From Marinobacterium iners DSM 11526 (GTDB lineage Bacteria; Pseudomonadota; Gammaproteobacteria; Pseudomonadales; Balneatricaceae), in assembly GCF_900107855.1 (NCBI RefSeq), contig NZ_FNRJ01000002.1, positions 8,453 through 72,452 of the forward strand: 64,000 nucleotides of DNA, written 5' to 3'. The translations under genes were made by a program, and so were the position numbers. Below the pieces are notes generated by a model. That model saw only the letters and a list, made by a program, of their open reading frames with translations, ran no database searches and was not told the origin of the DNA. Below, in pieces: positions 1 through 64,000 of the stretch (positions are counted from its first letter, which is position 1; the number at the start of each line of letters is the position of its first letter).

Positions 1-10
1 GATCGGTAAG

Positions 11-33
11 CAAAAGCGGCCCCGAAGGGCCGC
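11..33 (-). terminator. Hairpin terminator downstream of pqqA
   Basis: A 7-bp stem (GCGGCCC/GGGCCGC) with a 4-base loop is followed on the minus strand by TTTTG. It sits 7 bases after the pqqA stop codon. It may act as an attenuator that keeps pqqA expression above that of a following pqqB, which would lie outside the window. Confidence 0.6.
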
Positions 34-40
34 CGTGTGC

Positions 41-112
41 TCAGCGGTTGGCGAAGTACATGGTGACTTCGAAGCCGATGCGCAGATCAGTGTAGGCAGG
101 TTTGGTCCACAT
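41..112 (-). CDS. pqqA: PqqA, precursor peptide of pyrroloquinoline quinone
   Basis: This 23-residue ribosomal peptide begins [16 protein letters not shown] and ends in YFANR. The conserved Glu of FEV and Tyr of MYF are the two residues that the PQQ pathway (PqqE, PqqD and others) cross-links and processes into the cofactor. The start at 112 is chosen because AGGA lies about 9 bases upstream and because the peptide then has the usual family length; a longer reading frame continues upstream but has no family support. The rest of the pqq cluster would lie to the left of the window. The next gene upstream on the same strand is an ExaC-like aldehyde dehydrogenase, which fits PQQ-dependent alcohol oxidation. 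Confidence 0.93.
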
Positions 113-269
113 AATGCGTTCCTCGTTTTTGTTATCGATATGTCTTTGTGACACCCTGATAGTAGGCAACCGTGCCACCACTCCAATATGGTACTTTGGA
201 ACGAATTCAGGGCTGACTTGGTATAGCAACCAGCGGTATGGCACGCCGCGGCGTACCTACACCTTATAC

Positions 270-293
270 GAAAAAAACGGCCCGGAGGCCGTT
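270..293 (-). terminator. Rho-independent terminator after the aldehyde dehydrogenase gene
   Basis: A 7-bp stem AACGGCC/GGCCGTT with a 4-base loop is followed on the minus strand by seven T. A second, weaker hairpin (GGGCCT/AGGCCC, 377-392) lies directly after the stop codon of the upstream dehydrogenase. The remaining 113-269 stretch shows no gene and probably holds the pqqA promoter. Confidence 0.75.
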
Positions 294-397
294 AAACGGA
301 TTGCTGCAGAGCAATAGACTGCCAGGGTGAAGCAGCCATGATTTGCACATCCCTGTGCAGTGCTTCGGAGATAACAGGGCCTGTAAAGGCCCGTGCC

Positions 398-1918
398 TTA
401 GAAGAATCCCAGCGGGTTGATGTCGTAGCTGACCAGCATGTTCTTGGTCTGCTGGTAGTGATCGAGCATCATCTTGTGCGTTTCACGGCCCACGCCGGAC
501 TTCTTGTAACCGCCAAAGGCAGCATGTGCCGGGTACTGGTGGTAGCAGTTGGTCCAGACACGACCGGCCTGAATGCCACGGCCCATGCGGTAGGCGCGGT
601 TCATGTCGCGGCTCCATACACCGGCACCCAGACCAAACTCGGTGTCGTTGGCGATGGCGAGGGCTTCAGCCTCGTCCTTGAAGGTGGTAACGGATACGAC
701 CGGTCCAAAGATCTCTTCCTGGAACACGCGCATGCTGTTGTTGCCCTTGAGCAGAGTCGGCTGGATGTAGTAGCCGCGGCCCAGGTCATCGCCCAGCTGC
801 TCCTTGTCACCACCGATCAGCACTTCAGCACCTTCGGCACGGCCGATGTCGAAGTAGCTCATGATCTTGTCGAACTGCTCCTGAGAAGCCTGAGCACCGA
901 CCATGGTTTCGGTATCGAGCGGGTTGCCACGCTTGATCTTCTTGATGCGATCAATGACGCGTGCGATGAAATCATCGTAAATGCTTTCCTGCACCAGCAG
1001 ACGCGACGGACAGGTGCAGACTTCGCCCTGGTTGAAGAACGCCAGTACGGTACCTTCCACACACTTATCGATGAATTCGTCTTCATGGTTCATGACGTCT
1101 TCAAAGTAGATGTTGGGGGACTTGCCGCCCAGCTCTACAGTCGACGGAATGATGTTTTCGGCAGCACATTTCAGAATGTGGGAACCCACCGGGGTTGAGC
1201 CGGTGAAGGCGATTTTGGCAATGCGCTTGCTGGTCGCCAGAGCCTGACCCGCTTCGGCACCAAAACCGTTAACGATATTCAGCACGCCCGGCGGCAACAG
1301 GTCCTGAATGGTTTCCATCAGCTTCAGAATGGACCAGGGAGTTTGCTCAGCAGGCTTCAGTATGATGCAGTTGCCTGCCGCCAGTGCCGGAGCAATTTTC
1401 CACGCCGCCATCAGCAGCGGGAAGTTCCAGGGAATGATCTGGCCGACAACACCCAGCGGCTCATGGAAGTGGTAGGCCACGGTGTTTTCGTCGATCTCGC
1501 CGATGGAGCCTTCCTGCGCACGGATACAGCCGGCAAAGTAACGGAAGTGGTCGATGGCCAGCGGTACGTCAGCGGCCAGGGTTTCACGCACAGCCTTACC
1601 GTTGTCCCAGGTTTCGGCCACGGCGATCTGTTCCAGATTTGCTTCCAGACGGTCAGCAATCTTGAGCAGGGTGTTGGAGCGTTCCTGCACGGAGGTACGA
1701 GCCCAGGCATCCTTGGCTGCGTGGGCAGCGTCCAGTGCCAGTTCGATATCTTCAGCGGTTGAACGGGGGATTTCACAGAAGGCTTCGCCGGTTACCGGTG
1801 AAACGTTTTTGAAGTATTCACCTTTCACCGGGGCTTTCCATTCACCGCCGATGAAGTTGCCGTAGCGCGGCTGCAGAGTGACGATGGAATCTGCCTGTCC
1901 TGGCTGTGCGTAGATCAT
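398..1918 (-). CDS. exaC: NAD-dependent aldehyde dehydrogenase, ExaC/AcoD type
   Basis: This 506-residue soluble aldehyde dehydrogenase would oxidise acetaldehyde and other short aldehydes to acids with NAD+. The family signature VELGGKSP carries the general-base Glu near residue 267. [13 protein letters not shown] carries the catalytic Cys near residue 302; the neighbouring second Cys is typical of the ExaC/AldB branch. The N-terminus ([10 protein letters not shown]) and the length match that branch. GAGG lies 8 bases before the ATG. The next gene on the strand is pqqA, as in exa/pqq clusters of Pseudomonas, so the likely role is the second step of PQQ-ethanol-dehydrogenase-initiated alcohol oxidation. 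No quinoprotein dehydrogenase lies in this window, so that role is inferred. Confidence 0.9.
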
Positions 1919-2070
1919 ATTCTTAGCCTCTTGTTGTTATTCGCATCACGCTCGAAGAGCAGTAACGATTGACGCTTTCAATATTAGCGAACGCTACTGA
2001 TCTTCGAGTATAGTGCCTTGGCAGTGAGAATATGAGCCTTTGGTACTAGACAGGCCGATTAATTGTCAGA

Positions 2071-3501
2071 TTAGTTCAGCTCCAGCTGGATATGGAACGT
2101 GGTGCCCACTTCCGGATCAGAGGTGACAGCCATGTGCCCCCGGTGCTGCTGGGTGATGACATAGAAGGCAAAGGACAAGCGCTTTTCAGGCCCGGATGCA
2201 GATGCCATTTCATTCTCGGCATGGTGCGGATAGGGCTCGAACAGGCACATCTGCTCTTCACTGCTGAGGCCCACACCATTGTGCTGAATGCGCAGTGACA
2301 GCGAATCATAGCTGCGTGAAGCATAGAGCTTCAGCTTCGGCACAAATCCTTCCCTGTTCTGTGCAACTTTATCACTCAGGGCCGCCAACGAGTAACGCAG
2401 AATGCTCAGCAAGGCCTGCTGAAGCTCTGTTATGTAACAGGGGACTTTCGGCAGATCGGTCTCGAAGTGACGCTCGATTTTGACATCACTGAACGGAATC
2501 GCATTGGGGAGCGCCAGTACTTCACCCGCCAGATCAACCGAGTGTTCAATGATGTCGATGACATTGGCACTGGCTGGTGCAGTTGTGCGCCCACGCGCAA
2601 ATTCGAGCAGATTCTGAATCACTGACTCGACTTCTCGCCCGTTTTCGGCTGCGTTCTGCAGCAAGCGGTGAAGGCGTGCGACCTCCTCTTTCTGTTTGCC
2701 GCCTTCCTGCAGGAAGCTGGCGGATTCCAGCAGACTGTGGAAGCTGCGCAGATCAAACAGTATTGCCTGCAATGGCTTGTTTATATCGCTGGCCATGGTG
2801 GTGGCAAGTTCGCCCATCGACGCCAGTCGATCGTGCTGAATCAGCATGTTTTCGGCAATCACACGGCGGGTGACATCATCCACCATAATCACCACACCCG
2901 GCTCGCTGTAGTTTTCAAGCGGATAGACGGTGATATCCATGTAGTAACTGCCCGGCTGGCTGTAGCGCAGCGTCAGGGTTTCGTTCTTCTGCAGCGCCTC
3001 TTCAATGTGGCTCGGTTTCAAGGTGATGTCCGGATAGATAGCCCAGAGGTTGCGCCCGATCGCGTTGATCGCCTTGATACCGGAAAGCTTCTCGGCACGC
3101 GGGTTCCACTGTGTAATCGTGCCTTCCCAGTCAAGACCGACCAACACCAGCGGCATGGAGCTGAGAATATTCTGGATATAGGCCTCTGACGCCTGAAGGC
3201 GCCCAGTCGTCACCACATGCTCTGACACTTCCTGCTCCAACCGTGCGGTACGCTCTTTCACTCGTTTTTCGAGGTTGGCCTTGATCTCTTCCAGCTCGTG
3301 GTTGTAACCACGCGCCCGCCGCCAGACGATAAACAGCACGAGTGCCGCCAGTGTCAGCAGGATGATCAGCACACCGCTGGAAAAGTTGGCAACATATTGC
3401 CACTTGGTATTGCCATCCTCATCTCGGAACGGCGCAAATATATCGGCTTGGGCGAAGGTAGCAGGCAGCAAAAGCAACAGAGCTATACAGTATCGAAACA
3501 T
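2071..3501 (-). CDS. PAS histidine-kinase-like membrane protein, apparently a pseudokinase
   Basis: The 476 residues show a signal peptide (1-19), a membrane helix near 40-60, a short coiled coil, a PAS domain at about 105-215, and a HisKA/HATPase-like region from about 225. The H-box reads GELATTMASDINKPL: the phospho-accepting His of the usual AHEIN.PL is Ser238. The N-box (LLSILRYSLAAL) lacks both usual Asn, and the G1 box reads HNGVGL in place of DNGPGI. The rest of the fold, including a C-terminal GTTFHIQL, is kept. The reading frame is long and intact, so this is not simple decay. It lies 135 bp downstream of the TRAP operon on the same strand, where DctB-like kinases often occur, but no response regulator is present. 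It may sense a signal or act as a partner for another kinase. Confidence 0.8.
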   Translation of the reverse strand: MFRYCIALLLLLPATFAQADIFAPFRDEDGNTKWQYVANFSSGVLIILLTLAALVLFIVWRRARGYNHELEEIKANLEKRVKERTARLEQEVSEHVVTTGRLQASEAYIQNILSSMPLVLVGLDWEGTITQWNPRAEKLSGIKAINAIGRNLWAIYPDITLKPSHIEEALQKNETLTLRYSQPGSYYMDITVYPLENYSEPGVVIMVDDVTRRVIAENMLIQHDRLASMGELATTMASDINKPLQAILFDLRSFHSLLESASFLQEGGKQKEEVARLHRLLQNAAENGREVESVIQNLLEFARGRTTAPASANVIDIIEHSVDLAGEVLALPNAIPFSDVKIERHFETDLPKVPCYITELQQALLSILRYSLAALSDKVAQNREGFVPKLKLYASRSYDSLSLRIQHNGVGLSSEEQMCLFEPYPHHAENEMASASGPEKRLSFAFYVITQQHRGHMAVTSDPEVGTTFHIQLELN

Positions 3502-3592
3502 GATGCAAAGGGTATCCGGATGTAAAAAACTGGAAAGATGGGTGACTCAAGGCCCACATTATAATGAATCAGAGTGGCTTCGGGATACACCT

Positions 3593-3625
3593 GATCTGAC
3601 CGGCCATGTCATGACCGGTCAGATC
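3593..3625 (-). terminator. Large inverted repeat between dctM and the kinase-like gene
   Basis: An 11-bp perfect stem (GATCTGACCGG/CCGGTCAGATC) with an 11-base loop starts 12 bases after the dctM stop codon. There is no clear T-run, so it may be a stabilising 3' hairpin rather than a classic terminator. Confidence 0.5.
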
Positions 3626-3636
3626 GGATCGGATGG

Positions 3637-4941
3637 CTACCAGGGGCCGACGACGTAACCCAGCTTGTCCGGCAGCCACAGGGCAATACCGGGCACCAGC
3701 ATCACCAGCAACAGACTGCAGGCCATGGCTGCAATAAATATCAACGTCCAGCCAATGGTATGCTCCAGACGGATATTGGCGATCCGCGTGGTGACCATCA
3801 GGTTGACCGCGACGGGCGGTGTAAACTGGCCAATGGCGATATTCATCGCCAACAGGATGCCGAACCAGACCGGGTTCCAGCCAAAATGGTTCATCAGCGG
3901 CAGTACAATCGGGATCAGGATAAGGTAGATCGACACCGCATCCAACAGCATACCCGCAATCAACACCAGCAGCATGACCAACCCCAGCAGGACCCAGCCG
4001 CTTTCCGACAGCGCCAGCAGACCATTGGCCAAGTGCTGGAATGTGCCAAGCGTAGTGCCGGCCCAGGCAAAGATACCCGCCAACGCTATGATCAGCATCA
4101 CCACACCCGAGGTCACCGCCGCTTCCGTCATCAGATCAAACAACTGGCGAATCCCCAGATTGCGGTAAACCAAACAGCCAACGATAACACCATAGGTGAC
4201 CGCAACCACAGCCGCCTCGGTCGGTGTGAACAGGCCTGAACGCAAACCGCCGAGAATGATCACCGGTGCAAACAGTGCCGGCAGCGCCGCCTTGAGGCTG
4301 GGCCAGAATGGCGGGCGCTCGGACTTTTCCGGGTCTTCCCAGCCATACTTGCGGGCCAACAGCAGTGCTGGCACGAGAAGGGAGAGCCCCGCGAGAATGC
4401 CGGGAAACAAACCAGCAGCAAACAGTGCACGCAGATCGACGCCAGGCACCACGATGGAGTACAAAATCAAGGCGATCGAGGGCGGGATCAGAATCGCGGT
4501 AGATGAAGATGCCGCTATCAGCGACGCCGAGAAGGCCTGAGGATAACCTGCCTTGCGCATGCTGGGCAGCATCACCATCGCCACGGCAGCGGCATCGGCG
4601 GGGCCTGAGCCACTCATCCCGCCCATAATCAGACAGACCAGTACTGCGACAACGGCAAGCCCGCCATGGCGAGGCCCGATCACCGACTGAGCAAAACGAA
4701 CCAGGCTAGCTGCGACCCCTGCCCGCTCAAAAATAAGGCCCGTGAGGATAAACAGTGGAATGGCAATAAGGGGATATTTGGCCACACTGTTGTAGGTATT
4801 GGTTCCCAGAGTCGCCAGCATGTCTGGCGACAGCCCGGCCAGAATACCGACGATGCCTCCCAAGCCCAACGCAATGGCCACTGGCACACCCAGAAGCAGC
4901 GCCAGCAGGAAACTGCCGATCAGCAGTAGATCAGGGCTCAT
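3637..4941 (-). CDS. dctM: TRAP transporter large permease DctM
   Basis: This 434-residue polytopic inner-membrane protein is the ion-coupled channel subunit of a TRAP system. It has about a dozen hydrophobic helices and the family signatures GGMSGSGPADAAAVAMVMLP and FTPPVAVNLMV. The length is normal. Its start overlaps the end of dctQ by 11 bases, so the two are translationally coupled. It works with the DctQ and DctP products encoded upstream. The substrate is probably a C4-dicarboxylate or another organic acid but cannot be read from the sequence. Confidence 0.93.
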   Translation of the reverse strand: MSPDLLLIGSFLLALLLGVPVAIALGLGGIVGILAGLSPDMLATLGTNTYNSVAKYPLIAIPLFILTGLIFERAGVAASLVRFAQSVIGPRHGGLAVVAVLVCLIMGGMSGSGPADAAAVAMVMLPSMRKAGYPQAFSASLIAASSSTAILIPPSIALILYSIVVPGVDLRALFAAGLFPGILAGLSLLVPALLLARKYGWEDPEKSERPPFWPSLKAALPALFAPVIILGGLRSGLFTPTEAAVVAVTYGVIVGCLVYRNLGIRQLFDLMTEAAVTSGVVMLIIALAGIFAWAGTTLGTFQHLANGLLALSESGWVLLGLVMLLVLIAGMLLDAVSIYLILIPIVLPLMNHFGWNPVWFGILLAMNIAIGQFTPPVAVNLMVTTRIANIRLEHTIGWTLIFIAAMACSLLLVMLVPGIALWLPDKLGYVVGPW

Positions 4942-5431
4942 GGATCACCTCCTGTGGTTCATTGCCACGCAGGCGATCGATGAGATTCTGCGTCGTGCGC
5001 ACAACGATGGCTGCTGCCAGCAACGGCAGCCAAGCCACATAAATCCAGTTGGGCAGCCCAAGCCCCGGGGACAGTGATTCCCATTGATACTCTTCCAGCG
5101 CCAGCTTGGCACCGTACCAGCAGGTAACGCCCAGTACGATCACGCCCGCCAGCCACTGCAGCACATACACAACCTTGAGCGCCGGTTTGGGCAGGTGATG
5201 TTCAACCAGTTCAATGCGAATGTGCTGATTATGACGTGCCGCTACCGCTGCTCCAGCAAAGGTGAGCAGTACCAGCAAAAAGACCGAAAACTCTTCCGTG
5301 AAGGCAAAAGAGGCATCGGTCGCATAGCGCACGATTACATTGCCCAGACTGATCAGACAGATCGCGATCAATGACAGGGACGCCAGCCAGGCCTCCGGCC
5401 TGAACTTGGGGGGTCGGGTAGACATTATCAC
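4931..5431 (-). CDS. dctQ: TRAP transporter small permease DctQ
   Basis: The 166 residues contain four membrane helices typical of DctQ, with the family pattern FSVFLLVLLTFAGAAVAARH in the second helix and an HIRIELVEHHLP loop. It pairs with DctM, which it overlaps by 11 bases. A strong intercistronic hairpin (5448-5470) separates it from dctP. Confidence 0.9.
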   Translation of the reverse strand: MIMSTRPPKFRPEAWLASLSLIAICLISLGNVIVRYATDASFAFTEEFSVFLLVLLTFAGAAVAARHNQHIRIELVEHHLPKPALKVVYVLQWLAGVIVLGVTCWYGAKLALEEYQWESLSPGLGLPNWIYVAWLPLLAAAIVVRTTQNLIDRLRGNEPQEVIHEP

Positions 5432-5447
5432 TCCACTTCAGACAACA

Positions 5448-5470
5448 ACGCCCGCCGGGGTGGCGGGCGT
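5448..5470 (-). terminator. Intercistronic hairpin between dctP and dctQ
   Basis: A 9-bp stem ACGCCCGCC/GGCGGGCGT with a 5-base loop is followed by TTGTTGT on the minus strand. Its position after dctP suggests partial termination or mRNA protection, giving more binding protein than permease, as is common in binding-protein-dependent operons. Confidence 0.6.
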
Positions 5471-5488
5471 CTTCATGCAGGTGCCCTA

Positions 5489-6502
5489 TTACTGCGGACG
5501 GTTGGCAATGGCGTCCTGCGCCTGCTTGACCAGCTCTTCGCCGATACGCGGCGTCCACTTTTCGTATACGGACTGAGTGGCTTCGACAAAGGCTGCGTGC
5601 TGTTCAGGGGTCAGGTCGGTCACCTGAACGCCACGCTCCTTGATTTTGGCCAGCGTCTCATCCAGTTCAGCACGGGATTTTTCGATCTCCCATTTGCCGG
5701 CATCAATGGCAGCCTGCTTCAGCAGGGCCTGATCTTCCGGGCTGAACTGGCTCCACACACGGTTGCTGACGGCAAATACCAGCGGGTCAGCCATGTAGTG
5801 CCACTGAGTCAGGTAGGTCTGGCCCACCTGATCAATACGCGCCACATCAAATACGGACAGCGGGTTTTCCTGTCCATCAACCGCACCCGTTGTCAGCGCA
5901 GGCTTGGCGTCCGCCCAGCTCATCTGAGTCGGGTTGGCACCCAGCGCCGTAAAGGTATCCTGGAACAGCGGTGAACCCACAACACGGACCTTCAGCCCTT
6001 CCAGGTCAGACGGCTGCTTGACTTCATGCTTGGAGTTGGACAGTTCACGGAAGCCGTTTTCACCCCAGGCCAGCGGAGTAACACCGCGCTTTTCGATCGC
6101 TGCAAACACCGCTTTGCCCGCTTCACCCTGAGTGATTGCGTCGATGGCAGCGTAGTCCGGCATCAGGAACGGCAGTGAGAACAGGTTCAGTTCAGGCACC
6201 TGCGGTGACCAGTTGATGGTCGAGCCAACCGCCATATCAATCAGGCCGGATCGCATGGCTGAAAACTCCTTGGTCTGGTCACCGGAGACCAGCTGGGAGT
6301 TGCTGTAGATTTTCATATTGATGCGGCCTTCAGACCGTTCTTTTACCAGCTCGACCCATTTGTCGGCAGCCTGTCCCCAGGGAAAGGCGGAAGGCAGAAC
6401 GGTAGAGACGGTATACTCAGCCTTGTATTCGGCACTGGCAACAGAGCTGAACAGCAGTGTAGCAGCTGCAGCGGCCATGAATGTGCGACGTTTCAGCATC
6501 AT
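5489..6502 (-). CDS. dctP: TRAP transporter periplasmic solute-binding protein DctP
   Basis: The start is placed at the ATG at 6502 (MMLKRRTFMAAAAATLLF) because AAGGAAG precedes it and because it gives a clean Sec signal peptide ending near VASA; the longer frame to 6565 has no ribosome-binding site. The mature protein of about 315 residues has the DctP signatures (DMAVGSTINWS, LKVRVVGSPLFQDTFTALGANP, TGAVDGQENPL). The ligand-contacting Arg lies in LKVRVVG. It delivers the substrate to DctQM. A sigma-70 promoter lies about 60 bp upstream. Confidence 0.93.
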   Translation of the reverse strand: MMLKRRTFMAAAAATLLFSSVASAEYKAEYTVSTVLPSAFPWGQAADKWVELVKERSEGRINMKIYSNSQLVSGDQTKEFSAMRSGLIDMAVGSTINWSPQVPELNLFSLPFLMPDYAAIDAITQGEAGKAVFAAIEKRGVTPLAWGENGFRELSNSKHEVKQPSDLEGLKVRVVGSPLFQDTFTALGANPTQMSWADAKPALTTGAVDGQENPLSVFDVARIDQVGQTYLTQWHYMADPLVFAVSNRVWSQFSPEDQALLKQAAIDAGKWEIEKSRAELDETLAKIKERGVQVTDLTPEQHAAFVEATQSVYEKWTPRIGEELVKQAQDAIANRPQ

Positions 6503-6564
6503 GTCTTCCTTTTTTATCTGTTGTTGTATGGCAGCGGCATTATCCCGACCGCTTGCTCCAACCA

Positions 6565-6594
6565 ATTATAAAAGGCTTGTCGACAGCGACGCAA
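6565..6594 (-). promoter_or_regulatory. Sigma-70-like promoter of dctPQM
   Basis: -10 TATAAT (6565-6570) and -35 TTGCGT (6589-6594) are separated by 18 bases. The predicted transcript starts about 55 bases before the dctP ATG. Confidence 0.6.
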
Positions 6595-6626
6595 AACAAT
6601 TACACCCACTACCCTGCCCACAAACG

Positions 6627-6652
6627 AAAATCCCCGCACAGGGCGGGGATTT
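6627..6652 (-). terminator. Terminator after clpX
   Basis: The hairpin AAATCCCCGC/GCGGGGATTT, followed on the minus strand by TTTTCGTTTG, lies 20 bases after the clpX stop. It separates the clp operon from the TRAP operon. Confidence 0.75.
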
Positions 6653-6672
6653 AGCGATAACGAAACACAGGA

Positions 6673-7947
6673 TCAGCTGTCAGCCGAGGCTTTGGCTGGT
6701 TCCTGATTTTCGTAGATCAGGATCGGTTCGGAGGTGCCGGTGATCACACCTTCGTCGATCACTACCTTGGCAACATTATCCATCGACGGCAGCTGATACA
6801 TGATATCCAGCAGAGTCGCCTCCAGAATGGAACGCAGACCACGGGCCCCGGTCCGACGCTCCAGCGCCTTTTCGGCGACCGCTTTCAATGCGTCTTCACG
6901 GAAGTCCACATCGACCCCTTCCATCTCGAACAGGGCCTGGTACTGCTTGACCAGACTGTTCTTGGGCTCGGTGAGAATCTGAATCAGTGCCTCTTCATCA
7001 AGCTCGGACAACGTGGCAATCATCGGCAGACGCCCCACAAACTCGGGAATCAGACCAAACTTGACCAAATCTTCCGCTTCGACATCGTGCAGTGCTTCGC
7101 TCAGACGGCTGTCGTCCTTGCTCTTCACCACGGCACTGAAGCCGATGGAGCTGCGCTCACTGCGGTCACGGATAATTTTTTCCAGACCGGCGAAAGCACC
7201 ACCACAGATGAACAGGATATTGGACGTGTCCACCTGCAGGAACTCCTGCTGAGGATGCTTGCGTCCACCCTGAGGAGGAACGGAAGCGACCGTACCCTCA
7301 ATCAGTTTCAGCAGTGCCTGCTGTACCCCTTCACCGGACACATCACGCGTGATGGAGGGGTTATCAGATTTGCGTGAGATCTTGTCGATCTCATCGATGT
7401 ACACAATACCCAACTGGGCCTTTTCGACATCGTAGTCACACTTCTGCAGCAGCTTCTGGATGATGTTCTCGACATCTTCACCCACATAGCCCGCTTCAGT
7501 CAGCGTGGTGGCATCCGCAATGGTAAAGGGCACATTCAGCAGACGCGCCATGGTTTCAGCCAGCAGGGTCTTGCCGCTGCCGGTGGGACCGATCAGCAGA
7601 ATGTTGCTCTTGCCAAGCTCCACTTCACCCTTTTTCTGGAACCGCAGACGCTTGTAGTGGTTGTACACCGCAACCGCCAGCACTTTTTTGGCACGCTCCT
7701 GCCCGATTACGTAATCGTCCAGGGTTGCCTTGATCTCGGCCGGAGTCGGCAGGGTATCACTGGGCTCTTGCTCGTCCGAATCCTGAATCTCTTCGCGGAT
7801 GATATCGTTGCAGAGATCAACACACTCGTCACAGATAAAGACAGAGGGACCTGCGATCAATTTGCGCACTTCATCCTGGCTTTTGCCGCAGAAGGAACAG
7901 AACAGCTTACTGCCCTCTCCCCCCTTGCCGGTCGTCTCGTCTGCCAT
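6673..7947 (-). CDS. clpX: ATP-dependent Clp protease ATPase subunit ClpX
   Basis: This 424-residue AAA+ unfoldase feeds substrates to ClpP. It has an N-terminal four-Cys zinc-binding domain ([11 protein letters not shown]...CDECVDLC), the Walker A site GPTGSGKT, the Walker B site VYIDEIDKI, the pore loop region, and the [10 protein letters not shown] sensor-2 arginine. Length and motifs are all canonical. It follows clpP after 80 bp. The gene that usually follows, lon, is absent; a terminator and the TRAP operon come next. Confidence 0.98.
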
Positions 7948-8027
7948 CTTCTTACCTCAAAAAAACCATTTACACTTGTTATGCGCCCGAGGCGGCCGAA
8001 TTTCAACCCGGCCGCGACTACAAAGGG

Positions 8028-8663
8028 TTATTCGCTTTCGATACGGCGCTCAAGTACGGAGTCGATCAGCCCGTATTCAGCAGCCGTTTTCGGATCCATG
8101 AAATTGTCACGATCCGTGTCACGCGCAATCGTCTCGAAATCCTGCCCTGTATGGTGAGCCAGCAGGCGATTCAATTTTTCGCGAATTGACAGAATTTCAC
8201 GGGTATGGATCTCAATATCGGTCGCCTGGCCCTGATAGCCACCCAGCGGCTGATGAATCATTACACGCGCATTCGGCAGCGCAAAGCGCTTGCCCGGCTC
8301 ACCTGCCGCCAGCAGGAAAGCGCCCATGCTGGCCGCCTGGCCAATACACATGGTGCTGACGTTGGGCTTGATGAACTGCATGGTATCGTAGATTGCCATG
8401 CCCGCCGTAACCGAGCCACCCGGTGAGTTGATGTACAGGTGGATGTCCTTGTCCGGATTTTCGGCTTCAAGGAACAGCAACTGGGCGACAATCAGGTTGG
8501 CCATATGGTCTTCGACCTGACCCACCAGAAAAATGACCCGTTCTTTGAGCAGACGGGAGTAGATATCGTAGGCGCGCTCGCCTCGTGAGCTCTGCTCCAC
8601 CACCATCGGGACCAGCCCGGAATTGGTGATTTCGGTGGAACGCCCGGAATAGATATCTGCCAT
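8028..8663 (-). CDS. clpP: ATP-dependent Clp protease proteolytic subunit ClpP
   Basis: This 211-residue serine protease forms the tetradecameric chamber that works with ClpX. The catalytic triad is visible: Ser in [11 protein letters not shown], His in [11 protein letters not shown], and Asp in the RDTDRDNFM region. AAGGAG lies 9 bases before the ATG. The gene lies between tig and clpX, as is usual. Confidence 0.98.
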
Positions 8664-8690
8664 GCAAGAATTCTCCTTACCCTGATAAGC

Positions 8691-8725
8691 GAAAAAACGA
8701 CAGTCAGCCAGGCCAACTGTCGTTT
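8691..8725 (-). terminator. Terminator or attenuator between tig and clpP
   Basis: A 10-bp perfect stem AAACGACAGT/ACTGTCGTTT with an 11-base loop runs straight into a T-run on the minus strand. It lies 27 bases before the clpP ATG, so clpPX may depend on read-through or on a promoter overlapping this region. Confidence 0.7.
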
Positions 8726-8760
8726 CCTTTACGGCTTACGCCCTGACCGGCTGTTCCGGA

Positions 8761-10089
8761 TCAGGCTTCGGTCTCTTCAGCTTGCTGCTGAGCAGGCTTG
8801 ATAGCCTCCTCGTATGCAACCGCTTTTTCAGTGACTGTAGCAGAAGCCAGCAGATGATCAACTACCTGATCTTCCAGCACCAGGCTCTTGATCTGGTTCA
8901 GGATCTGGTCGTTGCTGTAGTACCAGTCGATAACCTGCTGCGGTTCCTGGTAGGTTTCAGCCATCTCTTCAACGGTTTCGCGCACACGCTGCTCATCCGC
9001 TTTCATGTCGTTGGCCTTGACCACTTCCTGAACCAACAGACCTACGCTTACACGGCGCTGAGCCTGAGCTTCGAACATTTCTTTCGGCAACATGTTCGGG
9101 TCGATGTTGGCATCCTGACCACCGAACTGCTGAATTGCCTGACGACGCAGGTTGTCAATTTCGCTGTCGATCAGGGCTGCAGGCACCTCAATCTCATTGG
9201 CCTTGAGCAGCTCAGTGAAGACCTGATCTTTCAGCTTCATTTTCAGAGCGTGCTTGAGTTCGCGCTCCATGTTCTTGCGCACTTCAACCTTGAAGCCATC
9301 CAGTTCTTTCTCTTCGATGCCAAAGCGAGAGAAGAACTCTTCGTTCAGTTCAGGCAGTTCCTGAGCGGAAACGCTCTGTACCTTGGTCTTGAAAACAGCC
9401 GCTTTACCTTTCAGGTTTTCAGCGTGGTAGTCTTCCGGGAAGGTGATTTCCAGATCGAACTCTTCACCCGCCTTCTTGCCTTCCAGACCGGCTTCAAAGC
9501 CAGGAATCATGGAGCCGGAACCCAGCACAAGGCTGTGACCCTCTGCCTTGCCGCCTTCGAATGCTTCGCCATCGATGAAGCCTTCAAAGTCGATCTTGAC
9601 CTGGTCGCCTTCAGCCGCAGCGCGATCCACTTCGGTCCAGTTTGCCTGCTGCTTGCGCAGGGTATCGATCATCTGATCCATGTCGGCATCAGTGATTTCG
9701 GCAGTCTGCTGTTCCAGCTCAACGCCGGACAGATCTTTCAGTTCAATCTCCGGGTACACTTCAAAGGTAGCCACGTACTGAAGGTCTTCACCTTCTTTGT
9801 CGTTCTTGAACTCGATGTTGGGACCACCCGCCGGCTGCAGTTTTTCCTGCTCAACAGCGGTATAGAAGCTTTCCTGAACGACCTGACCCAATACGTCCTG
9901 ACGGATCGCGCTGCCGAACATGCGCTTGATCACCTTGGGCGGAACCTTGCCCGGACGGAAACCATCCAGACGGCGAGTGCGCGCCTGCTGAGCAACCAGC
10001 TTGTCTACGTCCTGGTCAATGCGTGCAGCCGGGACAGTTACGGTCATCTGACGCTCGAGGCCGGAAGTCGTTTCAACAGAAACTTGCAT
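8761..10089 (-). CDS. tig: Trigger factor, ribosome-bound chaperone and peptidyl-prolyl isomerase
   Basis: The protein (442 residues from the ATG at 10089) has the ribosome-docking domain with the signature GFRPGKVPPKVIKRMFG, a central FKBP-type isomerase domain (GDQVKIDFEGFIDGEAFEGG) and the long C-terminal chaperone arms. The start at 10089 (MQVSVETTSG) is chosen over an ATG four codons upstream because GAGG lies 7 bases before it and because this is the family start. It heads the tig-clpP-clpX cluster. Confidence 0.97.
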   Translation of the reverse strand: MQVSVETTSGLERQMTVTVPAARIDQDVDKLVAQQARTRRLDGFRPGKVPPKVIKRMFGSAIRQDVLGQVVQESFYTAVEQEKLQPAGGPNIEFKNDKEGEDLQYVATFEVYPEIELKDLSGVELEQQTAEITDADMDQMIDTLRKQQANWTEVDRAAAEGDQVKIDFEGFIDGEAFEGGKAEGHSLVLGSGSMIPGFEAGLEGKKAGEEFDLEITFPEDYHAENLKGKAAVFKTKVQSVSAQELPELNEEFFSRFGIEEKELDGFKVEVRKNMERELKHALKMKLKDQVFTELLKANEIEVPAALIDSEIDNLRRQAIQQFGGQDANIDPNMLPKEMFEAQAQRRVSVGLLVQEVVKANDMKADEQRVRETVEEMAETYQEPQQVIDWYYSNDQILNQIKSLVLEDQVVDHLLASATVTEKAVAYEEAIKPAQQQAEETEA

Positions 10090-10359
10090 GGAGATCCTCA
10101 CAAATAGTTTGCAGCATGATGTTGCGACCTGCAGGCTCGCCCTCCGTAATATTCATCCCGTTGATTCAGGGATCAATATGCGGCTGATGACGACCGACCA
10201 GCAGAGCCAAAATTCTAAAGCGCGAAATTTTCTTCCAACTGCCGCCATTAGTCAAGCAAAAGCCCAACAGCAGTAAAATGAAAAAGAATGTATTAATGAA
10301 GGCAAAGCCTTGAGAATCATAAAGATAGAGGGGAGGCATAACAGAATATCAGGGCACAC

Positions 10360-10435
10360 TGGGGTGGACGATGGGGCTCGAACCCACGACCACCGGAATC
10401 ACAATCCGGGGCTCTACCAACTGAGCTACGCCCAC
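10360..10435 (-). tRNA. tRNA-His (GTG), copy left of the island
   Basis: On the minus strand a 76-base cloverleaf begins GTGGGCGTAGCTCAG, has an anticodon loop TTGTGAT (GTG), a T-loop GGTTCGAGCC and an encoded CCA end. It is identical in sequence to the copy at 48868-48943. Before the island inserted, the order would have been tRNA-Arg, His, Leu, His, then tig. Confidence 0.96.
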
Positions 10436-10455
10436 CATATAGTGTGTTGCCTGTG

Positions 10456-10478
10456 TGGTGCGGACGGAGAGACTCGAA
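10456..10478 (-). repeat. att repeat: 3' end of tRNA-Leu, left end of the genomic island
   Basis: These 23 bases are identical to the 3' end (T-loop, acceptor strand and CCA) of the intact tRNA-Leu(TAG) at 48747-48831. No other part of the tRNA is present here. Identity stops at the T-loop. This is the expected duplicate left when an integrase uses a tRNA 3' end as its attachment site. Confidence 0.9.
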
Positions 10479-10521
10479 ATCACCAAACGAATCAATCTGT
10501 TACTTTACCAATCATAGCATT

Positions 10522-10540
10522 TTGTACATTCCATTGTACA
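10522..10540. other. Two TTGTACA direct repeats, possible integrase arm sites (left)
   Basis: TTGTACA occurs at 10522-10528 and 10534-10540, 12 bases apart, about 45-60 bases inside the left att repeat. Similar TTTGTACAAA elements lie inside the right end. This spacing and placement resemble arm-type binding sites of tyrosine integrases. No experimental support. Confidence 0.4.
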
Positions 10541-10656
10541 CGACTTTTAGCACTTCGCTTTAAGCCGTTTCGTTGTGATTGAGTGTCTCACCAATCACGG
10601 AGCGGCACTATATAGATGCCGAGTTTCGAATGCAAATTTTTTTAGCATCCGTTAGC

Positions 10657-11949
10657 TCATGATCCAACCAAATGCATGTTGGCTTCCTTTACACTATGCA
10701 ACTGTTCTGATATCAGCCTTGCAGTTGATCTGCTCAAACCATGCTCACGCGCCACTGCTTCAAACTCAGACAGTACACCCACCAGCTCGACAATACATTC
10801 TCGCGCGTCATTCCAGGACGCAAACCCCGCACGCCGAGCCAGGGCCTGCACGGCCTCAACTGTTGGCGCTTTACCATAACCGACAAAGGCGGTGGCATGC
10901 TCACCGAAGGGATGGGGGCTAAAAGTAACATCGTAGAAAGGTGCCGCTGACCAGTCACCATTATCCGCCTGTAGAAACGCCCAGTTTTTGCTGTGATCGT
11001 CCTGATTACAGGCAAACAGATTGAACAGTGCACGACGAAACTGCAGGCGCCCCACTGCAGGGGATTTGCACAGATGGCGGCTGGCCTTGATCAGATCTTC
11101 GTAATCCAGACTAGGCATGCGAAAGTCTGCATCCAGCAGGCCACAGGCGCTGTGCATGTGTACCCGGCCTGCGGCGACCGTAGCATTAGGCAACCAATCA
11201 AAGCGCTTTATGGCCAACCACACATCAGCCCCACTGCTCTGCGCCGCCGGCACAAGCGACCACTCCGGTGGCTCCAGTTGCGCCCTTTTTGCCAGGCTCA
11301 AAAAGATCGCCTCACAAATGCCTTCTTCATGTCCGAGGGGCAAGTTGCTGGACGAGAATTTAACCAACCAGGCTTCATCACCGGCTTTAGCCAGCGTACT
11401 GCAACGACTCAGGTCACCGGGCTGAGCATAGACCTGCGCCTTGGGCCTCGCGCCACCGGAACTGCCCGCTGCCGCCAGAGCGGTCAGCACCTCTTCTGTC
11501 TGACCGTCATACAGCGCCTGAGCTTCCAGTCCAAGTGTATGCAGGTTTACGGTGTCATCTGCTGCCGGGCAGTAATCGGAAACGGGGGCAAAAGACAAGG
11601 CTCCGATACCGCTGCCGCCGACAAAGGCGAGTCGATCCAGGGGCGTTACCTGCGCCGGCAGAATGCCATGCTGTCGAAACAGCCGATCCTGCAACAGCAA
11701 ACCCCAACCGTCCGGCAGTGCATCGGCAAAAACGCCATGCAGGCCACCATGAGGTTCGCGGGGCGCCCGTTGCAACTCGGTTGTCGGTCGCAGCGTCAGC
11801 GGTGACAGGTTGCCAAATTGCTGCAGGTAGCCCTGATCGTATTGGAAGAAAATACCCTGACGGTTTTGCGCCAGCACGCCCACTGCCACCTGCTCGCCCG
11901 TGCTGAGCGTACGGGTGATATCGAGCCGTTGCACTGGCTTAAAACTCAT
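10657..11949 (-). CDS. hipA: HipA-family serine/threonine kinase toxin
   Basis: The 430 residues have the HipA N-subdomain (GGLHGVFADALPDGWG), a Gly-rich loop (AAAGSSGGARPK) near residue 165, a strand with the ATP-contacting Lys (WLVKFSS), the catalytic loop FACNQDDHSKNWAFL with its Asp and Asn, and a metal-binding YDVT in place of DFG. In Escherichia coli HipA phosphorylates glutamyl-tRNA synthetase and causes dormancy; the target here is not known. GGAGG lies 9 bases before the ATG. The start overlaps hipB by 11 bases. All catalytic motifs look intact. Confidence 0.9.
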   Translation of the reverse strand: MSFKPVQRLDITRTLSTGEQVAVGVLAQNRQGIFFQYDQGYLQQFGNLSPLTLRPTTELQRAPREPHGGLHGVFADALPDGWGLLLQDRLFRQHGILPAQVTPLDRLAFVGGSGIGALSFAPVSDYCPAADDTVNLHTLGLEAQALYDGQTEEVLTALAAAGSSGGARPKAQVYAQPGDLSRCSTLAKAGDEAWLVKFSSSNLPLGHEEGICEAIFLSLAKRAQLEPPEWSLVPAAQSSGADVWLAIKRFDWLPNATVAAGRVHMHSACGLLDADFRMPSLDYEDLIKASRHLCKSPAVGRLQFRRALFNLFACNQDDHSKNWAFLQADNGDWSAAPFYDVTFSPHPFGEHATAFVGYGKAPTVEAVQALARRAGFASWNDARECIVELVGVLSEFEAVAREHGLSRSTARLISEQLHSVKEANMHLVGS

Positions 11950-12232
11950 CGCGCAATACCTCCTCTATGCTGGTAGGCATGCGGTCAGGCTGCCCCCTGA
12001 TCTGAGTGAGCTCATAGAGGCGCGAAAGGTCATCCAAGGTCTGCCAGAGCAGCAACAGCTGACGAAAGGAGATCTGCCCGGTCAACTCGAACTTCTTGAT
12101 GGTAGGTGCGGGGACACAACTGCGCTGAGCCAGCGCATCACGCGACAGCTTGGCTTGTTCTCTCAGAGTACGCAGATGAACTGCAAAAGCCAGCTGAACA
12201 TCTTGATCATCGAGTAACTGGAATTTGGGCAT
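11939..12232 (-). CDS. hipB: HipB-like helix-turn-helix antitoxin
   Basis: The 97 residues hold an XRE-type HTH (LRTLREQAKLSRDALAQRSCVPAPTIKKFE) at about 25-60. The start at 12232 is chosen because AGGTG lies 7 bases upstream. Located directly before hipA and overlapping it, it should neutralise HipA and repress the operon, probably at the palindrome at 12314-12333. Confidence 0.8.
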   Translation of the reverse strand: MPKFQLLDDQDVQLAFAVHLRTLREQAKLSRDALAQRSCVPAPTIKKFELTGQISFRQLLLLWQTLDDLSRLYELTQIRGQPDRMPTSIEEVLRDEF

Positions 12233-12313
12233 GGTATGCACCTGACTATTGGATACCTCTCATTCCTACATTACGGATATTATTGTAGCCTTTATTCAAA
12301 ATAATCACAAAAT

Positions 12314-12333
12314 ATGGATATCATGATATCCAT
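12314..12333. promoter_or_regulatory. Palindromic operator candidate for HipB
   Basis: A perfect 20-bp palindrome (ATGGATATCA/TGATATCCAT) lies about 80 bases upstream of hipB in an AT-rich stretch. It contains GGATA and TATCC half-sites, the same half-sites as E. coli HipB operators although in the reverse order with a 6-base spacer. A further GATATC follows at 12347. Confidence 0.55.
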
Positions 12334-12439
12334 TTATATGATTTTTGATATCAGGAACCTTCATTCACTGTGATCTTTACAGCCAGTGAAAACCAATCCC
12401 TTAAGCGAAACGAATGAATTACTGGCTAACAGAAGCTAT

Positions 12440-12517
12440 TCATCTGTGAAGCTTCCGTACAACGGTTAGGACGGGATCTCCACCCAACGACCTGTGATAA
12501 GCGAGTGATGTCTTCAT
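12440..12517 (-). CDS. Possible 25-residue peptide with a strong ribosome-binding site
   Basis: A short frame starts MKTSLAYHRSLGG and ends RKLHR, with AGGAGG 5 bases before the ATG, which is unusually good for chance. It lies 153 bases after the druE stop on the same strand. I do not recognise it. Apart from this and the hipB operator, the 12242-12669 stretch shows nothing I can support. Confidence 0.35.
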   Translation of the reverse strand: MKTSLAYHRSLGGDPVLTVVRKLHR

Positions 12518-12669
12518 GATAACCTCCTGTTAGCAATGACTCTGTGTCTAATTAGCCGAAGTTATGCATGTGACAAGCCGTATTGGGGTCAATCCAAGGA
12601 TCGAACCCGATAGCGGCTTTGCCATTGCAACCAGCCTAGATGCAAGAAGCAGGGCTACTTCTAACTTGA

Positions 12670-15600
12670 TTAACTTTTAACTTCATACAATGCAATATCT
12701 GTCGGCCACTCACCACCATTGGACAACCTCACACCATTCCAGCTATTCAACATCTGTTTCACTTGACCCATGATTGGCTGGCTGAAATCAAAGTGCTTCA
12801 ATCCATAGGCATCAGCAGTACATTTCCAGTATCCCATCCCCTGGTCGAAGGCCAGCTTCAGCTGAGTACCGGATTCAAGCTCAAGCGTCAAAACACGGCG
12901 ATGGCTTACCTCAGCCAAAGAGTCCCTCGTATTGATCACTGGACGGGTACCCATAAGTGCTGAGACCCATTCTTCCAACACTTCCTCCATATCCTGATAG
13001 TTGTTCCAGTTATTCCAGAGGGTATCGCCCGCATGCCCAGTTTGTGCTGAGACTGTTTCAATTATGACCGAGTTGACGCCATCACTTGGGATTGCACGCA
13101 TAAAACCAGCCAGCAACATCACTGTCCAAGGTGAACGCAGGTAGCGGTCTTCGTATCGGATCGCGACAACCTTCTCACCTTGGAGTTTGGCCATGAAACC
13201 AGCTGCTTTATCAGTTAAAAGCGCTTTGAAGCGGTCATGCAGGTTGACTATGGGGCCGTTCAGCTCTTTGGTAACCTCAATCACGGTAGCGGTGGCATAG
13301 GTGCCCAGCCAATCGTCAGTATTGATCAAGTCCATTTCCCATGCGGGCAGGCTCTCGGATGTCACCCAGATACTGGCATCCTGCGCTTGCAACCAATCTG
13401 TACCAGGAATGAAAGATGACTCAGAATCAGAGAGCAAAGTAACAATACCCTCCTCCTTATCCACGATCTGAACTGGCGCATGAACACCACTAATACTCTG
13501 ATCTGCGGTCAGCTGGACAATTCGGATATCAAAGCGCGCCAGTAAGGCCAACTCCTCCTTAATGTCAGTCGGCAGGTTCTGGGTTTCAAGGACCACACTG
13601 ACATCACGGCCATCGATGATTTTCCATGCAATCAGCTGCTTACGGAACTCCGGTGCCCCCAAGTCCCAAAGGTTGGAATCACCTCCGAGACGAACCCGAA
13701 TCTCCTTGGCTGACTTGTTGATCCAGTAACGAACAAAGCGGCTGGGTTCGTAAGGCCAATATGTAGCACCGGATACAGTATTGAACGGTTCAGGCAGCTG
13801 CAGATGCTCGGCAAATCGGCTTTCCTGTAGCCATTTCAGTGCCTGTCGTCGATTAAGCTGCTCAAACTCAACACGGCTGTCCTTACTGGCGAGACATGAA
13901 GAACAAGCTGTCTCACAGTGTGCAGAACACTCCAGTTTTTTGAGGGCGGCTTTCAAAAGTCCTGTCATTTCCTGCAAGGCAGTCAGTACAAAGCCTGCTC
14001 CTCCGGCTACGTTATCGTATACCTGCACGATATAGCGCTTCTCGCCTGTTTCAAGGTCACGATCCGGCCGTACACCAAAGCCCATCTCGCTGCTGGCAAT
14101 ACCCAGCTGATCAGAGACCGCATCACGCAGTGCAACCGCAAGGGTGGTCGCAATTACTCGACCTGTTTCGTTTTCTGGAATCCATGCACCCGTCAGCGGG
14201 TTACGGAAAGTCCATTCGACGACATGTGTCCTTGCCTGATATCCGAGGTGGATATTTGGCATCACCCTCTCGCCCGAGCATTCAGGCTTGCTCTTACTGC
14301 CCGTTGCACCACCGATGGGACGATGGCTTTCGCTGGGTCTCATACCCTTCGGCAAATCTCCATTGGCCTCCATTGAATCTGCTCGGCCACAGCTCATGCA
14401 TACCGCAAATCCTTGTCCGTTTTCACCACCGGAACGAACAACAATCTGCCCACTTTCACCAAAGCGAACAAAGCCACATGCAGGATCCGGCAGTGCTACT
14501 GTCGCCCCTTTGACATGAACAAGGGGCCTCTCGACAGGCATGAATTTCTGCGAAGAGACGTCATTGGTTGTCGGCTCGTAGAAATCCGTAACAAATCCCA
14601 GAGGGCGAAGCACCTTCTTAACCTGGAAATCAGGAATCTTCGCATCACACTGCGGACAATGGAGATCATCACCATGCGAGTAGGCATACTCCTGATAGCC
14701 TGGTGTACCACAGCTCACACACTGCCAGGAAAGGTCGAACTTCTGGCTACCGCCGCTTGCTCCTTCCTGATAAGACTGCATTTTGATACCCGCCGAACGG
14801 TACACACGCCCATCAATGACAATCTGTGCGCCGGGCGCATACTCCCTTACCGCAATATCCAGCCCCCTTGAAGGCTGCTCCTTGTAGGTAAATATGTTGT
14901 CCTCTCGTCCGGATTTCTGGGAGTCAGCTGTACTTTTCTTATTCTTGAAGTCCTCAATGTTGTAGGTATTGAGCGCAACAACGTTGGTCGGGAAACCATA
15001 TCCGGGCAGAAACGCCCTGGCAGCCAGCTCTTTCAGCAAGTACTCCCCTTCATGACGGACCTTCTCCAGCTCCAGTGCTTTCTTATAGCTCGGGTCTGTT
15101 GCCGCATTCAGGCGCAGGTTGATCTGCCGGTATTCCTCTTGCCAACCCTGTGCCAGCTTACCAATAGCCTCAGCGCAATTAGTTGCCAAGGTGTCGGTCC
15201 CGGCAAGCTCCAAAGCGGTTCGTTTGACGATTCGCTTTGCCCCCTGCTCAAAAGCCTTGGCCTCGCTGCCCAACCAATCGATGAAGCGCTCAACAACGCC
15301 TTCATGGGCATGGAAAAACCACTGTACTGTTAGTCGGGTACGATCACCTTCTGACGAAGTCTGTGCTTTCAAAAATTGCGACAGCAGGTAGGAGTTAACA
15401 TGCCTTTGTACCAAGGGTTCGGCATTCAGAGTAATCACCGGGGCTGGAATCGCAGTACTGAACGCCCATTTTGGGTTGTTGAACACTCGTGTGTTATGCG
15501 GATCGGATTTGCACAGGGTGTAAGCAACAGCTCGGGCCTCACTGCGGCGACCCGCGCGGCCTGCGCGCTGCAGATAGTTGGCAGGATGCGGCGGAACGTT

Positions 15601-18600
15601 GTTCATTACTACAGCGGAGATACCGCCAATATCCACCCCCATTTCCATGGTTGTGGAGCAGTTCAGGACGTTGATCTTCCCTTTCTTAAAGAGCTCTTCA
15701 TATCCTTCCAGGCGTTTTGAGGACTGCTGAGCCGAGTGTTCTGCCGTTCGATAGTAGAAGCCACCCTCGACCGTACGGTCAGAGATATCACTCCACAGAC
15801 TAACTTGGCGAAGCTGCTGGACAACATCGTTTTGCGCCACCTTACCCCTGATGGCTAACAGGGCACCTTCTTCCTCACCTTCAGGTGCCAACGCAGTAAA
15901 GACCGGCAAATCAACCTGTTGACATTGGAGTTGAGCACGCTCGGCTTTTTTTCTAGGGATGTAAGGTGTCAGGCCCCTAAAAGTTGTATCCAGCAAACGA
16001 TAACTGATCGGGCACACCCAAGCTTTCTGGGGCAAGGCAAAGGTAATAGCTTGGCGCGATAGCGTATAACCCCCACCACTTTGGCTCTGCAGTATCTGCC
16101 TCTGCGAGTGCGTCAATTCATCCCAGGCCGCCTTTAGCCATACATTAATTTTATCGCGATCCGCTGCCGAGGCAGGATCCAATCCAGCTCCATGTATCAG
16201 TAGCTTTACCAGCCGGGGTTGCTGTGGTCTGTTTGGTTTAAAGAGTGGCCAGGATTTAACACGTGAGGTTTCGGGGTAATCCGGCTTGGGCGCCACCAAC
16301 TCCTTGGGCGCAAACTTGGCTCCCAGCCAATATCGTTCATTTTCATTCATGACAATGAACGTGTTTTCACGCACATGGAAGTCCAAGGCTACCTTCAGGA
16401 AGTCTTTCCAATCCTGCAGGCTCAAAGCCTCCCTTTCCTGATCGTTACCCACTTTAGGGACCAGCGTTTCAGCCCAAAAACGAGGAACTGACTGAACATT
16501 CTCCAGCCCCTGATAACCCACCTGAACCAGTGCCAACGTCTCGGAACTGTTCTGGTTTTTCGGACGGCGAGCAAACTCGCGCAGCAGCAAAAGACTTGCC
16601 AAGGTCATGCTGTTGTCATGACCACCAAAGAACTCCGGATTCGCATAGCGGTTGTAATCAAGAATGGAGTGTTTGATATCGTTGGCGGCAGCAAGATCTG
16701 AAACAAGACCCTGCCAGCTCACTCTAACCTGCTTGGGTTGAGCCGCATCTAACTTCTGCTGAATCTCATCACGAATCTTTCGCGCTTCATCATGCACTCC
16801 TGCAAGCTCAAATTTTCTAGCAAATTCGAGATCTTTTTCATCCTCCGCACTCAATACCCCAACATCAACATTTTCGAGCGCCTGTCTGTTACGCAGAATC
16901 GAAAATACAAGCCCCCTAAGCCGAGATCGCTCCGCTTCCTGCTGCATGCGCACGGCCATGCGTGCCGTACCCTGACGGCTGTCCGTGAAAGTGATCAGCT
17001 TGCGACCACGACCCGGAAGGCTCTCCGGATTGATATCTTTGCCTTCGGGGTCAGGACAGAACTCCAGTACCGCCGGAACAGCATTGCTGACATAGAACGG
17101 GGCTCCCAAGTAACATTTGCGCAGGAATCCTGCAGGTGCACGACCGGATTCACCACACTGAGCGCATTCTGAACCTTTGTCCGTCGCCAGATGAACGTTG
17201 ATCACTGAAGGTGAAGTCAGTGCACCCAGTTCCGCTGTTTCCTTGTTGAAAGGAACGTCCTGATAACTTTCCCCCTCGGTCGAAGCCAAAACCACAGACT
17301 GCTTGCCTGAATATTGACTGTCTTCGGCTTCTGGTACGGACTCGTCATTGACGTCATCCAAAAGCGAGAATTCATCACCGGAATAGGGACTGGCCTGCAG
17401 CAGTTTGCCATTCGCATCTTCAGCCACCAGATGCGGGGTTTTACAGTCGCCACAGAATGCCAACTCATAGACTGGAGCTCTGCATTCACAGCGGGCGCGC
17501 TGAGTGACATAGACATTACCGAATGGCCATTTTTTGAGATGCGCTGATTTGGCACTGCAATCAGGATCGACACAACTCCAGAGGCCATGCAGCATACGCT
17601 GGTGGAGGTGACCACGCAGCTTCAGGAAAGGCGGCTCGTCCTTTGATGGCTGGGTGTCACTCATCAAGTCGATCCACTGCAGCAACTCCTGCTGCTGAGC
17701 TTCCTTTTGCGTGCTTACCAGCATCGGAGCAACTGCATCTATAAGCTCATTGAGATCCAGAGGCTTTTCACTGCCCACCAGCGTCTGCCGCACGCGATAA
17801 GCCAGCGAGTGATTGCACAGGGCGGTATAGCGGTCTATCGAAACGGTGTTACCTGGGTCAATGGCACGAAGTTCATCAAGTGTGCGCATGGGGTCCGGAT
17901 CGTGCTCAACTGAGGGCACCTGCCGCGAACCACTGATCACCACGACCTGATCGTCAGGCACACCTGCCAAAGATGCTAGATAGGACTGCAGCTTTTGTGT
18001 CGCCCCTTCCCCGGCAATAGTTGCCGATGTAGCCACAAAGCGAATTTCATGGGCCTGCTTACCAAAGGCCTCCACCACACGACGCAGCAACAACGAAAGC
18101 TCAGCTGCCTGCGAACCAACATAAGTATGCGCCTCGTCCAACACTATCCAGCGTAAAGACTGCTGCTCTCGTGAAATGCGCAGAATCGGATCGTCTACCT
18201 GACGGACCAGCATGTATTCCAGCATGGTCGCATTGGTCATCAGGATCGGGGCCGGCTCCTTGCGCAGCCGCTCACGTGAGAGTATCTCGTTGGGCCGCTC
18301 TCGTTGTGTCTTGCGAACGGTGCTTTCATTTTCTTCAGTATTGCCGTTATACAGGCAGAAGCGGATGTTGTCGTTGAAGGGCGAGGTCCATGCATCCAGA
18401 CGCTCGCGCTGAGAGTTGATCAATGCGTTCAGCGGATACAAAAAGAGCGCTCGTACACCCACCAGTGCGCTTTTGCTTTGTTCATGCTCATTGACCAGAT
18501 CCTGCAGGATCGGAATCATGAAGCACTCGGTCTTACCCGAGCCTGTACCGGTGGTAATGACCGCAGACTTGGGCTTACCGGCCAGCAAGGTGTTCCAGCT

Positions 18601-18912
18601 TTCCAGCTGGTGCTTATAGGGCCTAATATCGGCGTCAAAACCGTAGTTATCAGCGGTAGTGAGTGCGTTGACGACGGATTCCGACAGCAGATTGCCCTTC
18701 AAGTCCGCAAAGGTCGGTTCACCTGACTGCCAACCAAAGGTATGTTCAAAAACAGGCGGCGCCAAAAAGCAGCCTTCTTCCCCCATGCGGTCGTGCATCT
18801 GCTCGGCAAGATGTGCTCTAAGCCCGGCATCGTTGATGCCCAGGATGGACAGCGTCGCTTCACGCGTACGACTCAGTGACTGATTGATCAAATCCTTAAA
18901 ATAACCGCTCAT
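12670..18912 (-). CDS. druE: DruE, giant DEAH helicase with DUF1998, Druantia type III
   Basis: This 2080-residue SF2 helicase has Walker A GTGSGKT (122-128), a DEAH box (RWIVLDEAHTYVGSQAAE), SAT motif III (FVATSATIAGE), motif VI QRAGRAGRR in the C-terminal RecA lobe, several Cys clusters that look like zinc fingers (CVSCG...CPQCD), and a DUF1998/MZB region with CETACSSCL. About 380 further C-terminal residues have no motif I recognise. DruE is the hallmark of Druantia anti-phage systems and is normally about this size. Its start overlaps the stop of the previous gene (ATGA), and that gene looks like DruH, so this is the two-gene type III form. A DISARM DrmA or Dpd helicase is less likely because those are shorter and keep DUF1998 as a separate gene. 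Confidence 0.85.
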   Translation of the reverse strand: MSGYFKDLINQSLSRTREATLSILGINDAGLRAHLAEQMHDRMGEEGCFLAPPVFEHTFGWQSGEPTFADLKGNLLSESVVNALTTADNYGFDADIRPYKHQLESWNTLLAGKPKSAVITTGTGSGKTECFMIPILQDLVNEHEQSKSALVGVRALFLYPLNALINSQRERLDAWTSPFNDNIRFCLYNGNTEENESTVRKTQRERPNEILSRERLRKEPAPILMTNATMLEYMLVRQVDDPILRISREQQSLRWIVLDEAHTYVGSQAAELSLLLRRVVEAFGKQAHEIRFVATSATIAGEGATQKLQSYLASLAGVPDDQVVVISGSRQVPSVEHDPDPMRTLDELRAIDPGNTVSIDRYTALCNHSLAYRVRQTLVGSEKPLDLNELIDAVAPMLVSTQKEAQQQELLQWIDLMSDTQPSKDEPPFLKLRGHLHQRMLHGLWSCVDPDCSAKSAHLKKWPFGNVYVTQRARCECRAPVYELAFCGDCKTPHLVAEDANGKLLQASPYSGDEFSLLDDVNDESVPEAEDSQYSGKQSVVLASTEGESYQDVPFNKETAELGALTSPSVINVHLATDKGSECAQCGESGRAPAGFLRKCYLGAPFYVSNAVPAVLEFCPDPEGKDINPESLPGRGRKLITFTDSRQGTARMAVRMQQEAERSRLRGLVFSILRNRQALENVDVGVLSAEDEKDLEFARKFELAGVHDEARKIRDEIQQKLDAAQPKQVRVSWQGLVSDLAAANDIKHSILDYNRYANPEFFGGHDNSMTLASLLLLREFARRPKNQNSSETLALVQVGYQGLENVQSVPRFWAETLVPKVGNDQEREALSLQDWKDFLKVALDFHVRENTFIVMNENERYWLGAKFAPKELVAPKPDYPETSRVKSWPLFKPNRPQQPRLVKLLIHGAGLDPASAADRDKINVWLKAAWDELTHSQRQILQSQSGGGYTLSRQAITFALPQKAWVCPISYRLLDTTFRGLTPYIPRKKAERAQLQCQQVDLPVFTALAPEGEEEGALLAIRGKVAQNDVVQQLRQVSLWSDISDRTVEGGFYYRTAEHSAQQSSKRLEGYEELFKKGKINVLNCSTTMEMGVDIGGISAVVMNNVPPHPANYLQRAGRAGRRSEARAVAYTLCKSDPHNTRVFNNPKWAFSTAIPAPVITLNAEPLVQRHVNSYLLSQFLKAQTSSEGDRTRLTVQWFFHAHEGVVERFIDWLGSEAKAFEQGAKRIVKRTALELAGTDTLATNCAEAIGKLAQGWQEEYRQINLRLNAATDPSYKKALELEKVRHEGEYLLKELAARAFLPGYGFPTNVVALNTYNIEDFKNKKSTADSQKSGREDNIFTYKEQPSRGLDIAVREYAPGAQIVIDGRVYRSAGIKMQSYQEGASGGSQKFDLSWQCVSCGTPGYQEYAYSHGDDLHCPQCDAKIPDFQVKKVLRPLGFVTDFYEPTTNDVSSQKFMPVERPLVHVKGATVALPDPACGFVRFGESGQIVVRSGGENGQGFAVCMSCGRADSMEANGDLPKGMRPSESHRPIGGATGSKSKPECSGERVMPNIHLGYQARTHVVEWTFRNPLTGAWIPENETGRVIATTLAVALRDAVSDQLGIASSEMGFGVRPDRDLETGEKRYIVQVYDNVAGGAGFVLTALQEMTGLLKAALKKLECSAHCETACSSCLASKDSRVEFEQLNRRQALKWLQESRFAEHLQLPEPFNTVSGATYWPYEPSRFVRYWINKSAKEIRVRLGGDSNLWDLGAPEFRKQLIAWKIIDGRDVSVVLETQNLPTDIKEELALLARFDIRIVQLTADQSISGVHAPVQIVDKEEGIVTLLSDSESSFIPGTDWLQAQDASIWVTSESLPAWEMDLINTDDWLGTYATATVIEVTKELNGPIVNLHDRFKALLTDKAAGFMAKLQGEKVVAIRYEDRYLRSPWTVMLLAGFMRAIPSDGVNSVIIETVSAQTGHAGDTLWNNWNNYQDMEEVLEEWVSALMGTRPVINTRDSLAEVSHRRVLTLELESGTQLKLAFDQGMGYWKCTADAYGLKHFDFSQPIMGQVKQMLNSWNGVRLSNGGEWPTDIALYEVKS

Positions 18913-21900
18913 GAGTGACTCCCTTTAGCGTGAAGCAAACCGGACAAAGTGGCTGAGTAAACCGGCTCATACCAGCCATCCCGGTCAAAATCAGACAAAA
19001 CACGAAAACCAAAGCGCAAAGCAGCATCTTCTGCTTCCAGCCCAGACAAGCTCGCTACACCCGCCGTCAGGCAGGCTGCAAACACAGGCATATAAACAAC
19101 TGATCTCATGTAACCAGGCATTTCGAGCCCCTGCATCCAGGCATAATCCTCATGCTGACGAACCCAGTTGCTCAAGGCTTCATTAAGGATCACAGGCCAT
19201 TGCGCATCCTCCTGACGGACGCGCAGCTCACCCAACCAAATCGGCAGCACCAATTGAAGAGGCACGCCATTGGAGACCTCTATGTCTCCCTCACACAGTT
19301 CATCAGACAGGTCTTTAAACAACGGCACCTGAACAGACAGCAACCCCATGCGCGTCTTCGCGCTGCTCTTGACCATCTCCTCGGGAATACCAAACTGCTG
19401 CGACACGCCCTGAACATATACCCGAAGCGCTGATTTCCATTGCTCAACCGTTATCGCTTCCCAGATGACCGCCAGTTCCTGCTGCAGTCGCTCAGCAAAA
19501 CGTGCGTCCATTTCGAGTCTGAATACTGCCAGGGCCAATGCCTGTGGGTGACGACTCAGATGCTTCCAGCTTTCAAAGGCCGAGAGAGGAACATGCTTAT
19601 AGCGCTGCTTCAACTCAGCCAGGTAGAGCCAGCTGCTGTGCAGGAAATGCACCGCCATGTCATCCAGTACATCATTGAATACTTCCGGGCGAAGCCTGGG
19701 GTGGTAGTAACGCGCGGCAGAGTTAAGCGTTTTAATAACCTGCCCCTCATCCGGAGTGCAAACAACGGCATCTGGCACATGAATGGCCGGACGGAAGAAA
19801 GTTGCCGAACCTTCGGCAGGATACAGCAGCCAAGGGCCATCCTTTAGCAGTCGTGTCGGCAACTCGAAGACGCCTGAAGTCAGCTCTTGTACTGACCGCG
19901 GATGCAGCTCAGCAGGCGCCGCTTCCGGCATCTGAACTTGCATGGCCATGACTGATGTCCCTTCCGCCCGGTGCGTCAACGGCTGCAGGTTATGATCAAT
20001 CAGTTCAAAAAAATGGCCAAGTTCATCGGTAAACTTTATAGCCGCACCATAGCGGCAAATATCAAACTGCTTGAGCGGGCGCGAGGTTTCTATCCTGCAA
20101 CGAACAATCGCATCCTGCTCAGCACTACAGCTGAACAGGGACAATATGTCGTCATACAGCGAGAACAGACTCACCTGTGTCGAGGTGTTCTTGACGTCAT
20201 AGGCATAACGCCTTTCCAAACCCGCCGTTCGCCCCATAAGCTCAAGCGAGAGGTGAAAAGTTTGTGTTTTACCTGGCGGAGGCGTCATGACCAGCGACAT
20301 GCCCAAAATGCGGTCTACGGTGAGGTCACGTCCACGGAACAGGCTACCGTCATCTTCAACCAGCTGAACACCCTCTTCGGGGTAAGGCAACCGAATTACA
20401 ATACCATCACTGTGGCTGCGTTGATCTGAGATCTCCAGCAACACCCGGTCGGGTTGCTGATCAACGGGTGTCAGCTCAACGGTAGTAGTGCTCCCTTCCC
20501 TGCGAACTTCAGTGTGCAGGCTATCGTTCAGCACACGAACCTTTAGCCTCTGCACCGTCCTGATTGAAATACGCGCCGGCACCTGCGAAGAAGCCGGCAG
20601 CGACGCAATCGAAAAATCACGGGGCAATACACCCAGCTTTCGACGCGCCAACACCTGTTGATCCGGGCCAAGCACCTCAACCTTGAAGCTTCCAACCAGA
20701 GGCAGTGAATCGATGCTCTGGAACACCTGATCATTCACTCGGTACGATTCAGGTCTTCGCCCCTCTGCTGATGCGCTGGCGAGCATACAGCGAGGCCACC
20801 CCAGCCAGGTCGCAATTGGAAGTGTTTCGTAGGGTGATAGCGCCCCTTGGAATTCAACACGCTCAGCAGCAGACGAACTTCCGGGCTCAATCAGATAACG
20901 GGCGCCTGCATCCGATATGATTGTGGCCTGGCTAACGCGGTACCAGAAACCCACCTCGGCATCAGCAGCAACAGGCTTCATGCCCTCAATTTTCATGCTG
21001 ACAGGTACGCGCAACAGAACTTCAGGTGCTTTCGCTTTCACCGATGCAATGCCGACCAGATGAACCTCGTCACCCTCCTCGACAAAGACAGCCGGCAACT
21101 GATTCCAATCCACCTCACTGGACTGAATGGTATGTGTGTCCAGCCGCTCACCGGCACAGGAACACACTAGAAACAAAGGTTTGTCCGGTGACTTGCGGCT
21201 GCATTTAACAACCTCGGCAGGCAATTTGACCGCCAGCACATCACCCTCAAGCCGCCCATAGGCCGCCCCCAGCTTCAGTACCATTTGGTCGCCTTCGTAC
21301 AGCGCCAGCTCAACGCGAGTCGTGCTGAGCTTGCGTCCATCCAGTTTCACCTGCAGCGACGGTGCCAGCCTGATTTCCGCCAACAGACGCGCCAGCTCAA
21401 TGGGACCATCAAGTCGATGCTCGCAGGTGAAGTAACGTGCCATCTCTTCGGCACGCTTGCGCTCTTCTAGACGTACACCTGCATCCCTCAACCATTCGTT
21501 AACCAGGCTGTGGCCATTTTCTTCTTCCAGCGGCAGCGGAAATTCATCACGCCACTGGGGATAATGGCTATTCAGATAAGCAGCGGGGTCATCCTGTTCA
21601 TCAAGCGCGTGTTGCTCTGCCAGCAGCATGAGTGTCTCGACCACACGGGCCAACAACTGGTACTTCTCTTCATTCTGAAAAGACTGAGGGAAATACTGTC
21701 CGTATTCGCAAATAACCTGGGCAATATCTCGCCCATCGCGCTTGCACGCATGGTAATGCTTGAGCCCTGACTTGATTGCCTTCCCGAATCCATGCCCTTC
21801 ACTCTGCAGCAGCTTCCAGGGCAGTCCGCCTTCAGCAAAAAGGGAGCCCAGATAGTCAGCACCATGGGCACGATACCGAATGGGGCGGCCCCAAAAATCC

Positions 21901-22232
21901 AATCCTCGCTTGACCAGATCCTTGTGCTCAATCGGCTGCAAGCTGAGCTCAAGTTCAGAATCAAACGCTTGCCACGACCAGTTGGCGTCATATTGGCGAC
22001 GATAGCGTTCTGCAACAAACAGACAGTACCCTGCAGCCCAGTAAGTGCCGGATATGATGCTTTCTCGCTCCTCCGGGCACACTGACAACAAGGCGCTGAG
22101 CATTTGGAGCTCATTGTCAGTCGTAGCGTAGCTGTAAAGAGGTAAACCACTGGGCGCGGTGTGCCCTCTTTGTTTCAAGAAGGAGTCAACCCAGCCTCGT
22201 AACCGACTTTTCGCATACTGCATGTCATTCAT
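18909..22232 (-). CDS. druH: DruH, accessory protein of Druantia type III
   Basis: The 1107 residues contain no enzymatic motif that I recognise. The protein is rich in beta-strand-like segments in the middle and helical at both ends. It is assigned by length and by its tight coupling (4-base overlap) upstream of druE, the arrangement that defines Druantia type III. GGGAG lies 8 bases before the ATG. A sigma-54-like promoter lies 79-95 bases upstream, so druHE is its own operon and not simply the tail of the McrB operon. Confidence 0.75.
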   Translation of the reverse strand: MNDMQYAKSRLRGWVDSFLKQRGHTAPSGLPLYSYATTDNELQMLSALLSVCPEERESIISGTYWAAGYCLFVAERYRRQYDANWSWQAFDSELELSLQPIEHKDLVKRGLDFWGRPIRYRAHGADYLGSLFAEGGLPWKLLQSEGHGFGKAIKSGLKHYHACKRDGRDIAQVICEYGQYFPQSFQNEEKYQLLARVVETLMLLAEQHALDEQDDPAAYLNSHYPQWRDEFPLPLEEENGHSLVNEWLRDAGVRLEERKRAEEMARYFTCEHRLDGPIELARLLAEIRLAPSLQVKLDGRKLSTTRVELALYEGDQMVLKLGAAYGRLEGDVLAVKLPAEVVKCSRKSPDKPLFLVCSCAGERLDTHTIQSSEVDWNQLPAVFVEEGDEVHLVGIASVKAKAPEVLLRVPVSMKIEGMKPVAADAEVGFWYRVSQATIISDAGARYLIEPGSSSAAERVEFQGALSPYETLPIATWLGWPRCMLASASAEGRRPESYRVNDQVFQSIDSLPLVGSFKVEVLGPDQQVLARRKLGVLPRDFSIASLPASSQVPARISIRTVQRLKVRVLNDSLHTEVRREGSTTTVELTPVDQQPDRVLLEISDQRSHSDGIVIRLPYPEEGVQLVEDDGSLFRGRDLTVDRILGMSLVMTPPPGKTQTFHLSLELMGRTAGLERRYAYDVKNTSTQVSLFSLYDDILSLFSCSAEQDAIVRCRIETSRPLKQFDICRYGAAIKFTDELGHFFELIDHNLQPLTHRAEGTSVMAMQVQMPEAAPAELHPRSVQELTSGVFELPTRLLKDGPWLLYPAEGSATFFRPAIHVPDAVVCTPDEGQVIKTLNSAARYYHPRLRPEVFNDVLDDMAVHFLHSSWLYLAELKQRYKHVPLSAFESWKHLSRHPQALALAVFRLEMDARFAERLQQELAVIWEAITVEQWKSALRVYVQGVSQQFGIPEEMVKSSAKTRMGLLSVQVPLFKDLSDELCEGDIEVSNGVPLQLVLPIWLGELRVRQEDAQWPVILNEALSNWVRQHEDYAWMQGLEMPGYMRSVVYMPVFAACLTAGVASLSGLEAEDAALRFGFRVLSDFDRDGWYEPVYSATLSGLLHAKGSHS

Positions 22233-22310
22233 TGCTCAGACTCCCTTTTACCGAATCCAAAAATCTACAGACCGGTCTGATCATCCATACCGAAATGCTC
22301 AGGCTGTCTA

Positions 22311-22327
22311 AGCCATAAGCATGCCAA
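22311..22327 (-). promoter_or_regulatory. Sigma-54-like promoter of druHE
   Basis: Minus strand reads TTGGCATGCTTATGGCT. The -24 GG and -12 GC dinucleotides are 12 bases apart, as sigma-54 needs, and an AT-rich tract that could take IHF lies just upstream (22328-22350). The predicted start is about 70 bases before the druH ATG. It is one of four such elements in the island. Confidence 0.65.
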
Positions 22328-22460
22328 AACAAAAAATTAATTATTTTCAATTACTTAATGCGAATAGGTCTTAAAAATCAACCGATGGTATGTAAGATTT
22401 CTTACCCAAAAGAAACCATCCTTACGGCTTAGCTATTGCCTAAAGCCCAACAAATAACGA

Positions 22461-22919
22461 CTACCCAGCAATACCCCAAAGCTCTTTCAGCCGCGTAACC
22501 GTATGCTCCCATTTCGGTGTGCGGGGCCGGGCTACAGAGTTCTGATTCCCAAACAAACCAACTTCGTTAACGGCCTCATGCACCGAGACTTTGTGCAGCC
22601 AATGAACCGGAACGAAGTACTCGGCGTCATCTTCGCCGCACTGGGCAGCCATGAAATATTGCCCCTGGATACTTTTTCCATCCGTGAGGAACTCATCAGC
22701 CACCACCGGATGATCCGTGACTTTCGCCACACCAACATATCCCGTACCGGGGATATTGACCCAGACGCGATCTCCGGGTTTAAGCATGAACAGGGTTTTA
22801 CTGTACCAACGGCCACCCCCTGCCGATATGAACCCATAATCAGAAGAAGCGTGCCAGCTACAGCATCTGACCGACCTCCAACTGTATGACTTGGCGCCAT
22901 CGCCCGGCTTTTTTGTCAT
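22461..22919 (-). CDS. Small PUA-like (EVE/YTH superfamily) domain protein
   Basis: From the ATG at 22919 this encodes 152 residues. The core pattern YGFISAGGGRWYSKTL..LKPGDRVWVNIPGTGYVGVAKVT is the one I know from PUA-like domains found alone or fused to nucleases, which bind modified nucleotides. The N-terminus overlaps the end of the DUF2357 gene by 62 bases in another frame, and no ribosome-binding site is clear, so the exact start is uncertain and could be coupled. It is the last gene of the TerY-P/McrB operon. In CoCoNuT systems, YTH-like readers of modified RNA are expected; DNA modification is the alternative ligand. Confidence 0.65.
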   Translation of the reverse strand: MTKKPGDGAKSYSWRSVRCCSWHASSDYGFISAGGGRWYSKTLFMLKPGDRVWVNIPGTGYVGVAKVTDHPVVADEFLTDGKSIQGQYFMAAQCGEDDAEYFVPVHWLHKVSVHEAVNEVGLFGNQNSVARPRTPKWEHTVTRLKELWGIAG

Positions 22920-24669
22920 CAGCAGAGTCAAAACCGATTTCATATATCCAGCTGTTACCTGTTGATCGTATCTGCCAGTCAGAAGCACAACGGTCACATA
23001 AAGACTTAAACCCTCGCTCTTCACGTAAATAAAATTTAGATTCCTCAGCCTGTCTACCGCAGCATGGGCAATAAGTAACGAATCTGGCTGCCATGTAACT
23101 TCTTTCTATAGAAGCCTTAACGCTTGGCGATAAATGGAAGCCCTCAAGCCATAGCTTAAAATCGCCATCATTCGGGGAGCCCATAGCTTTAAATTTCCCA
23201 GGCGGTTGAGATTCAGGCCATTTTTCTTTGACCACTGAGGGTAGCTGAGATATATCCATCCCATAATCAGTCACGATTAATCTTATCCACCACCGTTGAA
23301 CAGTCTTGATTACAGATTCTTCAGTAAATAAGTTATCAGGAGAGCAAATGAGTACTGTTTCTGACTCTGTTTCACTATCAGGGCTACACAATATACGGTC
23401 AGGGATCGACTCCTCAAGGATAAAAGCTTGAGCCATTGGAACGAATTCAAGCTGTCCGATAAGATTAGTGTTATCGCATAATAGGTGCCAATGACCAGCT
23501 TTGTAGGCTAATCTTCCTCTGACTCCTGAGGGATGATCGAGCGACCAGACCGCCTCAGATAACGGCGTGATTCTCCAACCCATTTTTTGATGGGCACGAA
23601 GAGTTAACAGTCCAACGTAGTGCCGGTAACACTCCACCTGATTTTGCCTTTGTTTAAAAATCAGGACAGGATCTTTCGAACTCGATGCAACTTCCTTTAC
23701 CCACAACCCCCACAGTCTCCGCACCTTCATATAGCGCAGATCGTTCATCAGAATATTCGTGCCTTTCAAGGCCAATGGGACTTCTGCATCTCGCGGTACG
23801 GCGCGATAAACCGCGTTCTGTTTTAGTTGCTGAATTTTCCTAAGCTGCTCATCAAAATGTGCCAGCTTTGTCTCAGAAAGAGATTTCAGGCTTTCAGCTT
23901 CGCCTTGAGCAAAAGACTCTCCCCAAGTTTCGCACAATGCATAGCGTAAGCTTCGGTGAAGGGAGTCACTTCCCTCTAATTCCAGCCCTCTTTGGAGAGC
24001 ATCATTAAGCACTCTCAGCCTCGCCAAAGTGCCTATGATATACCGCTCGAGATGATCTAGAAGTCGCGCAAATACACGGTTCTCATATATATGAACCTCG
24101 TCCTCGCTGATTTTAGCCTGCAGCTTCTTGGGCACGATGCCCGTGAATGTTCTCTGCTGCCAGCATTCCGAATGCGCCGCTAAATGACGCTGGTAATTGT
24201 TTGCCGTACGCTTAACCCTAGAGACAGGTAAAAGCTCCTCGTCATATCTCATCGATATGCGAGGTGACTTCGCGATTCTATGAAGATGACCTAACTGAAG
24301 TGCCTCCATAAGCTCGACCTCTAGCTGCGAATGATCGAACCTGTGGGCGATTTCCGGCGGAATCACAGGAGAGGGTAAGCTATCGGTATCTGACAATTCA
24401 GCAAGTGCTTTGATCTCTTCAAGTGCCTGGAAGGCAATCTCTCTTTGCGCCAATTCCTTTGTGTCGAGCTTACTTGCTTCGAGCTCGAAGGAAACACCGT
24501 CAATATCTATACATCCACGGCCATCATCTACCAATACGGTGCCGGCAGGCCAGCTACCATGAATGCCCAGGGAACATTCTTTAAGTAGAGAGTACCGACC
24601 TGAAGGAATTGGCTGTGAAGGCGTGATCAGTACCATATCTCCTGTGGCCACATCCCTAACTTTGAGCAT
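22858..24669 (-). CDS. DUF2357/McrC-like protein with zinc ribbon
   Basis: 603 residues, starting at the ATG that overlaps the mcrB-like stop (TGATG); AGGAG lies 9 bases upstream. The centre (RVKRTANNYQRHLAAHSECW...EDEVHIYENRVFARLLDHLERY) is the DUF2357 pattern seen in McrC-type partners of McrB ATPases. I cannot find the D-ExK nuclease motif of McrC in the C-terminal half. Instead there is a four-Cys ribbon (CPCC...CDRC) near residue 545. It may be a non-catalytic adaptor that links the McrB ring to nucleic acid, or its nuclease may be too diverged to see. Confidence 0.7.
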   Translation of the reverse strand: MLKVRDVATGDMVLITPSQPIPSGRYSLLKECSLGIHGSWPAGTVLVDDGRGCIDIDGVSFELEASKLDTKELAQREIAFQALEEIKALAELSDTDSLPSPVIPPEIAHRFDHSQLEVELMEALQLGHLHRIAKSPRISMRYDEELLPVSRVKRTANNYQRHLAAHSECWQQRTFTGIVPKKLQAKISEDEVHIYENRVFARLLDHLERYIIGTLARLRVLNDALQRGLELEGSDSLHRSLRYALCETWGESFAQGEAESLKSLSETKLAHFDEQLRKIQQLKQNAVYRAVPRDAEVPLALKGTNILMNDLRYMKVRRLWGLWVKEVASSSKDPVLIFKQRQNQVECYRHYVGLLTLRAHQKMGWRITPLSEAVWSLDHPSGVRGRLAYKAGHWHLLCDNTNLIGQLEFVPMAQAFILEESIPDRILCSPDSETESETVLICSPDNLFTEESVIKTVQRWWIRLIVTDYGMDISQLPSVVKEKWPESQPPGKFKAMGSPNDGDFKLWLEGFHLSPSVKASIERSYMAARFVTYCPCCGRQAEESKFYLREERGFKSLCDRCASDWQIRSTGNSWIYEIGFDSADDKKAGRWRQVIQLEVGQML

Positions 24670-26993
24670 CACGCCATCTCCTTGCGCTCAATCTCTTGCT
24701 CAAGCTTTTCTTCGCAAAGGAAAGCAAAGCCTTCTTTAGAAACACTCTCCCAAACACTTTGAAGGCAGCCTTGTAGTTTGGTTAAATGCTCCGCCTTCGT
24801 ATCGTAACGACCAGTTACCTTGCCATCCCTGAACAGACGAACTGACAGTAAGTGATCCAACGCCTGACTTGATGTGCCACCAGCTGCCATTACAACTGGT
24901 ATGAATTGCCTAGCCTGTCGCTCGAGCCGGTTCCCCCAGCCGATGCCAAAACGCTTTTCGAGTACGCTAGTTATTTCATGCTCTTGCAGCGTTTTAAAAA
25001 TCCGATCCACTTCGGGCCGATATCGCTTCATGGCCTCTTGGATCGTTGCACGCATCGATGAAACGCTATACATAACTGGGCATTTTAACGTGTTAGAAAT
25101 ATTTTCGTGATCATTACGGCCCAACTCGAGCACAAAGCTTCGGTCCTGCGTTTTATCGGCAAATTCAAACGTGGTCTCATCATGGTTTGCTGTGCCGATA
25201 AACCAAAGGTTGTCAGCAACAGGAACCTTTCGGCCATCCCTCAGGAATCGTGGATATTTGGCGGGCGCATCTTCCATTAGTACTACCTGCCGGTCTTCTC
25301 CAGTTAACTCGAGGGCGGAAAGGAACTCAGCAAAGTACTGCTCAGGGCGGGACAGGTTCATTTCGTCCAGAAGGACAACATTGAAGCGATCGCTATACGC
25401 TGGTGTTTGAGCACGATAAAGAGCCTGAAGACATTCTTTTTCATAAAAGCGCTTCTCGAAGGCATTGTAATGTCCTACTAGGTCATCTCGATCGCGCCAC
25501 CCTGCTTGCACGGGTACGACTGTACACTGCCCACCAACCGCTCGCGCGAAGGCCTTAGCCAAACTGGTTTTACCGGTTCCAGATATCCCCTGCAGGATAT
25601 GTAATTGACTCATTGCCAAGCCGCCAATGAAAAGGCGAAGAGTGTCTTTACCGAAATAGAGGGGGTTTTCTGAATCAACCTGAGAGATTCTCGTTTGAAG
25701 ATCTTCAACGAACTCTTCCAGAGAGGGAACAGGCTGGGTAACCGATTGTTCGCTCAACTCCCTATCCATGCGCGTTAGAGCGGGAAAAACAGCCTGGCCC
25801 TGCTGCAAGTCTTTAAGGTCATCGATTTCTCGTTTTAACTGTTCAGTAGCTAAGCGAATGGCGTCATTATGCTGCTCAAGCACTCTGTTTTTATTCACCA
25901 GTTGCTCTCGCTCCATAACCCCCATGGCTCTTTGATGACGCTCTATATTTGCCTCTTGTAGTTCCTGAGTTCTCTCTCGCAGTTGATCCTCCAGCACTCT
26001 GTTAAGGTCTTTTAAATAATCGACCTCATCTTCAAGCTCCTCAACAGGACGCCCTGCTAGTTTCTGTCTGTACTCTCGCACATCCGATTCGAGCTGCTCC
26101 ATGCTGATCAAAAGCTCTTCCGCAGAGTGCATTTCTTTTTGCTTGATAACGCGTTCCAACTCCGCGTAGCCGGACAAGCGCTGTTGTAATTGCATCAAAC
26201 GGTCTGCTTCTTTCTTCCGGTACGCATTGATTCGCTCAAGCTCAGACTCAAGCTCAGCAATCCGGATGCCAAACTCTTGTTCAAGCTGTTCTTTTTTGAC
26301 CGATTCCCAGGTTTCACGAGTCGACTCTTTTGCCTCTAATTGAGACTGCTGTTCCTTAAAGCCTACTAACTGACGCTCAAGCTCCAGTTTGGCCTGTTCG
26401 AGCTTTTTCCACTCGTCCTGGATCTCTTGAGCAAGCCTTTTCTTTTCCGTATCTAACGATCGCTGAGCTTGGAGATATTCGTTCTGACTTTGCTCTAAGG
26501 ACAGCGCATGCTCGGCCCGGATCTTGGTCAGCTCAGCGGTTAATTCCGCCAAAGATTCTCTATGCTGCTTTACAAAACCAGCTTGCGCCTCCGCTTCCCG
26601 GACAGAAAGCTCCTCTTCCTTTGTGAGTAGGGCCTTTTCCTTGGCTAGAAGCTCGGTGCGCGCTGTTTCAATGCCTCGAACTTCTTGCTCGCGCTCTGAC
26701 GCTTTTGTCTCTAGTTCTGATCGCTCATTCTCTAAAGAGCTTCTTAACTCATCGAGTTCAGCCCGGTCTGCTTCTAGGACCTGCACATCACCTTCATATT
26801 TTGCTTTGAGTGCAATCAACTCGTCGCACAAAGCCTCAAGTTTTCCGAATTCATCGGAAGATACTTCAGCCATCAGAGAGCTTTCTGGCTTTGTTCCAGT
26901 GATACTCTCAACCTTTTCAGCAATGGCATTTTTAGGCATCTTCGCTGGTTGCCGCTGTGGAGGAATGTTATTCCGACTTTTCTTTCTGGCCAT
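24669..26993 (-). CDS. Coiled-coil McrB-family AAA+ ATPase
   Basis: The 774 residues begin with a basic tail, continue with about 350 residues of heptad-rich, Glu/Gln/Leu-rich coiled coil (about 45-420), and end in an McrB-type AAA+ domain: Walker A QGISGTGKTSLAK, Walker B VVLLDEMNLSRPEQYF and sensor-1 WFIGTANHDETT. The NTxD element that gives McrB its GTP preference is replaced by ANHDET, so nucleotide choice is open. A long coiled coil joined to an McrB ATPase is the defining mark of CoCoNuT (coiled-coil nuclease tandem) type IV restriction systems. AAGGA lies 7 bases before the ATG, and the start overlaps the HEPN gene by 26 bases. Confidence 0.85.
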   Translation of the reverse strand: MARKKSRNNIPPQRQPAKMPKNAIAEKVESITGTKPESSLMAEVSSDEFGKLEALCDELIALKAKYEGDVQVLEADRAELDELRSSLENERSELETKASEREQEVRGIETARTELLAKEKALLTKEEELSVREAEAQAGFVKQHRESLAELTAELTKIRAEHALSLEQSQNEYLQAQRSLDTEKKRLAQEIQDEWKKLEQAKLELERQLVGFKEQQSQLEAKESTRETWESVKKEQLEQEFGIRIAELESELERINAYRKKEADRLMQLQQRLSGYAELERVIKQKEMHSAEELLISMEQLESDVREYRQKLAGRPVEELEDEVDYLKDLNRVLEDQLRERTQELQEANIERHQRAMGVMEREQLVNKNRVLEQHNDAIRLATEQLKREIDDLKDLQQGQAVFPALTRMDRELSEQSVTQPVPSLEEFVEDLQTRISQVDSENPLYFGKDTLRLFIGGLAMSQLHILQGISGTGKTSLAKAFARAVGGQCTVVPVQAGWRDRDDLVGHYNAFEKRFYEKECLQALYRAQTPAYSDRFNVVLLDEMNLSRPEQYFAEFLSALELTGEDRQVVLMEDAPAKYPRFLRDGRKVPVADNLWFIGTANHDETTFEFADKTQDRSFVLELGRNDHENISNTLKCPVMYSVSSMRATIQEAMKRYRPEVDRIFKTLQEHEITSVLEKRFGIGWGNRLERQARQFIPVVMAAGGTSSQALDHLLSVRLFRDGKVTGRYDTKAEHLTKLQGCLQSVWESVSKEGFAFLCEEKLEQEIERKEMA

Positions 26994-28494
26994 TGGGCAG
27001 TCCTTTGAAGAAAATCTTTAAAAAAGAAGCAGTGGTGGAAGCCGCTTCTAGTGACATGGATTTAGAGACGTTAAATTGCGTATCGCCGTGAGCGGAGTCA
27101 TCTCTCCAGTGCGATAAACGATAAGCATCGAGGAACAGTTGCTCCGCTTCCACAAAGCCCCTTATCGGGTGGTTTGGATAATCAGGCATTGACAGCAAAC
27201 ATGCTGCTAAACAGCGTCTAAAAGAGCCCTTCTTGTAGACGGCAGCACTATAAACGGTCGAAGGTTTAACCTTTGTTACTTCCTGCCATTGCTCCTTTGA
27301 AAGCGAGGGCATCGCATCCGTGATTAATCTTTGCAAATCAACCGAACGGCAATTTCTGGGGATGATTTGTGGGTTGTTTAATGGGAAGCGTCCAAGACAA
27401 TACCTCACACAATGCTCTATTAAGCTTGAGCTTTGCGTTATCAAATCGCGGTAATCGTGGAAACGATCTGTAAATTCAGATGTTTCAATTTCCAGCTTAC
27501 GGTTCGTCCAGCCATGTAGAAGGCCAATCAAACCGTCTACTTGATCGGCTTGGTTATATTCCGTTAATACTTCTAGCCTTGCCTGCTCCTCACGTGCTGC
27601 TAGAGCATCTCGCAAGGAAGAGAACTCATCGTGCTCGTCTACACCGATCATCCGCATGATGTTTCGCGAGAGTTTAGGGACGCTTCTGCAGGCACCTTCG
27701 ACTTTTTCTCGCATCCACTGCACATCCGCGTGCAACCCAAAGGGATCAGCGGCCGCCCAAACATGTTCTAGCCCGGAGCCTGTATACACCCAGACCCATA
27801 AAAACGCGGGAAATGACTCCTTATCTGACAGCCTTAGGGCATCCAACTGACGAAAAGAGTCGAAGTCATCCAAATCACCCATCATCCAAGCGTTTCGTTG
27901 AGCTTGGTGAGTTGCTTCCATCACATGGCGCAGATCAGCCTTGCTCGGTGTGACCGGCTCATGTTTTTCACGGATCAGTGTCGGCTTCCACTTCCAATTT
28001 GAAGCTTTGGAAAAAGCGAACTCTAACGAGGTATCCGAAGAAACTGATGGCTCAACGACCTTAAGATCATTTGAATATCTCGGTAGAAGACCACCGTCAA
28101 AAGCATCTTGAAATACATACCCGGTGCGAAGGCTATTGGAGCCTGGCAAGTCTTCTTGCAGAGCCTTATGACCGTCTTCTGTCAGCCAACCCGTTTTCGG
28201 ATCCACCCAACCCTTTGGCTCTAGTTGCTGCTCAATAATGTATGTCACCATTTCTGGTTCAAGCCCATGCCATTGGGCTAATTCAGCAATGCGCGCAGTA
28301 TCTAATCGCTTTCCTGTTCTCATGGAGAGCAGGGAAAGCAACGACCTTTCAAATACATTCGTACTTTTCCCTGAAACATCAGGCCCATAGACCTGCCATA
28401 CATGAACAGGCCACAACACAGCCCTAACCGCCATGCGATCGTCGACAGGAGGCTGCATCAGGTAACAGATGAACTCCTCAGATAATCTTGCCAT
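26968..28494 (-). CDS. Protein with winged-helix-like N-terminus and C-terminal HEPN-type RNase motif
   Basis: 508 residues from the ATG at 28494, which has GAGGGAG close upstream; a longer start at 28515 is possible. Near the N-terminus, GWVDPKTGWLTEDGHKAL looks like a winged helix. About 39 residues from the end, LSHWRDDSAHGDTQF fits the R-x4-H pattern of HEPN ribonucleases, embedded in two predicted helices as in that fold. The middle is unrecognised. The gene overlaps both neighbours (helicase and McrB), which implies tight co-expression. HEPN RNases are reported as parts of CoCoNuT systems and would act by cutting host or phage RNA. The HEPN call rests on the motif alone. Confidence 0.6.
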   Translation of the reverse strand: MARLSEEFICYLMQPPVDDRMAVRAVLWPVHVWQVYGPDVSGKSTNVFERSLLSLLSMRTGKRLDTARIAELAQWHGLEPEMVTYIIEQQLEPKGWVDPKTGWLTEDGHKALQEDLPGSNSLRTGYVFQDAFDGGLLPRYSNDLKVVEPSVSSDTSLEFAFSKASNWKWKPTLIREKHEPVTPSKADLRHVMEATHQAQRNAWMMGDLDDFDSFRQLDALRLSDKESFPAFLWVWVYTGSGLEHVWAAADPFGLHADVQWMREKVEGACRSVPKLSRNIMRMIGVDEHDEFSSLRDALAAREEQARLEVLTEYNQADQVDGLIGLLHGWTNRKLEIETSEFTDRFHDYRDLITQSSSLIEHCVRYCLGRFPLNNPQIIPRNCRSVDLQRLITDAMPSLSKEQWQEVTKVKPSTVYSAAVYKKGSFRRCLAACLLSMPDYPNHPIRGFVEAEQLFLDAYRLSHWRDDSAHGDTQFNVSKSMSLEAASTTASFLKIFFKGLPNGQKEKSE

Positions 28495-31400
28495 GTGCTC
28501 CCTCACATAATTCATAGAAGGCGGGGAACCCAGGCAATAAAGGCATATTGTCTTCTGGGTCTAAGCCATCAACTTTTCGAAGCCCTTTATCGCCAACGAC
28601 GATAAGCAACTTTTTCTGTCGGCTCATCGCGACATTGATTCGATTCGGCAGCCTTAAAAAACCCAATTTACGATTCAGGCCTTCAGGGGTCATTTCCGTA
28701 TCCGTGCTCCAGGTCCGCACAACCGAAAGGATGACAACGTCAAACTCTTTACCTTGGAATGCATCCACGGAACCTACACGAAGGCGTTCTTCACCCAAGG
28801 AGTTCAAGCGATATTCTGAACATATCTGCCAGCCATCCGCAGTGAGTTCGGCACAACCATAAGCCGCTAGTTCTTCGTAAATAGCGTCTCTTTGAGCGCT
28901 ATAAAACGTAATCACACCAACGCTCATGTCAGGATGCTCGGAAAGAATTTTCCTGGCTTCTTCCGCACATCGCTTAGCCTCAGCGCGCCTAAGCTTGCTA
29001 CCGTTTTTTGTTTTCTCTGCCCCTTGCTCGACCGGCACATCGACCCAGGCTGCGAGGCAGCCCCAATAGTCAGCGATATCATGTTCAAATAACTCTTCGC
29101 CCAAGCCTGGAGCAATCGGATCAAAGCCACGCCGCTCATAGAACTCCCGACTAACGAAACGTCCTAGCTCAGGATGCATTCGAAACTGGGTATCAAGCAT
29201 CACGACGCGCTGCGGCCCGCCGTCCTTATGCATTCTCAAAAACTGGCGATGCAGATGTTCGAATAGACTGATGCGAAGTAACTCTGATTTGACCGCATCA
29301 AGCTCTTGCTGCTCTTGGAGTTCGGCTTCGACACGAGGTTCGAGCATATGAGGCAATTGGAGATGGTCACCTACCAGAACGATTCGGCGTTTCGCCATTG
29401 CCATTGGAATCATCAGATCAAGAGGGCTTGCTCGAGCGGCCTCATCGACAATAACGGTATCGAACGTAATACCCAGCCGCTCGCTAGTCTCCTTTATATT
29501 GAGCATTTGATCGCCGGCCGCTTGCTGACATGTAGCCCCGAGCACCGTGACGTAATCTCCGATACTGTTCTCAATGCTTGAGGCCTTATTTTCAAGCGCC
29601 TGAACATACTCATGCCGTACCATCAACGGACCCAACGTCCGAGATTTAGCAATTAGCTCGTATAGCTCACTTTCCAGCTTATCGAGGACATCGCAGTCAG
29701 CTGTGTCCATGTATGAGCGCACCCCATAGGGGCGATAGTCAGGCCGAACGGCATCAATCAGCTGTTCCTTAGCCGTCTGAATTTTCTCAATAGCCGATTC
29801 AACTGGTAGCGACGATCTATCTAACTGATCGAACACTTCCCTTAAGAACACAATGACTTCATGCTCTTTGAGGCAGGGCACGTCCTCTACGTAGGCCAGC
29901 AAATCTTTTAAACGAGCAATTCCATCATCATGAAATGCGAGCAGGCTCGTTCTTAATCCTCGAGTTCTTCTCATAAGCTGCATTCGAGTCGCTTTCGACA
30001 GGTGAAGTGAATTCCCCTGATGGAGTTTTTCGAACGTTTTTTGCCAGTCAAAACTCAACTCCTGCGATAGGTGGAGATCATGTTCGAGAGCCAGTTGAGA
30101 CAATATTTCTTCGATATCCATGGCCAAGACGCGCCGTGAGCCTGGTTCTCTGGACATTCTCAGGCTGAGAGCAGCGTCTTTCATTTGTTCGTACAGCCGG
30201 AAAACCGGCCACGTCCGCATCTCCAATTCCAACTGCGGCTTAAGTTCCAATATTTTGCTGATACGCCATTTGGTAATAGGGCTTTCGGCAGCGTCTCCGC
30301 CAAACCGACGCCCGCCAACCTTTACTGCCGGCAGGCCGAAAACGCCTGAACGTTCAACAACATTATCTACCGCGTCGTGCTGGAAGCTGGTGAGTAGAAC
30401 TTGATGCTTCAATGATGAACCGCCTGAAAACTCATCAACTATTCGTTGCTGAAGAGCGGCGATAACCTGTGTTTTGCCTGTCCCTGGCGGGCCGATGATC
30501 AACGCAACATCAGGTGTGTTTAAAGCTATATCCAGCGCATCCTTTTGCCGGGGCGTGGGTTCCCCTTTGAAGCGCTTCTTAGCCTTTGGAGATAAGGGCC
30601 GTAATCTGCGGCCTCTCTCTACCGGAGTATCTGCCCCCTCAAGTAGCATTCTTAACTGCGGCATTGGATTGTTATGAGTCTGGATTGAGGTGTAGGCTTG
30701 CTCCCTCCGCTCATGTGCCGTCTTGTCGCCCTGAATTGACAAGAAAATCTCACCTTTCTTGGGAGGGCGTGACTGTCTTATTTCTACCTCTACATAGGGC
30801 GGCTTCACAACCAGATCCCTTCCAAGCAAGGGCCTGCTTCCAGACGCCTCTTTTTTATCAGGCTCTGTATCACCAAGCAGCCAGCCAGGTGGCTTTGTTG
30901 CGATTTCAACTACAAGATCTCCGACGCCAAGTTCATCATTATCTTGCAGTTCTTTAATCCGCTTGCCGAACTCAGTCGCTTGTTCATCACCCAAATTCAA
31001 GCGAAACCGGGGTAGTTCCTTGCCCATATGGGACATGTCACTGTAGGAAAAATAACCCAGTTTCTTCGCCGCACGCGTCGCTATATTCCATTGCAGTTTG
31101 CTGTAGGTTTCCCATAGGTTCAGATAGCTACCGCTGTCATTGATCAGCTGGTCGAGCACATCGACAGCGGTTGCTCCAATCTTGGCTGCAACTGAGTCAT
31201 CTACAAATTCAGTAGTACCCGCAATCGCAATAACATCACGACTATCACGACGCAGCCTGGTGAGCTTCTTTGCTCGCCAAACCCCGCCATCATTGATGAT
31301 CGATAAAGCATGTCCTTTACCGACTAACTGGAAATCATTACGATCCTGGCTTTTGAAATACCGCGCTATCAGCAAAGGCTCGTTGAGCTCCAGCACAAAC

Positions 31401-31789
31401 TCATCCCGCAGCCATTCATTCGCCGCTACGACCGTGTTTTCTGAGATCAGCGCATCAGCAAAAATTTGCCCTGAGAGATAGGTGTCTACTGCAATTTTCA
31501 GGTCCAACGACAACCGAGTCTGAAATCCTGCATGCTCAAGGTGGAGATGATCAGCTCCTTTCTGAGCCAAGCGCCATAAACTGAGTCGAGTTAAGACTAA
31601 GTCTGCTGTTTTGGAGTCTGTAGCTCTTACCGATGCAACGAGCTCGTCTTGAGCTATTACCAACTCGTTTCTATCGCTTACTAAGCGGACTTCTTGCCCC
31701 ACCTTCCAATCTAGTGAGCCCGCACTGTAATCAACGAAATGGACACAGTGAAGGTTGGGGTTAAAGAAGCGAAAGTCTTTTAACTTCAT
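28478..31789 (-). CDS. UPF1/DNA2-like SF1 helicase
   Basis: 1103 residues from the ATG at 31789, which directly follows GGCGGAGGT. The N-terminal 400 residues are unrecognised and could contain OB-type folds. Then come the SF1B motifs: Walker A IIGPPGTGKTQVIAAL, motif II VIVDEAARASPLDL, motif III LVGDHLQLPHML, motif V/VI VDAFQGKEFDVVILS and NVAMSRQKK. These match UPF1/DNA2/Nam7-type helicases that act on RNA or DNA 5'-3'. About 200 helical residues are inserted between motifs Ia and II. In CoCoNuT operons a large UPF1-like helicase is a regular component. It lies between the kinase and HEPN genes. Confidence 0.85.
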   Translation of the reverse strand: MKLKDFRFFNPNLHCVHFVDYSAGSLDWKVGQEVRLVSDRNELVIAQDELVASVRATDSKTADLVLTRLSLWRLAQKGADHLHLEHAGFQTRLSLDLKIAVDTYLSGQIFADALISENTVVAANEWLRDEFVLELNEPLLIARYFKSQDRNDFQLVGKGHALSIINDGGVWRAKKLTRLRRDSRDVIAIAGTTEFVDDSVAAKIGATAVDVLDQLINDSGSYLNLWETYSKLQWNIATRAAKKLGYFSYSDMSHMGKELPRFRLNLGDEQATEFGKRIKELQDNDELGVGDLVVEIATKPPGWLLGDTEPDKKEASGSRPLLGRDLVVKPPYVEVEIRQSRPPKKGEIFLSIQGDKTAHERREQAYTSIQTHNNPMPQLRMLLEGADTPVERGRRLRPLSPKAKKRFKGEPTPRQKDALDIALNTPDVALIIGPPGTGKTQVIAALQQRIVDEFSGGSSLKHQVLLTSFQHDAVDNVVERSGVFGLPAVKVGGRRFGGDAAESPITKWRISKILELKPQLELEMRTWPVFRLYEQMKDAALSLRMSREPGSRRVLAMDIEEILSQLALEHDLHLSQELSFDWQKTFEKLHQGNSLHLSKATRMQLMRRTRGLRTSLLAFHDDGIARLKDLLAYVEDVPCLKEHEVIVFLREVFDQLDRSSLPVESAIEKIQTAKEQLIDAVRPDYRPYGVRSYMDTADCDVLDKLESELYELIAKSRTLGPLMVRHEYVQALENKASSIENSIGDYVTVLGATCQQAAGDQMLNIKETSERLGITFDTVIVDEAARASPLDLMIPMAMAKRRIVLVGDHLQLPHMLEPRVEAELQEQQELDAVKSELLRISLFEHLHRQFLRMHKDGGPQRVVMLDTQFRMHPELGRFVSREFYERRGFDPIAPGLGEELFEHDIADYWGCLAAWVDVPVEQGAEKTKNGSKLRRAEAKRCAEEARKILSEHPDMSVGVITFYSAQRDAIYEELAAYGCAELTADGWQICSEYRLNSLGEERLRVGSVDAFQGKEFDVVILSVVRTWSTDTEMTPEGLNRKLGFLRLPNRINVAMSRQKKLLIVVGDKGLRKVDGLDPEDNMPLLPGFPAFYELCEGAHGKII

Positions 31790-31800
31790 ACCTCCGCCCC

Positions 31801-33240
31801 CTACCAACGAAATGCCCAGACCGGATGAGTCGCATACTCATCCGATTGCTGGGCAGGAGTTAGATGTAAGAAGTAGTTACGCCCCTGCTTCTTGTCATAG
31901 TCCAACAGGATACCTCGGGTGATTTCCTGCTCTTTACCATCAAGCACAAGCCTGATTCTGTTGCCTGGCACCACTTTCACAGCGAGCCCTTTGTCATCGA
32001 GCCGAACCTGACACACTTCACTGGATTCATGAAATAGAGCCGTACCCGCAGGAACACGTTTTAAGCTGGCTGTTTCCCCGCGATTCAGAACCCGTCCATA
32101 GCCTGTCTGCATTAGCTTCCGTTCCAGCTCCGGATCCGAGCTGTAAACCAACGCAATGAGCAGAACTGAATTAGCAGCATCGGCCTCCGTATCACAGAAG
32201 GGGCATGAACTGTTTCGGAGAAAGGAACTGCGGCAATCAGAATTGTGGCAATCAAGCAGCATCGTAGTGGCATCATCCAGAACGCTGCGCCATTCAGTCA
32301 GGGTTGGGCGATCCCATGCACGAAGCCGACCCTGTTCGAAACAACGATGAAATAGCCCCTGCATCCTTTTTGAGGCAACCATTTCCATCGGTATGCCCCC
32401 CGTTGCTTCATTGCAATCATCATCAGGGTCGCACACCCATGGCAGTTCCCCACGATAGGCCTGCTCTTCCAGTTCAGGTTCGCCGTCCTCCACTAACACT
32501 CCTACCAGGGGATGTTGAAGAGTCAGTAGTTGGTAAGCGATAACAGCGAAAGACCAAGCATCCGTCAGGCTGTTGACGCCAGATTCACCTCGTACAACTT
32601 CCGGGGCTCCGTAACCAGGTGTATGCAGGTGTTCCCACCCTGAACGCTCATTCGTACAGATGTTGTCACAATCAATCAGCCAAACCCGCGCATCCTTGAC
32701 ACGCTCAGACACGAAAATATTATTTGGCGACAAATCCCCGTACGCCAATCCCTTTGCATGAAGCCGAGCTAACGTATTCGCAAGTTCAGCCAGAAGTAGC
32801 AGGCGCCGCTTAAGGCCTCCTGTCTTCAGAAATCCTGTCAGCCCTTCACCCCCTACCAGTGAAGTGAAACTACCTTCCATCTCAGCAGACAGAGGATGCA
32901 GCCCATCCATCAGTTCCATGACATAACCAGGTACAGGCTTCTGTATGAGCGCCTTGGGCGCAGCGATAGACAAGCCCTCCAGGTCTTGTCGTAGTACCCA
33001 CTGAACATGATCAAACCAGCGCTTTTCCTTATCCGGATCTTTACGGTAAAAAGTCTTCACCAGCGTGTTCTGGTGGTTCGTTTTCCAGACTTTTCCCTGC
33101 CCCCCTTCGCCTAGCAACTCGGGACACTCGTACTCAGCGCCGTACTGATCGTGCACCAATCGCTTTTTCACAGAAGAGTTTGCCTGCTCTGAGGTTTGTT
33201 TGGCCTGTTCACTCATTGAATCCATTCCTACTTCTGGCAT
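31801..33240 (-). CDS. TerY-P triad serine/threonine protein kinase
   Basis: 479 residues in the longest reading; ATGs at 33225 and 33216 are alternatives, the last with AGGA 10 bases upstream. Kinase domain about 25-330: Gly loop LLGEGGQGKVW, Lys in LVKTF, catalytic loop LAYGDLSPNNIF (HRD has become YGD but Asp and Asn remain) and metal-binding DCDN in place of DFG. A Cys-rich segment follows (CHNSDCRSSF..CPFC, a probable zinc ribbon), then an FHA-like or beta-rich tail. With the PP2C and vWA genes directly upstream, it forms the phosphorylation triad called TerY-P, shown in one survey to protect against phage. It probably sets the on/off state of the helicase-nuclease proteins encoded downstream. 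Confidence 0.85.
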   Translation of the reverse strand: MPEVGMDSMSEQAKQTSEQANSSVKKRLVHDQYGAEYECPELLGEGGQGKVWKTNHQNTLVKTFYRKDPDKEKRWFDHVQWVLRQDLEGLSIAAPKALIQKPVPGYVMELMDGLHPLSAEMEGSFTSLVGGEGLTGFLKTGGLKRRLLLLAELANTLARLHAKGLAYGDLSPNNIFVSERVKDARVWLIDCDNICTNERSGWEHLHTPGYGAPEVVRGESGVNSLTDAWSFAVIAYQLLTLQHPLVGVLVEDGEPELEEQAYRGELPWVCDPDDDCNEATGGIPMEMVASKRMQGLFHRCFEQGRLRAWDRPTLTEWRSVLDDATTMLLDCHNSDCRSSFLRNSSCPFCDTEADAANSVLLIALVYSSDPELERKLMQTGYGRVLNRGETASLKRVPAGTALFHESSEVCQVRLDDKGLAVKVVPGNRIRLVLDGKEQEITRGILLDYDKKQGRNYFLHLTPAQQSDEYATHPVWAFRW

Positions 33241-33917
33241 AGCACCACCAATGTTTTGTCATCACTATGCCCAGGTGTGGGCCAGTCATTTAACTGCTTG
33301 CTTAACCAGTTTTTTGCCTGCCGTTGAGTCTTCTTTACAAGCGCATTACAGAGCTGGTGACTGAATGCTTGCGGGTCGGTTAGATCTTCACTGATTCCAT
33401 CGCTCATCAATATCAAGCTGTTTTCATGCTCTTGTAGCGCGCTGGAACCGAACTCCCAATCTGATAAATTTTTGGATAGACCCAGACCGGTTGTTTCATT
33501 GCTAAAGCCAAAATCTCGGCCTGTCGAAATCGTCGCTACTGGTGAAGCCAGCATGCCATCCCCCAAATGCGCATAACGAAAACGCCCATCAGCCATACCC
33601 CAGACTAAAATGCAGGTTGTCACTGCATCGCGAGGCTCAACACCCAAGCCTTTCAGGCGTTCTAACCAACTCCGATATAGGGTCTGCACCACCAGCTTGT
33701 TGTCCGCGTTAAAATCCAATGTTTTAACACTGGAAAGAGCCGCCTTTGCCGCTTCGCGAGAACCGATCTCTGAGCGCGGACGAGACCCCATGCCATCACA
33801 GACGACAGCAACCCATCCTTGTCCCCAGCCACGAACCAACAGGTAATCCTGATTCGGTAACCCGTTACGAATGTGTCCGGGGCCAGTGACTGAACAGTGG
33901 TAAAAAAGGCGCTTCAA
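33228..33917 (-). CDS. TerY-P triad PP2C-type protein phosphatase
   Basis: The 229 residues carry PPM-family metal-binding motifs: VVCDGMGSRPRSEIGSREAA, HLGDGML, LILMSDGISEDL and SDDKTLVVL. It begins with TTG three bases after the vWA stop codon; no ATG lies before the first catalytic motif. It would reverse the partner kinase. The reading frame ends within the start region of the kinase gene. Confidence 0.88.
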   Translation of the reverse strand: MKRLFYHCSVTGPGHIRNGLPNQDYLLVRGWGQGWVAVVCDGMGSRPRSEIGSREAAKAALSSVKTLDFNADNKLVVQTLYRSWLERLKGLGVEPRDAVTTCILVWGMADGRFRYAHLGDGMLASPVATISTGRDFGFSNETTGLGLSKNLSDWEFGSSALQEHENSLILMSDGISEDLTDPQAFSHQLCNALVKKTQRQAKNWLSKQLNDWPTPGHSDDKTLVVLCQK

Positions 33918-33920
33918 GGT

Positions 33921-34595
33921 TTAAAAATCCAGATCTAACAGATCGTCATCTGCTCCGGGTTGGTATTCGATTTTTACCGGCTCGCTCGGTTTGGTGCTTC
34001 TTGAGCGAGTACACACACTCATGGTCACTGCCCTGAAAAAGTTACGAATATCGTGCGCGTCGTTGGCATGAAAAAGAGGAGCCTCAAGATCATTGCCAAA
34101 ATCTCGCAGCAGGGACTCATCCGCATCAGAACCAATAGAAAGCGCCAAGCGCGTTGCCTTCTGAGCCCGCTCGCTTGATGTCAGTCGCTCAAACGGCCCC
34201 TTGATGTCATCTGTAGGGTGACCATCGGAAATCAAGATCACTACGGGGCGGTACGCTCGCGACGGAATAATCTCTTTGTCTTCCAGCAGGGCTGTGGCCA
34301 TATCAAAGGCCTCTCCCATGGGTGTTCTTCCTGTCGCATCCAGCGGCTTGAACCCTTCTATTTGATGAGCAGGAGAAAGCGGCAGGTGCTGTGTTACGCC
34401 GCCACCGAAGGTGATCAGACCAACCTGAATCTCGGCATGCATTCGACTCTCCTGACCAAAGCTTCCGATCATGTCTTTGAGTGCCTGGTTCAAAGCCTCG
34501 ATTTTTCCATCAACACTCATGCTTCCGCTGGTATCAGCCAAAACGATAACTGGCAACGGCCGTGCTGACTTAGCTACGAAATCTCCGATTCCCAT
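33921..34595 (-). CDS. terY: TerY-like von Willebrand factor A protein
   Basis: The 224 residues form a vWA domain with a complete metal-ion-dependent adhesion site: DTSGSMS near residue 22, the Thr of ATGRTPMGEAF and SDGHPTDD. In the TerY-P triad this protein is thought to be the scaffold or substrate of the kinase and phosphatase. It is the first gene of an eight-gene operon running to 22461, with overlaps or gaps of at most 11 bases throughout. A sigma-54-like promoter lies 121-137 bases upstream. Confidence 0.87.
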   Translation of the reverse strand: MGIGDFVAKSARPLPVIVLADTSGSMSVDGKIEALNQALKDMIGSFGQESRMHAEIQVGLITFGGGVTQHLPLSPAHQIEGFKPLDATGRTPMGEAFDMATALLEDKEIIPSRAYRPVVILISDGHPTDDIKGPFERLTSSERAQKATRLALSIGSDADESLLRDFGNDLEAPLFHANDAHDIRNFFRAVTMSVCTRSRSTKPSEPVKIEYQPGADDDLLDLDF

Positions 34596-34715
34596 AGTTC
34601 TTTTTCCCTTTTGTTACCCACTCTTACGCAGGCGAATATCGAACAAACACAATGATTAAACGTTACGCTACCCCTCAGCTCGAACTCCAATGACAGAGGG
34701 ATATACCAACTATAT

Positions 34716-34732
34716 TGCAGCACTCATGCCAG
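34716..34732 (-). promoter_or_regulatory. Sigma-54-like promoter of the TerY-P/McrB operon
   Basis: Minus strand reads CTGGCATGAGTGCTGCA, with GG and GC 12 bases apart. This is the best match of the four to the sigma-54 consensus in both halves. It leaves a leader of roughly 110 bases before terY. The region upstream (34733-34813) is very AT-rich. Confidence 0.72.
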
Positions 34733-34813
34733 AAATATATTCCTTATTAAACAATCAACTACAAACTAATCGCATGCTTGCTTATAAAAAAATAACAATT
34801 TAGGTAAATTTTT

Positions 34814-36340
34814 TTACGATTCTCTAAGTGCAGGCACCAAACCCTCCAGCTTCCAGCCATTACCCAGAACCCGCACCCAGTCGCTGCTGTTGAGCTTTGA
34901 AGCCAGATCGGCCCAATAGACGGGTAGCGGTAAACGAATTGGATGCATTGACGACAAGCTCGGCAATTCAACCAGTGCCTGGAGATCAGAAATGACTTCG
35001 GAGCTAAGCGACACGGTTCTCGATGAGAGGTGTATAGGTCGGATATAGTCCTTGGAACTCGAGCCTACGGCAGATTGAAGCAGCACAGCCCCATCCGGGT
35101 ACTCGAGGTAGGCACCTGTAGAAGCAACCGCTACCCGACCGTTGTCTTCCTCATAGATAACAGCGGTAGGGCGCTTATTGATTGCGATAACATCAAGTCC
35201 GGCCCGACTGGAGAACTGAGTATCAGACTTATGCATTCTGCCGTCACGCAGGACCAAACTGTTTTCTGACGTCAACTTGACCAAAAGCTTGGCTGCGATT
35301 GCTTCAGGAACCTGCTCTGCCAACCCGCAGTCTTGAAAGTAAATGCGTTGGCGCTGGTCTTTCTTGGAATAACGGCAACCTACCCACCGGGAAAGCCCAA
35401 GGTCAGCGCTATGCCCCGCATCTAAAGCACAAACCAAACGCTGGTCATTAAATTTTGCAATCCATGGGATTCCCCCAGCTTTCACGTAGAGGTCAAAGAG
35501 CAAGTTGCGGACGACGAAGCGATCCAAAGCATTAGAAGCTCTAACCACCTTGAAGATGACTCGGCTGCGCTCAAGTCGATACAACAATCGCTGCCAAGAG
35601 ACATCTTTAACAAAGTCGCTGAGTCCAGGCACAAGCAGAATATGCAAACAATCGTTCTGGAAACTCTCTTTTTGGAAACCCGCTACAGAAATACCGTCGA
35701 TGAACAACGAGCTACCAAAGATTTGCCGCTGTGTATCCCTTAAGTTTCCTAAGAAGCGATGGGCGCGATCAGGATCGCACGTATGAACCACTAGCGCCTT
35801 AGGCACCGCTGCCCTCCACGGAGAACCCAGAGCAGTTAAAGCTGAAAGTTCATCAGTGGTTATGTCGCCCGCTCCCGTCGCAAAGACAGGTCTTGCAATA
35901 CCGGACTTTAAGTTGGCCTCTTCCAGCTCCAACCCCGCTAGATTACAGCGAGTTACAAAGTCTCTGACTGCCTCCACATGGTCGGCAATACTGTTGCCAG
36001 AAACACTGCGAACCCAGCCTTGAAGATTATCCGGCAGATCTGAAGACGCTATAGATTTAACCGTCTGGTTATCGAGGCAGAAACAGCCACGAAGGGACAT
36101 TTCGACATAGACCTTACGATCATGTCGCATGAAATGGGCTTTAATGGTTGGAAAATGACACCAGCCGTTGTGCACTTGCTTTCCAGCGCAAACCGCAAGT
36201 GCTCGAAGCGGCCCCTCAACAACCTGATAGTCATGTTGGTGAACAGTTAATAGCTGGTTCTTAAAGCGCTCCCAAAGAACCTTCGGGCGAGGGTCATCAC
36301 CCCAATTTCGCCAACGATACACTGTCGCCTTGATAGCCAC
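34814..36340 (-). CDS. MID-PIWI prokaryotic Argonaute-like protein
   Basis: 508 residues with a GTG start preceded by GAGG. Residues 1-160 are unrecognised; a MID-like part follows (180-270), then a PIWI domain: LLFDLYVKAGGIPWIAKF (279-296), LVCALDAGHS with Asp307, LVLRDGRMHK with Asp366 and, near the C-terminus, PLPVYWADLA with Asp478. These align with three of the four catalytic positions of slicer Argonautes; the Glu finger may be Glu342 but is not certain. Most short prokaryotic Argonautes are catalytically dead and need an APAZ partner. Here three acidic residues are kept and no APAZ-type gene is adjacent. It lies between two defence operons and may share the sigma-54 promoter at 37160. 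Confidence 0.72.
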   Translation of the reverse strand: MAIKATVYRWRNWGDDPRPKVLWERFKNQLLTVHQHDYQVVEGPLRALAVCAGKQVHNGWCHFPTIKAHFMRHDRKVYVEMSLRGCFCLDNQTVKSIASSDLPDNLQGWVRSVSGNSIADHVEAVRDFVTRCNLAGLELEEANLKSGIARPVFATGAGDITTDELSALTALGSPWRAAVPKALVVHTCDPDRAHRFLGNLRDTQRQIFGSSLFIDGISVAGFQKESFQNDCLHILLVPGLSDFVKDVSWQRLLYRLERSRVIFKVVRASNALDRFVVRNLLFDLYVKAGGIPWIAKFNDQRLVCALDAGHSADLGLSRWVGCRYSKKDQRQRIYFQDCGLAEQVPEAIAAKLLVKLTSENSLVLRDGRMHKSDTQFSSRAGLDVIAINKRPTAVIYEEDNGRVAVASTGAYLEYPDGAVLLQSAVGSSSKDYIRPIHLSSRTVSLSSEVISDLQALVELPSLSSMHPIRLPLPVYWADLASKLNSSDWVRVLGNGWKLEGLVPALRES

Positions 36341-36349
36341 AGTATCGCC

Positions 36350-36427
36350 TCACTCAACGACACAAGCCTGAGCAGCAAAATAGATGTTATTAATTGAATA
36401 TAAGTTACGTTTAGGCATTGAGTCCAT
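36350..36427 (-). CDS. Possible short leader peptide before the PIWI gene
   Basis: A 25-codon frame (MDSMPKRNLYSINNIYF...VVE) starts just after TTTTGGAGG, and a second in-frame ATG lies three codons on. Its stop lies 9 bases before the GTG start of the PIWI gene, so it could couple translation of that gene. It has no recognised similarity. Confidence 0.35.
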   Translation of the reverse strand: MDSMPKRNLYSINNIYFAAQACVVE

Positions 36428-36501
36428 CCTCCAAAAGATTCGTCCTTTCAGTGAGACTACCCGAATAACAGACGGGATTCGACCATCGAAGATCAATAAA
36501 A

Positions 36502-36771
36502 CTACAAATTCATCAGCGGCTGAATCAATCCCGGTTCTGTTGTCTCGGCCTCCCGACTCCAACCGGATGAGGTGACCTCTACCAGTGCGTTTTTAACGCG
36601 GCGCTCGTCCGGCCTTGTGCGTGCCATCCTGATGCAGGTAGAGGCATCAGCCAGAAGCATTTTCTGGCGGTCACTCAACTTTTCAATTCGCCCCTTTCTC
36701 AAGGCCGACACGATTTCATTGTGACCCGCCTCAGCGAGAGTCCTAATAAGCTGTTCGAGTTCAAAGTTCAT
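36502..36771 (-). CDS. Unrecognised 89-residue protein paired with DUF4258
   Basis: A small, largely helical and charged protein with a clear GGAGG 6 bases before the ATG. It starts 11 bases after the DUF4258 gene, so the two form a pair. A pairing of a RelE-fold-like protein with a small helical protein recalls a toxin-antitoxin module, but I see no HTH or known antitoxin motif. Confidence 0.7.
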   Translation of the reverse strand: MNFELEQLIRTLAEAGHNEIVSALRKGRIEKLSDRQKMLLADASTCIRMARTRPDERRVKNALVEVTSSGWSREAETTEPGLIQPLMNL

Positions 36772-36782
36772 CCGACACCTCC

Positions 36783-37124
36783 TTAGTGCAGGTGACGATG
36801 CTTGCGCTTATTGGGACGGATTGCCCGCAAGTCATGATTGCGATACACCGTAATCACGGAGTCGCAATCCACGCTGGTGAGTACTTGAACTCCATCCAAG
36901 CCTTTCAACTCCGGATGCTGCTTGCCCAACTTCTGGATCTCCTTGCGTCCAATGACATGATAGAGCGTGCGGCGAGCGTGAATTTTGCGGCCGAACTGGA
37001 TTGCCAGCTCCACCGCTTCTTCACTTATTCCGCGCTGGTCCATACGCTGACGGGCATGCTCAGTCAGTATATAGTCTTCATTAGATTGATCGGTAGACGA
37101 TTGAATTGCGGCTTGATTTGGCAT
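36783..37124 (-). CDS. DUF4258 domain protein
   Basis: 113 residues. The pattern YILTEHARQRMDQRGISEEAVELAI followed by a beta-rich half (LYHVIGRKEI...VITVYRNH) is that of DUF4258, a small fold often compared with RelE-type toxins. GGGAG lies 10 bases before the ATG. It is the first gene of an operon that continues with the 89-residue gene and probably the PIWI gene. A sigma-54-like promoter lies 36-52 bases upstream. Confidence 0.75.
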   Translation of the reverse strand: MPNQAAIQSSTDQSNEDYILTEHARQRMDQRGISEEAVELAIQFGRKIHARRTLYHVIGRKEIQKLGKQHPELKGLDGVQVLTSVDCDSVITVYRNHDLRAIRPNKRKHRHLH

Positions 37125-37159
37125 GTCTGCTTCTCCCTCGTTAGTTTCAATAGAGGTAT

Positions 37160-37176
37160 TGCAAACCTGATGCCAT
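37160..37176 (-). promoter_or_regulatory. Sigma-54-like promoter of the DUF4258-PIWI operon
   Basis: Minus strand reads ATGGCATCAGGTTTGCA. The -12 half TTTGCA is perfect, and GG-GC spacing is correct. Its start site would fall about 25 bases before the DUF4258 ATG. Confidence 0.65.
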
Positions 37177-37270
37177 ACACTATCAGTCTTTAAATATCAT
37201 GCAGTTACATGCAAAAATAAAATAGTACGCAACCAGAAACTAATATAGATTTATTTATTTGTAATTTTTT

Positions 37271-38240
37271 TTATGCGTCTTCCTGGCTGACGACCCAGCC
37301 AACGGCACTGACAATACCCCAGTTTCCGCTTTGATTAGGTCGGCGCCACTTAGCAACCTGCATTTCGCGTAAGTAATCGAGGGCTTCCTCGTACTCAGAA
37401 AACCGCTTTTCATCACCCTTGACTCCAACCGTGTACTGATTATTGCGGGCACACAGCACAGGGCAGAAGATGCTCCCATCTGAGGCCATAGGGACCTGGT
37501 AGCTAGCGGTAGATCTATCCGTGCAATTCGTATTCTTCGATGCGGTCTTGGCCTTCATGATCATCCCTTCCGATTCATTGTTAGAAAGGTCGAGGCCTTC
37601 TACGTTATCTGGAGTATCAAGACCCAGTTGAAGTGCGATCTCTTCTCGAGCGACATCGTCCAACTCTACCCAGATTACCGCGCCGCTTTTATGCCGGTAG
37701 GAAACCGGGCAGAGTAAAGGCATCACATCCTCCAGCACCCAGGCATGATTCCACTTGTAGTCGGCATGACTGTATCGTGACGACGGTACACAATGCTTTT
37801 CTTCGTGAACGGCCAACTGATCGGCTGTGAACGGGCCTTTTACATCCACCAAACTTGCCACGCCCACCACCGTACCGGCGAAGAGGCCGAAATACTTCCA
37901 GATATCCGAGACCGCGTTGACCTTGATTCCTACTGCCCGGGCGATGGTGAAGGCCATCCAGGCTTCCAGCGCCATGGACACCACCACCACCACGCCCATC
38001 TTGACGGGCAGACCGGCCAGCACCATATTGGTCACCGCAACGAGAGTGATCACCTGCTTGATTCGGGCTTCGTCGGACGCTCCCGGAATGTCGCCCCCCT
38101 CCCCCCCGGAACGGCTCGAACACAAAGTCGCGCAAACGGACATTGGAGAACAGCGCTTTCACGCGCTCCAGATTCTCTTCTAGCTACTCTTTGGTGGCGC
38201 CTGTTGGGTAGCTGCTTAACATTTCCCTAAGTTGTTCCAT
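37271..38240 (-). pseudogene. Decayed gene for a predicted membrane protein, with nonsense and frameshift changes
   Basis: A good start (ATG at 38240, AGAGG upstream) opens a frame MEQLREMLSSYPTGATKE that hits TAG at codon 19, then continues in the same frame (LEENLERVKALFSNVRLRDF) up to a run of seven G at 38101-38107 (C on the plus strand). One extra G there would join it to the 290-codon frame that holds two membrane helices (VITLVAVTNMVLAG, VVVVVSMALEAWMAF) and a C-terminal domain ending WGIVSAVGW. Two independent lesions argue for a pseudogene; the G-run could also be a sequencing error or phase-variable. I do not recognise the family. Confidence 0.7.
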
Positions 38241-38438
38241 TCGGGCACCTCTCTACATCCTTGATCTTGGGAGGTAATAATCAGGCCATCAGGTTCATGC
38301 TGGCTGTTCTTTGATCCAATAGCTCTCTCGAGAATAATCGAATCAAACAACGATATAAAAAATAATCTTTTATTTTCAACATCTTAAATACAAACAGCTT
38401 GATTCACTTCCGCTCCAGTCAAACAACGGTCAAACAAA

Positions 38439-39908
38439 TCAGGCCCAGCACGGGATGTAGCGCATCGCCTTGGAGCCCGCCTCCGGGTCGTAGGGCCGAA
38501 TTAATTCTGCTTTCACCGCGTCTTTGATGATACGGCTAACCATGGCAGCGTTCTTGGGCTCAATGCCGAAGCGCTCGCGCAGAGTGGTGTTGTTCATGTG
38601 CTCCCGGTTGACGTATTTGAGGCAGCAGTGCATGTAGCAGGCCAGCATCCGCTCCTCTTTATCCATAGCGGCGAACTCTTTATGGCCGAACAATACGGAG
38701 CGGGTATGGTGGTCGGTTACCTCAAACACCGGTGCGGGTAACTGATAGAACTCGGTTTGAAACACCACTTTATCGATACCGGTGCCACGCTCTTCGCAGA
38801 TATTGATGCGCCGCATAAAGGATGCCAGCGCCTCGTTCCGGCTCTGGGGCGGTGAATCCAGAAAGCGCTGTGGCTCGACCAGCGGAGTACCGGGATTGGA
38901 AATTTCCATGCGCTGATCGAACAGCTCTATCATTGGCCCGGTGCCGGTCAGTGAGAAATCCTGATGGATGATGGCATTGGCGACCAACTCGCGGATCGCC
39001 AGCTCTGGGTACATCGGCACCTCTTTACGAAATGCCTTGCCGATCTCTTCGTTGGAAGGCAACAGAGTTTTGATGTAGTCGATCAATCCCTCAAAGCCAA
39101 CCGCATAGCCCTTGCTGCCCTCAAGCTCCCGAACGGTTTCGACTCGGCTATTACCACGATAAAGTACAAGGCGCACTGCCTTGCGCCCAAGGTGATGAAA
39201 ATCCTGTAGCTTCTTGGCAAATAGGATCGCGCCCAAGTTGGTGATATACCACCCGCCGCCATCGGCTCGTTTGAGTAACTTGTCTGCTTCCAGCGCAGCC
39301 AGAATGCCATCACGCCCCTCCGGTAGCGGTTGCTGAGTCAGCTCGAAATAGGCAGGGTAATCGAGCAGCTTAAGCACTTGCTCTACGCTGCTGCTCTCGG
39401 TCGCCAACTGGCGTTCGAACGGGGTCTGATCGAACACGCGCCACAAGGCCCGCTCCTTTTCGGCGTACTCGCGCAGTTTTTTCTTGTACGACCCCACGCG
39501 GATATATTCCACACCATCAAACTGTACCGGCGTATGGGTAGCCGCCTGAACCTCCAAAATCACTACCGACAGTGCGTCACCGGTGGCGAATTCATAAAAG
39601 CGGAAGTGAATTTTGGGTGCCGTTTTCTGCAGCAACCAGCTCTCCAGCTCCTGTTGCTTGTGCCGTGCGCTAGAGGGTTTGAAACGGGTGCCGACCACTT
39701 CATGGGAGGCGTTATCAATACCCCAGACCAGATAGGCAGACTGCTTGCCCACCAACGCCGCCGAGTTGGCCAGCGCCGAGATATATTCGCCAATCATCGG
39801 CGGATCGTCGTTGTCGTGCTTAAACTCCACCCATTCGGTTTCGCTGGGCAGGCGGCATAGCTCCCGCAGTAGGCTTTGCAGCTGTTCTAAGGTTTGATCG
39901 ACGGGCAT
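38439..39908 (-). CDS. Schlafen AlbA_2 domain protein with GHKL-like ATPase domain
   Basis: 489 residues. The N-terminal AlbA_2 domain (EWVEFKHDNDDPPMIGEYISALANSAAL, then AYLVWGIDN) is a nucleic-acid-binding Schlafen fold. A HATPase_c_4-like segment (RELVANAIIHQDFSLTGTGPMIELFDQRMEISNPG) follows near residue 310, with a winged helix at the C-terminus. Proteins of this type are common beside type I restriction genes and are often called RecG-like regulators; their function is not settled. It lies downstream of hsdS on the same strand. Confidence 0.82.
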   Translation of the reverse strand: MPVDQTLEQLQSLLRELCRLPSETEWVEFKHDNDDPPMIGEYISALANSAALVGKQSAYLVWGIDNASHEVVGTRFKPSSARHKQQELESWLLQKTAPKIHFRFYEFATGDALSVVILEVQAATHTPVQFDGVEYIRVGSYKKKLREYAEKERALWRVFDQTPFERQLATESSSVEQVLKLLDYPAYFELTQQPLPEGRDGILAALEADKLLKRADGGGWYITNLGAILFAKKLQDFHHLGRKAVRLVLYRGNSRVETVRELEGSKGYAVGFEGLIDYIKTLLPSNEEIGKAFRKEVPMYPELAIRELVANAIIHQDFSLTGTGPMIELFDQRMEISNPGTPLVEPQRFLDSPPQSRNEALASFMRRINICEERGTGIDKVVFQTEFYQLPAPVFEVTDHHTRSVLFGHKEFAAMDKEERMLACYMHCCLKYVNREHMNNTTLRERFGIEPKNAAMVSRIIKDAVKAELIRPYDPEAGSKAMRYIPCWA

Positions 39909-39921
39909 TTCATTATTCCGT

Positions 39922-40098
39922 TCAAAGGGCTGCGGCGTTACATACTAACCCAGACCGCAGCAACACACCGCACACTGGCACTTTATCCTGCCCCAGCCAG
40001 TCGGCTGTGCAGGGCCATTCGCCCGGTGTGAATTGCGGCTCCTTGAGTCGTAGGGTGAGTGCAGGCGGGTTAGCTGGGGTGGTTGAGCTGTCTGGCAT
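39922..40098 (-). CDS. Small hypothetical protein after hsdS
   Basis: 58 residues from the ATG at 40098 (MPDSSTTPANPPALTLRLKE...); the frame can be extended to 40239. The ribosome-binding site is poor. SymE-type toxins often occupy this position beside hsdS, and the PALTLRLKE segment is faintly reminiscent, but I do not see the rest of the AbrB-like fold. It may be a decayed copy. Confidence 0.35.
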   Translation of the reverse strand: MPDSSTTPANPPALTLRLKEPQFTPGEWPCTADWLGQDKVPVCGVLLRSGLVCNAAAL

Positions 40099-40260
40099 GG
40101 CAACGTCCGTGTTGATGGGTAGTTTCTTTAGGGTTGGGTGGCAGCTGGCTGGTGTTTCATAGCTGACCGCCAACAAATTTGACGAGATCAAATTTGGACA
40201 GCCGCAGGCTGGGGTGAAACCCCGAACGCACGGGTGCACGAGTCAACGCTTGCTGGCGGC

Positions 40261-41451
40261 TCACAGCTCACCTCGAAAGGCTTGTTGGCTTACTGACTCA
40301 AATAGCCCTTCGCCTGAAGACCCTTTCATTTTTCCAACCATATTGAAAACCGATTGCCGCACGCATTCATAACGGTTCTGAAGTTCCACGGGGGGCAATG
40401 GGAGTTTAAGGTCTTTCAACTGCTGAGCTGTGAGCTGAGGAACCGCAGCACCTTGACCATTTTTTTGAAGCTGGGCTTTAATCGCGCGCGATGTAATTAA
40501 ATCGTGCAGATATACGTTTGTGGCATTTCGATTGGGCCTGATGATCATCATCTGAGCATTTATGAACGCTGTATCATGCTCAGATTCAAAGATGCAGCAA
40601 GCCCCAAGTGTACCTCTAAGGGTGATAATGAGATCACCTTGTCTGGCCTTACCACGGGAAAGCGAATCAAATTTCTCTTTAGTGATGTACTGGCATGTCT
40701 TCAAGCTAAGTTCATCTTGGAGGATGTTTTTGGTACTCAAAAACAGAACCCCCGCATCAACAATGTCCTCGCCACTCGGATAGTTAGAAGAGCGATCACC
40801 GTTTTCAAAGCTCGAAAACTCTGACATTGGCACCATATCCCACCCCTTCGGATTAGTCACTGGGTCACCAAACATCTCCAGAAATACGCTGCGGAGGAAC
40901 TGGTCGGCGAGGTCGATGGCTTGCTGGCGTTTGCGACGCAGAGCGTCGGCCTTATCGAGGATGGCGGCGATGCGGTGTTGTTCAGCCAAAGGTGGGAGGG
41001 GAATTTCAAAAGACTTAAGATCCCTCGCAGAGAGATTTGGCTGTGCAGCCCCATTTTGATAAGCAGAAATCTGATTTTTACATAGTGGGCTTTTTAGGAA
41101 GTGAGCTAAGTAAGATTTCGATAAGTGCTCGCCATTACGTAAGATTACCAACGAAGAAGCAATTGCCCCGTCCTCAATGTCATCAACTACCGCAAACTTG
41201 CCAAGCGACCCTCTTAAACAAAAGAGAATATCACCCTTTCGAATTTTCCCGTTGCTAAGCAAATCAAACCGATCGCGTGTGATGAAGTTAAGCCCATCTT
41301 TACTGACTGCGTTATCACTAAGATTACCGGCATTGATGAAAGGAATTCCCTTTTCGACAAAAGCATCCCCAGAAGGGTAATTCTTACCTCTATCGCCATT
41401 TTCAAATGAGCAAAGCTCACCAAGACGCCAAATCGGCCAAGATGTGCTCAC
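40261..41451 (-). CDS. hsdS: Type I restriction-modification specificity subunit HsdS
   Basis: 396 residues with two target-recognition domains (about 1-150 and 205-345), each ending in a conserved helix with LPLPP ([27 protein letters not shown] and [13 protein letters not shown]). Both recognition domains begin with nearly the same sequence, SFENGDR..NYPSG, and align with each other along their length. Half-subunits in HsdS each read one half of a bipartite site, so the two half-sites may be similar. The start overlaps hsdM by 4 bases. Confidence 0.93.
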
Positions 41452-42989
41452 AGCATCCCCTCCAGCTCTTCCAGGTCCTGCTGAATCTCCACCTCCAGCG
41501 CCTTCAACCGAGCCAATATCACCTTCGGCGGCTCATACTCCTCCGCTTCGTATACCTGCTCTTTATAGCGGTTCAGCGAGAGGTCGTACTTGTTGCCGGC
41601 AATCTCGTCACGGCTGACCCAGAATGATTTGGCGGTACGGTCGTTCTGATCGGACTCTGCCACGGACTTGTCCCGGGCACGGAACTGCGCCACCAGCTCT
41701 GGCAGGTCGTTGGCTTCGATCTTCTGGCGCTTGTCATCCAGGGAAAAGCCATCGGCTTCCACATCGTAGAACCAGACGTGGTCGGTCTCGCCGCCCTTGG
41801 TGAAGATCAGGATGGCCGTCGACACACCGGCATAGGGCTTGAACACGCCGCTGGGCAGTTTGACGACGGCTTCCAGCTGGTTGTCATCCACTAAGTGCTT
41901 GCGCAGCTGCTGATGTGCCTTGGAGGAGCCGAACAGTACGCCATCCGGCACGATGGTGGCACTGCGACCGCCCAGCTTGAGCATGCGCATGATCAGCGCC
42001 ACAAACAGCAGCTCGGTCTTTTTGGTTTTGACGGTACGCAGCAGGCCCGGATCGACATCCTCTTCGTCGAGGCTGCCCTTGAACGGCGGGTTGGCCAGAA
42101 TCAGGTCAAAGCCTTCGCTGGCTTCCGTCGGGAAGCGCTCACCAAAGCGCTGACTCAGGGTGTCCTGGTAGTGGATATCCGGCTCGGCCACACCGTGCAT
42201 TACCAGGTTCATAGCCGCGATACGCAGCATGGTGGCATCGAAGTCGAAGCCGTGGAACATGTCACTGTCGATGTGGTGGCGATGTTCGTGCAACAGGTCG
42301 CCCAGGTAGATTTTCTGCTCGACCGTGTTGCCCTTCTCGTCCGTTACGGACTCGGCGATCACACCTTCCGGCGAGCTGTATTTTTCCAGCAGGTATTCAT
42401 AGCAGGTGGCGAGGAATCCCGCCGTACCACAGGCCGGGTCGGCAATGCGCCAGGTCGGTTCCGGGTCCAGCATCTCGACGATGGCGCGGATGATGTGGCG
42501 CGGGGTACGGAACTGGCCATTGATGCCTGCAGTGGTCAGCTTGGAGAGCAGGTACTCGTACAGATCACCCTTGGTGTCGCTGGTTTCCAGCGGCAGCTCG
42601 TTGATCATGTTGACCGCTTTCACCAGCAGGCTCGGCTTCTGGATCATCAGCTGGGCGTCTTTCATGAACTCGGCAAACAGGGTGCCCTCGCCTGCCAGAT
42701 CCTTGAAGTGCGGAAACACACGATCCCTCACCAGCGAGAACATCTGCTCGGCCGGCAGGTGGCGGAAGTTCTCCCAGCGGATATCCTGGTCCACCGCCGA
42801 AAAACGGTTGTTAAATCCTTTGCCGGTGCGCTGAGCGCGCTTTTCGTCGCGGCGCTCGTTCAGATCGAGCATGCGGGCGTACATCAGGAAGGTAATCTGT
42901 TCCACCACGGTCAGCGGGTTGGTGATACCTCCGGTCCAGAACTCTTCCCAAAGCTTGTCGATCTTGTTTCTCAGTTCACCGGTAATCAT
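41448..42989 (-). CDS. hsdM: Type I restriction-modification methyltransferase HsdM
   Basis: 513 residues. N6-adenine methyltransferase with a helical N-terminal HsdM domain, the AdoMet motif [11 protein letters not shown] near residue 180 and the catalytic motif NPPF ([15 protein letters not shown]). With HsdS it methylates host DNA, and with HsdR it cuts unmodified DNA. It starts 71 bases after hsdR, and its stop overlaps the hsdS start. Confidence 0.96.
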
Positions 42990-43060
42990 GCGGTACTCTC
43001 ATTGCCATCAATTGTTGCCATTCGCGTATTGCCCGCTCTACGGGCAGCAAAAACGTATAT

Positions 43061-46000
43061 TTAAATCGACACCCGTTTCGCGGTGCTCTGTTTCTGTGGT
43101 CCCAACTCAACGCCGAACTGCTTGACCAGCTCTACCAGCGCATCCGCGGTACTTTCATCAGTGAATACACCGTCCAGTCCATCCGTATCCAGTGCGGTAA
43201 ACGGATGATCATACAGCTGGGCCAGGTTGATGGTGCCGAACCGGCACAGGTGGTTTTTCAGCAGGCCGATAAAGCGCTGCTGACGGCTGTCCAGGTGGAT
43301 ATGGTTCTGCTGCACAAAGCGCGTAAAGGCCGCTTCAACCGCCTGGCTGTCCATGCCGATCAGTGTGCGCAGCAACTGGTCCAGACTGGCACCAGATTCC
43401 GGGAAGAAGTCTTTTAGCGTATCCAGATCAAGACTCGGGTTCTGGATATGCACCAGTGCGTTGAGCTGCTCCAGCTCGGTCTCGGTCACGGGTTCACCCT
43501 TGCGGATCTTGGCCAGTACCGGATCGGACTCGAACAAAGGCGTCAGGGTTTTCTCTACCTCTTGGCGGAAAATCTGGTAATCGACTGTGACGATTTTGGT
43601 GGGTCGGTCAGCGATTTCGTACAACCCCTCGTCATCCTTGATATCGATAACCGGCAAGGCCTCCGCCGGTGGCGCTGTATCCTTGTCTCGCAGGTGAATG
43701 ATCCCCCGCAGCGCCAGGCGCTTCTCTTCCAGCGCTGCAAAGCTGACTGCCTGCCAGAAGCTGTCCTGCTGGATATCACGAATCTGGTCCGCCTGGGCAC
43801 GCACCGGGTTCAGGTGCATCGACAGCTTGCCGACCTTGGCCAGGATGGGCTGCTTGGCAACATCCATTTCAGACGGGTTGTTCAGCAGGATAAACTGCAG
43901 CTCTGTCAGCTGAAGATCCCAGCGCAGCGCTTCAGACTGATTCTTGATGTCACGCCACTGCATCAGCGGTGCCATTTCGGTACGCAACAGCTGGCGGGTA
44001 TCCGGTGCAAAGGCGTCCAGACGCTTGGCATCACTGAGTTGAGCCTTGAGCTGCCAGTTGTCACGCACGGCGATACAGCGGTCATCCAGTGCATCGATAT
44101 CCGCCTTGATCAGTGCGACCGCCTGCTTGAACAGTTCCATCTCCGCCTTTTTCAGCGCCGTTTCGGCCAGATGAAGCCGTGCTTCAAACAGCTTCTCGCA
44201 CAGTGACTTGCCGGGGCGACCTTCATCCTCTGGCGGGTCCATGTCGAAATATTCGAAGTTGCCCCAGTGATCAAAGATCAGGAAGTGTGTCTTGGGCTGT
44301 CCCGACCCATACAGATCCGGACTCAGGCGCGTGCCACGACCGACCATCTGCCAGAACTTAACCTTGGACTTCACCGGCTTGGCAAAGACCAGATTCACCA
44401 CTTCCGGCACGTCGATACCGGTATCGAGCATATCCACTGAGATTGCGATGGTGATCTGGTCGTTACCCTCGGTCTTCTTGAAGGCGTCGATCAGATCTTC
44501 GGCACGGTCATACTTGGAGTGGATCACGCGACAGAAATTGCCGCCATGCTGCGGATACATCTCGCCAAACAGCTCGGATAACAATTCGGCATGCTGGATG
44601 CTGCGGGCGAAGATGATGCTTTTGCCGGGCAACTGGCCATCGGCATCACGCAGCCCCTTTTCCATCAGGTTACGCAGGATGGCTCGGTTGGTGTCCTTGT
44701 TGAACACTGCCTTGTCGATATCCGGCGCATCGAAGTCCAGTTCGTTCGGATCGAAGCCCTGCTCTTCCAGCTCGGCCAGCTGCTCATCGGTCAACGATTT
44801 GCCTTTGATACCCTCGCGCAGGAACTGAGTGGTATGGGTGACCACACGGAATGGCACAAGGTTACCATCAGCCACCGCCTGCTCCAGCGGGTAGTTGGCT
44901 GTAGGCAGCTTGTAGTCACAGCCAAACAACCGGCAAGTGGAGCGGCTGACCATCTCAACCGGTGTAGCGGTCAGACCAACCTGACGTGCATCGAAGTATT
45001 TGAACAGATCGCCATAGACGTTGTAGACCGAGCGATGGGATTCGTCCGCAATGATCAGGTCAAAATAGCCCACATCGAACTGCTCGTAGAGTCGCATCAT
45101 GCCGGGATAGGTCGCGACGTAAATGCGGGCGTTATCCAGGTATTTCTTGTCGCTTCGACCAACCACATACATCGGTTCTTTGGTGAACTCACTGAAGGCA
45201 TTGCGAGCCTGCTTGCGCAGTTCCTTGCGATCACAGAGGAAGAGCACACGCTTGGCCCAGCCTGCATCCAGCAGGCGCTTGGTCAGCGCAATGGAGACAC
45301 GGGTTTTACCGGTACCGGTCGCCTGCACGATCAGCGCCTTGCGATGTCCCAAGGCGAAACGCTCGCTGACACGAGTGATGGATTCCATCTGGTACAGGCG
45401 GCCCGCAACGTCGGTATCGATGGGCGTTGCGTTCAGATCCTTGCGCTGGGTGCGTTGCTGAATGAGGTACTGCAGGCTGTCCTTGCTGTAATAGCCATAG
45501 AGCTTGCGCGGCACGCTATCCAGCACATCATCCCAGATCCAGATATCGTAGCCGTTGGTATAGAAGATCACCGGGCGTTGGCTGAATTTTTTCTCAAGTG
45601 AATTGGCGTACAGCTTGGCTTGCTGACGACCTTTTTCCGGGTTGGCACGCGCACGTTTAGCCTCTACAACAGCTAGCGGCTTACCATTGTCATCCCAAAG
45701 CACGTAGTCACAGTAGCCGATACCGGTTGTGGTCGGTTGGCCATCCACTTCAACCTCAACACCCACCTGTTCGGTGTTACCGCCCTCCAGATCCACATCC
45801 CAGCCTGCCAGGCGCAATTCGCTGTCGATCAAACGACGTCGTGTCTCGGCCTCGTTCAGTTCGAGCGTATTGGTCGCCTGAGTGCTGGATTTGATGAATT
45901 GCTCGACCCTGCCCTGATCCTGCTGCTGTTTGAGTTTGGCCGCTTCACGCAGTGCCGCCTGTTCGGCCTCCTTCGCTGCCTCCAGCTCTTTCAGCGCATC

Positions 46001-46504
46001 TTCCAGTTGCACGGATTGCGAAGCCAGCTTCTCCTGCAGCGTCTTGTTCTTCTGCTTGAGTTCCGACTTGGCTGTTGGGGGCTGTATGGGTTTAGGCTCT
46101 TGGAATTCAGGGCATTGTTCACGGCTGCCATCCCCCTGAGCGATCAACAACCAGCAGCTCAGATGGAAGGCTTCCTTTACTAGCCAGGCAGCCGTATTGG
46201 CTGATACATCACCTTCATGAGCCGCCTTGTTGCCATGCATGCGGATGGCATGCAGCTTGTCGAGAATGACCTGCGGCACGACGGATTTGAAGCTGTCATT
46301 GTTCAGACGATCCATAAAGGTCGCATTGGGCTCTACGGGGAGCTTGAGCTCGCTGTAGACGACACCCACCAGCTTTTCGACAAAACAGCGGAGTTTGACC
46401 AACGAACTCTGCGGATCTAGATAGGCGTAGGTTTCAGCAAACCCGCCAAGGTCCGCAAGGTTGGGCCATTGTTCTCTGAGATGTTCAAAATTCATGGACT
46501 TCAT
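43061..46504 (-). CDS. hsdR: Type I restriction endonuclease subunit HsdR
   Basis: 1147 residues: an N-terminal DUF4145 domain ([15 protein letters not shown] near 90), a coiled coil (about 145-210), the endonuclease core with [21 protein letters not shown], then the SF2 translocase (Walker [16 protein letters not shown]-like box [12 protein letters not shown]-type TATPVEM, motif [13 protein letters not shown]). All catalytic elements look intact. A second ATG (46495) is possible. It follows the CARF activator gene after 64 bases, and those 64 bases contain a sigma-54-like promoter. Confidence 0.95.
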
Positions 46505-46533
46505 GTCTTTCAGCCTGTGATGACTTCCTGTAA

Positions 46534-46550
46534 TCCAAGTATCGTGCCAA
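46534..46550 (-). promoter_or_regulatory. Sigma-54-like promoter of hsdRMS
   Basis: Minus strand reads TTGGCACGATACTTGGA. The -24 half TTGGCACG is perfect. The -12 half has TTGG in place of TTGC, so this is the weakest of the four at -12. Transcription would begin about 20 bases before the hsdR ATG, leaving a very short leader. Confidence 0.6.
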
Positions 46551-46568
46551 GTCAGGTTTCAAACCCGT

Positions 46569-48080
46569 TTAATGGCCTTCGATACCGAGCTGCTTGATCC
46601 AGTTATTCAGCGTCTGGTGGTTATTCAACCCTAAAAGCTCGGAGGCCTTACCCTTCTGACCCGCCGTAATTTTGAGCGCCTCACGAATACAGTAACGCTT
46701 TGTATTATCGAGGATTTCATTCACGTCAATGCCTGACGCCACATCGATATTGAGGTCTGAGCCATAAGGTTTCTGGGGACGTTGAATGAGTGCATGTTCT
46801 ACTTCTGCAACCCCAAGTATTTCGCCATCAGCCCAGATGGATGCCCTGAGCAGGGTATTCCAAAGCTCGCGGATGTTGCCAGCCCAACGCTGACGCTTGA
46901 TAAACTCTATTGCGTCATCGGAAATTTTTTTACTTACATAGCCCGGCTGATCTTTCGCTTCGCGATTAAGCTGTTCCATGAGCGATGTAATCAACTCTGG
47001 GATGTCGTCCTGTCGCTCACGCAGAGGCGGCAAGACCACAATACCAACAGCCAGACGATAAAACAGGTCTTCCCGGAATGTCCCTTCTTCTACCATTGCC
47101 AGCAAGTTACGATGCGTCGCCGCAATCACACGCACATCGACCGCATGGGGCTTGCTGGCACCCACAGGGTTAATCTCTTTCTGCTGCAAAGCCCTCAGCA
47201 GTTTGGCCTGGGCATCGAGAGGCAGCTCGCCTATCTCATCCAAAAAGAGCGTGCCGCCATCCGCCTCGTCAAAAAAGCCCTTGCGGTTGGCATCTGCACC
47301 GGTAAAGGCCCCCTTTATGTGACCGAACAGCTGGGAGTCTATTAAGCCTTCCGGGATCGCTCCACAGTTGACGGGTATGAAGGGCCCGGCAGCACGGGGA
47401 GATGCTTCGTGTATCGCCTGGGCAATTACTTCTTTTCCTGTTCCCGACTCACCTTGAACGATCACCGGCAGATTGCGCGGAGCCAACCGCTTGGCGAGTG
47501 AAACGGCTTCACGCATGGCAGGCGAAAAAGTCTGGATATGCTCGAAATGACTATCCAGCTTGGGTGCTGCACCCGCCAGTGAGCCCAGTACGCCATCCTG
47601 GTGTTCAAGATACGCAAGGGCAATATCAAAAGGCAGCTCGACATCGGTTACCCCGTCTTGAATGGAGGTTTGTACCAGACGGGTGTTGTAGACCCCCTTA
47701 CCCAGCAGCAACCAAATGGCAGCCATCGCCGGCGTACCCGAAGACAGGTTGAGCGTTACCAAAGCATTGGGTGAGCAGCAGCGGTCAAGCGCGTTCTGCG
47801 CTTCAGCATAGATCTCGGGATAGTGGATGGGGCTGGTCAACTCAACGGGGGAGATATGAATAGCCGTTTTGACCTTGGCATTGCGTGTTCGTGACTGAGC
47901 AACCAGCCACTGCTGATAGCGGTCCAGCTCGTCAAACCAGCCATTGGCAAGAATGTGTATTTCATCGAAAGGCGCGTCGGCGGCAAGCAGTATCGAGGCG
48001 ATGGGACCACTCTGACCAGCCTCCTCCGCATCCAAATCATGTCGACCCAGCCAGGTCAGCAAAATCCGTTTTTTGAACAC
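46569..48080 (-). CDS. Sigma-54 activator with CARF-like (RtcR-type) sensor domain
   Basis: 503 residues from the GTG at 48080 (GGAG 6 bases upstream); a TTG at 48107 is also in frame. Residues 1-170 look like a CARF/Rossmann ligand-binding domain (KKRILLTWLGRHDL...TLNLSSGTPAMAAIWLLL). The AAA+ domain has Walker A GESGTGKE, the sigma-54-contacting loop GAFTGA, Walker B GGTLFLDEIGELP and an Arg finger (FREDLFYRLAV). The C-terminus is a Fis-type HTH (KASELLGLNNHQTLNNWI). In RtcR the CARF domain senses RNA ends; other CARF domains sense cyclic oligonucleotides. Placed directly before hsdR and the only sigma-54 activator in the island, it is the obvious driver of the four sigma-54-like promoters. 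Confidence 0.88.
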   Translation of the reverse strand: MFKKRILLTWLGRHDLDAEEAGQSGPIASILLAADAPFDEIHILANGWFDELDRYQQWLVAQSRTRNAKVKTAIHISPVELTSPIHYPEIYAEAQNALDRCCSPNALVTLNLSSGTPAMAAIWLLLGKGVYNTRLVQTSIQDGVTDVELPFDIALAYLEHQDGVLGSLAGAAPKLDSHFEHIQTFSPAMREAVSLAKRLAPRNLPVIVQGESGTGKEVIAQAIHEASPRAAGPFIPVNCGAIPEGLIDSQLFGHIKGAFTGADANRKGFFDEADGGTLFLDEIGELPLDAQAKLLRALQQKEINPVGASKPHAVDVRVIAATHRNLLAMVEEGTFREDLFYRLAVGIVVLPPLRERQDDIPELITSLMEQLNREAKDQPGYVSKKISDDAIEFIKRQRWAGNIRELWNTLLRASIWADGEILGVAEVEHALIQRPQKPYGSDLNIDVASGIDVNEILDNTKRYCIREALKITAGQKGKASELLGLNNHQTLNNWIKQLGIEGH

Positions 48081-48215
48081 ACCACAAACTCCGATTGCAA
48101 CTAGCAACAGAATCTATCATGTGTGGGGAGGAAAGTCTTTGGACGTTGAGGATACGTAAGCTGTTTAAATGACGATAGATAACCCCTCTTCAGAAGGCTC
48201 GCCTGAGCATCAAAG

Positions 48216-48500
48216 TCAGCTTGTCGCTGCAGCGTCTGCACCTGATGGGCATAAGGCGGGTATCCATACCCAATAGATCAAGCGCCCATTCTGGTTGTGT
48301 TTGCATATGAGTCGAAAATGACCCACTTCGCACGGTGCCACCTGCCGGAATGAATTTTCAGTGCTGGAATTATCGAGAATTCTCACATAGTCGTACAAAG
48401 GCCAGACCCAGCGGATATAGGCAAGCGTACTGGGGGTACGTGTCTGCACGTAGCCTTCTAGAGCATGGTGCCCGACCTCCTTCACCCGCTGAGTGATACA
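48216..48500 (-). pseudogene. Possible C-terminal remnant of a zeta-toxin-like kinase
   Basis: The frame RVKEVGHHALEGYVQTR followed by WPLYDYVRILDNSS and FRQVA resembles the C-terminal part of zeta-toxin/UDP-GlcNAc-kinase-like proteins (RVxxGGHxxPExxIRRR ... LYDNS). No N-terminal P-loop part is present, and the upstream sequence is that of an integrase start. Probably a deletion scar. The match is by eye only. Confidence 0.35.
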
Positions 48501-48522
48501 TACCAGATTTGACTCTGAGGCC

Positions 48523-48585
48523 TCACAAGGATAAACACCTGTACAACTCCGCAAGTGGGAAGCGCTTGATATCTTGCCGCTTCAT
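48523..48585 (-). pseudogene. Remnant of the island integrase (N-terminal 20 codons)
   Basis: From ATG 48585, with GAGG upstream, the frame reads MKRQDIKRFPLA and stops after 20 codons. The opening matches the arm-binding N-terminus of P4-type tyrosine integrases (M-K-R-x-[DE]-I-K-R-x-P-L-A). It lies 162 bases downstream of the tRNA-Leu 3' end and in the same direction, exactly where such an integrase gene sits in newly integrated islands. The catalytic part is missing, and no other integrase is found between the att repeats. Confidence 0.6.
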
Positions 48586-48594
48586 CTCAACCTC

Positions 48595-48635
48595 TTTGTA
48601 CAAACCTAACTGGATAGTACAAGGCTTTGTACAAA
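48595..48635. other. TTTGTACAAA repeats, possible integrase arm sites (right)
   Basis: TTTGTACAAA occurs at 48595-48604 and 48626-48635, with a shorter AGTACAA at 48616-48622 between them. They lie between the att site and the integrase remnant, and match the TTGTACA pair inside the left end. They may also overlap the old integrase promoter. Confidence 0.45.
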
Positions 48636-48681
48636 GGTAACAAGCATAAGTGGGGTTAAGCTGGTGCTAACAGGTGACTCT

Positions 48682-48710
48682 AAAAACAGAAAACCCCGTA
48701 AAAACGAGGC
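48682..48710 (-). terminator. Terminator after the tRNA-Arg/His/Leu transcript
   Basis: A short stem CCTCG/CGGGG with a 6-base loop is followed by TTTTCTGTTTTT on the minus strand, 37 bases after the tRNA-Leu 3' end. It lies inside the island, so the island supplies its own stop for the tRNA operon it disrupted. Confidence 0.55.
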
Positions 48711-48746
48711 CTTAAGATGTAATTACGGATTCATAATTACTGTGTT

Positions 48747-48769
48747 TGGTGCGGACGGAGAGACTCGAA
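48747..48769 (-). repeat. att repeat, right end of the genomic island
   Basis: The 3' 23 bases of tRNA-Leu, identical to the copy at 10456-10478. The two copies enclose about 38.3 kb that hold all the defence genes of the window. Confidence 0.9.
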
Positions 48770-48831
48770 CTCTCACACCTTGCGGCACTGGAACCTAAAT
48801 CCAGCGTGTCTACCAATTCCACCACGTCCGC
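48747..48831 (-). tRNA. tRNA-Leu (TAG), integration site of the island
   Basis: An 85-base class II tRNA on the minus strand beginning GCGGACGTGGTGGAATTGG, with the long variable arm of tRNA-Leu, anticodon TAG in the loop ATTTAGG, and an encoded CCA. Its last 23 bases (48747-48769) are repeated at 10456-10478, so the island restored the tRNA when it integrated. Confidence 0.96.
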
Positions 48832-48867
48832 CAACTTTTCAGCCAGCGGCTGAAGCTTCCAAGGTAA

Positions 48868-48943
48868 TGGGGTGGACGATGGGGCTCGAACCCACGACCA
48901 CCGGAATCACAATCCGGGGCTCTACCAACTGAGCTACGCCCAC
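48868..48943 (-). tRNA. tRNA-His (GTG), second copy
   Basis: A 76-base tRNA identical to the one at 10360-10435, with anticodon GTG and encoded CCA. It is probably an old duplication in the Arg-His-Leu-His array rather than a product of the integration, since only the tRNA-Leu end forms the att repeat. Confidence 0.96.
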
Positions 48944-48989
48944 CATAACCTTGTATACTCAACCTTTTAGACGACCTTAACCAGCATGC

Positions 48990-49066
48990 TGGCGCGCCCG
49001 GCAGGGCTCGAACCTGCAACCTACGGCTTAGAAGGCCGTTGCTCTATCCGATTGAGCTACGAGCGC
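48990..49066 (-). tRNA. tRNA-Arg (TCT)
   Basis: A 77-base tRNA on the minus strand beginning GCGCTCGTAGCTCAATCGG, with anticodon loop CTTCTAA (TCT) and encoded CCA. It is the first member of the tRNA operon. Confidence 0.95.
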
Positions 49067-49116
49067 ATAATACGCCGCCTCGTCTTGAGTATCTACCCCG
49101 TCTCGAGGAGGTGCGT

Positions 49117-49145
49117 ATCCTAAGGCAGTGCCTCGGCAAGGTCAA
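49117..49145 (-). promoter_or_regulatory. Promoter of the tRNA operon
   Basis: -35 TTGACC (49140-49145) and -10 TAGGAT (49117-49122) are separated by 17 bases. Transcription would start about 45 bases before tRNA-Arg. The remaining 49146-49298 stretch holds the divergent folD leader and shows no other feature. Confidence 0.65.
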
Positions 49146-49298
49146 CACCCGGATTCAATATTTTTCAGCAGAAACAACACTCTGTATCAGTACCACCAAA
49201 AGAAAAGTGCATTGGCCCTGCAGGCCCAAAGATGAGAAAATCAGCAGTATTGTTCATTTCCCACTTATATATGCAGCTTAAAGGAACATTCTCCAGCC

Positions 49299-50153
49299 AT
49301 GAGCGCCCGCATTATTGATGGCAAGCAAATCGCTGCCGAGGTCAGACAGAAAGTACGCGCAGGTATTCAGGCCCGCTTGGAACAGGGTAAACGCGCACCC
49401 TGCCTCGCCGTGATTCTGGTCGGCAGCGACCCCGCTTCCCAGGTTTACGTTCGCAATAAGAAAAATGCCTGCGAAGAGGTCGGCATTACCTCACGCGCCT
49501 ATGACCTGCCGGCTGAAACCGGTCGTGAAGAGCTGCTGGAGCTGATCAGCACACTCAACGATGACAAAAATGTGGACGGCATTCTGGTCCAGTTGCCTCT
49601 GCCGCGTCATCTTGATGCCACCGAAGTTTTGGAGCAGATTCGCCCGGACAAGGACGTGGACGGCTTCCATGCCTTCAACCTTGGCCGCCTGGCCCAGCGC
49701 ATACCGGTTCTTCGCCCCTGTACTCCCAAAGGCGTTATGACACTATTGGAGTCCACCGGCATCGACTTGCATGGCCAGGAAGCCGTCATCGTCGGCGCCT
49801 CCAATATTGTTGGCCGTCCAATGACGCTTGAGTTGCTGCTTGCAGGCTGTACCACTACAACCACGCACCGCTTTACCCGCGACCTTGAAGCCCATGTCCG
49901 CCGCGCCGATATTGTTGTGGTTGGCGTTGGCATCCCCGGACTCGTGAAGGGCGAATGGATCAAACCCGGCGCGGTTGTGATCGATGTCGGCATTAACCGG
50001 CTGGATGACGGCCGCCTGGTTGGAGACGTTGAATTCGCACCCGCTGCCGAACGTGCAGGCTGGATCACTCCTGTGCCAGGTGGTGTAGGACCAATGACCG
50101 TTGCCAGTCTTATGGAAAATACGCTCGAAGCATCTGCCATGCTCGAAGGCTAG
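49299..50153 (+). CDS. folD: Bifunctional methylenetetrahydrofolate dehydrogenase/cyclohydrolase FolD
   Basis: 284 residues. It interconverts 5,10-methylene-, methenyl- and 10-formyl-tetrahydrofolate with NADP+. The signatures are [17 protein letters not shown] (with the catalytic Lys), [10 protein letters not shown], the cofactor-binding [13 protein letters not shown] and the C-terminal [18 protein letters not shown]. The length is canonical. It is transcribed away from the tRNA operon. Confidence 0.97.
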
Positions 50154-50263
50154 TGGAGGCGGGTGTCGATCACGGATAATATCGACACCCAAAAACACCT
50201 GTTTTAACAGCGAAAATCTGCTAGTTTTATCAACAGGCGTTGCAGGAATATTGCAGGATGCAA

Positions 50264-52105
50264 ATGGACAAGGACACCCTCCCCGAGCAAAACAAAACTC
50301 CCTTTCATTACCGGCTGCGCCAGCTCGGCCTCCCGGTTGCGATTTTCATCGTCGGCACAGTGCTGAGCATTAGCTTGGCCAAACACGAGGCAAATCGACA
50401 GCGACTGGAACTGGAAGACCGTTTCAAGGCAACCGTGCAGCAAACCACCCGCGTGCTACAGGAAAAGGTTGATCGTTTTACGCTGTTGATGAAAGCGGGC
50501 CGCGGACTGGTGCTGAACCATCCTGACGCCCCCACCCTGCAGCTGAATCGACGCTGGCACCAGATGTTTGACTCCTACGAGATGCGATACTCCGATTTCG
50601 GAATCATTGGGCTCTCCTACACTCGCTACCTTGCACCAGACGAACGCCAGGCTTTTGTTGATCGTTTCAATCAAGAAAGTCCGCGCAAATTGACAATCTT
50701 TCCACCGCCTGCCCCCAACCAGCCCAGCTTTCTGGTCATGCACTTGACGCCGGCTGCCGTGGAAAGCCGCATGCTTGGATATGATATCTATAATGGTGAT
50801 TCACGACGCAAAGCCGCTTTACAGGCTATGACCAGCGGTACAATGAGCGCTACCCAGCCCCTGTCATTGCTGCCAACCGATATCAACTCTCTGGATTACC
50901 TTCTACTACTGCCTGTGCAGACCAATGCAGCTTTTCTGGGCTGGGTAACACTCGGTTTCAGCATGAGTCAGCTAGTGCAGGAAAGCCTGAACGACCTGAC
51001 CAACCCACTGCGCATTCAGCTGATAGATCCTCGACAAGGCAGTCAGTCAATCAGCTATGACTCCCACCCTGAACTGGGTCAGCCCGAACCAAGTTTGCAA
51101 CACGCCGCAAGCCTGACACTGGCGGGACAGGAGATCCACCTTCAGATCAGCCCCCTCGACCCCGACCTGCACCGAGAGGCATCCAGCCAGTACCACGGCC
51201 CAACGCTGATATCAGGCTTGTCATTGACCCTTTTAGTCGCCTCATTGCTGCTGTTTTTTATTCAGGCACGGCATCAGGCACTGCGCCTGAGCAACCACAT
51301 GGCCGCCCGCGCAGACGAGATGTATAAGCGCTACAGAACACTATTCACACAATCGCCCGAAGCAATCGTGGTACATGTCAACGGAGTTGTTGAGCTGGCC
51401 AACGAGCATGCCGCTGCTCTGTTCGGCTGCAACTCACCGGATAAATTAGTACAACGCAGTATCGATACCTTGGTACACCCCGACAGCCTGAGTTTTGTTC
51501 GTGATCGTGGTGCCGCACTGGAACGTGGCGAAGCCCTGAAACCCGCTGAACAAAAACTGATGCGGCTGGACGGCTCCACTTTTGAAGCCGAGGTCTCGAG
51601 TACAATGATCCAGTATCGCGGCAAACAGGCCATTCAGGTGATGTTTCGTGACATAACTTCGGATAAGGCGCAGCGTCAGGAGTCACGAATTGCCCAAGCG
51701 GTATTTCGTCACAGTCATGACGCCATCATGGTCACGGACGGGCGCGGCAGAATCGAGCTGGTAAATGCAGCCTTCCAAAAGCTGACGGGGTACGCTCCGG
51801 CTGCCATGACAGGTCGCAACGTTTCAGTACTCAATTCCGGCCACCACGACAGCTCGTTTTTCCATCGCATGTGGATGGCCTTGATCAATACTGGCGAATG
51901 GAGCGGTGATATTGTCAATCGCACCCGCGAAGGACGACTCTATATCCAGGAGACCAACATTACCGCTGTAAAGGACGAACAACAGCAAACCCAGCATTAT
52001 GTTTGCTTGATGCGAGATGTAACTGAACAAAGACGTGGCCTTGATTACACCCAGCTGCAGGCGCTAAAGGAACAACTGGCTCAGACACACGGCCTAAGCC
52101 AGTAA
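50264..52105 (+). CDS. CHASE-PAS-PAS membrane sensor without an output domain
   Basis: Start at the ATG at 50264, with AGG 6 bases upstream; earlier in-frame starts exist. About 613 residues: membrane helix 1 (LGLPVAIFIVGTVLSI), a periplasmic CHASE domain of about 200 residues (GLSYTRYLAPDERQAFVDRF), membrane helix 2 (LSLTLLVASLLLFFI, near 315), then two PAS domains (FTQSPEAIVVHVNGVVELAN; FRHSHDAIMVTDGRGRIELV) with PAC tails. The chain ends shortly after the second PAC, in DVTEQRR...LAQTHGLSQ. CHASE-PAS proteins normally end in GGDEF, EAL or kinase domains; none follows in any frame before the convergent cysS. Confidence 0.82.
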   Translation: MDKDTLPEQNKTPFHYRLRQLGLPVAIFIVGTVLSISLAKHEANRQRLELEDRFKATVQQTTRVLQEKVDRFTLLMKAGRGLVLNHPDAPTLQLNRRWHQMFDSYEMRYSDFGIIGLSYTRYLAPDERQAFVDRFNQESPRKLTIFPPPAPNQPSFLVMHLTPAAVESRMLGYDIYNGDSRRKAALQAMTSGTMSATQPLSLLPTDINSLDYLLLLPVQTNAAFLGWVTLGFSMSQLVQESLNDLTNPLRIQLIDPRQGSQSISYDSHPELGQPEPSLQHAASLTLAGQEIHLQISPLDPDLHREASSQYHGPTLISGLSLTLLVASLLLFFIQARHQALRLSNHMAARADEMYKRYRTLFTQSPEAIVVHVNGVVELANEHAAALFGCNSPDKLVQRSIDTLVHPDSLSFVRDRGAALERGEALKPAEQKLMRLDGSTFEAEVSSTMIQYRGKQAIQVMFRDITSDKAQRQESRIAQAVFRHSHDAIMVTDGRGRIELVNAAFQKLTGYAPAAMTGRNVSVLNSGHHDSSFFHRMWMALINTGEWSGDIVNRTREGRLYIQETNITAVKDEQQQTQHYVCLMRDVTEQRRGLDYTQLQALKEQLAQTHGLSQ

Positions 52106-52114
52106 GGAAGGGAT

Positions 52115-52154
52115 GGCAGGCAGCCCCCCCCCCCAGGAACCTCAACTGCCTGCC
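52115..52154. terminator. Inverted repeat between convergent genes, with C11 tract in the loop
   Basis: A perfect 9-bp stem GGCAGGCAG/CTGCCTGCC encloses a loop that contains eleven consecutive C. It lies between the convergent CHASE-PAS gene and cysS and may end both transcripts. The homopolymer is also a place where sequencing errors are likely. Confidence 0.5.
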
Positions 52155-52159
52155 AACAA

Positions 52160-53551
52160 TCAGCCTTCGCGATACCAGCTTGTGCCGTCACGACTGTCTT
52201 TCAGGACAACACCCTTCTCAGCCAGCAGATCCCGGATACGATCGCTTTCGGCAAAATCCTTGTCCTTGCGCGCTTGAGCTCGCTGCTCGATAAAGGCTTC
52301 AATCTCTTCCGCCGACAGATCACCCTCACCCGCTTCCCCCTGCAGAAACTGATCCGGCTCCTGTTGCAACAGACCGATCATACCGGCCAATTGCTTCAAC
52401 TGAGCAGCCAGCTGGGGCGCTACAGGATCATTATCACGCGCAGCCTTGTTCAGTTCGCTGGCAATTTCAAACAGCACCGCCAATGCGCGCGGGGTATTGA
52501 AATCATCATCCATGGCTTCAACAAAGCGCTGCTCATAATCATTTTGCAGCGTCATCTCCTGCGCCAGCTCAGGCACCGCCTTCAGTGCCTGATAGAAACG
52601 TTCAAGCGCACTGTGCGCCTCCCGCAACCCATCTTCCGAGTAATCGATATAGCTGCGGTAGTGCACACTTGAGAGGAAGTAGCGAACCACTTCAGGATTG
52701 TAGTGCTTGAGCACCTCACGAATGGTGAAGAAGTTGCCCAGCGACTTGGACATCTTCTCCTGCCCCATGCGAACAGGCCCTGCGTGCATCCAATAATTGA
52801 CGTAGGTGCAGCCATTGGCCGCCTCAGACTGAGCGATTTCATTTTCGTGATGCGGAAACGGCAGATCCGGGCCGCCACCATGAATATCAAAGGTCTTGCC
52901 CAGGCAGCATTTGGACATGGCCGAACACTCAATGTGCCAGCCGGGGCGGCCCTGACCCCAGGGGGAAGACCAGCTAACTTCACCAGGCTTGGCTGCCTTC
53001 CACAGGACGAAATCAAGTGGGCTTTCCTTGGCTTCTTCCACCTCCACACGGGCACCCGAGCGCAGGTCTTCCAATACCTTATTGGTCAGACGGCCGTAGG
53101 TTTCAAACCGCTCGACCCGATAGTAGACATCGCCATTGGCTGCCGCATAGGCATAGCCCTTCTCGATCAGGGTCGACACCATATCGATAATATCGCCGAT
53201 ATGCGCCGTGGCACGGGGCTCCTGATCGGGACGCAACACAAACAGCCGCGCCTCGTCCTCATGCATCGCCGCAATCATGCGTTCGGTCAACGCATCAACA
53301 GACTCACTGTTCTCAGCTGCACGGCGGATGATTTTGTCATCCACGTCGGTGATATTGCGCACATAGGTCACGTCCCAGCCACGGGCACGCAGATAACGCG
53401 TAATCAGGTCGAAGGCAACCATTACCCGAGCATGACCGATATGACAGTAGTCGTACACGGTCACACCGCACACATACATGCGGACCTTGCCGGGCTCAAT
53501 AGGAGTAAAGGCTGTCTTGCTGTTGGTCAGAGTGTTATAGATTTGAAGCAT
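52160..53551 (-). CDS. cysS: Cysteinyl-tRNA synthetase
   Basis: 463 residues. Class I synthetase charging tRNA-Cys. Zinc and substrate Cys in [11 protein letters not shown], the HIGH motif in [13 protein letters not shown], the KMSKS motif in [11 protein letters not shown], and further zinc ligands in HIECSAMS and [14 protein letters not shown]. Full length and canonical. Confidence 0.97.
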
Positions 53552-53620
53552 TACTATCCGCCAGACCTGAAATGAGTTGAAAGCGCAAAAACGGGATTAT
53601 AGCGTGAAAGCGGCCTGTGA

Positions 53621-54514
53621 TCATGGCAATGATACGGTACCCAACCAGGCCTGACCCAGCAGGCTGCTCTCACGGGTCAGGAGAAGGCCATCTTGGGTCC
53701 AGACAACAGCCTCCCATTGCCCTGCAGGTGTAAGACTGTGATATTGAGCCCCCTCCCAGTCCGGAAGGTTATCTTTGACAGGCACCGTCCAGACAAAGGC
53801 TCGCGAACTGATTCGCCCCTTGGTATAGCCCAGCAACACCAGGCGCTGCCGCCGGGGATCGTAGTCCGCAGCCGTAATCAAACCACCGACCGGGTAACGC
53901 CCCACGGGTTCAACGACCTGGCGTGACACCCCTGCCGGATCGACCTGATATACTCGGGTATGCTGATCCTGCCAGTTCTTGCTGAACACCCATACCTTGC
54001 CGTTGACCACGGCGGCGGCTTCACAGTCGTTGTTATGAGCATAGGCACCCGCTGACTTGCCGGCATCGGCAAAGCGGAATTCCAGCAGCCGCGAGGGAAC
54101 TTCGTTACCAGCCGAGGCCTGCAGCAGTGACTGCCAACGTATCGAGTAGATCTGCATCCACTCCCGCCGCCCCAGATTGTTACCGCAATCCAGCACATGT
54201 AGCCAATCGGCATCATACGCCATCTCTTCCCAGTCAAAGTTCAGCGCATCCCGTACACGCAGGGTTGAAAGCACTTCACCAGACATCAGGTCAAGGCGGT
54301 ACAGTTGAGGCTTATCACCGCTGTCATTATGGGTCCATAGCTGACCCTGATGTTGAGAAAGACCCGATGACTCTATCACCTCCAACGGCAACACGGCTCG
54401 CCGCTCTACCGTCAGTGAATCGATCGGCCCCGCAACAGGGTGACTGGCACAGCTGGTCAGCAACACTACACTGAGCAGTGCTGCCAACGAGCCGACACGC
54501 ATCCTTGCCTGCAT
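53621..54514 (-). CDS. Predicted outer-membrane lipoprotein of unknown function
   Basis: About 297 residues. A lipoprotein signal peptide (LAALLSVVLLTSC) with the lipid-bearing Cys near residue 22 is followed by a beta-propeller-like domain containing GLSQHQGQLWTHNDSGDKPQLYRLD and DWEEMAYD..LHVLDCGNN. I recognise the general pattern from uncharacterised propeller lipoproteins but know no function. GTG or ATG starts at 54520 to 54502 are all possible. It follows glnS almost directly, so the two are probably co-transcribed. Confidence 0.75.
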   Translation of the reverse strand: MQARMRVGSLAALLSVVLLTSCASHPVAGPIDSLTVERRAVLPLEVIESSGLSQHQGQLWTHNDSGDKPQLYRLDLMSGEVLSTLRVRDALNFDWEEMAYDADWLHVLDCGNNLGRREWMQIYSIRWQSLLQASAGNEVPSRLLEFRFADAGKSAGAYAHNNDCEAAAVVNGKVWVFSKNWQDQHTRVYQVDPAGVSRQVVEPVGRYPVGGLITAADYDPRRQRLVLLGYTKGRISSRAFVWTVPVKDNLPDWEGAQYHSLTPAGQWEAVVWTQDGLLLTRESSLLGQAWLGTVSLP

Positions 54515-54521
54515 AATCACA

Positions 54522-56207
54522 TCACTTCGCCTGAATTTTGGCCCAGGAGTCTCGCAAGGTGACCGTGCGGTTGAAGATCAGATGCTGTTCACTGGAGTCA
54601 GGATCAACGCAGAAATAGCCATTACGTTCGAACTGGTAGCGACTTTCAGCCACTGCATGTTTGAGTCCGATCTCAGCACGAGCATTGACCATAACCTTGA
54701 GCGACTCGGGATTGAGGAACTCATGGAAGTCACGATTCTTGTCCGCATCGGGGTTGGCCTCGGTGAACAGGCGGTCATACAGACGCACCTCACACGCTAC
54801 AGAGTTATCAGCCGACACCCAGTGAATCACGCCATTAGGCTTGTAACCAGTAGGGTTTTCACCCTTGGTAGCCGCATCATAGCTGCAGATCAGCTCTACC
54901 ACTTCACCCTGCTCGTTCTTGATCACCTCGTTACAGGTAATCACATAGGCACCACGCAGGCGCACGGCATCACCCGGCGCAAGACGCTTCCACTTTTTCG
55001 GTTTTTCCTCAGCAAAGTCTTCACGCTCAATCAGCAGATTGCGGGTAAACGGCACCTTGCGCAGCCCCATGGACTCATCCTTGGGATGCGCCGGCAGTTC
55101 AAACCACTCCTGCTCACCCTCGGCAAGATTGCTGATGGTAACCTTTATCGGATCGATAACGCACATGGCCCGGGGTGCATTGGCATCCAGATCGTCACGG
55201 ATAGCCGCTTCCAGCATTCCCATATCAACCGTGCCGTTGGAACGCGTTACACCGATCATGTCGCAGAAATTGCGGATTGAAGCTGGTGTAAAGCCACGGC
55301 GACGCATACCGGAGATGGTCGGCATACGCGGGTCGTTCCAGCCATTAACGTGCCCTTCGTCAACCAGCAGCTTAAGCTTGCGCTTGCTGGTGATGGTGTA
55401 GTTCAGGTTGAGACGGGCAAATTCATACTGACGCGGCTTGACCGGAACCGGCAGATTCTCAATGAACCAGTCATACAGTGGGCGATGATCTTCAAATTCC
55501 AGTGTGCAGATGGAATGCGTAACGCCTTCAATCGCATCGGACTGACCGTGAGCGAAGTCATAGGAGGGGTAGATACACCACTTGTCACCGGACTGATGAT
55601 GATGAGCGTGGCGAACGCGGTAGATCACCGGGTCGCGCATGTTCATATTGGGTGCAGCCATATCGATTTTCGCACGCAGGGCACACTCACCCTCCGAGAA
55701 ATCACCGTTGCGCATCTTTTCGAACAGGGCCAGGTTCTCTTCTATGCTGCGCTCACGGTAGGGACTGTTTTTGCCAGGCTCAGTCAAGGTGCCACGGAAC
55801 TCACGCATTTCATGGGCGCTAAGGCTGTCCACATAGGCCTTGCCTTCATTGATCAAATGGATCGCCCAAGCATACAGCTGCTCGAAATAGTCAGAGGTGT
55901 AACGCACCTCACCGCTCCATTCAAACCCGAGCCAGCGCACATCTTCGATAATGGAATCGATGTACTCCTGACTTTCCTTCTCGGGATTGGTGTCGTCGAA
56001 ACGCAGTTGGCACCGACCATTGAAGCGCAGTGCCGTGCCAAAGTTCAGGCAGATCGACTTGGCATGACCAATGTGAAGATAGCCATTGGGCTCAGGCGGG
56101 AATCGAGTCACCACTTGCCCATCGTTCAGGCCTTTGCTGAGATCATCTTCAATAATCTGGTGGATAAAGTTGTTCGGCTTGGGACTGTCGTTTCTGGTCA
56201 TATCCAT
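54522..56207 (-). CDS. glnS: Glutaminyl-tRNA synthetase
   Basis: About 561 residues from the ATG at 56207; a second ATG two codons later is equally possible and the longer frame to 56288 is unlikely. Class I synthetase for tRNA-Gln, with [19 protein letters not shown] (HIGH motif) near residue 35, the KMSKS equivalent in TITSKRKL, and a C-terminal two-barrel anticodon-binding domain. It is transcribed away from ppiB. Confidence 0.96.
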
Positions 56208-56350
56208 GTCTTGTCGAAGCTGAAAAAGGCCGGCCGATTGCCGGAACTGAAGCCGATCATTATAACCGCAGATCAGCCCTGCACGCACGCGGACACCGGC
56301 TCAAATCGCAGCCAGCGACATCATGTGGATGCAGCGATGTAAGACTTGAG

Positions 56351-56356
56351 TATAAT
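56351..56356 (+). promoter_or_regulatory. -10 element upstream of ppiB-lpxH
   Basis: A perfect TATAAT lies 34 bases before the ppiB ATG. I see no good -35 at the right distance. The ribosome-binding site is CAGGGAAAC. Confidence 0.45.
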
Positions 56357-56389
56357 AGCTCTACACATAAGAGAAACAGGGAAACCGAT

Positions 56390-56893
56390 ATGATCATCCT
56401 GCAAACCAATTTCGGCGACATCACACTGGAACTGGACCACGAAAAAGCGCCGGAAACAGCAGCTAATTTCGAGCAGTATGTACGCGATGGCTTCTATGAC
56501 GGCGTGATTTTTCACCGCGTAATTGACGGTTTCATGATCCAGGGTGGTGGCTTCGAGCCCGGTATGATCTCCAAAGAGACCCGCGAACCGATCAAGAACG
56601 AAGCCGATAACGGCCTGTCCAACCAGACTGGCACTATCGCCATGGCCCGCACCATGGACCCGCACTCTGCATCAGCTCAGTTCTTCATTAACATCTCCGA
56701 CAACACCTTTCTCGACCACACAGCCAAAACCACCGAGGGCTGGGGTTACGCCGTATTCGGTAAGGTTGTCGATGGCATGGATGTGGTCAACAAGATCAAG
56801 GCAGTCAACACTACCATGCGCGCCGGACACCAGGACGTTCCGGTTGAAGACGTGGTCATTGAGTCAGCCAGCATCAAACAAGCGGAAGAGTAA
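56390..56893 (+). CDS. ppiB: Cytoplasmic-type peptidyl-prolyl cis-trans isomerase B (cyclophilin)
   Basis: 167 residues without a signal peptide. Cyclophilin fold with the active-site pattern [15 protein letters not shown] (catalytic Arg) and [13 protein letters not shown]. It catalyses proline isomerisation during protein folding. Its stop codon overlaps the lpxH start (TAATG). Confidence 0.96.
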
Positions 56894-57654
56894 TGCGACG
56901 GCTGTTTATCGCCGACCTGCACCTGCACCACAAACGCCCGGACATTATCCGGGCGTTTGTGATACTGCTTGAGCAAAAGGCACCGCAGTTCGATGAACTC
57001 TACCTGCTGGGCGATATATTTGAAGCCTGGGTGGGTGATGATGGTGCACCGGAATATCTTGAGCCGGTTTACCATGCACTGCGCAAACTGGCTGCCCTGG
57101 GCACACGTATTCTGTTTCAGCACGGCAACCGAGACTTTCTGTTCGGCCAGGCAGCCGCTACACGCCTTGAGGTTACATTACTGCCTGAAGTGGTACGCCT
57201 TGAATCGGAACAGGGTCCTTTTCTGGTACTGCATGGCGACCAGCTGTGTACTGACGACCGTGACTATCAGCAGTTTCGCACCATGGTGCGTGACCCCAAG
57301 TGGCAACAGGCATTTCTCGCCAAACCTCTTGCCGAGCGTGAGGCGATAGCCCAGCAGCTGCGTGAAACCAGTCGCAGCGAAACAGCCAACAAAACCGAAA
57401 CCATTACCGATGTGTCTTCCATTGCCGTTAGCGCGTTGATGCAGCATGAGCAGGTCGACCTGATCATTCACGGCCACACCCACCGCCCCGCCCTGCATCA
57501 CCGGCAAAACGGTGATCGCGGCGAGCGCATTGTGCTGGGAGACTGGGACCGAGAGGGCTGGTACTTGGAGATGGACACACAGGGCATCCGCCTGTATGCC
57601 TTTATCTTACCCGTAGGTGAAAAGCTGCAGTCCGAACTCAGGCAGCAGCTGTAA
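56893..57654 (+). CDS. lpxH: UDP-2,3-diacylglucosamine pyrophosphohydrolase LpxH
   Basis: 253 residues. Mn-dependent calcineurin-like phosphoesterase that makes lipid X from UDP-2,3-diacylglucosamine in lipid A synthesis. The motifs are FIADLHLH, LLGDIFEAWVGDD, HGNRDFLFG, LHGDQLCTDD and the C-terminal IHGHTHRPALH. Coupled to ppiB by a 1-base overlap. It converges on and overlaps miaE by 17 bases. Confidence 0.96.
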   Translation: MRRLFIADLHLHHKRPDIIRAFVILLEQKAPQFDELYLLGDIFEAWVGDDGAPEYLEPVYHALRKLAALGTRILFQHGNRDFLFGQAAATRLEVTLLPEVVRLESEQGPFLVLHGDQLCTDDRDYQQFRTMVRDPKWQQAFLAKPLAEREAIAQQLRETSRSETANKTETITDVSSIAVSALMQHEQVDLIIHGHTHRPALHHRQNGDRGERIVLGDWDREGWYLEMDTQGIRLYAFILPVGEKLQSELRQQL

Positions 57655-58267
57655 GAGCCGCCGAAGGACGACCGCTGTGGAAGCGAAACTCGTCGTCCTC
57701 GGCCAGAATCAACTCGCACTCTATCTGACGAAAATACTCGATACGATCATCGATCGGCTCACCTGCATAGTCTCGTGCAAGCTGCAGATAATCCTGATAG
57801 TGACGCCCTTCGGACTTCAGCAGAGAACGGTAGAATTTTGCCAACTCATCATCCAGCGAAGGCGCCAAAGCAGCAAAACGCTCGCAGGAGCGAGCCTCGA
57901 TAAACGCCCCAATAATCAATACATCAATCAACCGCCCCGGTTCTGACGTTCTAACACCGGTACGCAAACCGCCTGCATAGCGCGCAGGACTCATATGGTC
58001 ATAACGATGACCCCGAGCCTCCATCAACGCCAATACCTGCTCAAAATGGATCAGCTCTTCCCGTGCCAGCCGCGACATCTTGTTCAGCAGATCAGAGCGA
58101 TCCACGTAACGGAACATCAATGTCATTGCAGTAGAGGCGGCTTTTTTCTCGCAATGAGCGTGATCGGTGAGCAGAATCAGCTGGGATTCGGGCTTCGCAG
58201 CCAGTTCAAGCCACTCCTGCGGAGTTTCACAGCCAAGAAAGTCTTTGATTTCGCTCAGGGCGTCCAT
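57638..58267 (-). CDS. miaE: tRNA-(ms2io6A)-hydroxylase MiaE
   Basis: 209 residues. Non-haem di-iron monooxygenase that hydroxylates ms2i6A at position 37 of tRNA. The four-helix iron ligands are visible in DHAHCEKKAA, REELIHFEQV, FIEARSCERF and SEGRHYQDYL. The promoter appears to sit within the terminator of the neighbouring operon. Confidence 0.93.
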   Translation of the reverse strand: MDALSEIKDFLGCETPQEWLELAAKPESQLILLTDHAHCEKKAASTAMTLMFRYVDRSDLLNKMSRLAREELIHFEQVLALMEARGHRYDHMSPARYAGGLRTGVRTSEPGRLIDVLIIGAFIEARSCERFAALAPSLDDELAKFYRSLLKSEGRHYQDYLQLARDYAGEPIDDRIEYFRQIECELILAEDDEFRFHSGRPSAALTAAA

Positions 58268-58287
58268 CCAGCATTACCTGTTTCTGC

Positions 58288-58321
58288 AAATAAAAACGGG
58301 GCGCATTATAACAGCACCCCG
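58288..58321 (-). terminator. Terminator of the Roadblock/PhnD-like operon, with the miaE -10 in its loop
   Basis: An 8-bp stem (CGGGGTGC/GCGCCCCG with one G-T pair) is followed by TTTTTATTT on the minus strand, 20 bases after the phnD-like stop. The loop contains TGTTATAAT (58305-58313), an extended -10 that could start miaE transcription. Confidence 0.65.
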
Positions 58322-58341
58322 CTCTCTCGACAGCCGATGGA

Positions 58342-59088
58342 TCAGTCAATCAGCGTATCAATGAGATCAATCATGAACTCTGTCTGTTCTTCATGCATCT
58401 GATCCCATCCATCCAGCCCCATGCTTTTGAGCACATCCTGACCCTTTGGATCATGTTCCATGTTGGTCAAACGCTCAACCAACAACGGGATATGCTGCTC
58501 CATTCGGGGACCGGCCACCAGTGTATGATGCACCACACTGATCTGACTGTTAACCAAAGGCTTCATCTGCTTTCGAATCAGCTCAGAGAGTTCGTCAAAC
58601 CCCGCCTGCAGAAAAAAGCCGACATCAGCATTGCCGTTCAACAGTGCTTTTGCCACCAAAACATAACTGTCCAGCTCAAGGAAAGTAACATTACTGCCAT
58701 CAAGATCTGCCGACTCGAGCATGATCATACCCATTGTATGCACATCAGGGTCAGCAGTGGTTGCAACGGTAATACCCGACTCCAGGTCTTCGACCGTTTC
58801 TCGAGGGTCTGATGCCAGCGTGGCTATCAGCGTTTCATCAGAGAGATTGCGCGGTCGCACCAACACTTTAAAACCCAGCTCACGCACCAGCATTGACGCA
58901 TCGTAGGGGTTGGCATAGATCAGATCAATTTTGCCACTACGAATGTCTTCACGCTGCGCTTCGAAGCTGTCATATAGCTCAAGATGCACACCCGCACCCA
59001 ACTGACGCTGCAGCCAGGTGTTGAAAATAAACCAGCCCGACAGATGTGACGGCGGAAAGTCAGGACTGACCGATAAATTAAGAGTCAT
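58342..59088 (-). CDS. PhnD-like substrate-binding fold protein without signal peptide
   Basis: 248 residues with the type 2 periplasmic binding-protein pattern of the phosphate/phosphonate family (LSVSPDFPPS, GKIDLIYANPYDAS, VATTADPDVHTMGMIML, LVAKALLNGNADVGFFL). It begins directly with the domain, so it should be cytoplasmic, and no ABC transporter is nearby. It follows the PAS gene after 12 bases and probably senses a ligand for the same pathway. Confidence 0.75.
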   Translation of the reverse strand: MTLNLSVSPDFPPSHLSGWFIFNTWLQRQLGAGVHLELYDSFEAQREDIRSGKIDLIYANPYDASMLVRELGFKVLVRPRNLSDETLIATLASDPRETVEDLESGITVATTADPDVHTMGMIMLESADLDGSNVTFLELDSYVLVAKALLNGNADVGFFLQAGFDELSELIRKQMKPLVNSQISVVHHTLVAGPRMEQHIPLLVERLTNMEHDPKGQDVLKSMGLDGWDQMHEEQTEFMIDLIDTLID

Positions 59089-59100
59089 CGCAGCACCCCA

Positions 59101-59562
59101 TTACCTAAGCGTCGCGTAGAGGGCTTCGCTTTCTTTGATTTTGCTGCGTGATGGCTTGCGTCGGACCGAAGTATAGCCGACCAGCTCGCCATTACGGATA
59201 TTCGGGATGACCGTCGCCTTCACCCAGTAATACGCGCCATCTTTACGCAGATTTTTCACATAACCCTGCCACTTCTTACCTTGGGCTACGGTATCCCAAA
59301 GGTCCTTGAATGCCACAGCGGGCATGTCTGGATGGCGCAGAATATAGTGATTGGTTCCCAGCAGCTCTTCACGGGTGTAACCCGACATTTCAATAAATGC
59401 ACGGTTAGCGTGAGTAATGATGCCTTGGGGGTCAGTACGGGACACGATCAATTTGCCATCCGGATAGGGCACCTCGCGATCCACGATCTTCGCCAGCCGT
59501 TCAGTGCCATCAAAATATTTGAGCAGCACCTCTGTGGTGGCACCGGTATCTTGTTCGGACAT
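59101..59562 (-). CDS. Single-PAS protein of the Aer type
   Basis: 153 residues from the ATG at 59562 (GGAG 6 bases upstream). One PAS domain with FIEMSGYTREELLGTNHYILRHPDMP..AFKDLWDTVAQGKKWQGYVKNLRKDGAYYWVKATV, the pattern of the N-terminal FAD-binding PAS of the Aer redox sensor, but with no membrane or signalling domain. Probably a soluble redox or ligand sensor acting through its neighbours. Confidence 0.82.
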   Translation of the reverse strand: MSEQDTGATTEVLLKYFDGTERLAKIVDREVPYPDGKLIVSRTDPQGIITHANRAFIEMSGYTREELLGTNHYILRHPDMPAVAFKDLWDTVAQGKKWQGYVKNLRKDGAYYWVKATVIPNIRNGELVGYTSVRRKPSRSKIKESEALYATLR

Positions 59563-59585
59563 AGACACTCCAGGCCGATAGAAAA

Positions 59586-59621
59586 GCGTGCATATCAGTT
59601 AACTGATGTTTCCATGCACGC
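59586..59621 (-). terminator. Hairpin after the Roadblock gene
   Basis: An 8-bp stem GCGTGCAT/ATGCACGC, whose loop contains a second palindrome (ATCAGTTAACTGAT), is followed by TTTTCT on the minus strand. It lies 18 bases after the Roadblock stop and may lower expression of the PAS and PhnD-like genes. Confidence 0.55.
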
Positions 59622-59639
59622 CCAGCACTTTGACAAGGT

Positions 59640-60002
59640 TCAGAGAATCTTACCGATAGCCTCTGCAGCGCGCTTGACATCAAGGAAGATCAGACCCAAT
59701 CGCGCATTGGTCTTGGCAACAACAGTCAGCACCGATTCAGGGTTTGCATGAGTCATCAGGATATAGCCTTCTTTACCCTTGACGAGCACCTGCTCAAGCT
59801 CACCACGGGCCAGTTCCTGAGAGGTACGTTCGCCGAGCGACAGCATGGCTGCACTCATTGCACCAACTCGGTCTTCATCCATACCGGCAGGCAGGAGAGC
59901 ATCAATAACGAGACCGTCTGTAGAAATCACAGCAGACGCTTCAATTTCTGCAGATGTTCCGTTGAGATCGTTGAGAATGGAAGTCAACATTTCTGAGCGC
60001 AT
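59640..60002 (-). CDS. Roadblock/LC7 domain protein, MglB-like
   Basis: 120 residues forming one Roadblock/LC7 domain (GTSAEIEASAVISTDGLVIDALLP, VGAMSAAMLSLGER, YILMTHANPESVLTVVA). Such proteins usually regulate Ras-like GTPases such as MglA. No GTPase gene lies in the window. AAGGAG precedes the ATG. Confidence 0.88.
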   Translation of the reverse strand: MRSEMLTSILNDLNGTSAEIEASAVISTDGLVIDALLPAGMDEDRVGAMSAAMLSLGERTSQELARGELEQVLVKGKEGYILMTHANPESVLTVVAKTNARLGLIFLDVKRAAEAIGKIL

Positions 60003-60066
60003 GGTAGTCTCCTTTTAGGCCATTAGCGCTGGTTTTAATCCTGTATAAAACGGCCAGTCCGTTTTA

Positions 60067-60699
60067 TCAGTAATCCAGGTAGCGTCGGATCAGCACCGAC
60101 ATCAAGTCCACAAAAGGCTGCCGATTCAAATGAGGCATCCCTTCCAGAATTAGCAGGAATTTCTGTTCACCTACGTGAAGCGTCCAAAAACCCAGCTCAC
60201 TTTGTCCTACAGCATCCACAAGCGCCCAGGACGAACCATCGAAACCAAGGTGTCTGCCAAGCAGCGCCTGATGGCGCTCATGCATGGAGACCAAGTCTGC
60301 TGCCATCCCCGCTACCGCTTCAGCTTCTTCTGCACCGAAGCCCGACTGCCCCAGACAGAAACCCTGATCATCTGCCAACAGCACACGACCATCGGCAAGT
60401 TGCGGTAAATATTCAGGCAACAGATGTTCAATAGTGCCAGCAGCGATAGGCTCAGGGTTTTGCGGTAGATCAACAAAGCCGTGTTGCACAGCCTTATCGA
60501 GCAATGTCTGTGCTTCTGCCTCGCCCATCCCCGTCAGTTTTTGCAGCAGTGAGCTGAGATACGGAATATGGGTATCTGCACTCAACAACTGCAACAACAA
60601 GGCACGCAGTGCTTCTGGCTCGGTGTTCAGTGTCGCGTAGTAAGCGCCACTGGGCGTCACCTGAAAATACCGCGGGGTATCATTCTGTTCTTGATTCAC
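60067..60699 (-). CDS. Protein with helical N-terminus and Roadblock-like C-terminal half
   Basis: 210 residues with a GTG start (GGAG 7 bases upstream). The N-terminal half (about 1-95) is helical, with a repeat-like LLQLLSADTHIPYLSSLL..GMGEAEAQTLLDKAVQHGFVDLP that could be a winged helix. The C-terminal half (LADGRVLLADDQGFCLGQSGF..VAGMAADLVSMHERH..FLLILEGMPHLN) follows the strand-helix order of a Roadblock fold. It precedes the clear Roadblock gene, and the two may form a heterodimer. Confidence 0.65.
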   Translation of the reverse strand: MNQEQNDTPRYFQVTPSGAYYATLNTEPEALRALLLQLLSADTHIPYLSSLLQKLTGMGEAEAQTLLDKAVQHGFVDLPQNPEPIAAGTIEHLLPEYLPQLADGRVLLADDQGFCLGQSGFGAEEAEAVAGMAADLVSMHERHQALLGRHLGFDGSSWALVDAVGQSELGFWTLHVGEQKFLLILEGMPHLNRQPFVDLMSVLIRRYLDY

Positions 60700-60743
60700 G
60701 GTTTAACTCCGAAAGATCCATGGTGTGATACACACTTTTCCGG

Positions 60744-62015
60744 TCATTGACAGTACAGACCGATGGCGTCCGCTGCCACAAGGAACGAAAACACAAAGCG
60801 CTGAGGCACACCTAACATTGAGGCAATATTCTGGGCTGACAATCTTTGGCTCTGCCAAAGCTCAGCAATGCTCCGGGCATGAGGCGTCTCCAGCAGGCGT
60901 TCAAAGTCAGGAATTGAATTAAGCAACCGCGGCTCTTCCGCGGACAGCGTGTCAGGCAGACGACCACGAGCGGTAAACAATGCCAACTGCCAAAGCAGCT
61001 CGTCAGAGGCAACCCGCCGACCCTTGGGAAGTTCGGCATCCGGCTCCCGCTCGAGCAGTGAAATCTCTTCAAAACCAAATCGAGTCCTGGTCAACTGCAG
61101 CAGCAGATCAGCGTCCAGCGTGACCAAAAACTCCTTATCCGCAGGCAGGTAAAACAGTGCACCCGGAACACCGACTACCTGTTGTGGCTTCCCTGATGCG
61201 TTGCCCGCCTCAATACACCGCATGATCCAGGGCAATAAAAGCCCATCAAGGCTGAAATACACACGCCGACGTTCAGTTGCAGAGTCAAGATTCACGTCCG
61301 GCAGATTACCGCAACACTGTTGAATCATCTCGGCCGATATGCGCGGTGTCTGCAGTTCATCAGACAACAGGGATTCTGTTTCCTGTGACTCCGCTTCCAT
61401 AGACAAAGCCGAGGATCTGGAGTCATTTGCCTGCGAATGTTGCTGCCTGAGCTGATTTTGTGCATCCAGAATCAGACTGTTTAACTCATTCCGCTCAAGA
61501 CTGAAACGACTGCGAAGCGCTTCAGTCTGGCGCTGACTGTTACCGCCTTTCCAGGCACTCAGTGCCTGACTGCTTCGCTCCTTGCGCGCCTGCCACTCTG
61601 CAAAGGCGACTGTACGCTGATCCCGCAGGCTCTCCAGCGGATGCTCAGGCGATGCTGCCTGAACTGCAGGCGAAGTAGACATCGCGTCGAGCTGCAGTCG
61701 CAGATCAGCCAGCGCCTGCTGCAAGGTTCCCATACTCAAGGGACGAGTCAAGCGAATGCTTTTGCCATTAACTTTTTCGGCCGTACCAGGGTCTACAACG
61801 GCAATGAAAGGACGATTGCCATTTTGACGCAACCACCCCTCTACTTGCTTCCGGCTACTGGCATCACTGATCCCAATCAGCAACGACTCCGCACTCTCAG
61901 CTGGCACGAGGTGGAAACCCTTGGCCTTGTTGCCGTTAAAAAATATCTCAAGCATTGCAGCCTCGTTGGCCGCAAAACCGATAATGCCTATTGAATGCTT
62001 ACCACTGACCGGCAT
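60744..62015 (-). CDS. Unrecognised protein with receiver-like N-terminus
   Basis: 423 residues. The first 115 residues (IGIIGFAANEAAMLEIFF...FIAVVDPGTAEKVNG..IRLTRPLSMGTLQQALADLR) have the strand order of a response-regulator receiver, including a KPL-like RPL at the end, but the phospho-accepting Asp is not clear. A coiled coil (about 135-215) and a C-terminal domain ending FVFSFLVAADAIG follow. AAGGAAT precedes the ATG. The neighbours are the small 62038 gene and the Roadblock pair. I do not recognise its function. Confidence 0.65.
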   Translation of the reverse strand: MPVSGKHSIGIIGFAANEAAMLEIFFNGNKAKGFHLVPAESAESLLIGISDASSRKQVEGWLRQNGNRPFIAVVDPGTAEKVNGKSIRLTRPLSMGTLQQALADLRLQLDAMSTSPAVQAASPEHPLESLRDQRTVAFAEWQARKERSSQALSAWKGGNSQRQTEALRSRFSLERNELNSLILDAQNQLRQQHSQANDSRSSALSMEAESQETESLLSDELQTPRISAEMIQQCCGNLPDVNLDSATERRRVYFSLDGLLLPWIMRCIEAGNASGKPQQVVGVPGALFYLPADKEFLVTLDADLLLQLTRTRFGFEEISLLEREPDAELPKGRRVASDELLWQLALFTARGRLPDTLSAEEPRLLNSIPDFERLLETPHARSIAELWQSQRLSAQNIASMLGVPQRFVFSFLVAADAIGLYCQ

Positions 62016-62037
62016 TGCACATTCCTTCTAAAACTGC

Positions 62038-62508
62038 TCAGTGAAGTTTCTGCCTGGAGAATTGCATGCAGCGTCCATTACTGAGGACAGCATGCTCCAG
62101 TGGAAGCTCTGCCAAACGAGAGAGGTCACGAGTATCGACGGCCTTGTTCATTGCAATCCGGCATTCCGACTTCAGCAATGGGCCAGCCTGTTGAATCAGG
62201 CGATTGACAAGAAATTGCCCTCTGCCACGCAGAACCAGCAACAAGTCGATCAATGCACCGGTAACGCTATCGCTGTCAGCACACTGAATGGCAAGATAGA
62301 TCCGTCGGATATGGTTTCGCAGGGTGCGAGGACGTGCGGCGACTAGCCGCGTGAGATAACGCAGTGCAACAGTTGGCTGGGTACCGGCATAGATCAGTCG
62401 CTTGTCGACCTGTAAATTAAACATGATTTGCAGTTTGCTTAACTGCAAATCAGCATTTACCGGACGCTCTTCCTGTGCGACTTCAGCCTGACTGACTGCC
62501 GAGTTCAT
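62038..62508 (-). CDS. Unrecognised small helical protein, first gene of the Roadblock operon
   Basis: 156 residues from the ATG at 62508, chosen because GCAGGAGG lies 9 bases upstream; an in-frame extension to 62610 would run over the promoter. Mostly helical, with basic segments (RYLTRLVAARPRTLRNHIRRIYLA). No recognised domain. Confidence 0.6.
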   Translation of the reverse strand: MNSAVSQAEVAQEERPVNADLQLSKLQIMFNLQVDKRLIYAGTQPTVALRYLTRLVAARPRTLRNHIRRIYLAIQCADSDSVTGALIDLLLVLRGRGQFLVNRLIQQAGPLLKSECRIAMNKAVDTRDLSRLAELPLEHAVLSNGRCMQFSRQKLH

Positions 62509-62544
62509 CAAGGCTACCTCCTGCCTGAGATAATGTATCAGAGT

Positions 62545-62573
62545 GTTATACTTAGCTTTCGAGATGATTTCAA
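62545..62573 (-). promoter_or_regulatory. Sigma-70 promoter of the Roadblock/PAS operon
   Basis: -35 TTGAAA (62568-62573) and -10 TATAAC (62545-62550) are separated by exactly 17 bases. The start would lie about 30 bases before the 62508 ATG, which supports that start codon. I see nothing further in 62574-62840 apart from AT-rich leader sequence. Confidence 0.65.
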
Positions 62574-62840
62574 ACCCGCTTTCACTATTATTGACCGGCA
62601 TCAACAGCATCGAATCAGCTTTTCAATACACAGGGCTACCCGATATCGCCACCTGCATCCTCTTTACCGCCATCACAGGGCTTGAATGCAATCAATCGTT
62701 TAAAAACGGTGTCTTTTTTAGGTAACATTTTATTAAAACCATTGTTTGATTCGCGGTTTAAACTGAATCAAAAATACCCAAGATGAATAAAATATTGTCC
62801 TCTTTAATTTGCCCATATTGATTATGTGGTCTACGGTTAA

Positions 62841-63143
62841 ATGCACTCGTGCTATCCATGCACCGAGCCTCAGTCTCAGCAACCTCCCAATAACAAGAAT
62901 TGGTATTTTCAGATGCGCAAGTATTACGACAGCAGCTTTCCCACCCACGGTGAAGATGGTCGATTTGTCATGCTGGTGATGCGGCAACATTACCGAGCCC
63001 CCTGGAGCCTTAAAAAAAGAACTGAATGGGAACAGGAGCTTCCGGAGTACCTCACTCAGGATGGTCGCCAGGTCAACGTTCTGGATAACAAAAAAGGCGA
63101 GTTTCAGGTATCGGGCGAGGACGAGATCCTAAGGTTGGGCTAA
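62841..63143 (+). CDS. Small hypothetical protein
   Basis: 100 residues from the first ATG, or 76 from the ATG at 62913 (MRKYYDSSFPTHGEDGRFVML); no convincing ribosome-binding site for either. The amino-acid composition is ordinary for a soluble protein. Divergent from the Roadblock operon and followed by a GC-rich hairpin. Not recognised. Confidence 0.5.
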   Translation: MHSCYPCTEPQSQQPPNNKNWYFQMRKYYDSSFPTHGEDGRFVMLVMRQHYRAPWSLKKRTEWEQELPEYLTQDGRQVNVLDNKKGEFQVSGEDEILRLG

Positions 63144-63212
63144 CGCCTCACCTGCCAAACCTGACAAGTTTGCTGGACATCAGTGCTGGCAGCAGGACTG
63201 CAATGGCTTTAC

Positions 63213-63231
63213 GGCCTGAACCCTTCAGGCC
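63213..63231. terminator. Hairpin between the small hypothetical gene and acnB
   Basis: An 8-bp stem GGCCTGAA/TTCAGGCC with a 3-base loop lies 70 bases after the stop. No T-run follows, so termination is uncertain. The remaining stretch up to 63396 should hold the acnB promoter, but I could not place it. Confidence 0.35.
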
Positions 63232-63396
63232 ATGTGCTCTTATACTTTGGTAAGACGATTGTCGACACATCTTAACTTTGTCACCCCCTTCCGCTAGAAT
63301 TCGCTCGCCAATCACCATTCGATACCTAGTCGATACGCCGTCGGTGGAGTAGTACCACTCCGGCGTCCGGCGGTGAAAACAGATGAGGGCCATATC

Positions 63397-64000
63397 GTGC
63401 TTGAAGCTTATCGTAAACATGTAGAAGAACGCGCTGCAGAAGGCGTACCGCCGAAGCCGCTTGATCCCGAACAGACCGCTGCCCTGGTCGAGCTGCTGAA
63501 AAACCCGCCTGCAGGCGAAGAAGAGTTCCTGCTTGACCTGATCACCAACCGCGTTCCGGCGGGGGTTGACCAGGCTGCATACGTCAAGGCTGGCTTCCTG
63601 GCTGCGATTGCCAAGGGTGAAGCGACCTCCCCTCTGATCGACAAGGTAAAAGCCGTTGAGCTGCTGGGCACTATGCTCGGCGGTTACAATATCGCACCGC
63701 TGGTTGAGTGCCTGGACATTGATGCACTGGCCCCGACCGCAGCCAAGGCGCTGTCTCACACCCTGCTGATGTTTGATGCCTTCCACGATGTTCAGGAAAA
63801 GGCTGAAGCAGGTAACGCGCACGCCAAGCAGGTAATGCAGTCCTGGGCCGACGGCGAGTGGTTCACCTCCAAGCCTGAAGTTGCCAAGAAAATCACCGTA
63901 ACCGTATTCAAGGTGCCAGGCGAAACCAACACTGACGACCTGTCTCCGGCTCCGGATGCCTGGTCACGTCCTGACATCCCGCTGCATGCCAATGCCATGC
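63397..64000 (+). CDS. acnB: Aconitate hydratase B, N-terminal part (runs off the window)
   Basis: About 201 residues from a GTG start preceded by GAGGG. The sequence (MLEAYRKHVEERAAEGVPPKPLDPEQT) is the HEAT-like N-terminal domain of AcnB, followed by the start of the swivel domain (FKVPGETNTDDLSPAPDAWSRPDIPLHANAM). AcnB isomerises citrate and isocitrate in the TCA cycle and in other bacteria binds mRNA when its iron-sulphur cluster is lost. The cluster-binding domains lie beyond the window. Confidence 0.95.
   Translation, partial: MLEAYRKHVEERAAEGVPPKPLDPEQTAALVELLKNPPAGEEEFLLDLITNRVPAGVDQAAYVKAGFLAAIAKGEATSPLIDKVKAVELLGTMLGGYNIAPLVECLDIDALAPTAAKALSHTLLMFDAFHDVQEKAEAGNAHAKQVMQSWADGEWFTSKPEVAKKITVTVFKVPGETNTDDLSPAPDAWSRPDIPLHANAM

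Follow-up and report, generated by a model that had tools for sequence, protein, structure and literature searches.

Among the known systems nearest to the locus analysed here is RtcR of E. coli, a CARF-AAA+-HTH activator, and the available text of PMC9650030 describes its target, the rtcBA promoter, as combining an upstream activation sequence, an IHF site and a -24/-12 sigma-54 site. RtcR homologs also occur with type II CoCoNuT systems: PMC11090510, as far as its accessible text goes, reports the same kind of activator next to CoCoNuT, type I restriction-modification (R-M) and Druantia III genes, predicts a superoperon and considers internal promoters likely RtcR-independent; that text mentions an upstream activating sequence once and the word "promoter" once, and gives no motif. 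Similarly, an RtcR-like family near R-M systems was predicted to consist of sigma-54-dependent activators of downstream genes, with promoter and operator left undefined in the accessible part of that article (PMC4012209). The association of CARF/RtcR-type regulators with CoCoNuT genes, mentioned in an initial annotation of this DNA, is already published. Finally, RptR resembles the present case as a single island regulator with a type I R-M system and a conserved palindromic operator, but it is described as repressing the island promoter in its abstract, which presents the control of defence-island switch-on as largely open and mentions neither sigma-54 nor CARF (PMC12255303).

We describe here an island that differs from rtcBA in that its activator appears to drive several defence operons. 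In the literature searched, we found no earlier description of the promoter code which these operons seem to share.

The island, its activator and its operons

The window, the whole 64,000-nt stretch of DNA that was analysed, comes from the marine bacterium Marinobacterium iners DSM 11526. Its island is flanked by 30-bp repeats (10452-10481 and 48743-48772), and rpoN was found in the host genome.

10482-48742, no strand: genomic island without counterpart in a same-species genome, at the tRNA-Leu(UAG) 3' end
46569-48080, minus: activator of 503 aa with a GTG start; CARF and sigma-54 AAA+ (GAFTGA) from profiles and motif, HTH judged by sequence

The AAA+ domain (PF00158, 1.3e-69) and the GAFTGA motif identify the activator as a sigma-54 enhancer-binding protein. 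Its CARF-like N-terminus, noted from the letters alone, was borne out by profiles: PF22208 (Csm6_CARF) matched 30 of 31 member N-termini (E up to 1, best 1.7e-6), with the window's own protein at E 0.0047, under the curated cut-off, and PDB profiles gave the Csm6 chain 6tug (E 2.4e-5). The C-terminal HTH was assigned from sequence, HTH profiles giving no match. The protein is a relative of RtcR (32% identity over 404 aa) but, judged by sequence, lies outside RtcR proper, scoring 328.9 bits against an NCBIfam equivalog threshold of 650. It is also the sole sigma-54 activator of the window, as had been claimed, no other ORF of at least 80 aa having GAFTGA or a phmmer match to it.

The defence genes are the following.

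43061-46504, minus: hsdR (name from the initial annotation; homologs adjoin hsdM and hsdS in orthologous islands)
41448-42989, minus: hsdM (Pfam N6_Mtase 2e-60)
40261-41451, minus: hsdS (Pfam Methylase_S 2.4e-30)
36783-37124, minus: DUF4258 protein (PF14076 5.5e-8)
36502-36771, minus: small ORF of no family, kept next to DUF4258 in G055
34814-36340, minus: PIWI-like protein (PADLOC PprPIWI 4e-11; Pfam Piwi 0.0027, under cut-off)
33921-34595, minus: TerY-like VWA protein (Pfam VWA_2 2.3e-13)
33228-33917, minus: PP2C phosphatase (Pfam PP2C_2 4.5e-36)
31801-33240, minus: protein kinase (Pfam Pkinase 3.2e-13)
28478-31807, minus: SF1 helicase, candidate CnuH (Pfam AAA_12 1.5e-37)
26968-28515, minus: 515-aa protein, candidate CnuE by position (no Pfam family; RxxxxH at residue 471)
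24669-26993, minus: AAA_5 (McrB-like) protein, candidate CnuB (Pfam AAA_5 1.2e-6)
22858-24672, minus: candidate McrC-like protein (weak DUF2357, Pfam 0.016, under cut-off)
18909-22232, minus: druH, Druantia type III (PADLOC DruH3 2.2e-287)
12670-18912, minus: druE, Druantia type III (PADLOC DruE3 E 0)

Both type III models, for druH and druE, thus find their gene, and, of the parts of a candidate type II CoCoNuT, VWA, PP2C, kinase, helicase and AAA_5 are present, with the weak DUF2357 match as the putative McrC part. For the PIWI protein, labelled "Argonaute" at first, PADLOC matched PprPIWI but Pfam Piwi reached 17.4 bits of the 28.9 needed, and for this reason we call the protein PIWI-like only.

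Sigma-54-like sites in the window

Four sigma-54-like 17-mers had been proposed, and all four are at their claimed minus-strand coordinates, each in the gap ahead of the operon named for it and on the coding strand. The -24/-12 boxes, of 16 nt each, were scored with a hand-written sigma-54 matrix, on which E. coli rtcBA reaches 18.8 and glnA 15.0.

46534-46549, minus: sigma-54-like site before hsdR, score 14.9; canonical -24, GG at -12, without GTAA-N6-TTAC upstream
37160-37175, minus: sigma-54 site before the DUF4258-PIWI operon, score 15.5
34716-34731, minus: sigma-54 site before the TerY-P/CoCoNuT operon, score 16.2, the window's best
22311-22326, minus: sigma-54 site before druHE, score 11.9 (weak by matrix); same sequence in G006

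The DUF4258, VWA and druH sites have the -24 GG and the -12 GC separated by 12 nt, whereas at the hsdR site -12 reads GG (GA or GT in others of the near clade). The site at 37160 is intergenic with a coding-score gene caller, and a length-only caller puts an antisense ORF over it.

By itself, the motif exceeds chance only weakly. The loose pattern TGGCA-N7-TGC, with 108 matches against 90.8 expected, was rejected as a discriminator because it is too common. At a matrix cut-off of 11.85, that of the weakest of the four sites, the window has 11 matches, four of which fall in the 9.2% of its DNA that is intergenic (P 0.014 by a binomial test). On the matrix alone the initial case does not hold, since it had named equally good matches inside genes as the observation that would speak against it and seven of the 11 lie in genes, three scoring 14.7-15.6. 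Searching 33900-48400 with simple sigma-70 and terminator patterns was uninformative, both being under expectation. The real evidence is conservation and an element upstream of the sites.

An upstream repeat

This element, missed in the initial annotation, is the inverted repeat GTAA-N6-TTAC, whose centre typically lies 72-95 nt upstream of -24 and which is often tandem (two copies about 20 bp apart), on phases of about 10 bp. In the window it is carried by the DUF4258-PIWI, TerY-P/CoCoNuT and Druantia III promoters, two of which also have an IHF-like element by a relaxed consensus.

37261-37274, minus: enhancer-type repeat ATAA-N6-TTAC (one mismatch), DUF4258 promoter, centre 94.5 nt upstream of -24
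37195-37207, minus: IHF-like element TAACTGCATGATA (one mismatch), DUF4258 promoter, 28 nt upstream of -24
34804-34817, minus: enhancer-type repeat GTAA-N6-TTAC (perfect), TerY-P/CoCoNuT promoter, centre 81.5 nt upstream of -24
22412-22425, minus: second enhancer-type repeat (one mismatch), druH promoter, centre 94.5 nt upstream of -24
22392-22405, minus: enhancer-type repeat GTAA-N6-TTAC (perfect), druH promoter, centre 74.5 nt upstream of -24
22345-22357, minus: IHF-like element TAAGTAATTGAAA (no mismatches, relaxed consensus), druH promoter, 27 nt upstream of -24

Within one mismatch, no IHF-like element was found at the TerY-P/CoCoNuT promoter and no GTAA-N6-TTAC at E. coli rtcBA. Composite matches of repeat and site number 14 in the 1.02 Mb of the comparison loci. 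A looser composite, a perfect repeat with a loose sigma-54 word, has one match in the host's own genome, the VWA promoter; it was rejected for being unspecific, since among 116 family genomes it matched 40, and just 12 of these 40 carry the activator (E 1e-90). Most of the matches across family genomes look GC-richer than the island promoters.

Conservation and alternative explanations

Orthologous activator regions from several genera form the comparison set, and 33 activator orthologs enter the main counts, related species being non-independent samples. The sites recur in the matching gaps of these islands, a comparison suggested at the outset, with position and strand kept. A site scoring at least 13 lies within 30 nt past the activator stop in 28 of the 33 regions (a strong first site is missing in five), and such a site was present downstream in five of five held-out loci. 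Overall, 33 of 187 downstream gaps have a site of at least 13 on the coding strand and none on the reverse strand, against 1 of 114 upstream gaps; with first gaps excluded, the count is 9 of 158, again with none on the reverse strand and with 0 of 300 for permuted matrices. Further sites stand at the heads of other defence operons, and loci L213-L216 have further promoters of the same kind. Two sites of at least 13 have no repeat (G059 at +49.8 kb and L054 at -4.9 kb). The repeat goes with the sites: among non-first gaps it is perfect in 8 of 15 with a site of at least 10.5 and in 2 of 143 under 10.5 (P 3e-8), and in the near clade 13 of 14 non-hsdR promoters have it with at most one mismatch. 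The pattern was not found at six homologous operons in activator-less genomes. Together, the orthologous islands settle most of the question left by the weak motif.

The claim of a shared sigma-54 promoter set under the CARF activator is therefore well supported by these comparisons for the DUF4258-PIWI, TerY-P/CoCoNuT and Druantia III operons, all with the repeat, but less so for hsdR, whose site is deeply conserved, at a constant offset after the activator stop in orthologs, yet has no such repeat and a non-canonical -12 in the near clade. One possible reading, compatible with the preferred one although we lean against it, is that the -24-like word of hsdR is weak, poised or serves some other use, and that type I R-M stands outside the near-clade regulon. 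The GG, GA or GT at -12 would fit, as would the repeat, found within one mismatch in 260 nt at none of 11 near-clade hsdR promoters (over all clades, in 1 of 29 first gaps). Against it, the TGGCACG core is invariant in 10 aligned sequences despite drifting flanks, and in distant clades the -12 is mostly canonical, directly past that stop.

It is improbable that a single long superoperon starts from the first promoter beside the activator and that internal promoters are activator-independent, as published. In its favour, the genes are unidirectional, the accessible text of PMC11090510 supports this organization and no other site is as widely conserved as the first. Yet internal operon heads have sigma-54 sites and the repeat, gaps of 146-352 bp separate the modules in the window, and in G059 the CoCoNuT, inverted and about 40 kb distant, keeps both elements (the repeat with one mismatch).

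Control of these sigma-54 promoters by another enhancer-binding protein of the host is very unlikely, even though the host (G000) has at least 12 other activator matches (13 scored matches). The islands occur in several genera, and the repeat lies at most 300 nt upstream of the activator start in 22 of 33 regions (shuffles, at most 3), whereas 1.5 kb at each of 17 other activator loci showed no copy. Moreover, the repeat tracks a recognition-helix histidine of the activator: among the 31 of 38 regions in which the HTH could be parsed, the operator is perfect in 20 of 24 with an HQT recognition helix versus 0 of 7 with other helices. Chance matches to common -24/-12-like words, suggested by the near-expected loose pattern and the matches inside genes, can practically be dismissed given the conserved position and strand, the permuted matrices and the composite matches of the window, which are exactly the three promoters.

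A proposed inducible defence regulon

The motifs, their spacing and conservation, and the way they occur together with the activator and follow its type of HTH make it likely, with good confidence, that the island carries an inducible defence regulon, run by the CARF-AAA+-HTH activator via GTAA-N6-TTAC and sigma-54 promoters. This protein would bind the repeats upstream of separate defence operons, and its CARF domain would sense a ligand linked to infection, presumably by phage; the AAA+ ring would then reach RNA polymerase-sigma-54 waiting at -24/-12 across a DNA bend, aided at many promoters by the IHF-like site. Each of the DUF4258-PIWI, TerY-P/CoCoNuT and Druantia III operons would be fired in this way and type I R-M probably too, through the variant promoter next to the activator gene. 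The activator is probably self-controlled, because the repeat lies near its gene start in most relatives, though it was not found at the activator start in the M. iners window or in G006.

We infer that one ligand is the common signal, as initially proposed. Cyclic oligoadenylate made by Cas10 was considered and rejected: strong matches were present in two (G013 and G008) of 14 genomes searched, so the signal is not in general something that Cas10 makes. The remaining genomes gave at most 34.5 bits (27.1 in the host's own), which we took as GGDEF cross-matches since E. coli matches too.

More broadly, we somewhat favour a portable immune regulon formed by the activator and its code of GTAA-N6-TTAC, IHF-like and -24/-12 elements: unrelated modules would be swapped in and out while a promoter of the kind readable by the activator is kept, even on inverted or distant modules, and one CARF signal would deploy a reconfigurable arsenal with self-limiting feedback. 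The modules exchanged in this reading are CoCoNuT, PIWI or NERD-UvrD inserts, Druantia III, and metallo-beta-lactamase-fold, MoxR-vWA and DUF2130 operons.

With an operator-promoter code that can be read, one could tell which modules respond to a CARF sensor, find new defence genes through their promoters (e.g., the partners of DUF4258 and the inserts in slots) and test the ligand question directly by reporter. If true, it might also explain why such systems could be silent once transferred to a host without the activator. The pattern suggests that bacteria can deploy a whole anti-virus arsenal by a single inducible command.

The island, the activator and the four sites

The defence genes are carried by a stretch of about 38.3 kb that looks like a mobile island, inserted at the 3' end of tRNA-Leu(UAG) (48747-48831) and flanked by 30-bp repeats. 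G128, a genome of the same species, presents the empty site: its tRNA-His-Leu-His-Arg cluster is unbroken and the activator is absent at E 1e-90. No integrase was found among the island proteins scanned, a subset of the island ORFs. Reading of the left end (10657-12232) gave two putative genes, one HipA-like and the other small and HTH-like. The main features are:

10482-48742, island
10452-10481 and 48743-48772, flanking 30-bp repeats
46569-48080, minus strand, activator gene
46534-46550, minus strand, sigma-54-like site before hsdRMS (hsdR), score 14.9
37160-37176, minus strand, site before DUF4258-PIWI, score 15.5
36783-37124, DUF4258 gene
34814-36340, PIWI-like gene
34716-34732, minus strand, site before the TerY-P/CoCoNuT operon (VWA), score 16.2
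22311-22327, minus strand, site before druHE (druH), score 11.9

The four 17-mers and the activator described in the initial annotation are all present. Scores come from a hand-written sigma-54 matrix, which gives 18.8 for E. coli rtcBA and 15.0 for glnA. Scanning both strands of the window at 11.85 or more gave 11 matches: 7 lie within genes, and the 4 intergenic ones are precisely the claimed sites (P 0.014, with a cut-off picked post hoc). On its own, the matrix gives modest support for the four sites. Two other island genes, encoding an AlbA_2/HATPase protein (38439-39908) and a 290-aa protein (37271-38143), have gaps without a sigma-54 site (-0.3 and 5.1).

The activator (503 aa) combines an N-terminal CARF domain, an AAA+ sigma-54 domain with the GAFTGA motif and a C-terminal HTH, the CARF being assigned via profiles and the HTH by reading the sequence. 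The CARF-like N-terminus first proposed was borne out by Csm6_CARF profile matches and by a PDB profile search leading to the Csm6 chain 6tug (2.4e-5). Among 31 orthologous N-termini (E up to 1), Csm6_CARF matched 30, RtcR 11 and Card1 8, with a best Csm6_CARF value of 1.7e-6; the window copy taken alone gives 0.0047, under the Pfam cut-off. The protein falls below the NCBIfam RtcR cut-off and shares 32% identity with E. coli RtcR across 404 aa. The genome has one match to rpoN.

Conservation of the sites at operon heads

We built 37 orthologous regions and removed 4 duplicates from the same contigs. A site of at least 13 starts no more than 30 nt past the activator stop in 28 of the 33 non-redundant regions, the others being G059, G013, L054, L055 (whose site, at 31 nt, scores 9.6) and L052 (9.3). 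Five orthologs found later all have a downstream site (14.1-16.8), in each the top match of its locus, starting 0-1 nt after the stop in three and 83-84 nt in two. Among the closest relatives' islands (near clade), the -24 box TGGCACG does not vary in 10 aligned sequences and the -12 is GG, GA or GT; distant clades mostly have a canonical -12.

Gaps downstream of the activator, on its strand, hold a coding-strand site of at least 13 in 33 of 187 cases against none on the reverse strand, and gaps of genes upstream of it in 1 of 114. Excluding first gaps leaves 9 of 158 versus 0 on the reverse strand, never matched in 300 trials with permuted matrices (mean 0.20, maximum 2); at a looser cut-off of 11 the counts are 14 and 2. 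DUF4258 genes are preceded by sites of 11.4-17.7 in the window, G055, G059, G013, G012 and L036, and by one of 13.4 in L216; in L051 the best upstream site reaches just 7.5. The G059 CoCoNuT is inverted and lies about 40 kb away, and retains its own site (12.8), which argues against one superoperon promoter.

Operons from genomes lacking the activator (no match at E 1e-90) formed a small sample of six: three genomes contributed distant druH homologs, at 30-34% identity, and three contributed hsdR homologs, at 62%, 36% and 36%. None has a site of at least 11 within 400 nt upstream (best 10.5); the 62% hsdR homolog alone has repeats of the kind described below, two with one mismatch each and no accompanying site. 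A search of 369 genomes from the class found the activator in 6 and DUF4258 relatives (E 1e-12) in 3. Each of those 3, the window's own genome among them, has both; the DUF4258 gene may be a functional partner.

An inverted repeat shared by the promoters

The inverted repeat GTAA-N6-TTAC was first spotted by eye upstream of the sites. Allowing one mismatch, its centre falls 74-95 nt upstream of the -24 in 13 of 14 near-clade promoters other than hsdR; the exception, G059 at +49.8 kb (13.0), has none at the proper distance in a full scan. In a hand-compiled list of 20 near- and far-clade promoters, which leaves out L054 at -4.9 kb (site 15.3, the repeat missing from the proper distance), it occurs within one mismatch at 70-97 nt in 17 and perfectly in 11; mononucleotide shuffles averaged 0.46 and 0.013 and reached at most 4 and 1. 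A candidate IHF-like element (one mismatch or fewer, to a consensus relaxed for fit) lies 20-50 nt upstream, mostly at 26-28 nt, in 12 of the 20 (shuffles: mean 1.9, maximum 8), and is absent within one mismatch at the window VWA promoter. Several promoters, including the window druH, have a second repeat 19-21 bp from the first. Repeat distances cluster with a period of about 10 bp, equally strong in 6 of 5000 random sets, for 23 distances entered by hand with related species all kept in.

The hsdR promoters behave differently: 0 of 11 in the near clade have the repeat within one mismatch, and 1 of 29 first gaps (L045) has a perfect copy within 300 nt. A perfect repeat within 300 nt was found in 8 of 15 non-first gaps with a site of at least 10.5 versus 2 of 143 below (P 3e-8, in a set that partly overlaps the one where the repeat was first seen). 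The two latter gaps are in G006 (site 9.7) and before the L051 DUF4258 gene (7.5); upstream gaps without a site have a perfect repeat in 1 of 111.

In 22 of 33 regions the activator gene itself is preceded, within 300 nt, by a perfect repeat (shuffles: mean 0.3, maximum 3), which the window and G006 lack over the same span. All 22 have one copy 7-45 nt ahead of the start, a position that suggests autoregulation. Activators with an HQT recognition helix have the perfect repeat before their gene in 20 of 24 cases and those with YQT, QQT or SQT in 0 of 7 (P 1.3e-4, uncorrected for kinship; 31 of 38 regions parsed, 2 of the 7 unparsed having a repeat). At 17 loci of other sigma-54 activators, no perfect copy was found within 1.5 kb.

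A composite scan (repeat plus site at a suitable distance) of both strands of 844 kb of island regions gave 21 matches, 19 of them intergenic; those in the window are the DUF4258, VWA and druH promoters and no others. In the 1.02-Mb comparison set there were 14, many being one site across related Bacillus-group genomes. The bare counts contrast weakly and position is the discriminator, intergenic status having been scored for the island matches. Genes divergent from the activator with a composite promoter (L049:6242, 12.0; L125 of G059 near 17341, 11.6) indicate that the regulon is not confined to one strand. Later-found promoters include L213, heading VWA (16.2, with two repeats, at 74.5 and 94.5), L214 and L215 (11.4 each) and the L216 DUF4258 promoter on another contig of G018 (perfect repeat at 93.5). 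Their repeat is not independent evidence because the loci were selected by repeat pattern; the independent part is their location in activator genomes before defence-type genes.

Proposed mechanism and probable extent of the regulon

PMC9650030 describes how the CARF of RtcR holds the AAA+ domain repressed until a signal arrives, and an rtcBA promoter with an IHF site and an upstream activation sequence in addition to its -24/-12 site. By analogy, the activator would occupy the repeats, the DNA would bend, at many promoters at the IHF-like site, and a ligand would release the AAA+ ring, which could then open the complex poised at -24/-12. PMC7790460 gives the RtcR ligand as tRNA halves with cyclic phosphate ends. 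For the activator CARF, Csm6-type profile matches outnumber RtcR ones, yet clear Cas10 was found in just 2 of 14 genomes searched.

PMC11090510 places RtcR homologs alongside type II CoCoNuTs, type I RM and Druantia III, proposes an upstream activating sequence as their binding target and considers internal RtcR-independent promoters likely, and PMC4012209 predicts sigma-54 control near R-M genes. Our searches of open-licence papers turned up neither the promoter set nor the repeat. The initial annotation placed four operons under one sigma-54 regulon. Judged by conserved sites and repeats, DUF4258-PIWI, TerY-P/CoCoNuT and Druantia III very likely form one; hsdR, which lacks the repeat, is a probable but not a proven member. 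The observation stands, and exceeded the evidence first offered for it.

In the window, the promoters head the DUF4258 and PIWI-like genes, the TerY-P/CoCoNuT operon and Druantia III; in other regions they would drive MoxR-vWA ATPases, DUF2130 proteins and metallo-beta-lactamase-fold proteins (PADLOC PDC-M48B, LmuA-like). After the Salinivibrio promoter (L214:11268-18805), gene sizes and order recur every ~3.65 kb, which resembles a tandem array. The slot flanked by the DUF4258 and VWA promoters is occupied by the PIWI-like gene in the window and by one of NERD-UvrD type in Shewanella indica (L213:3945-5822); both promoters are retained. As read from these gene orders, modules are exchanged while the kind of promoter persists.
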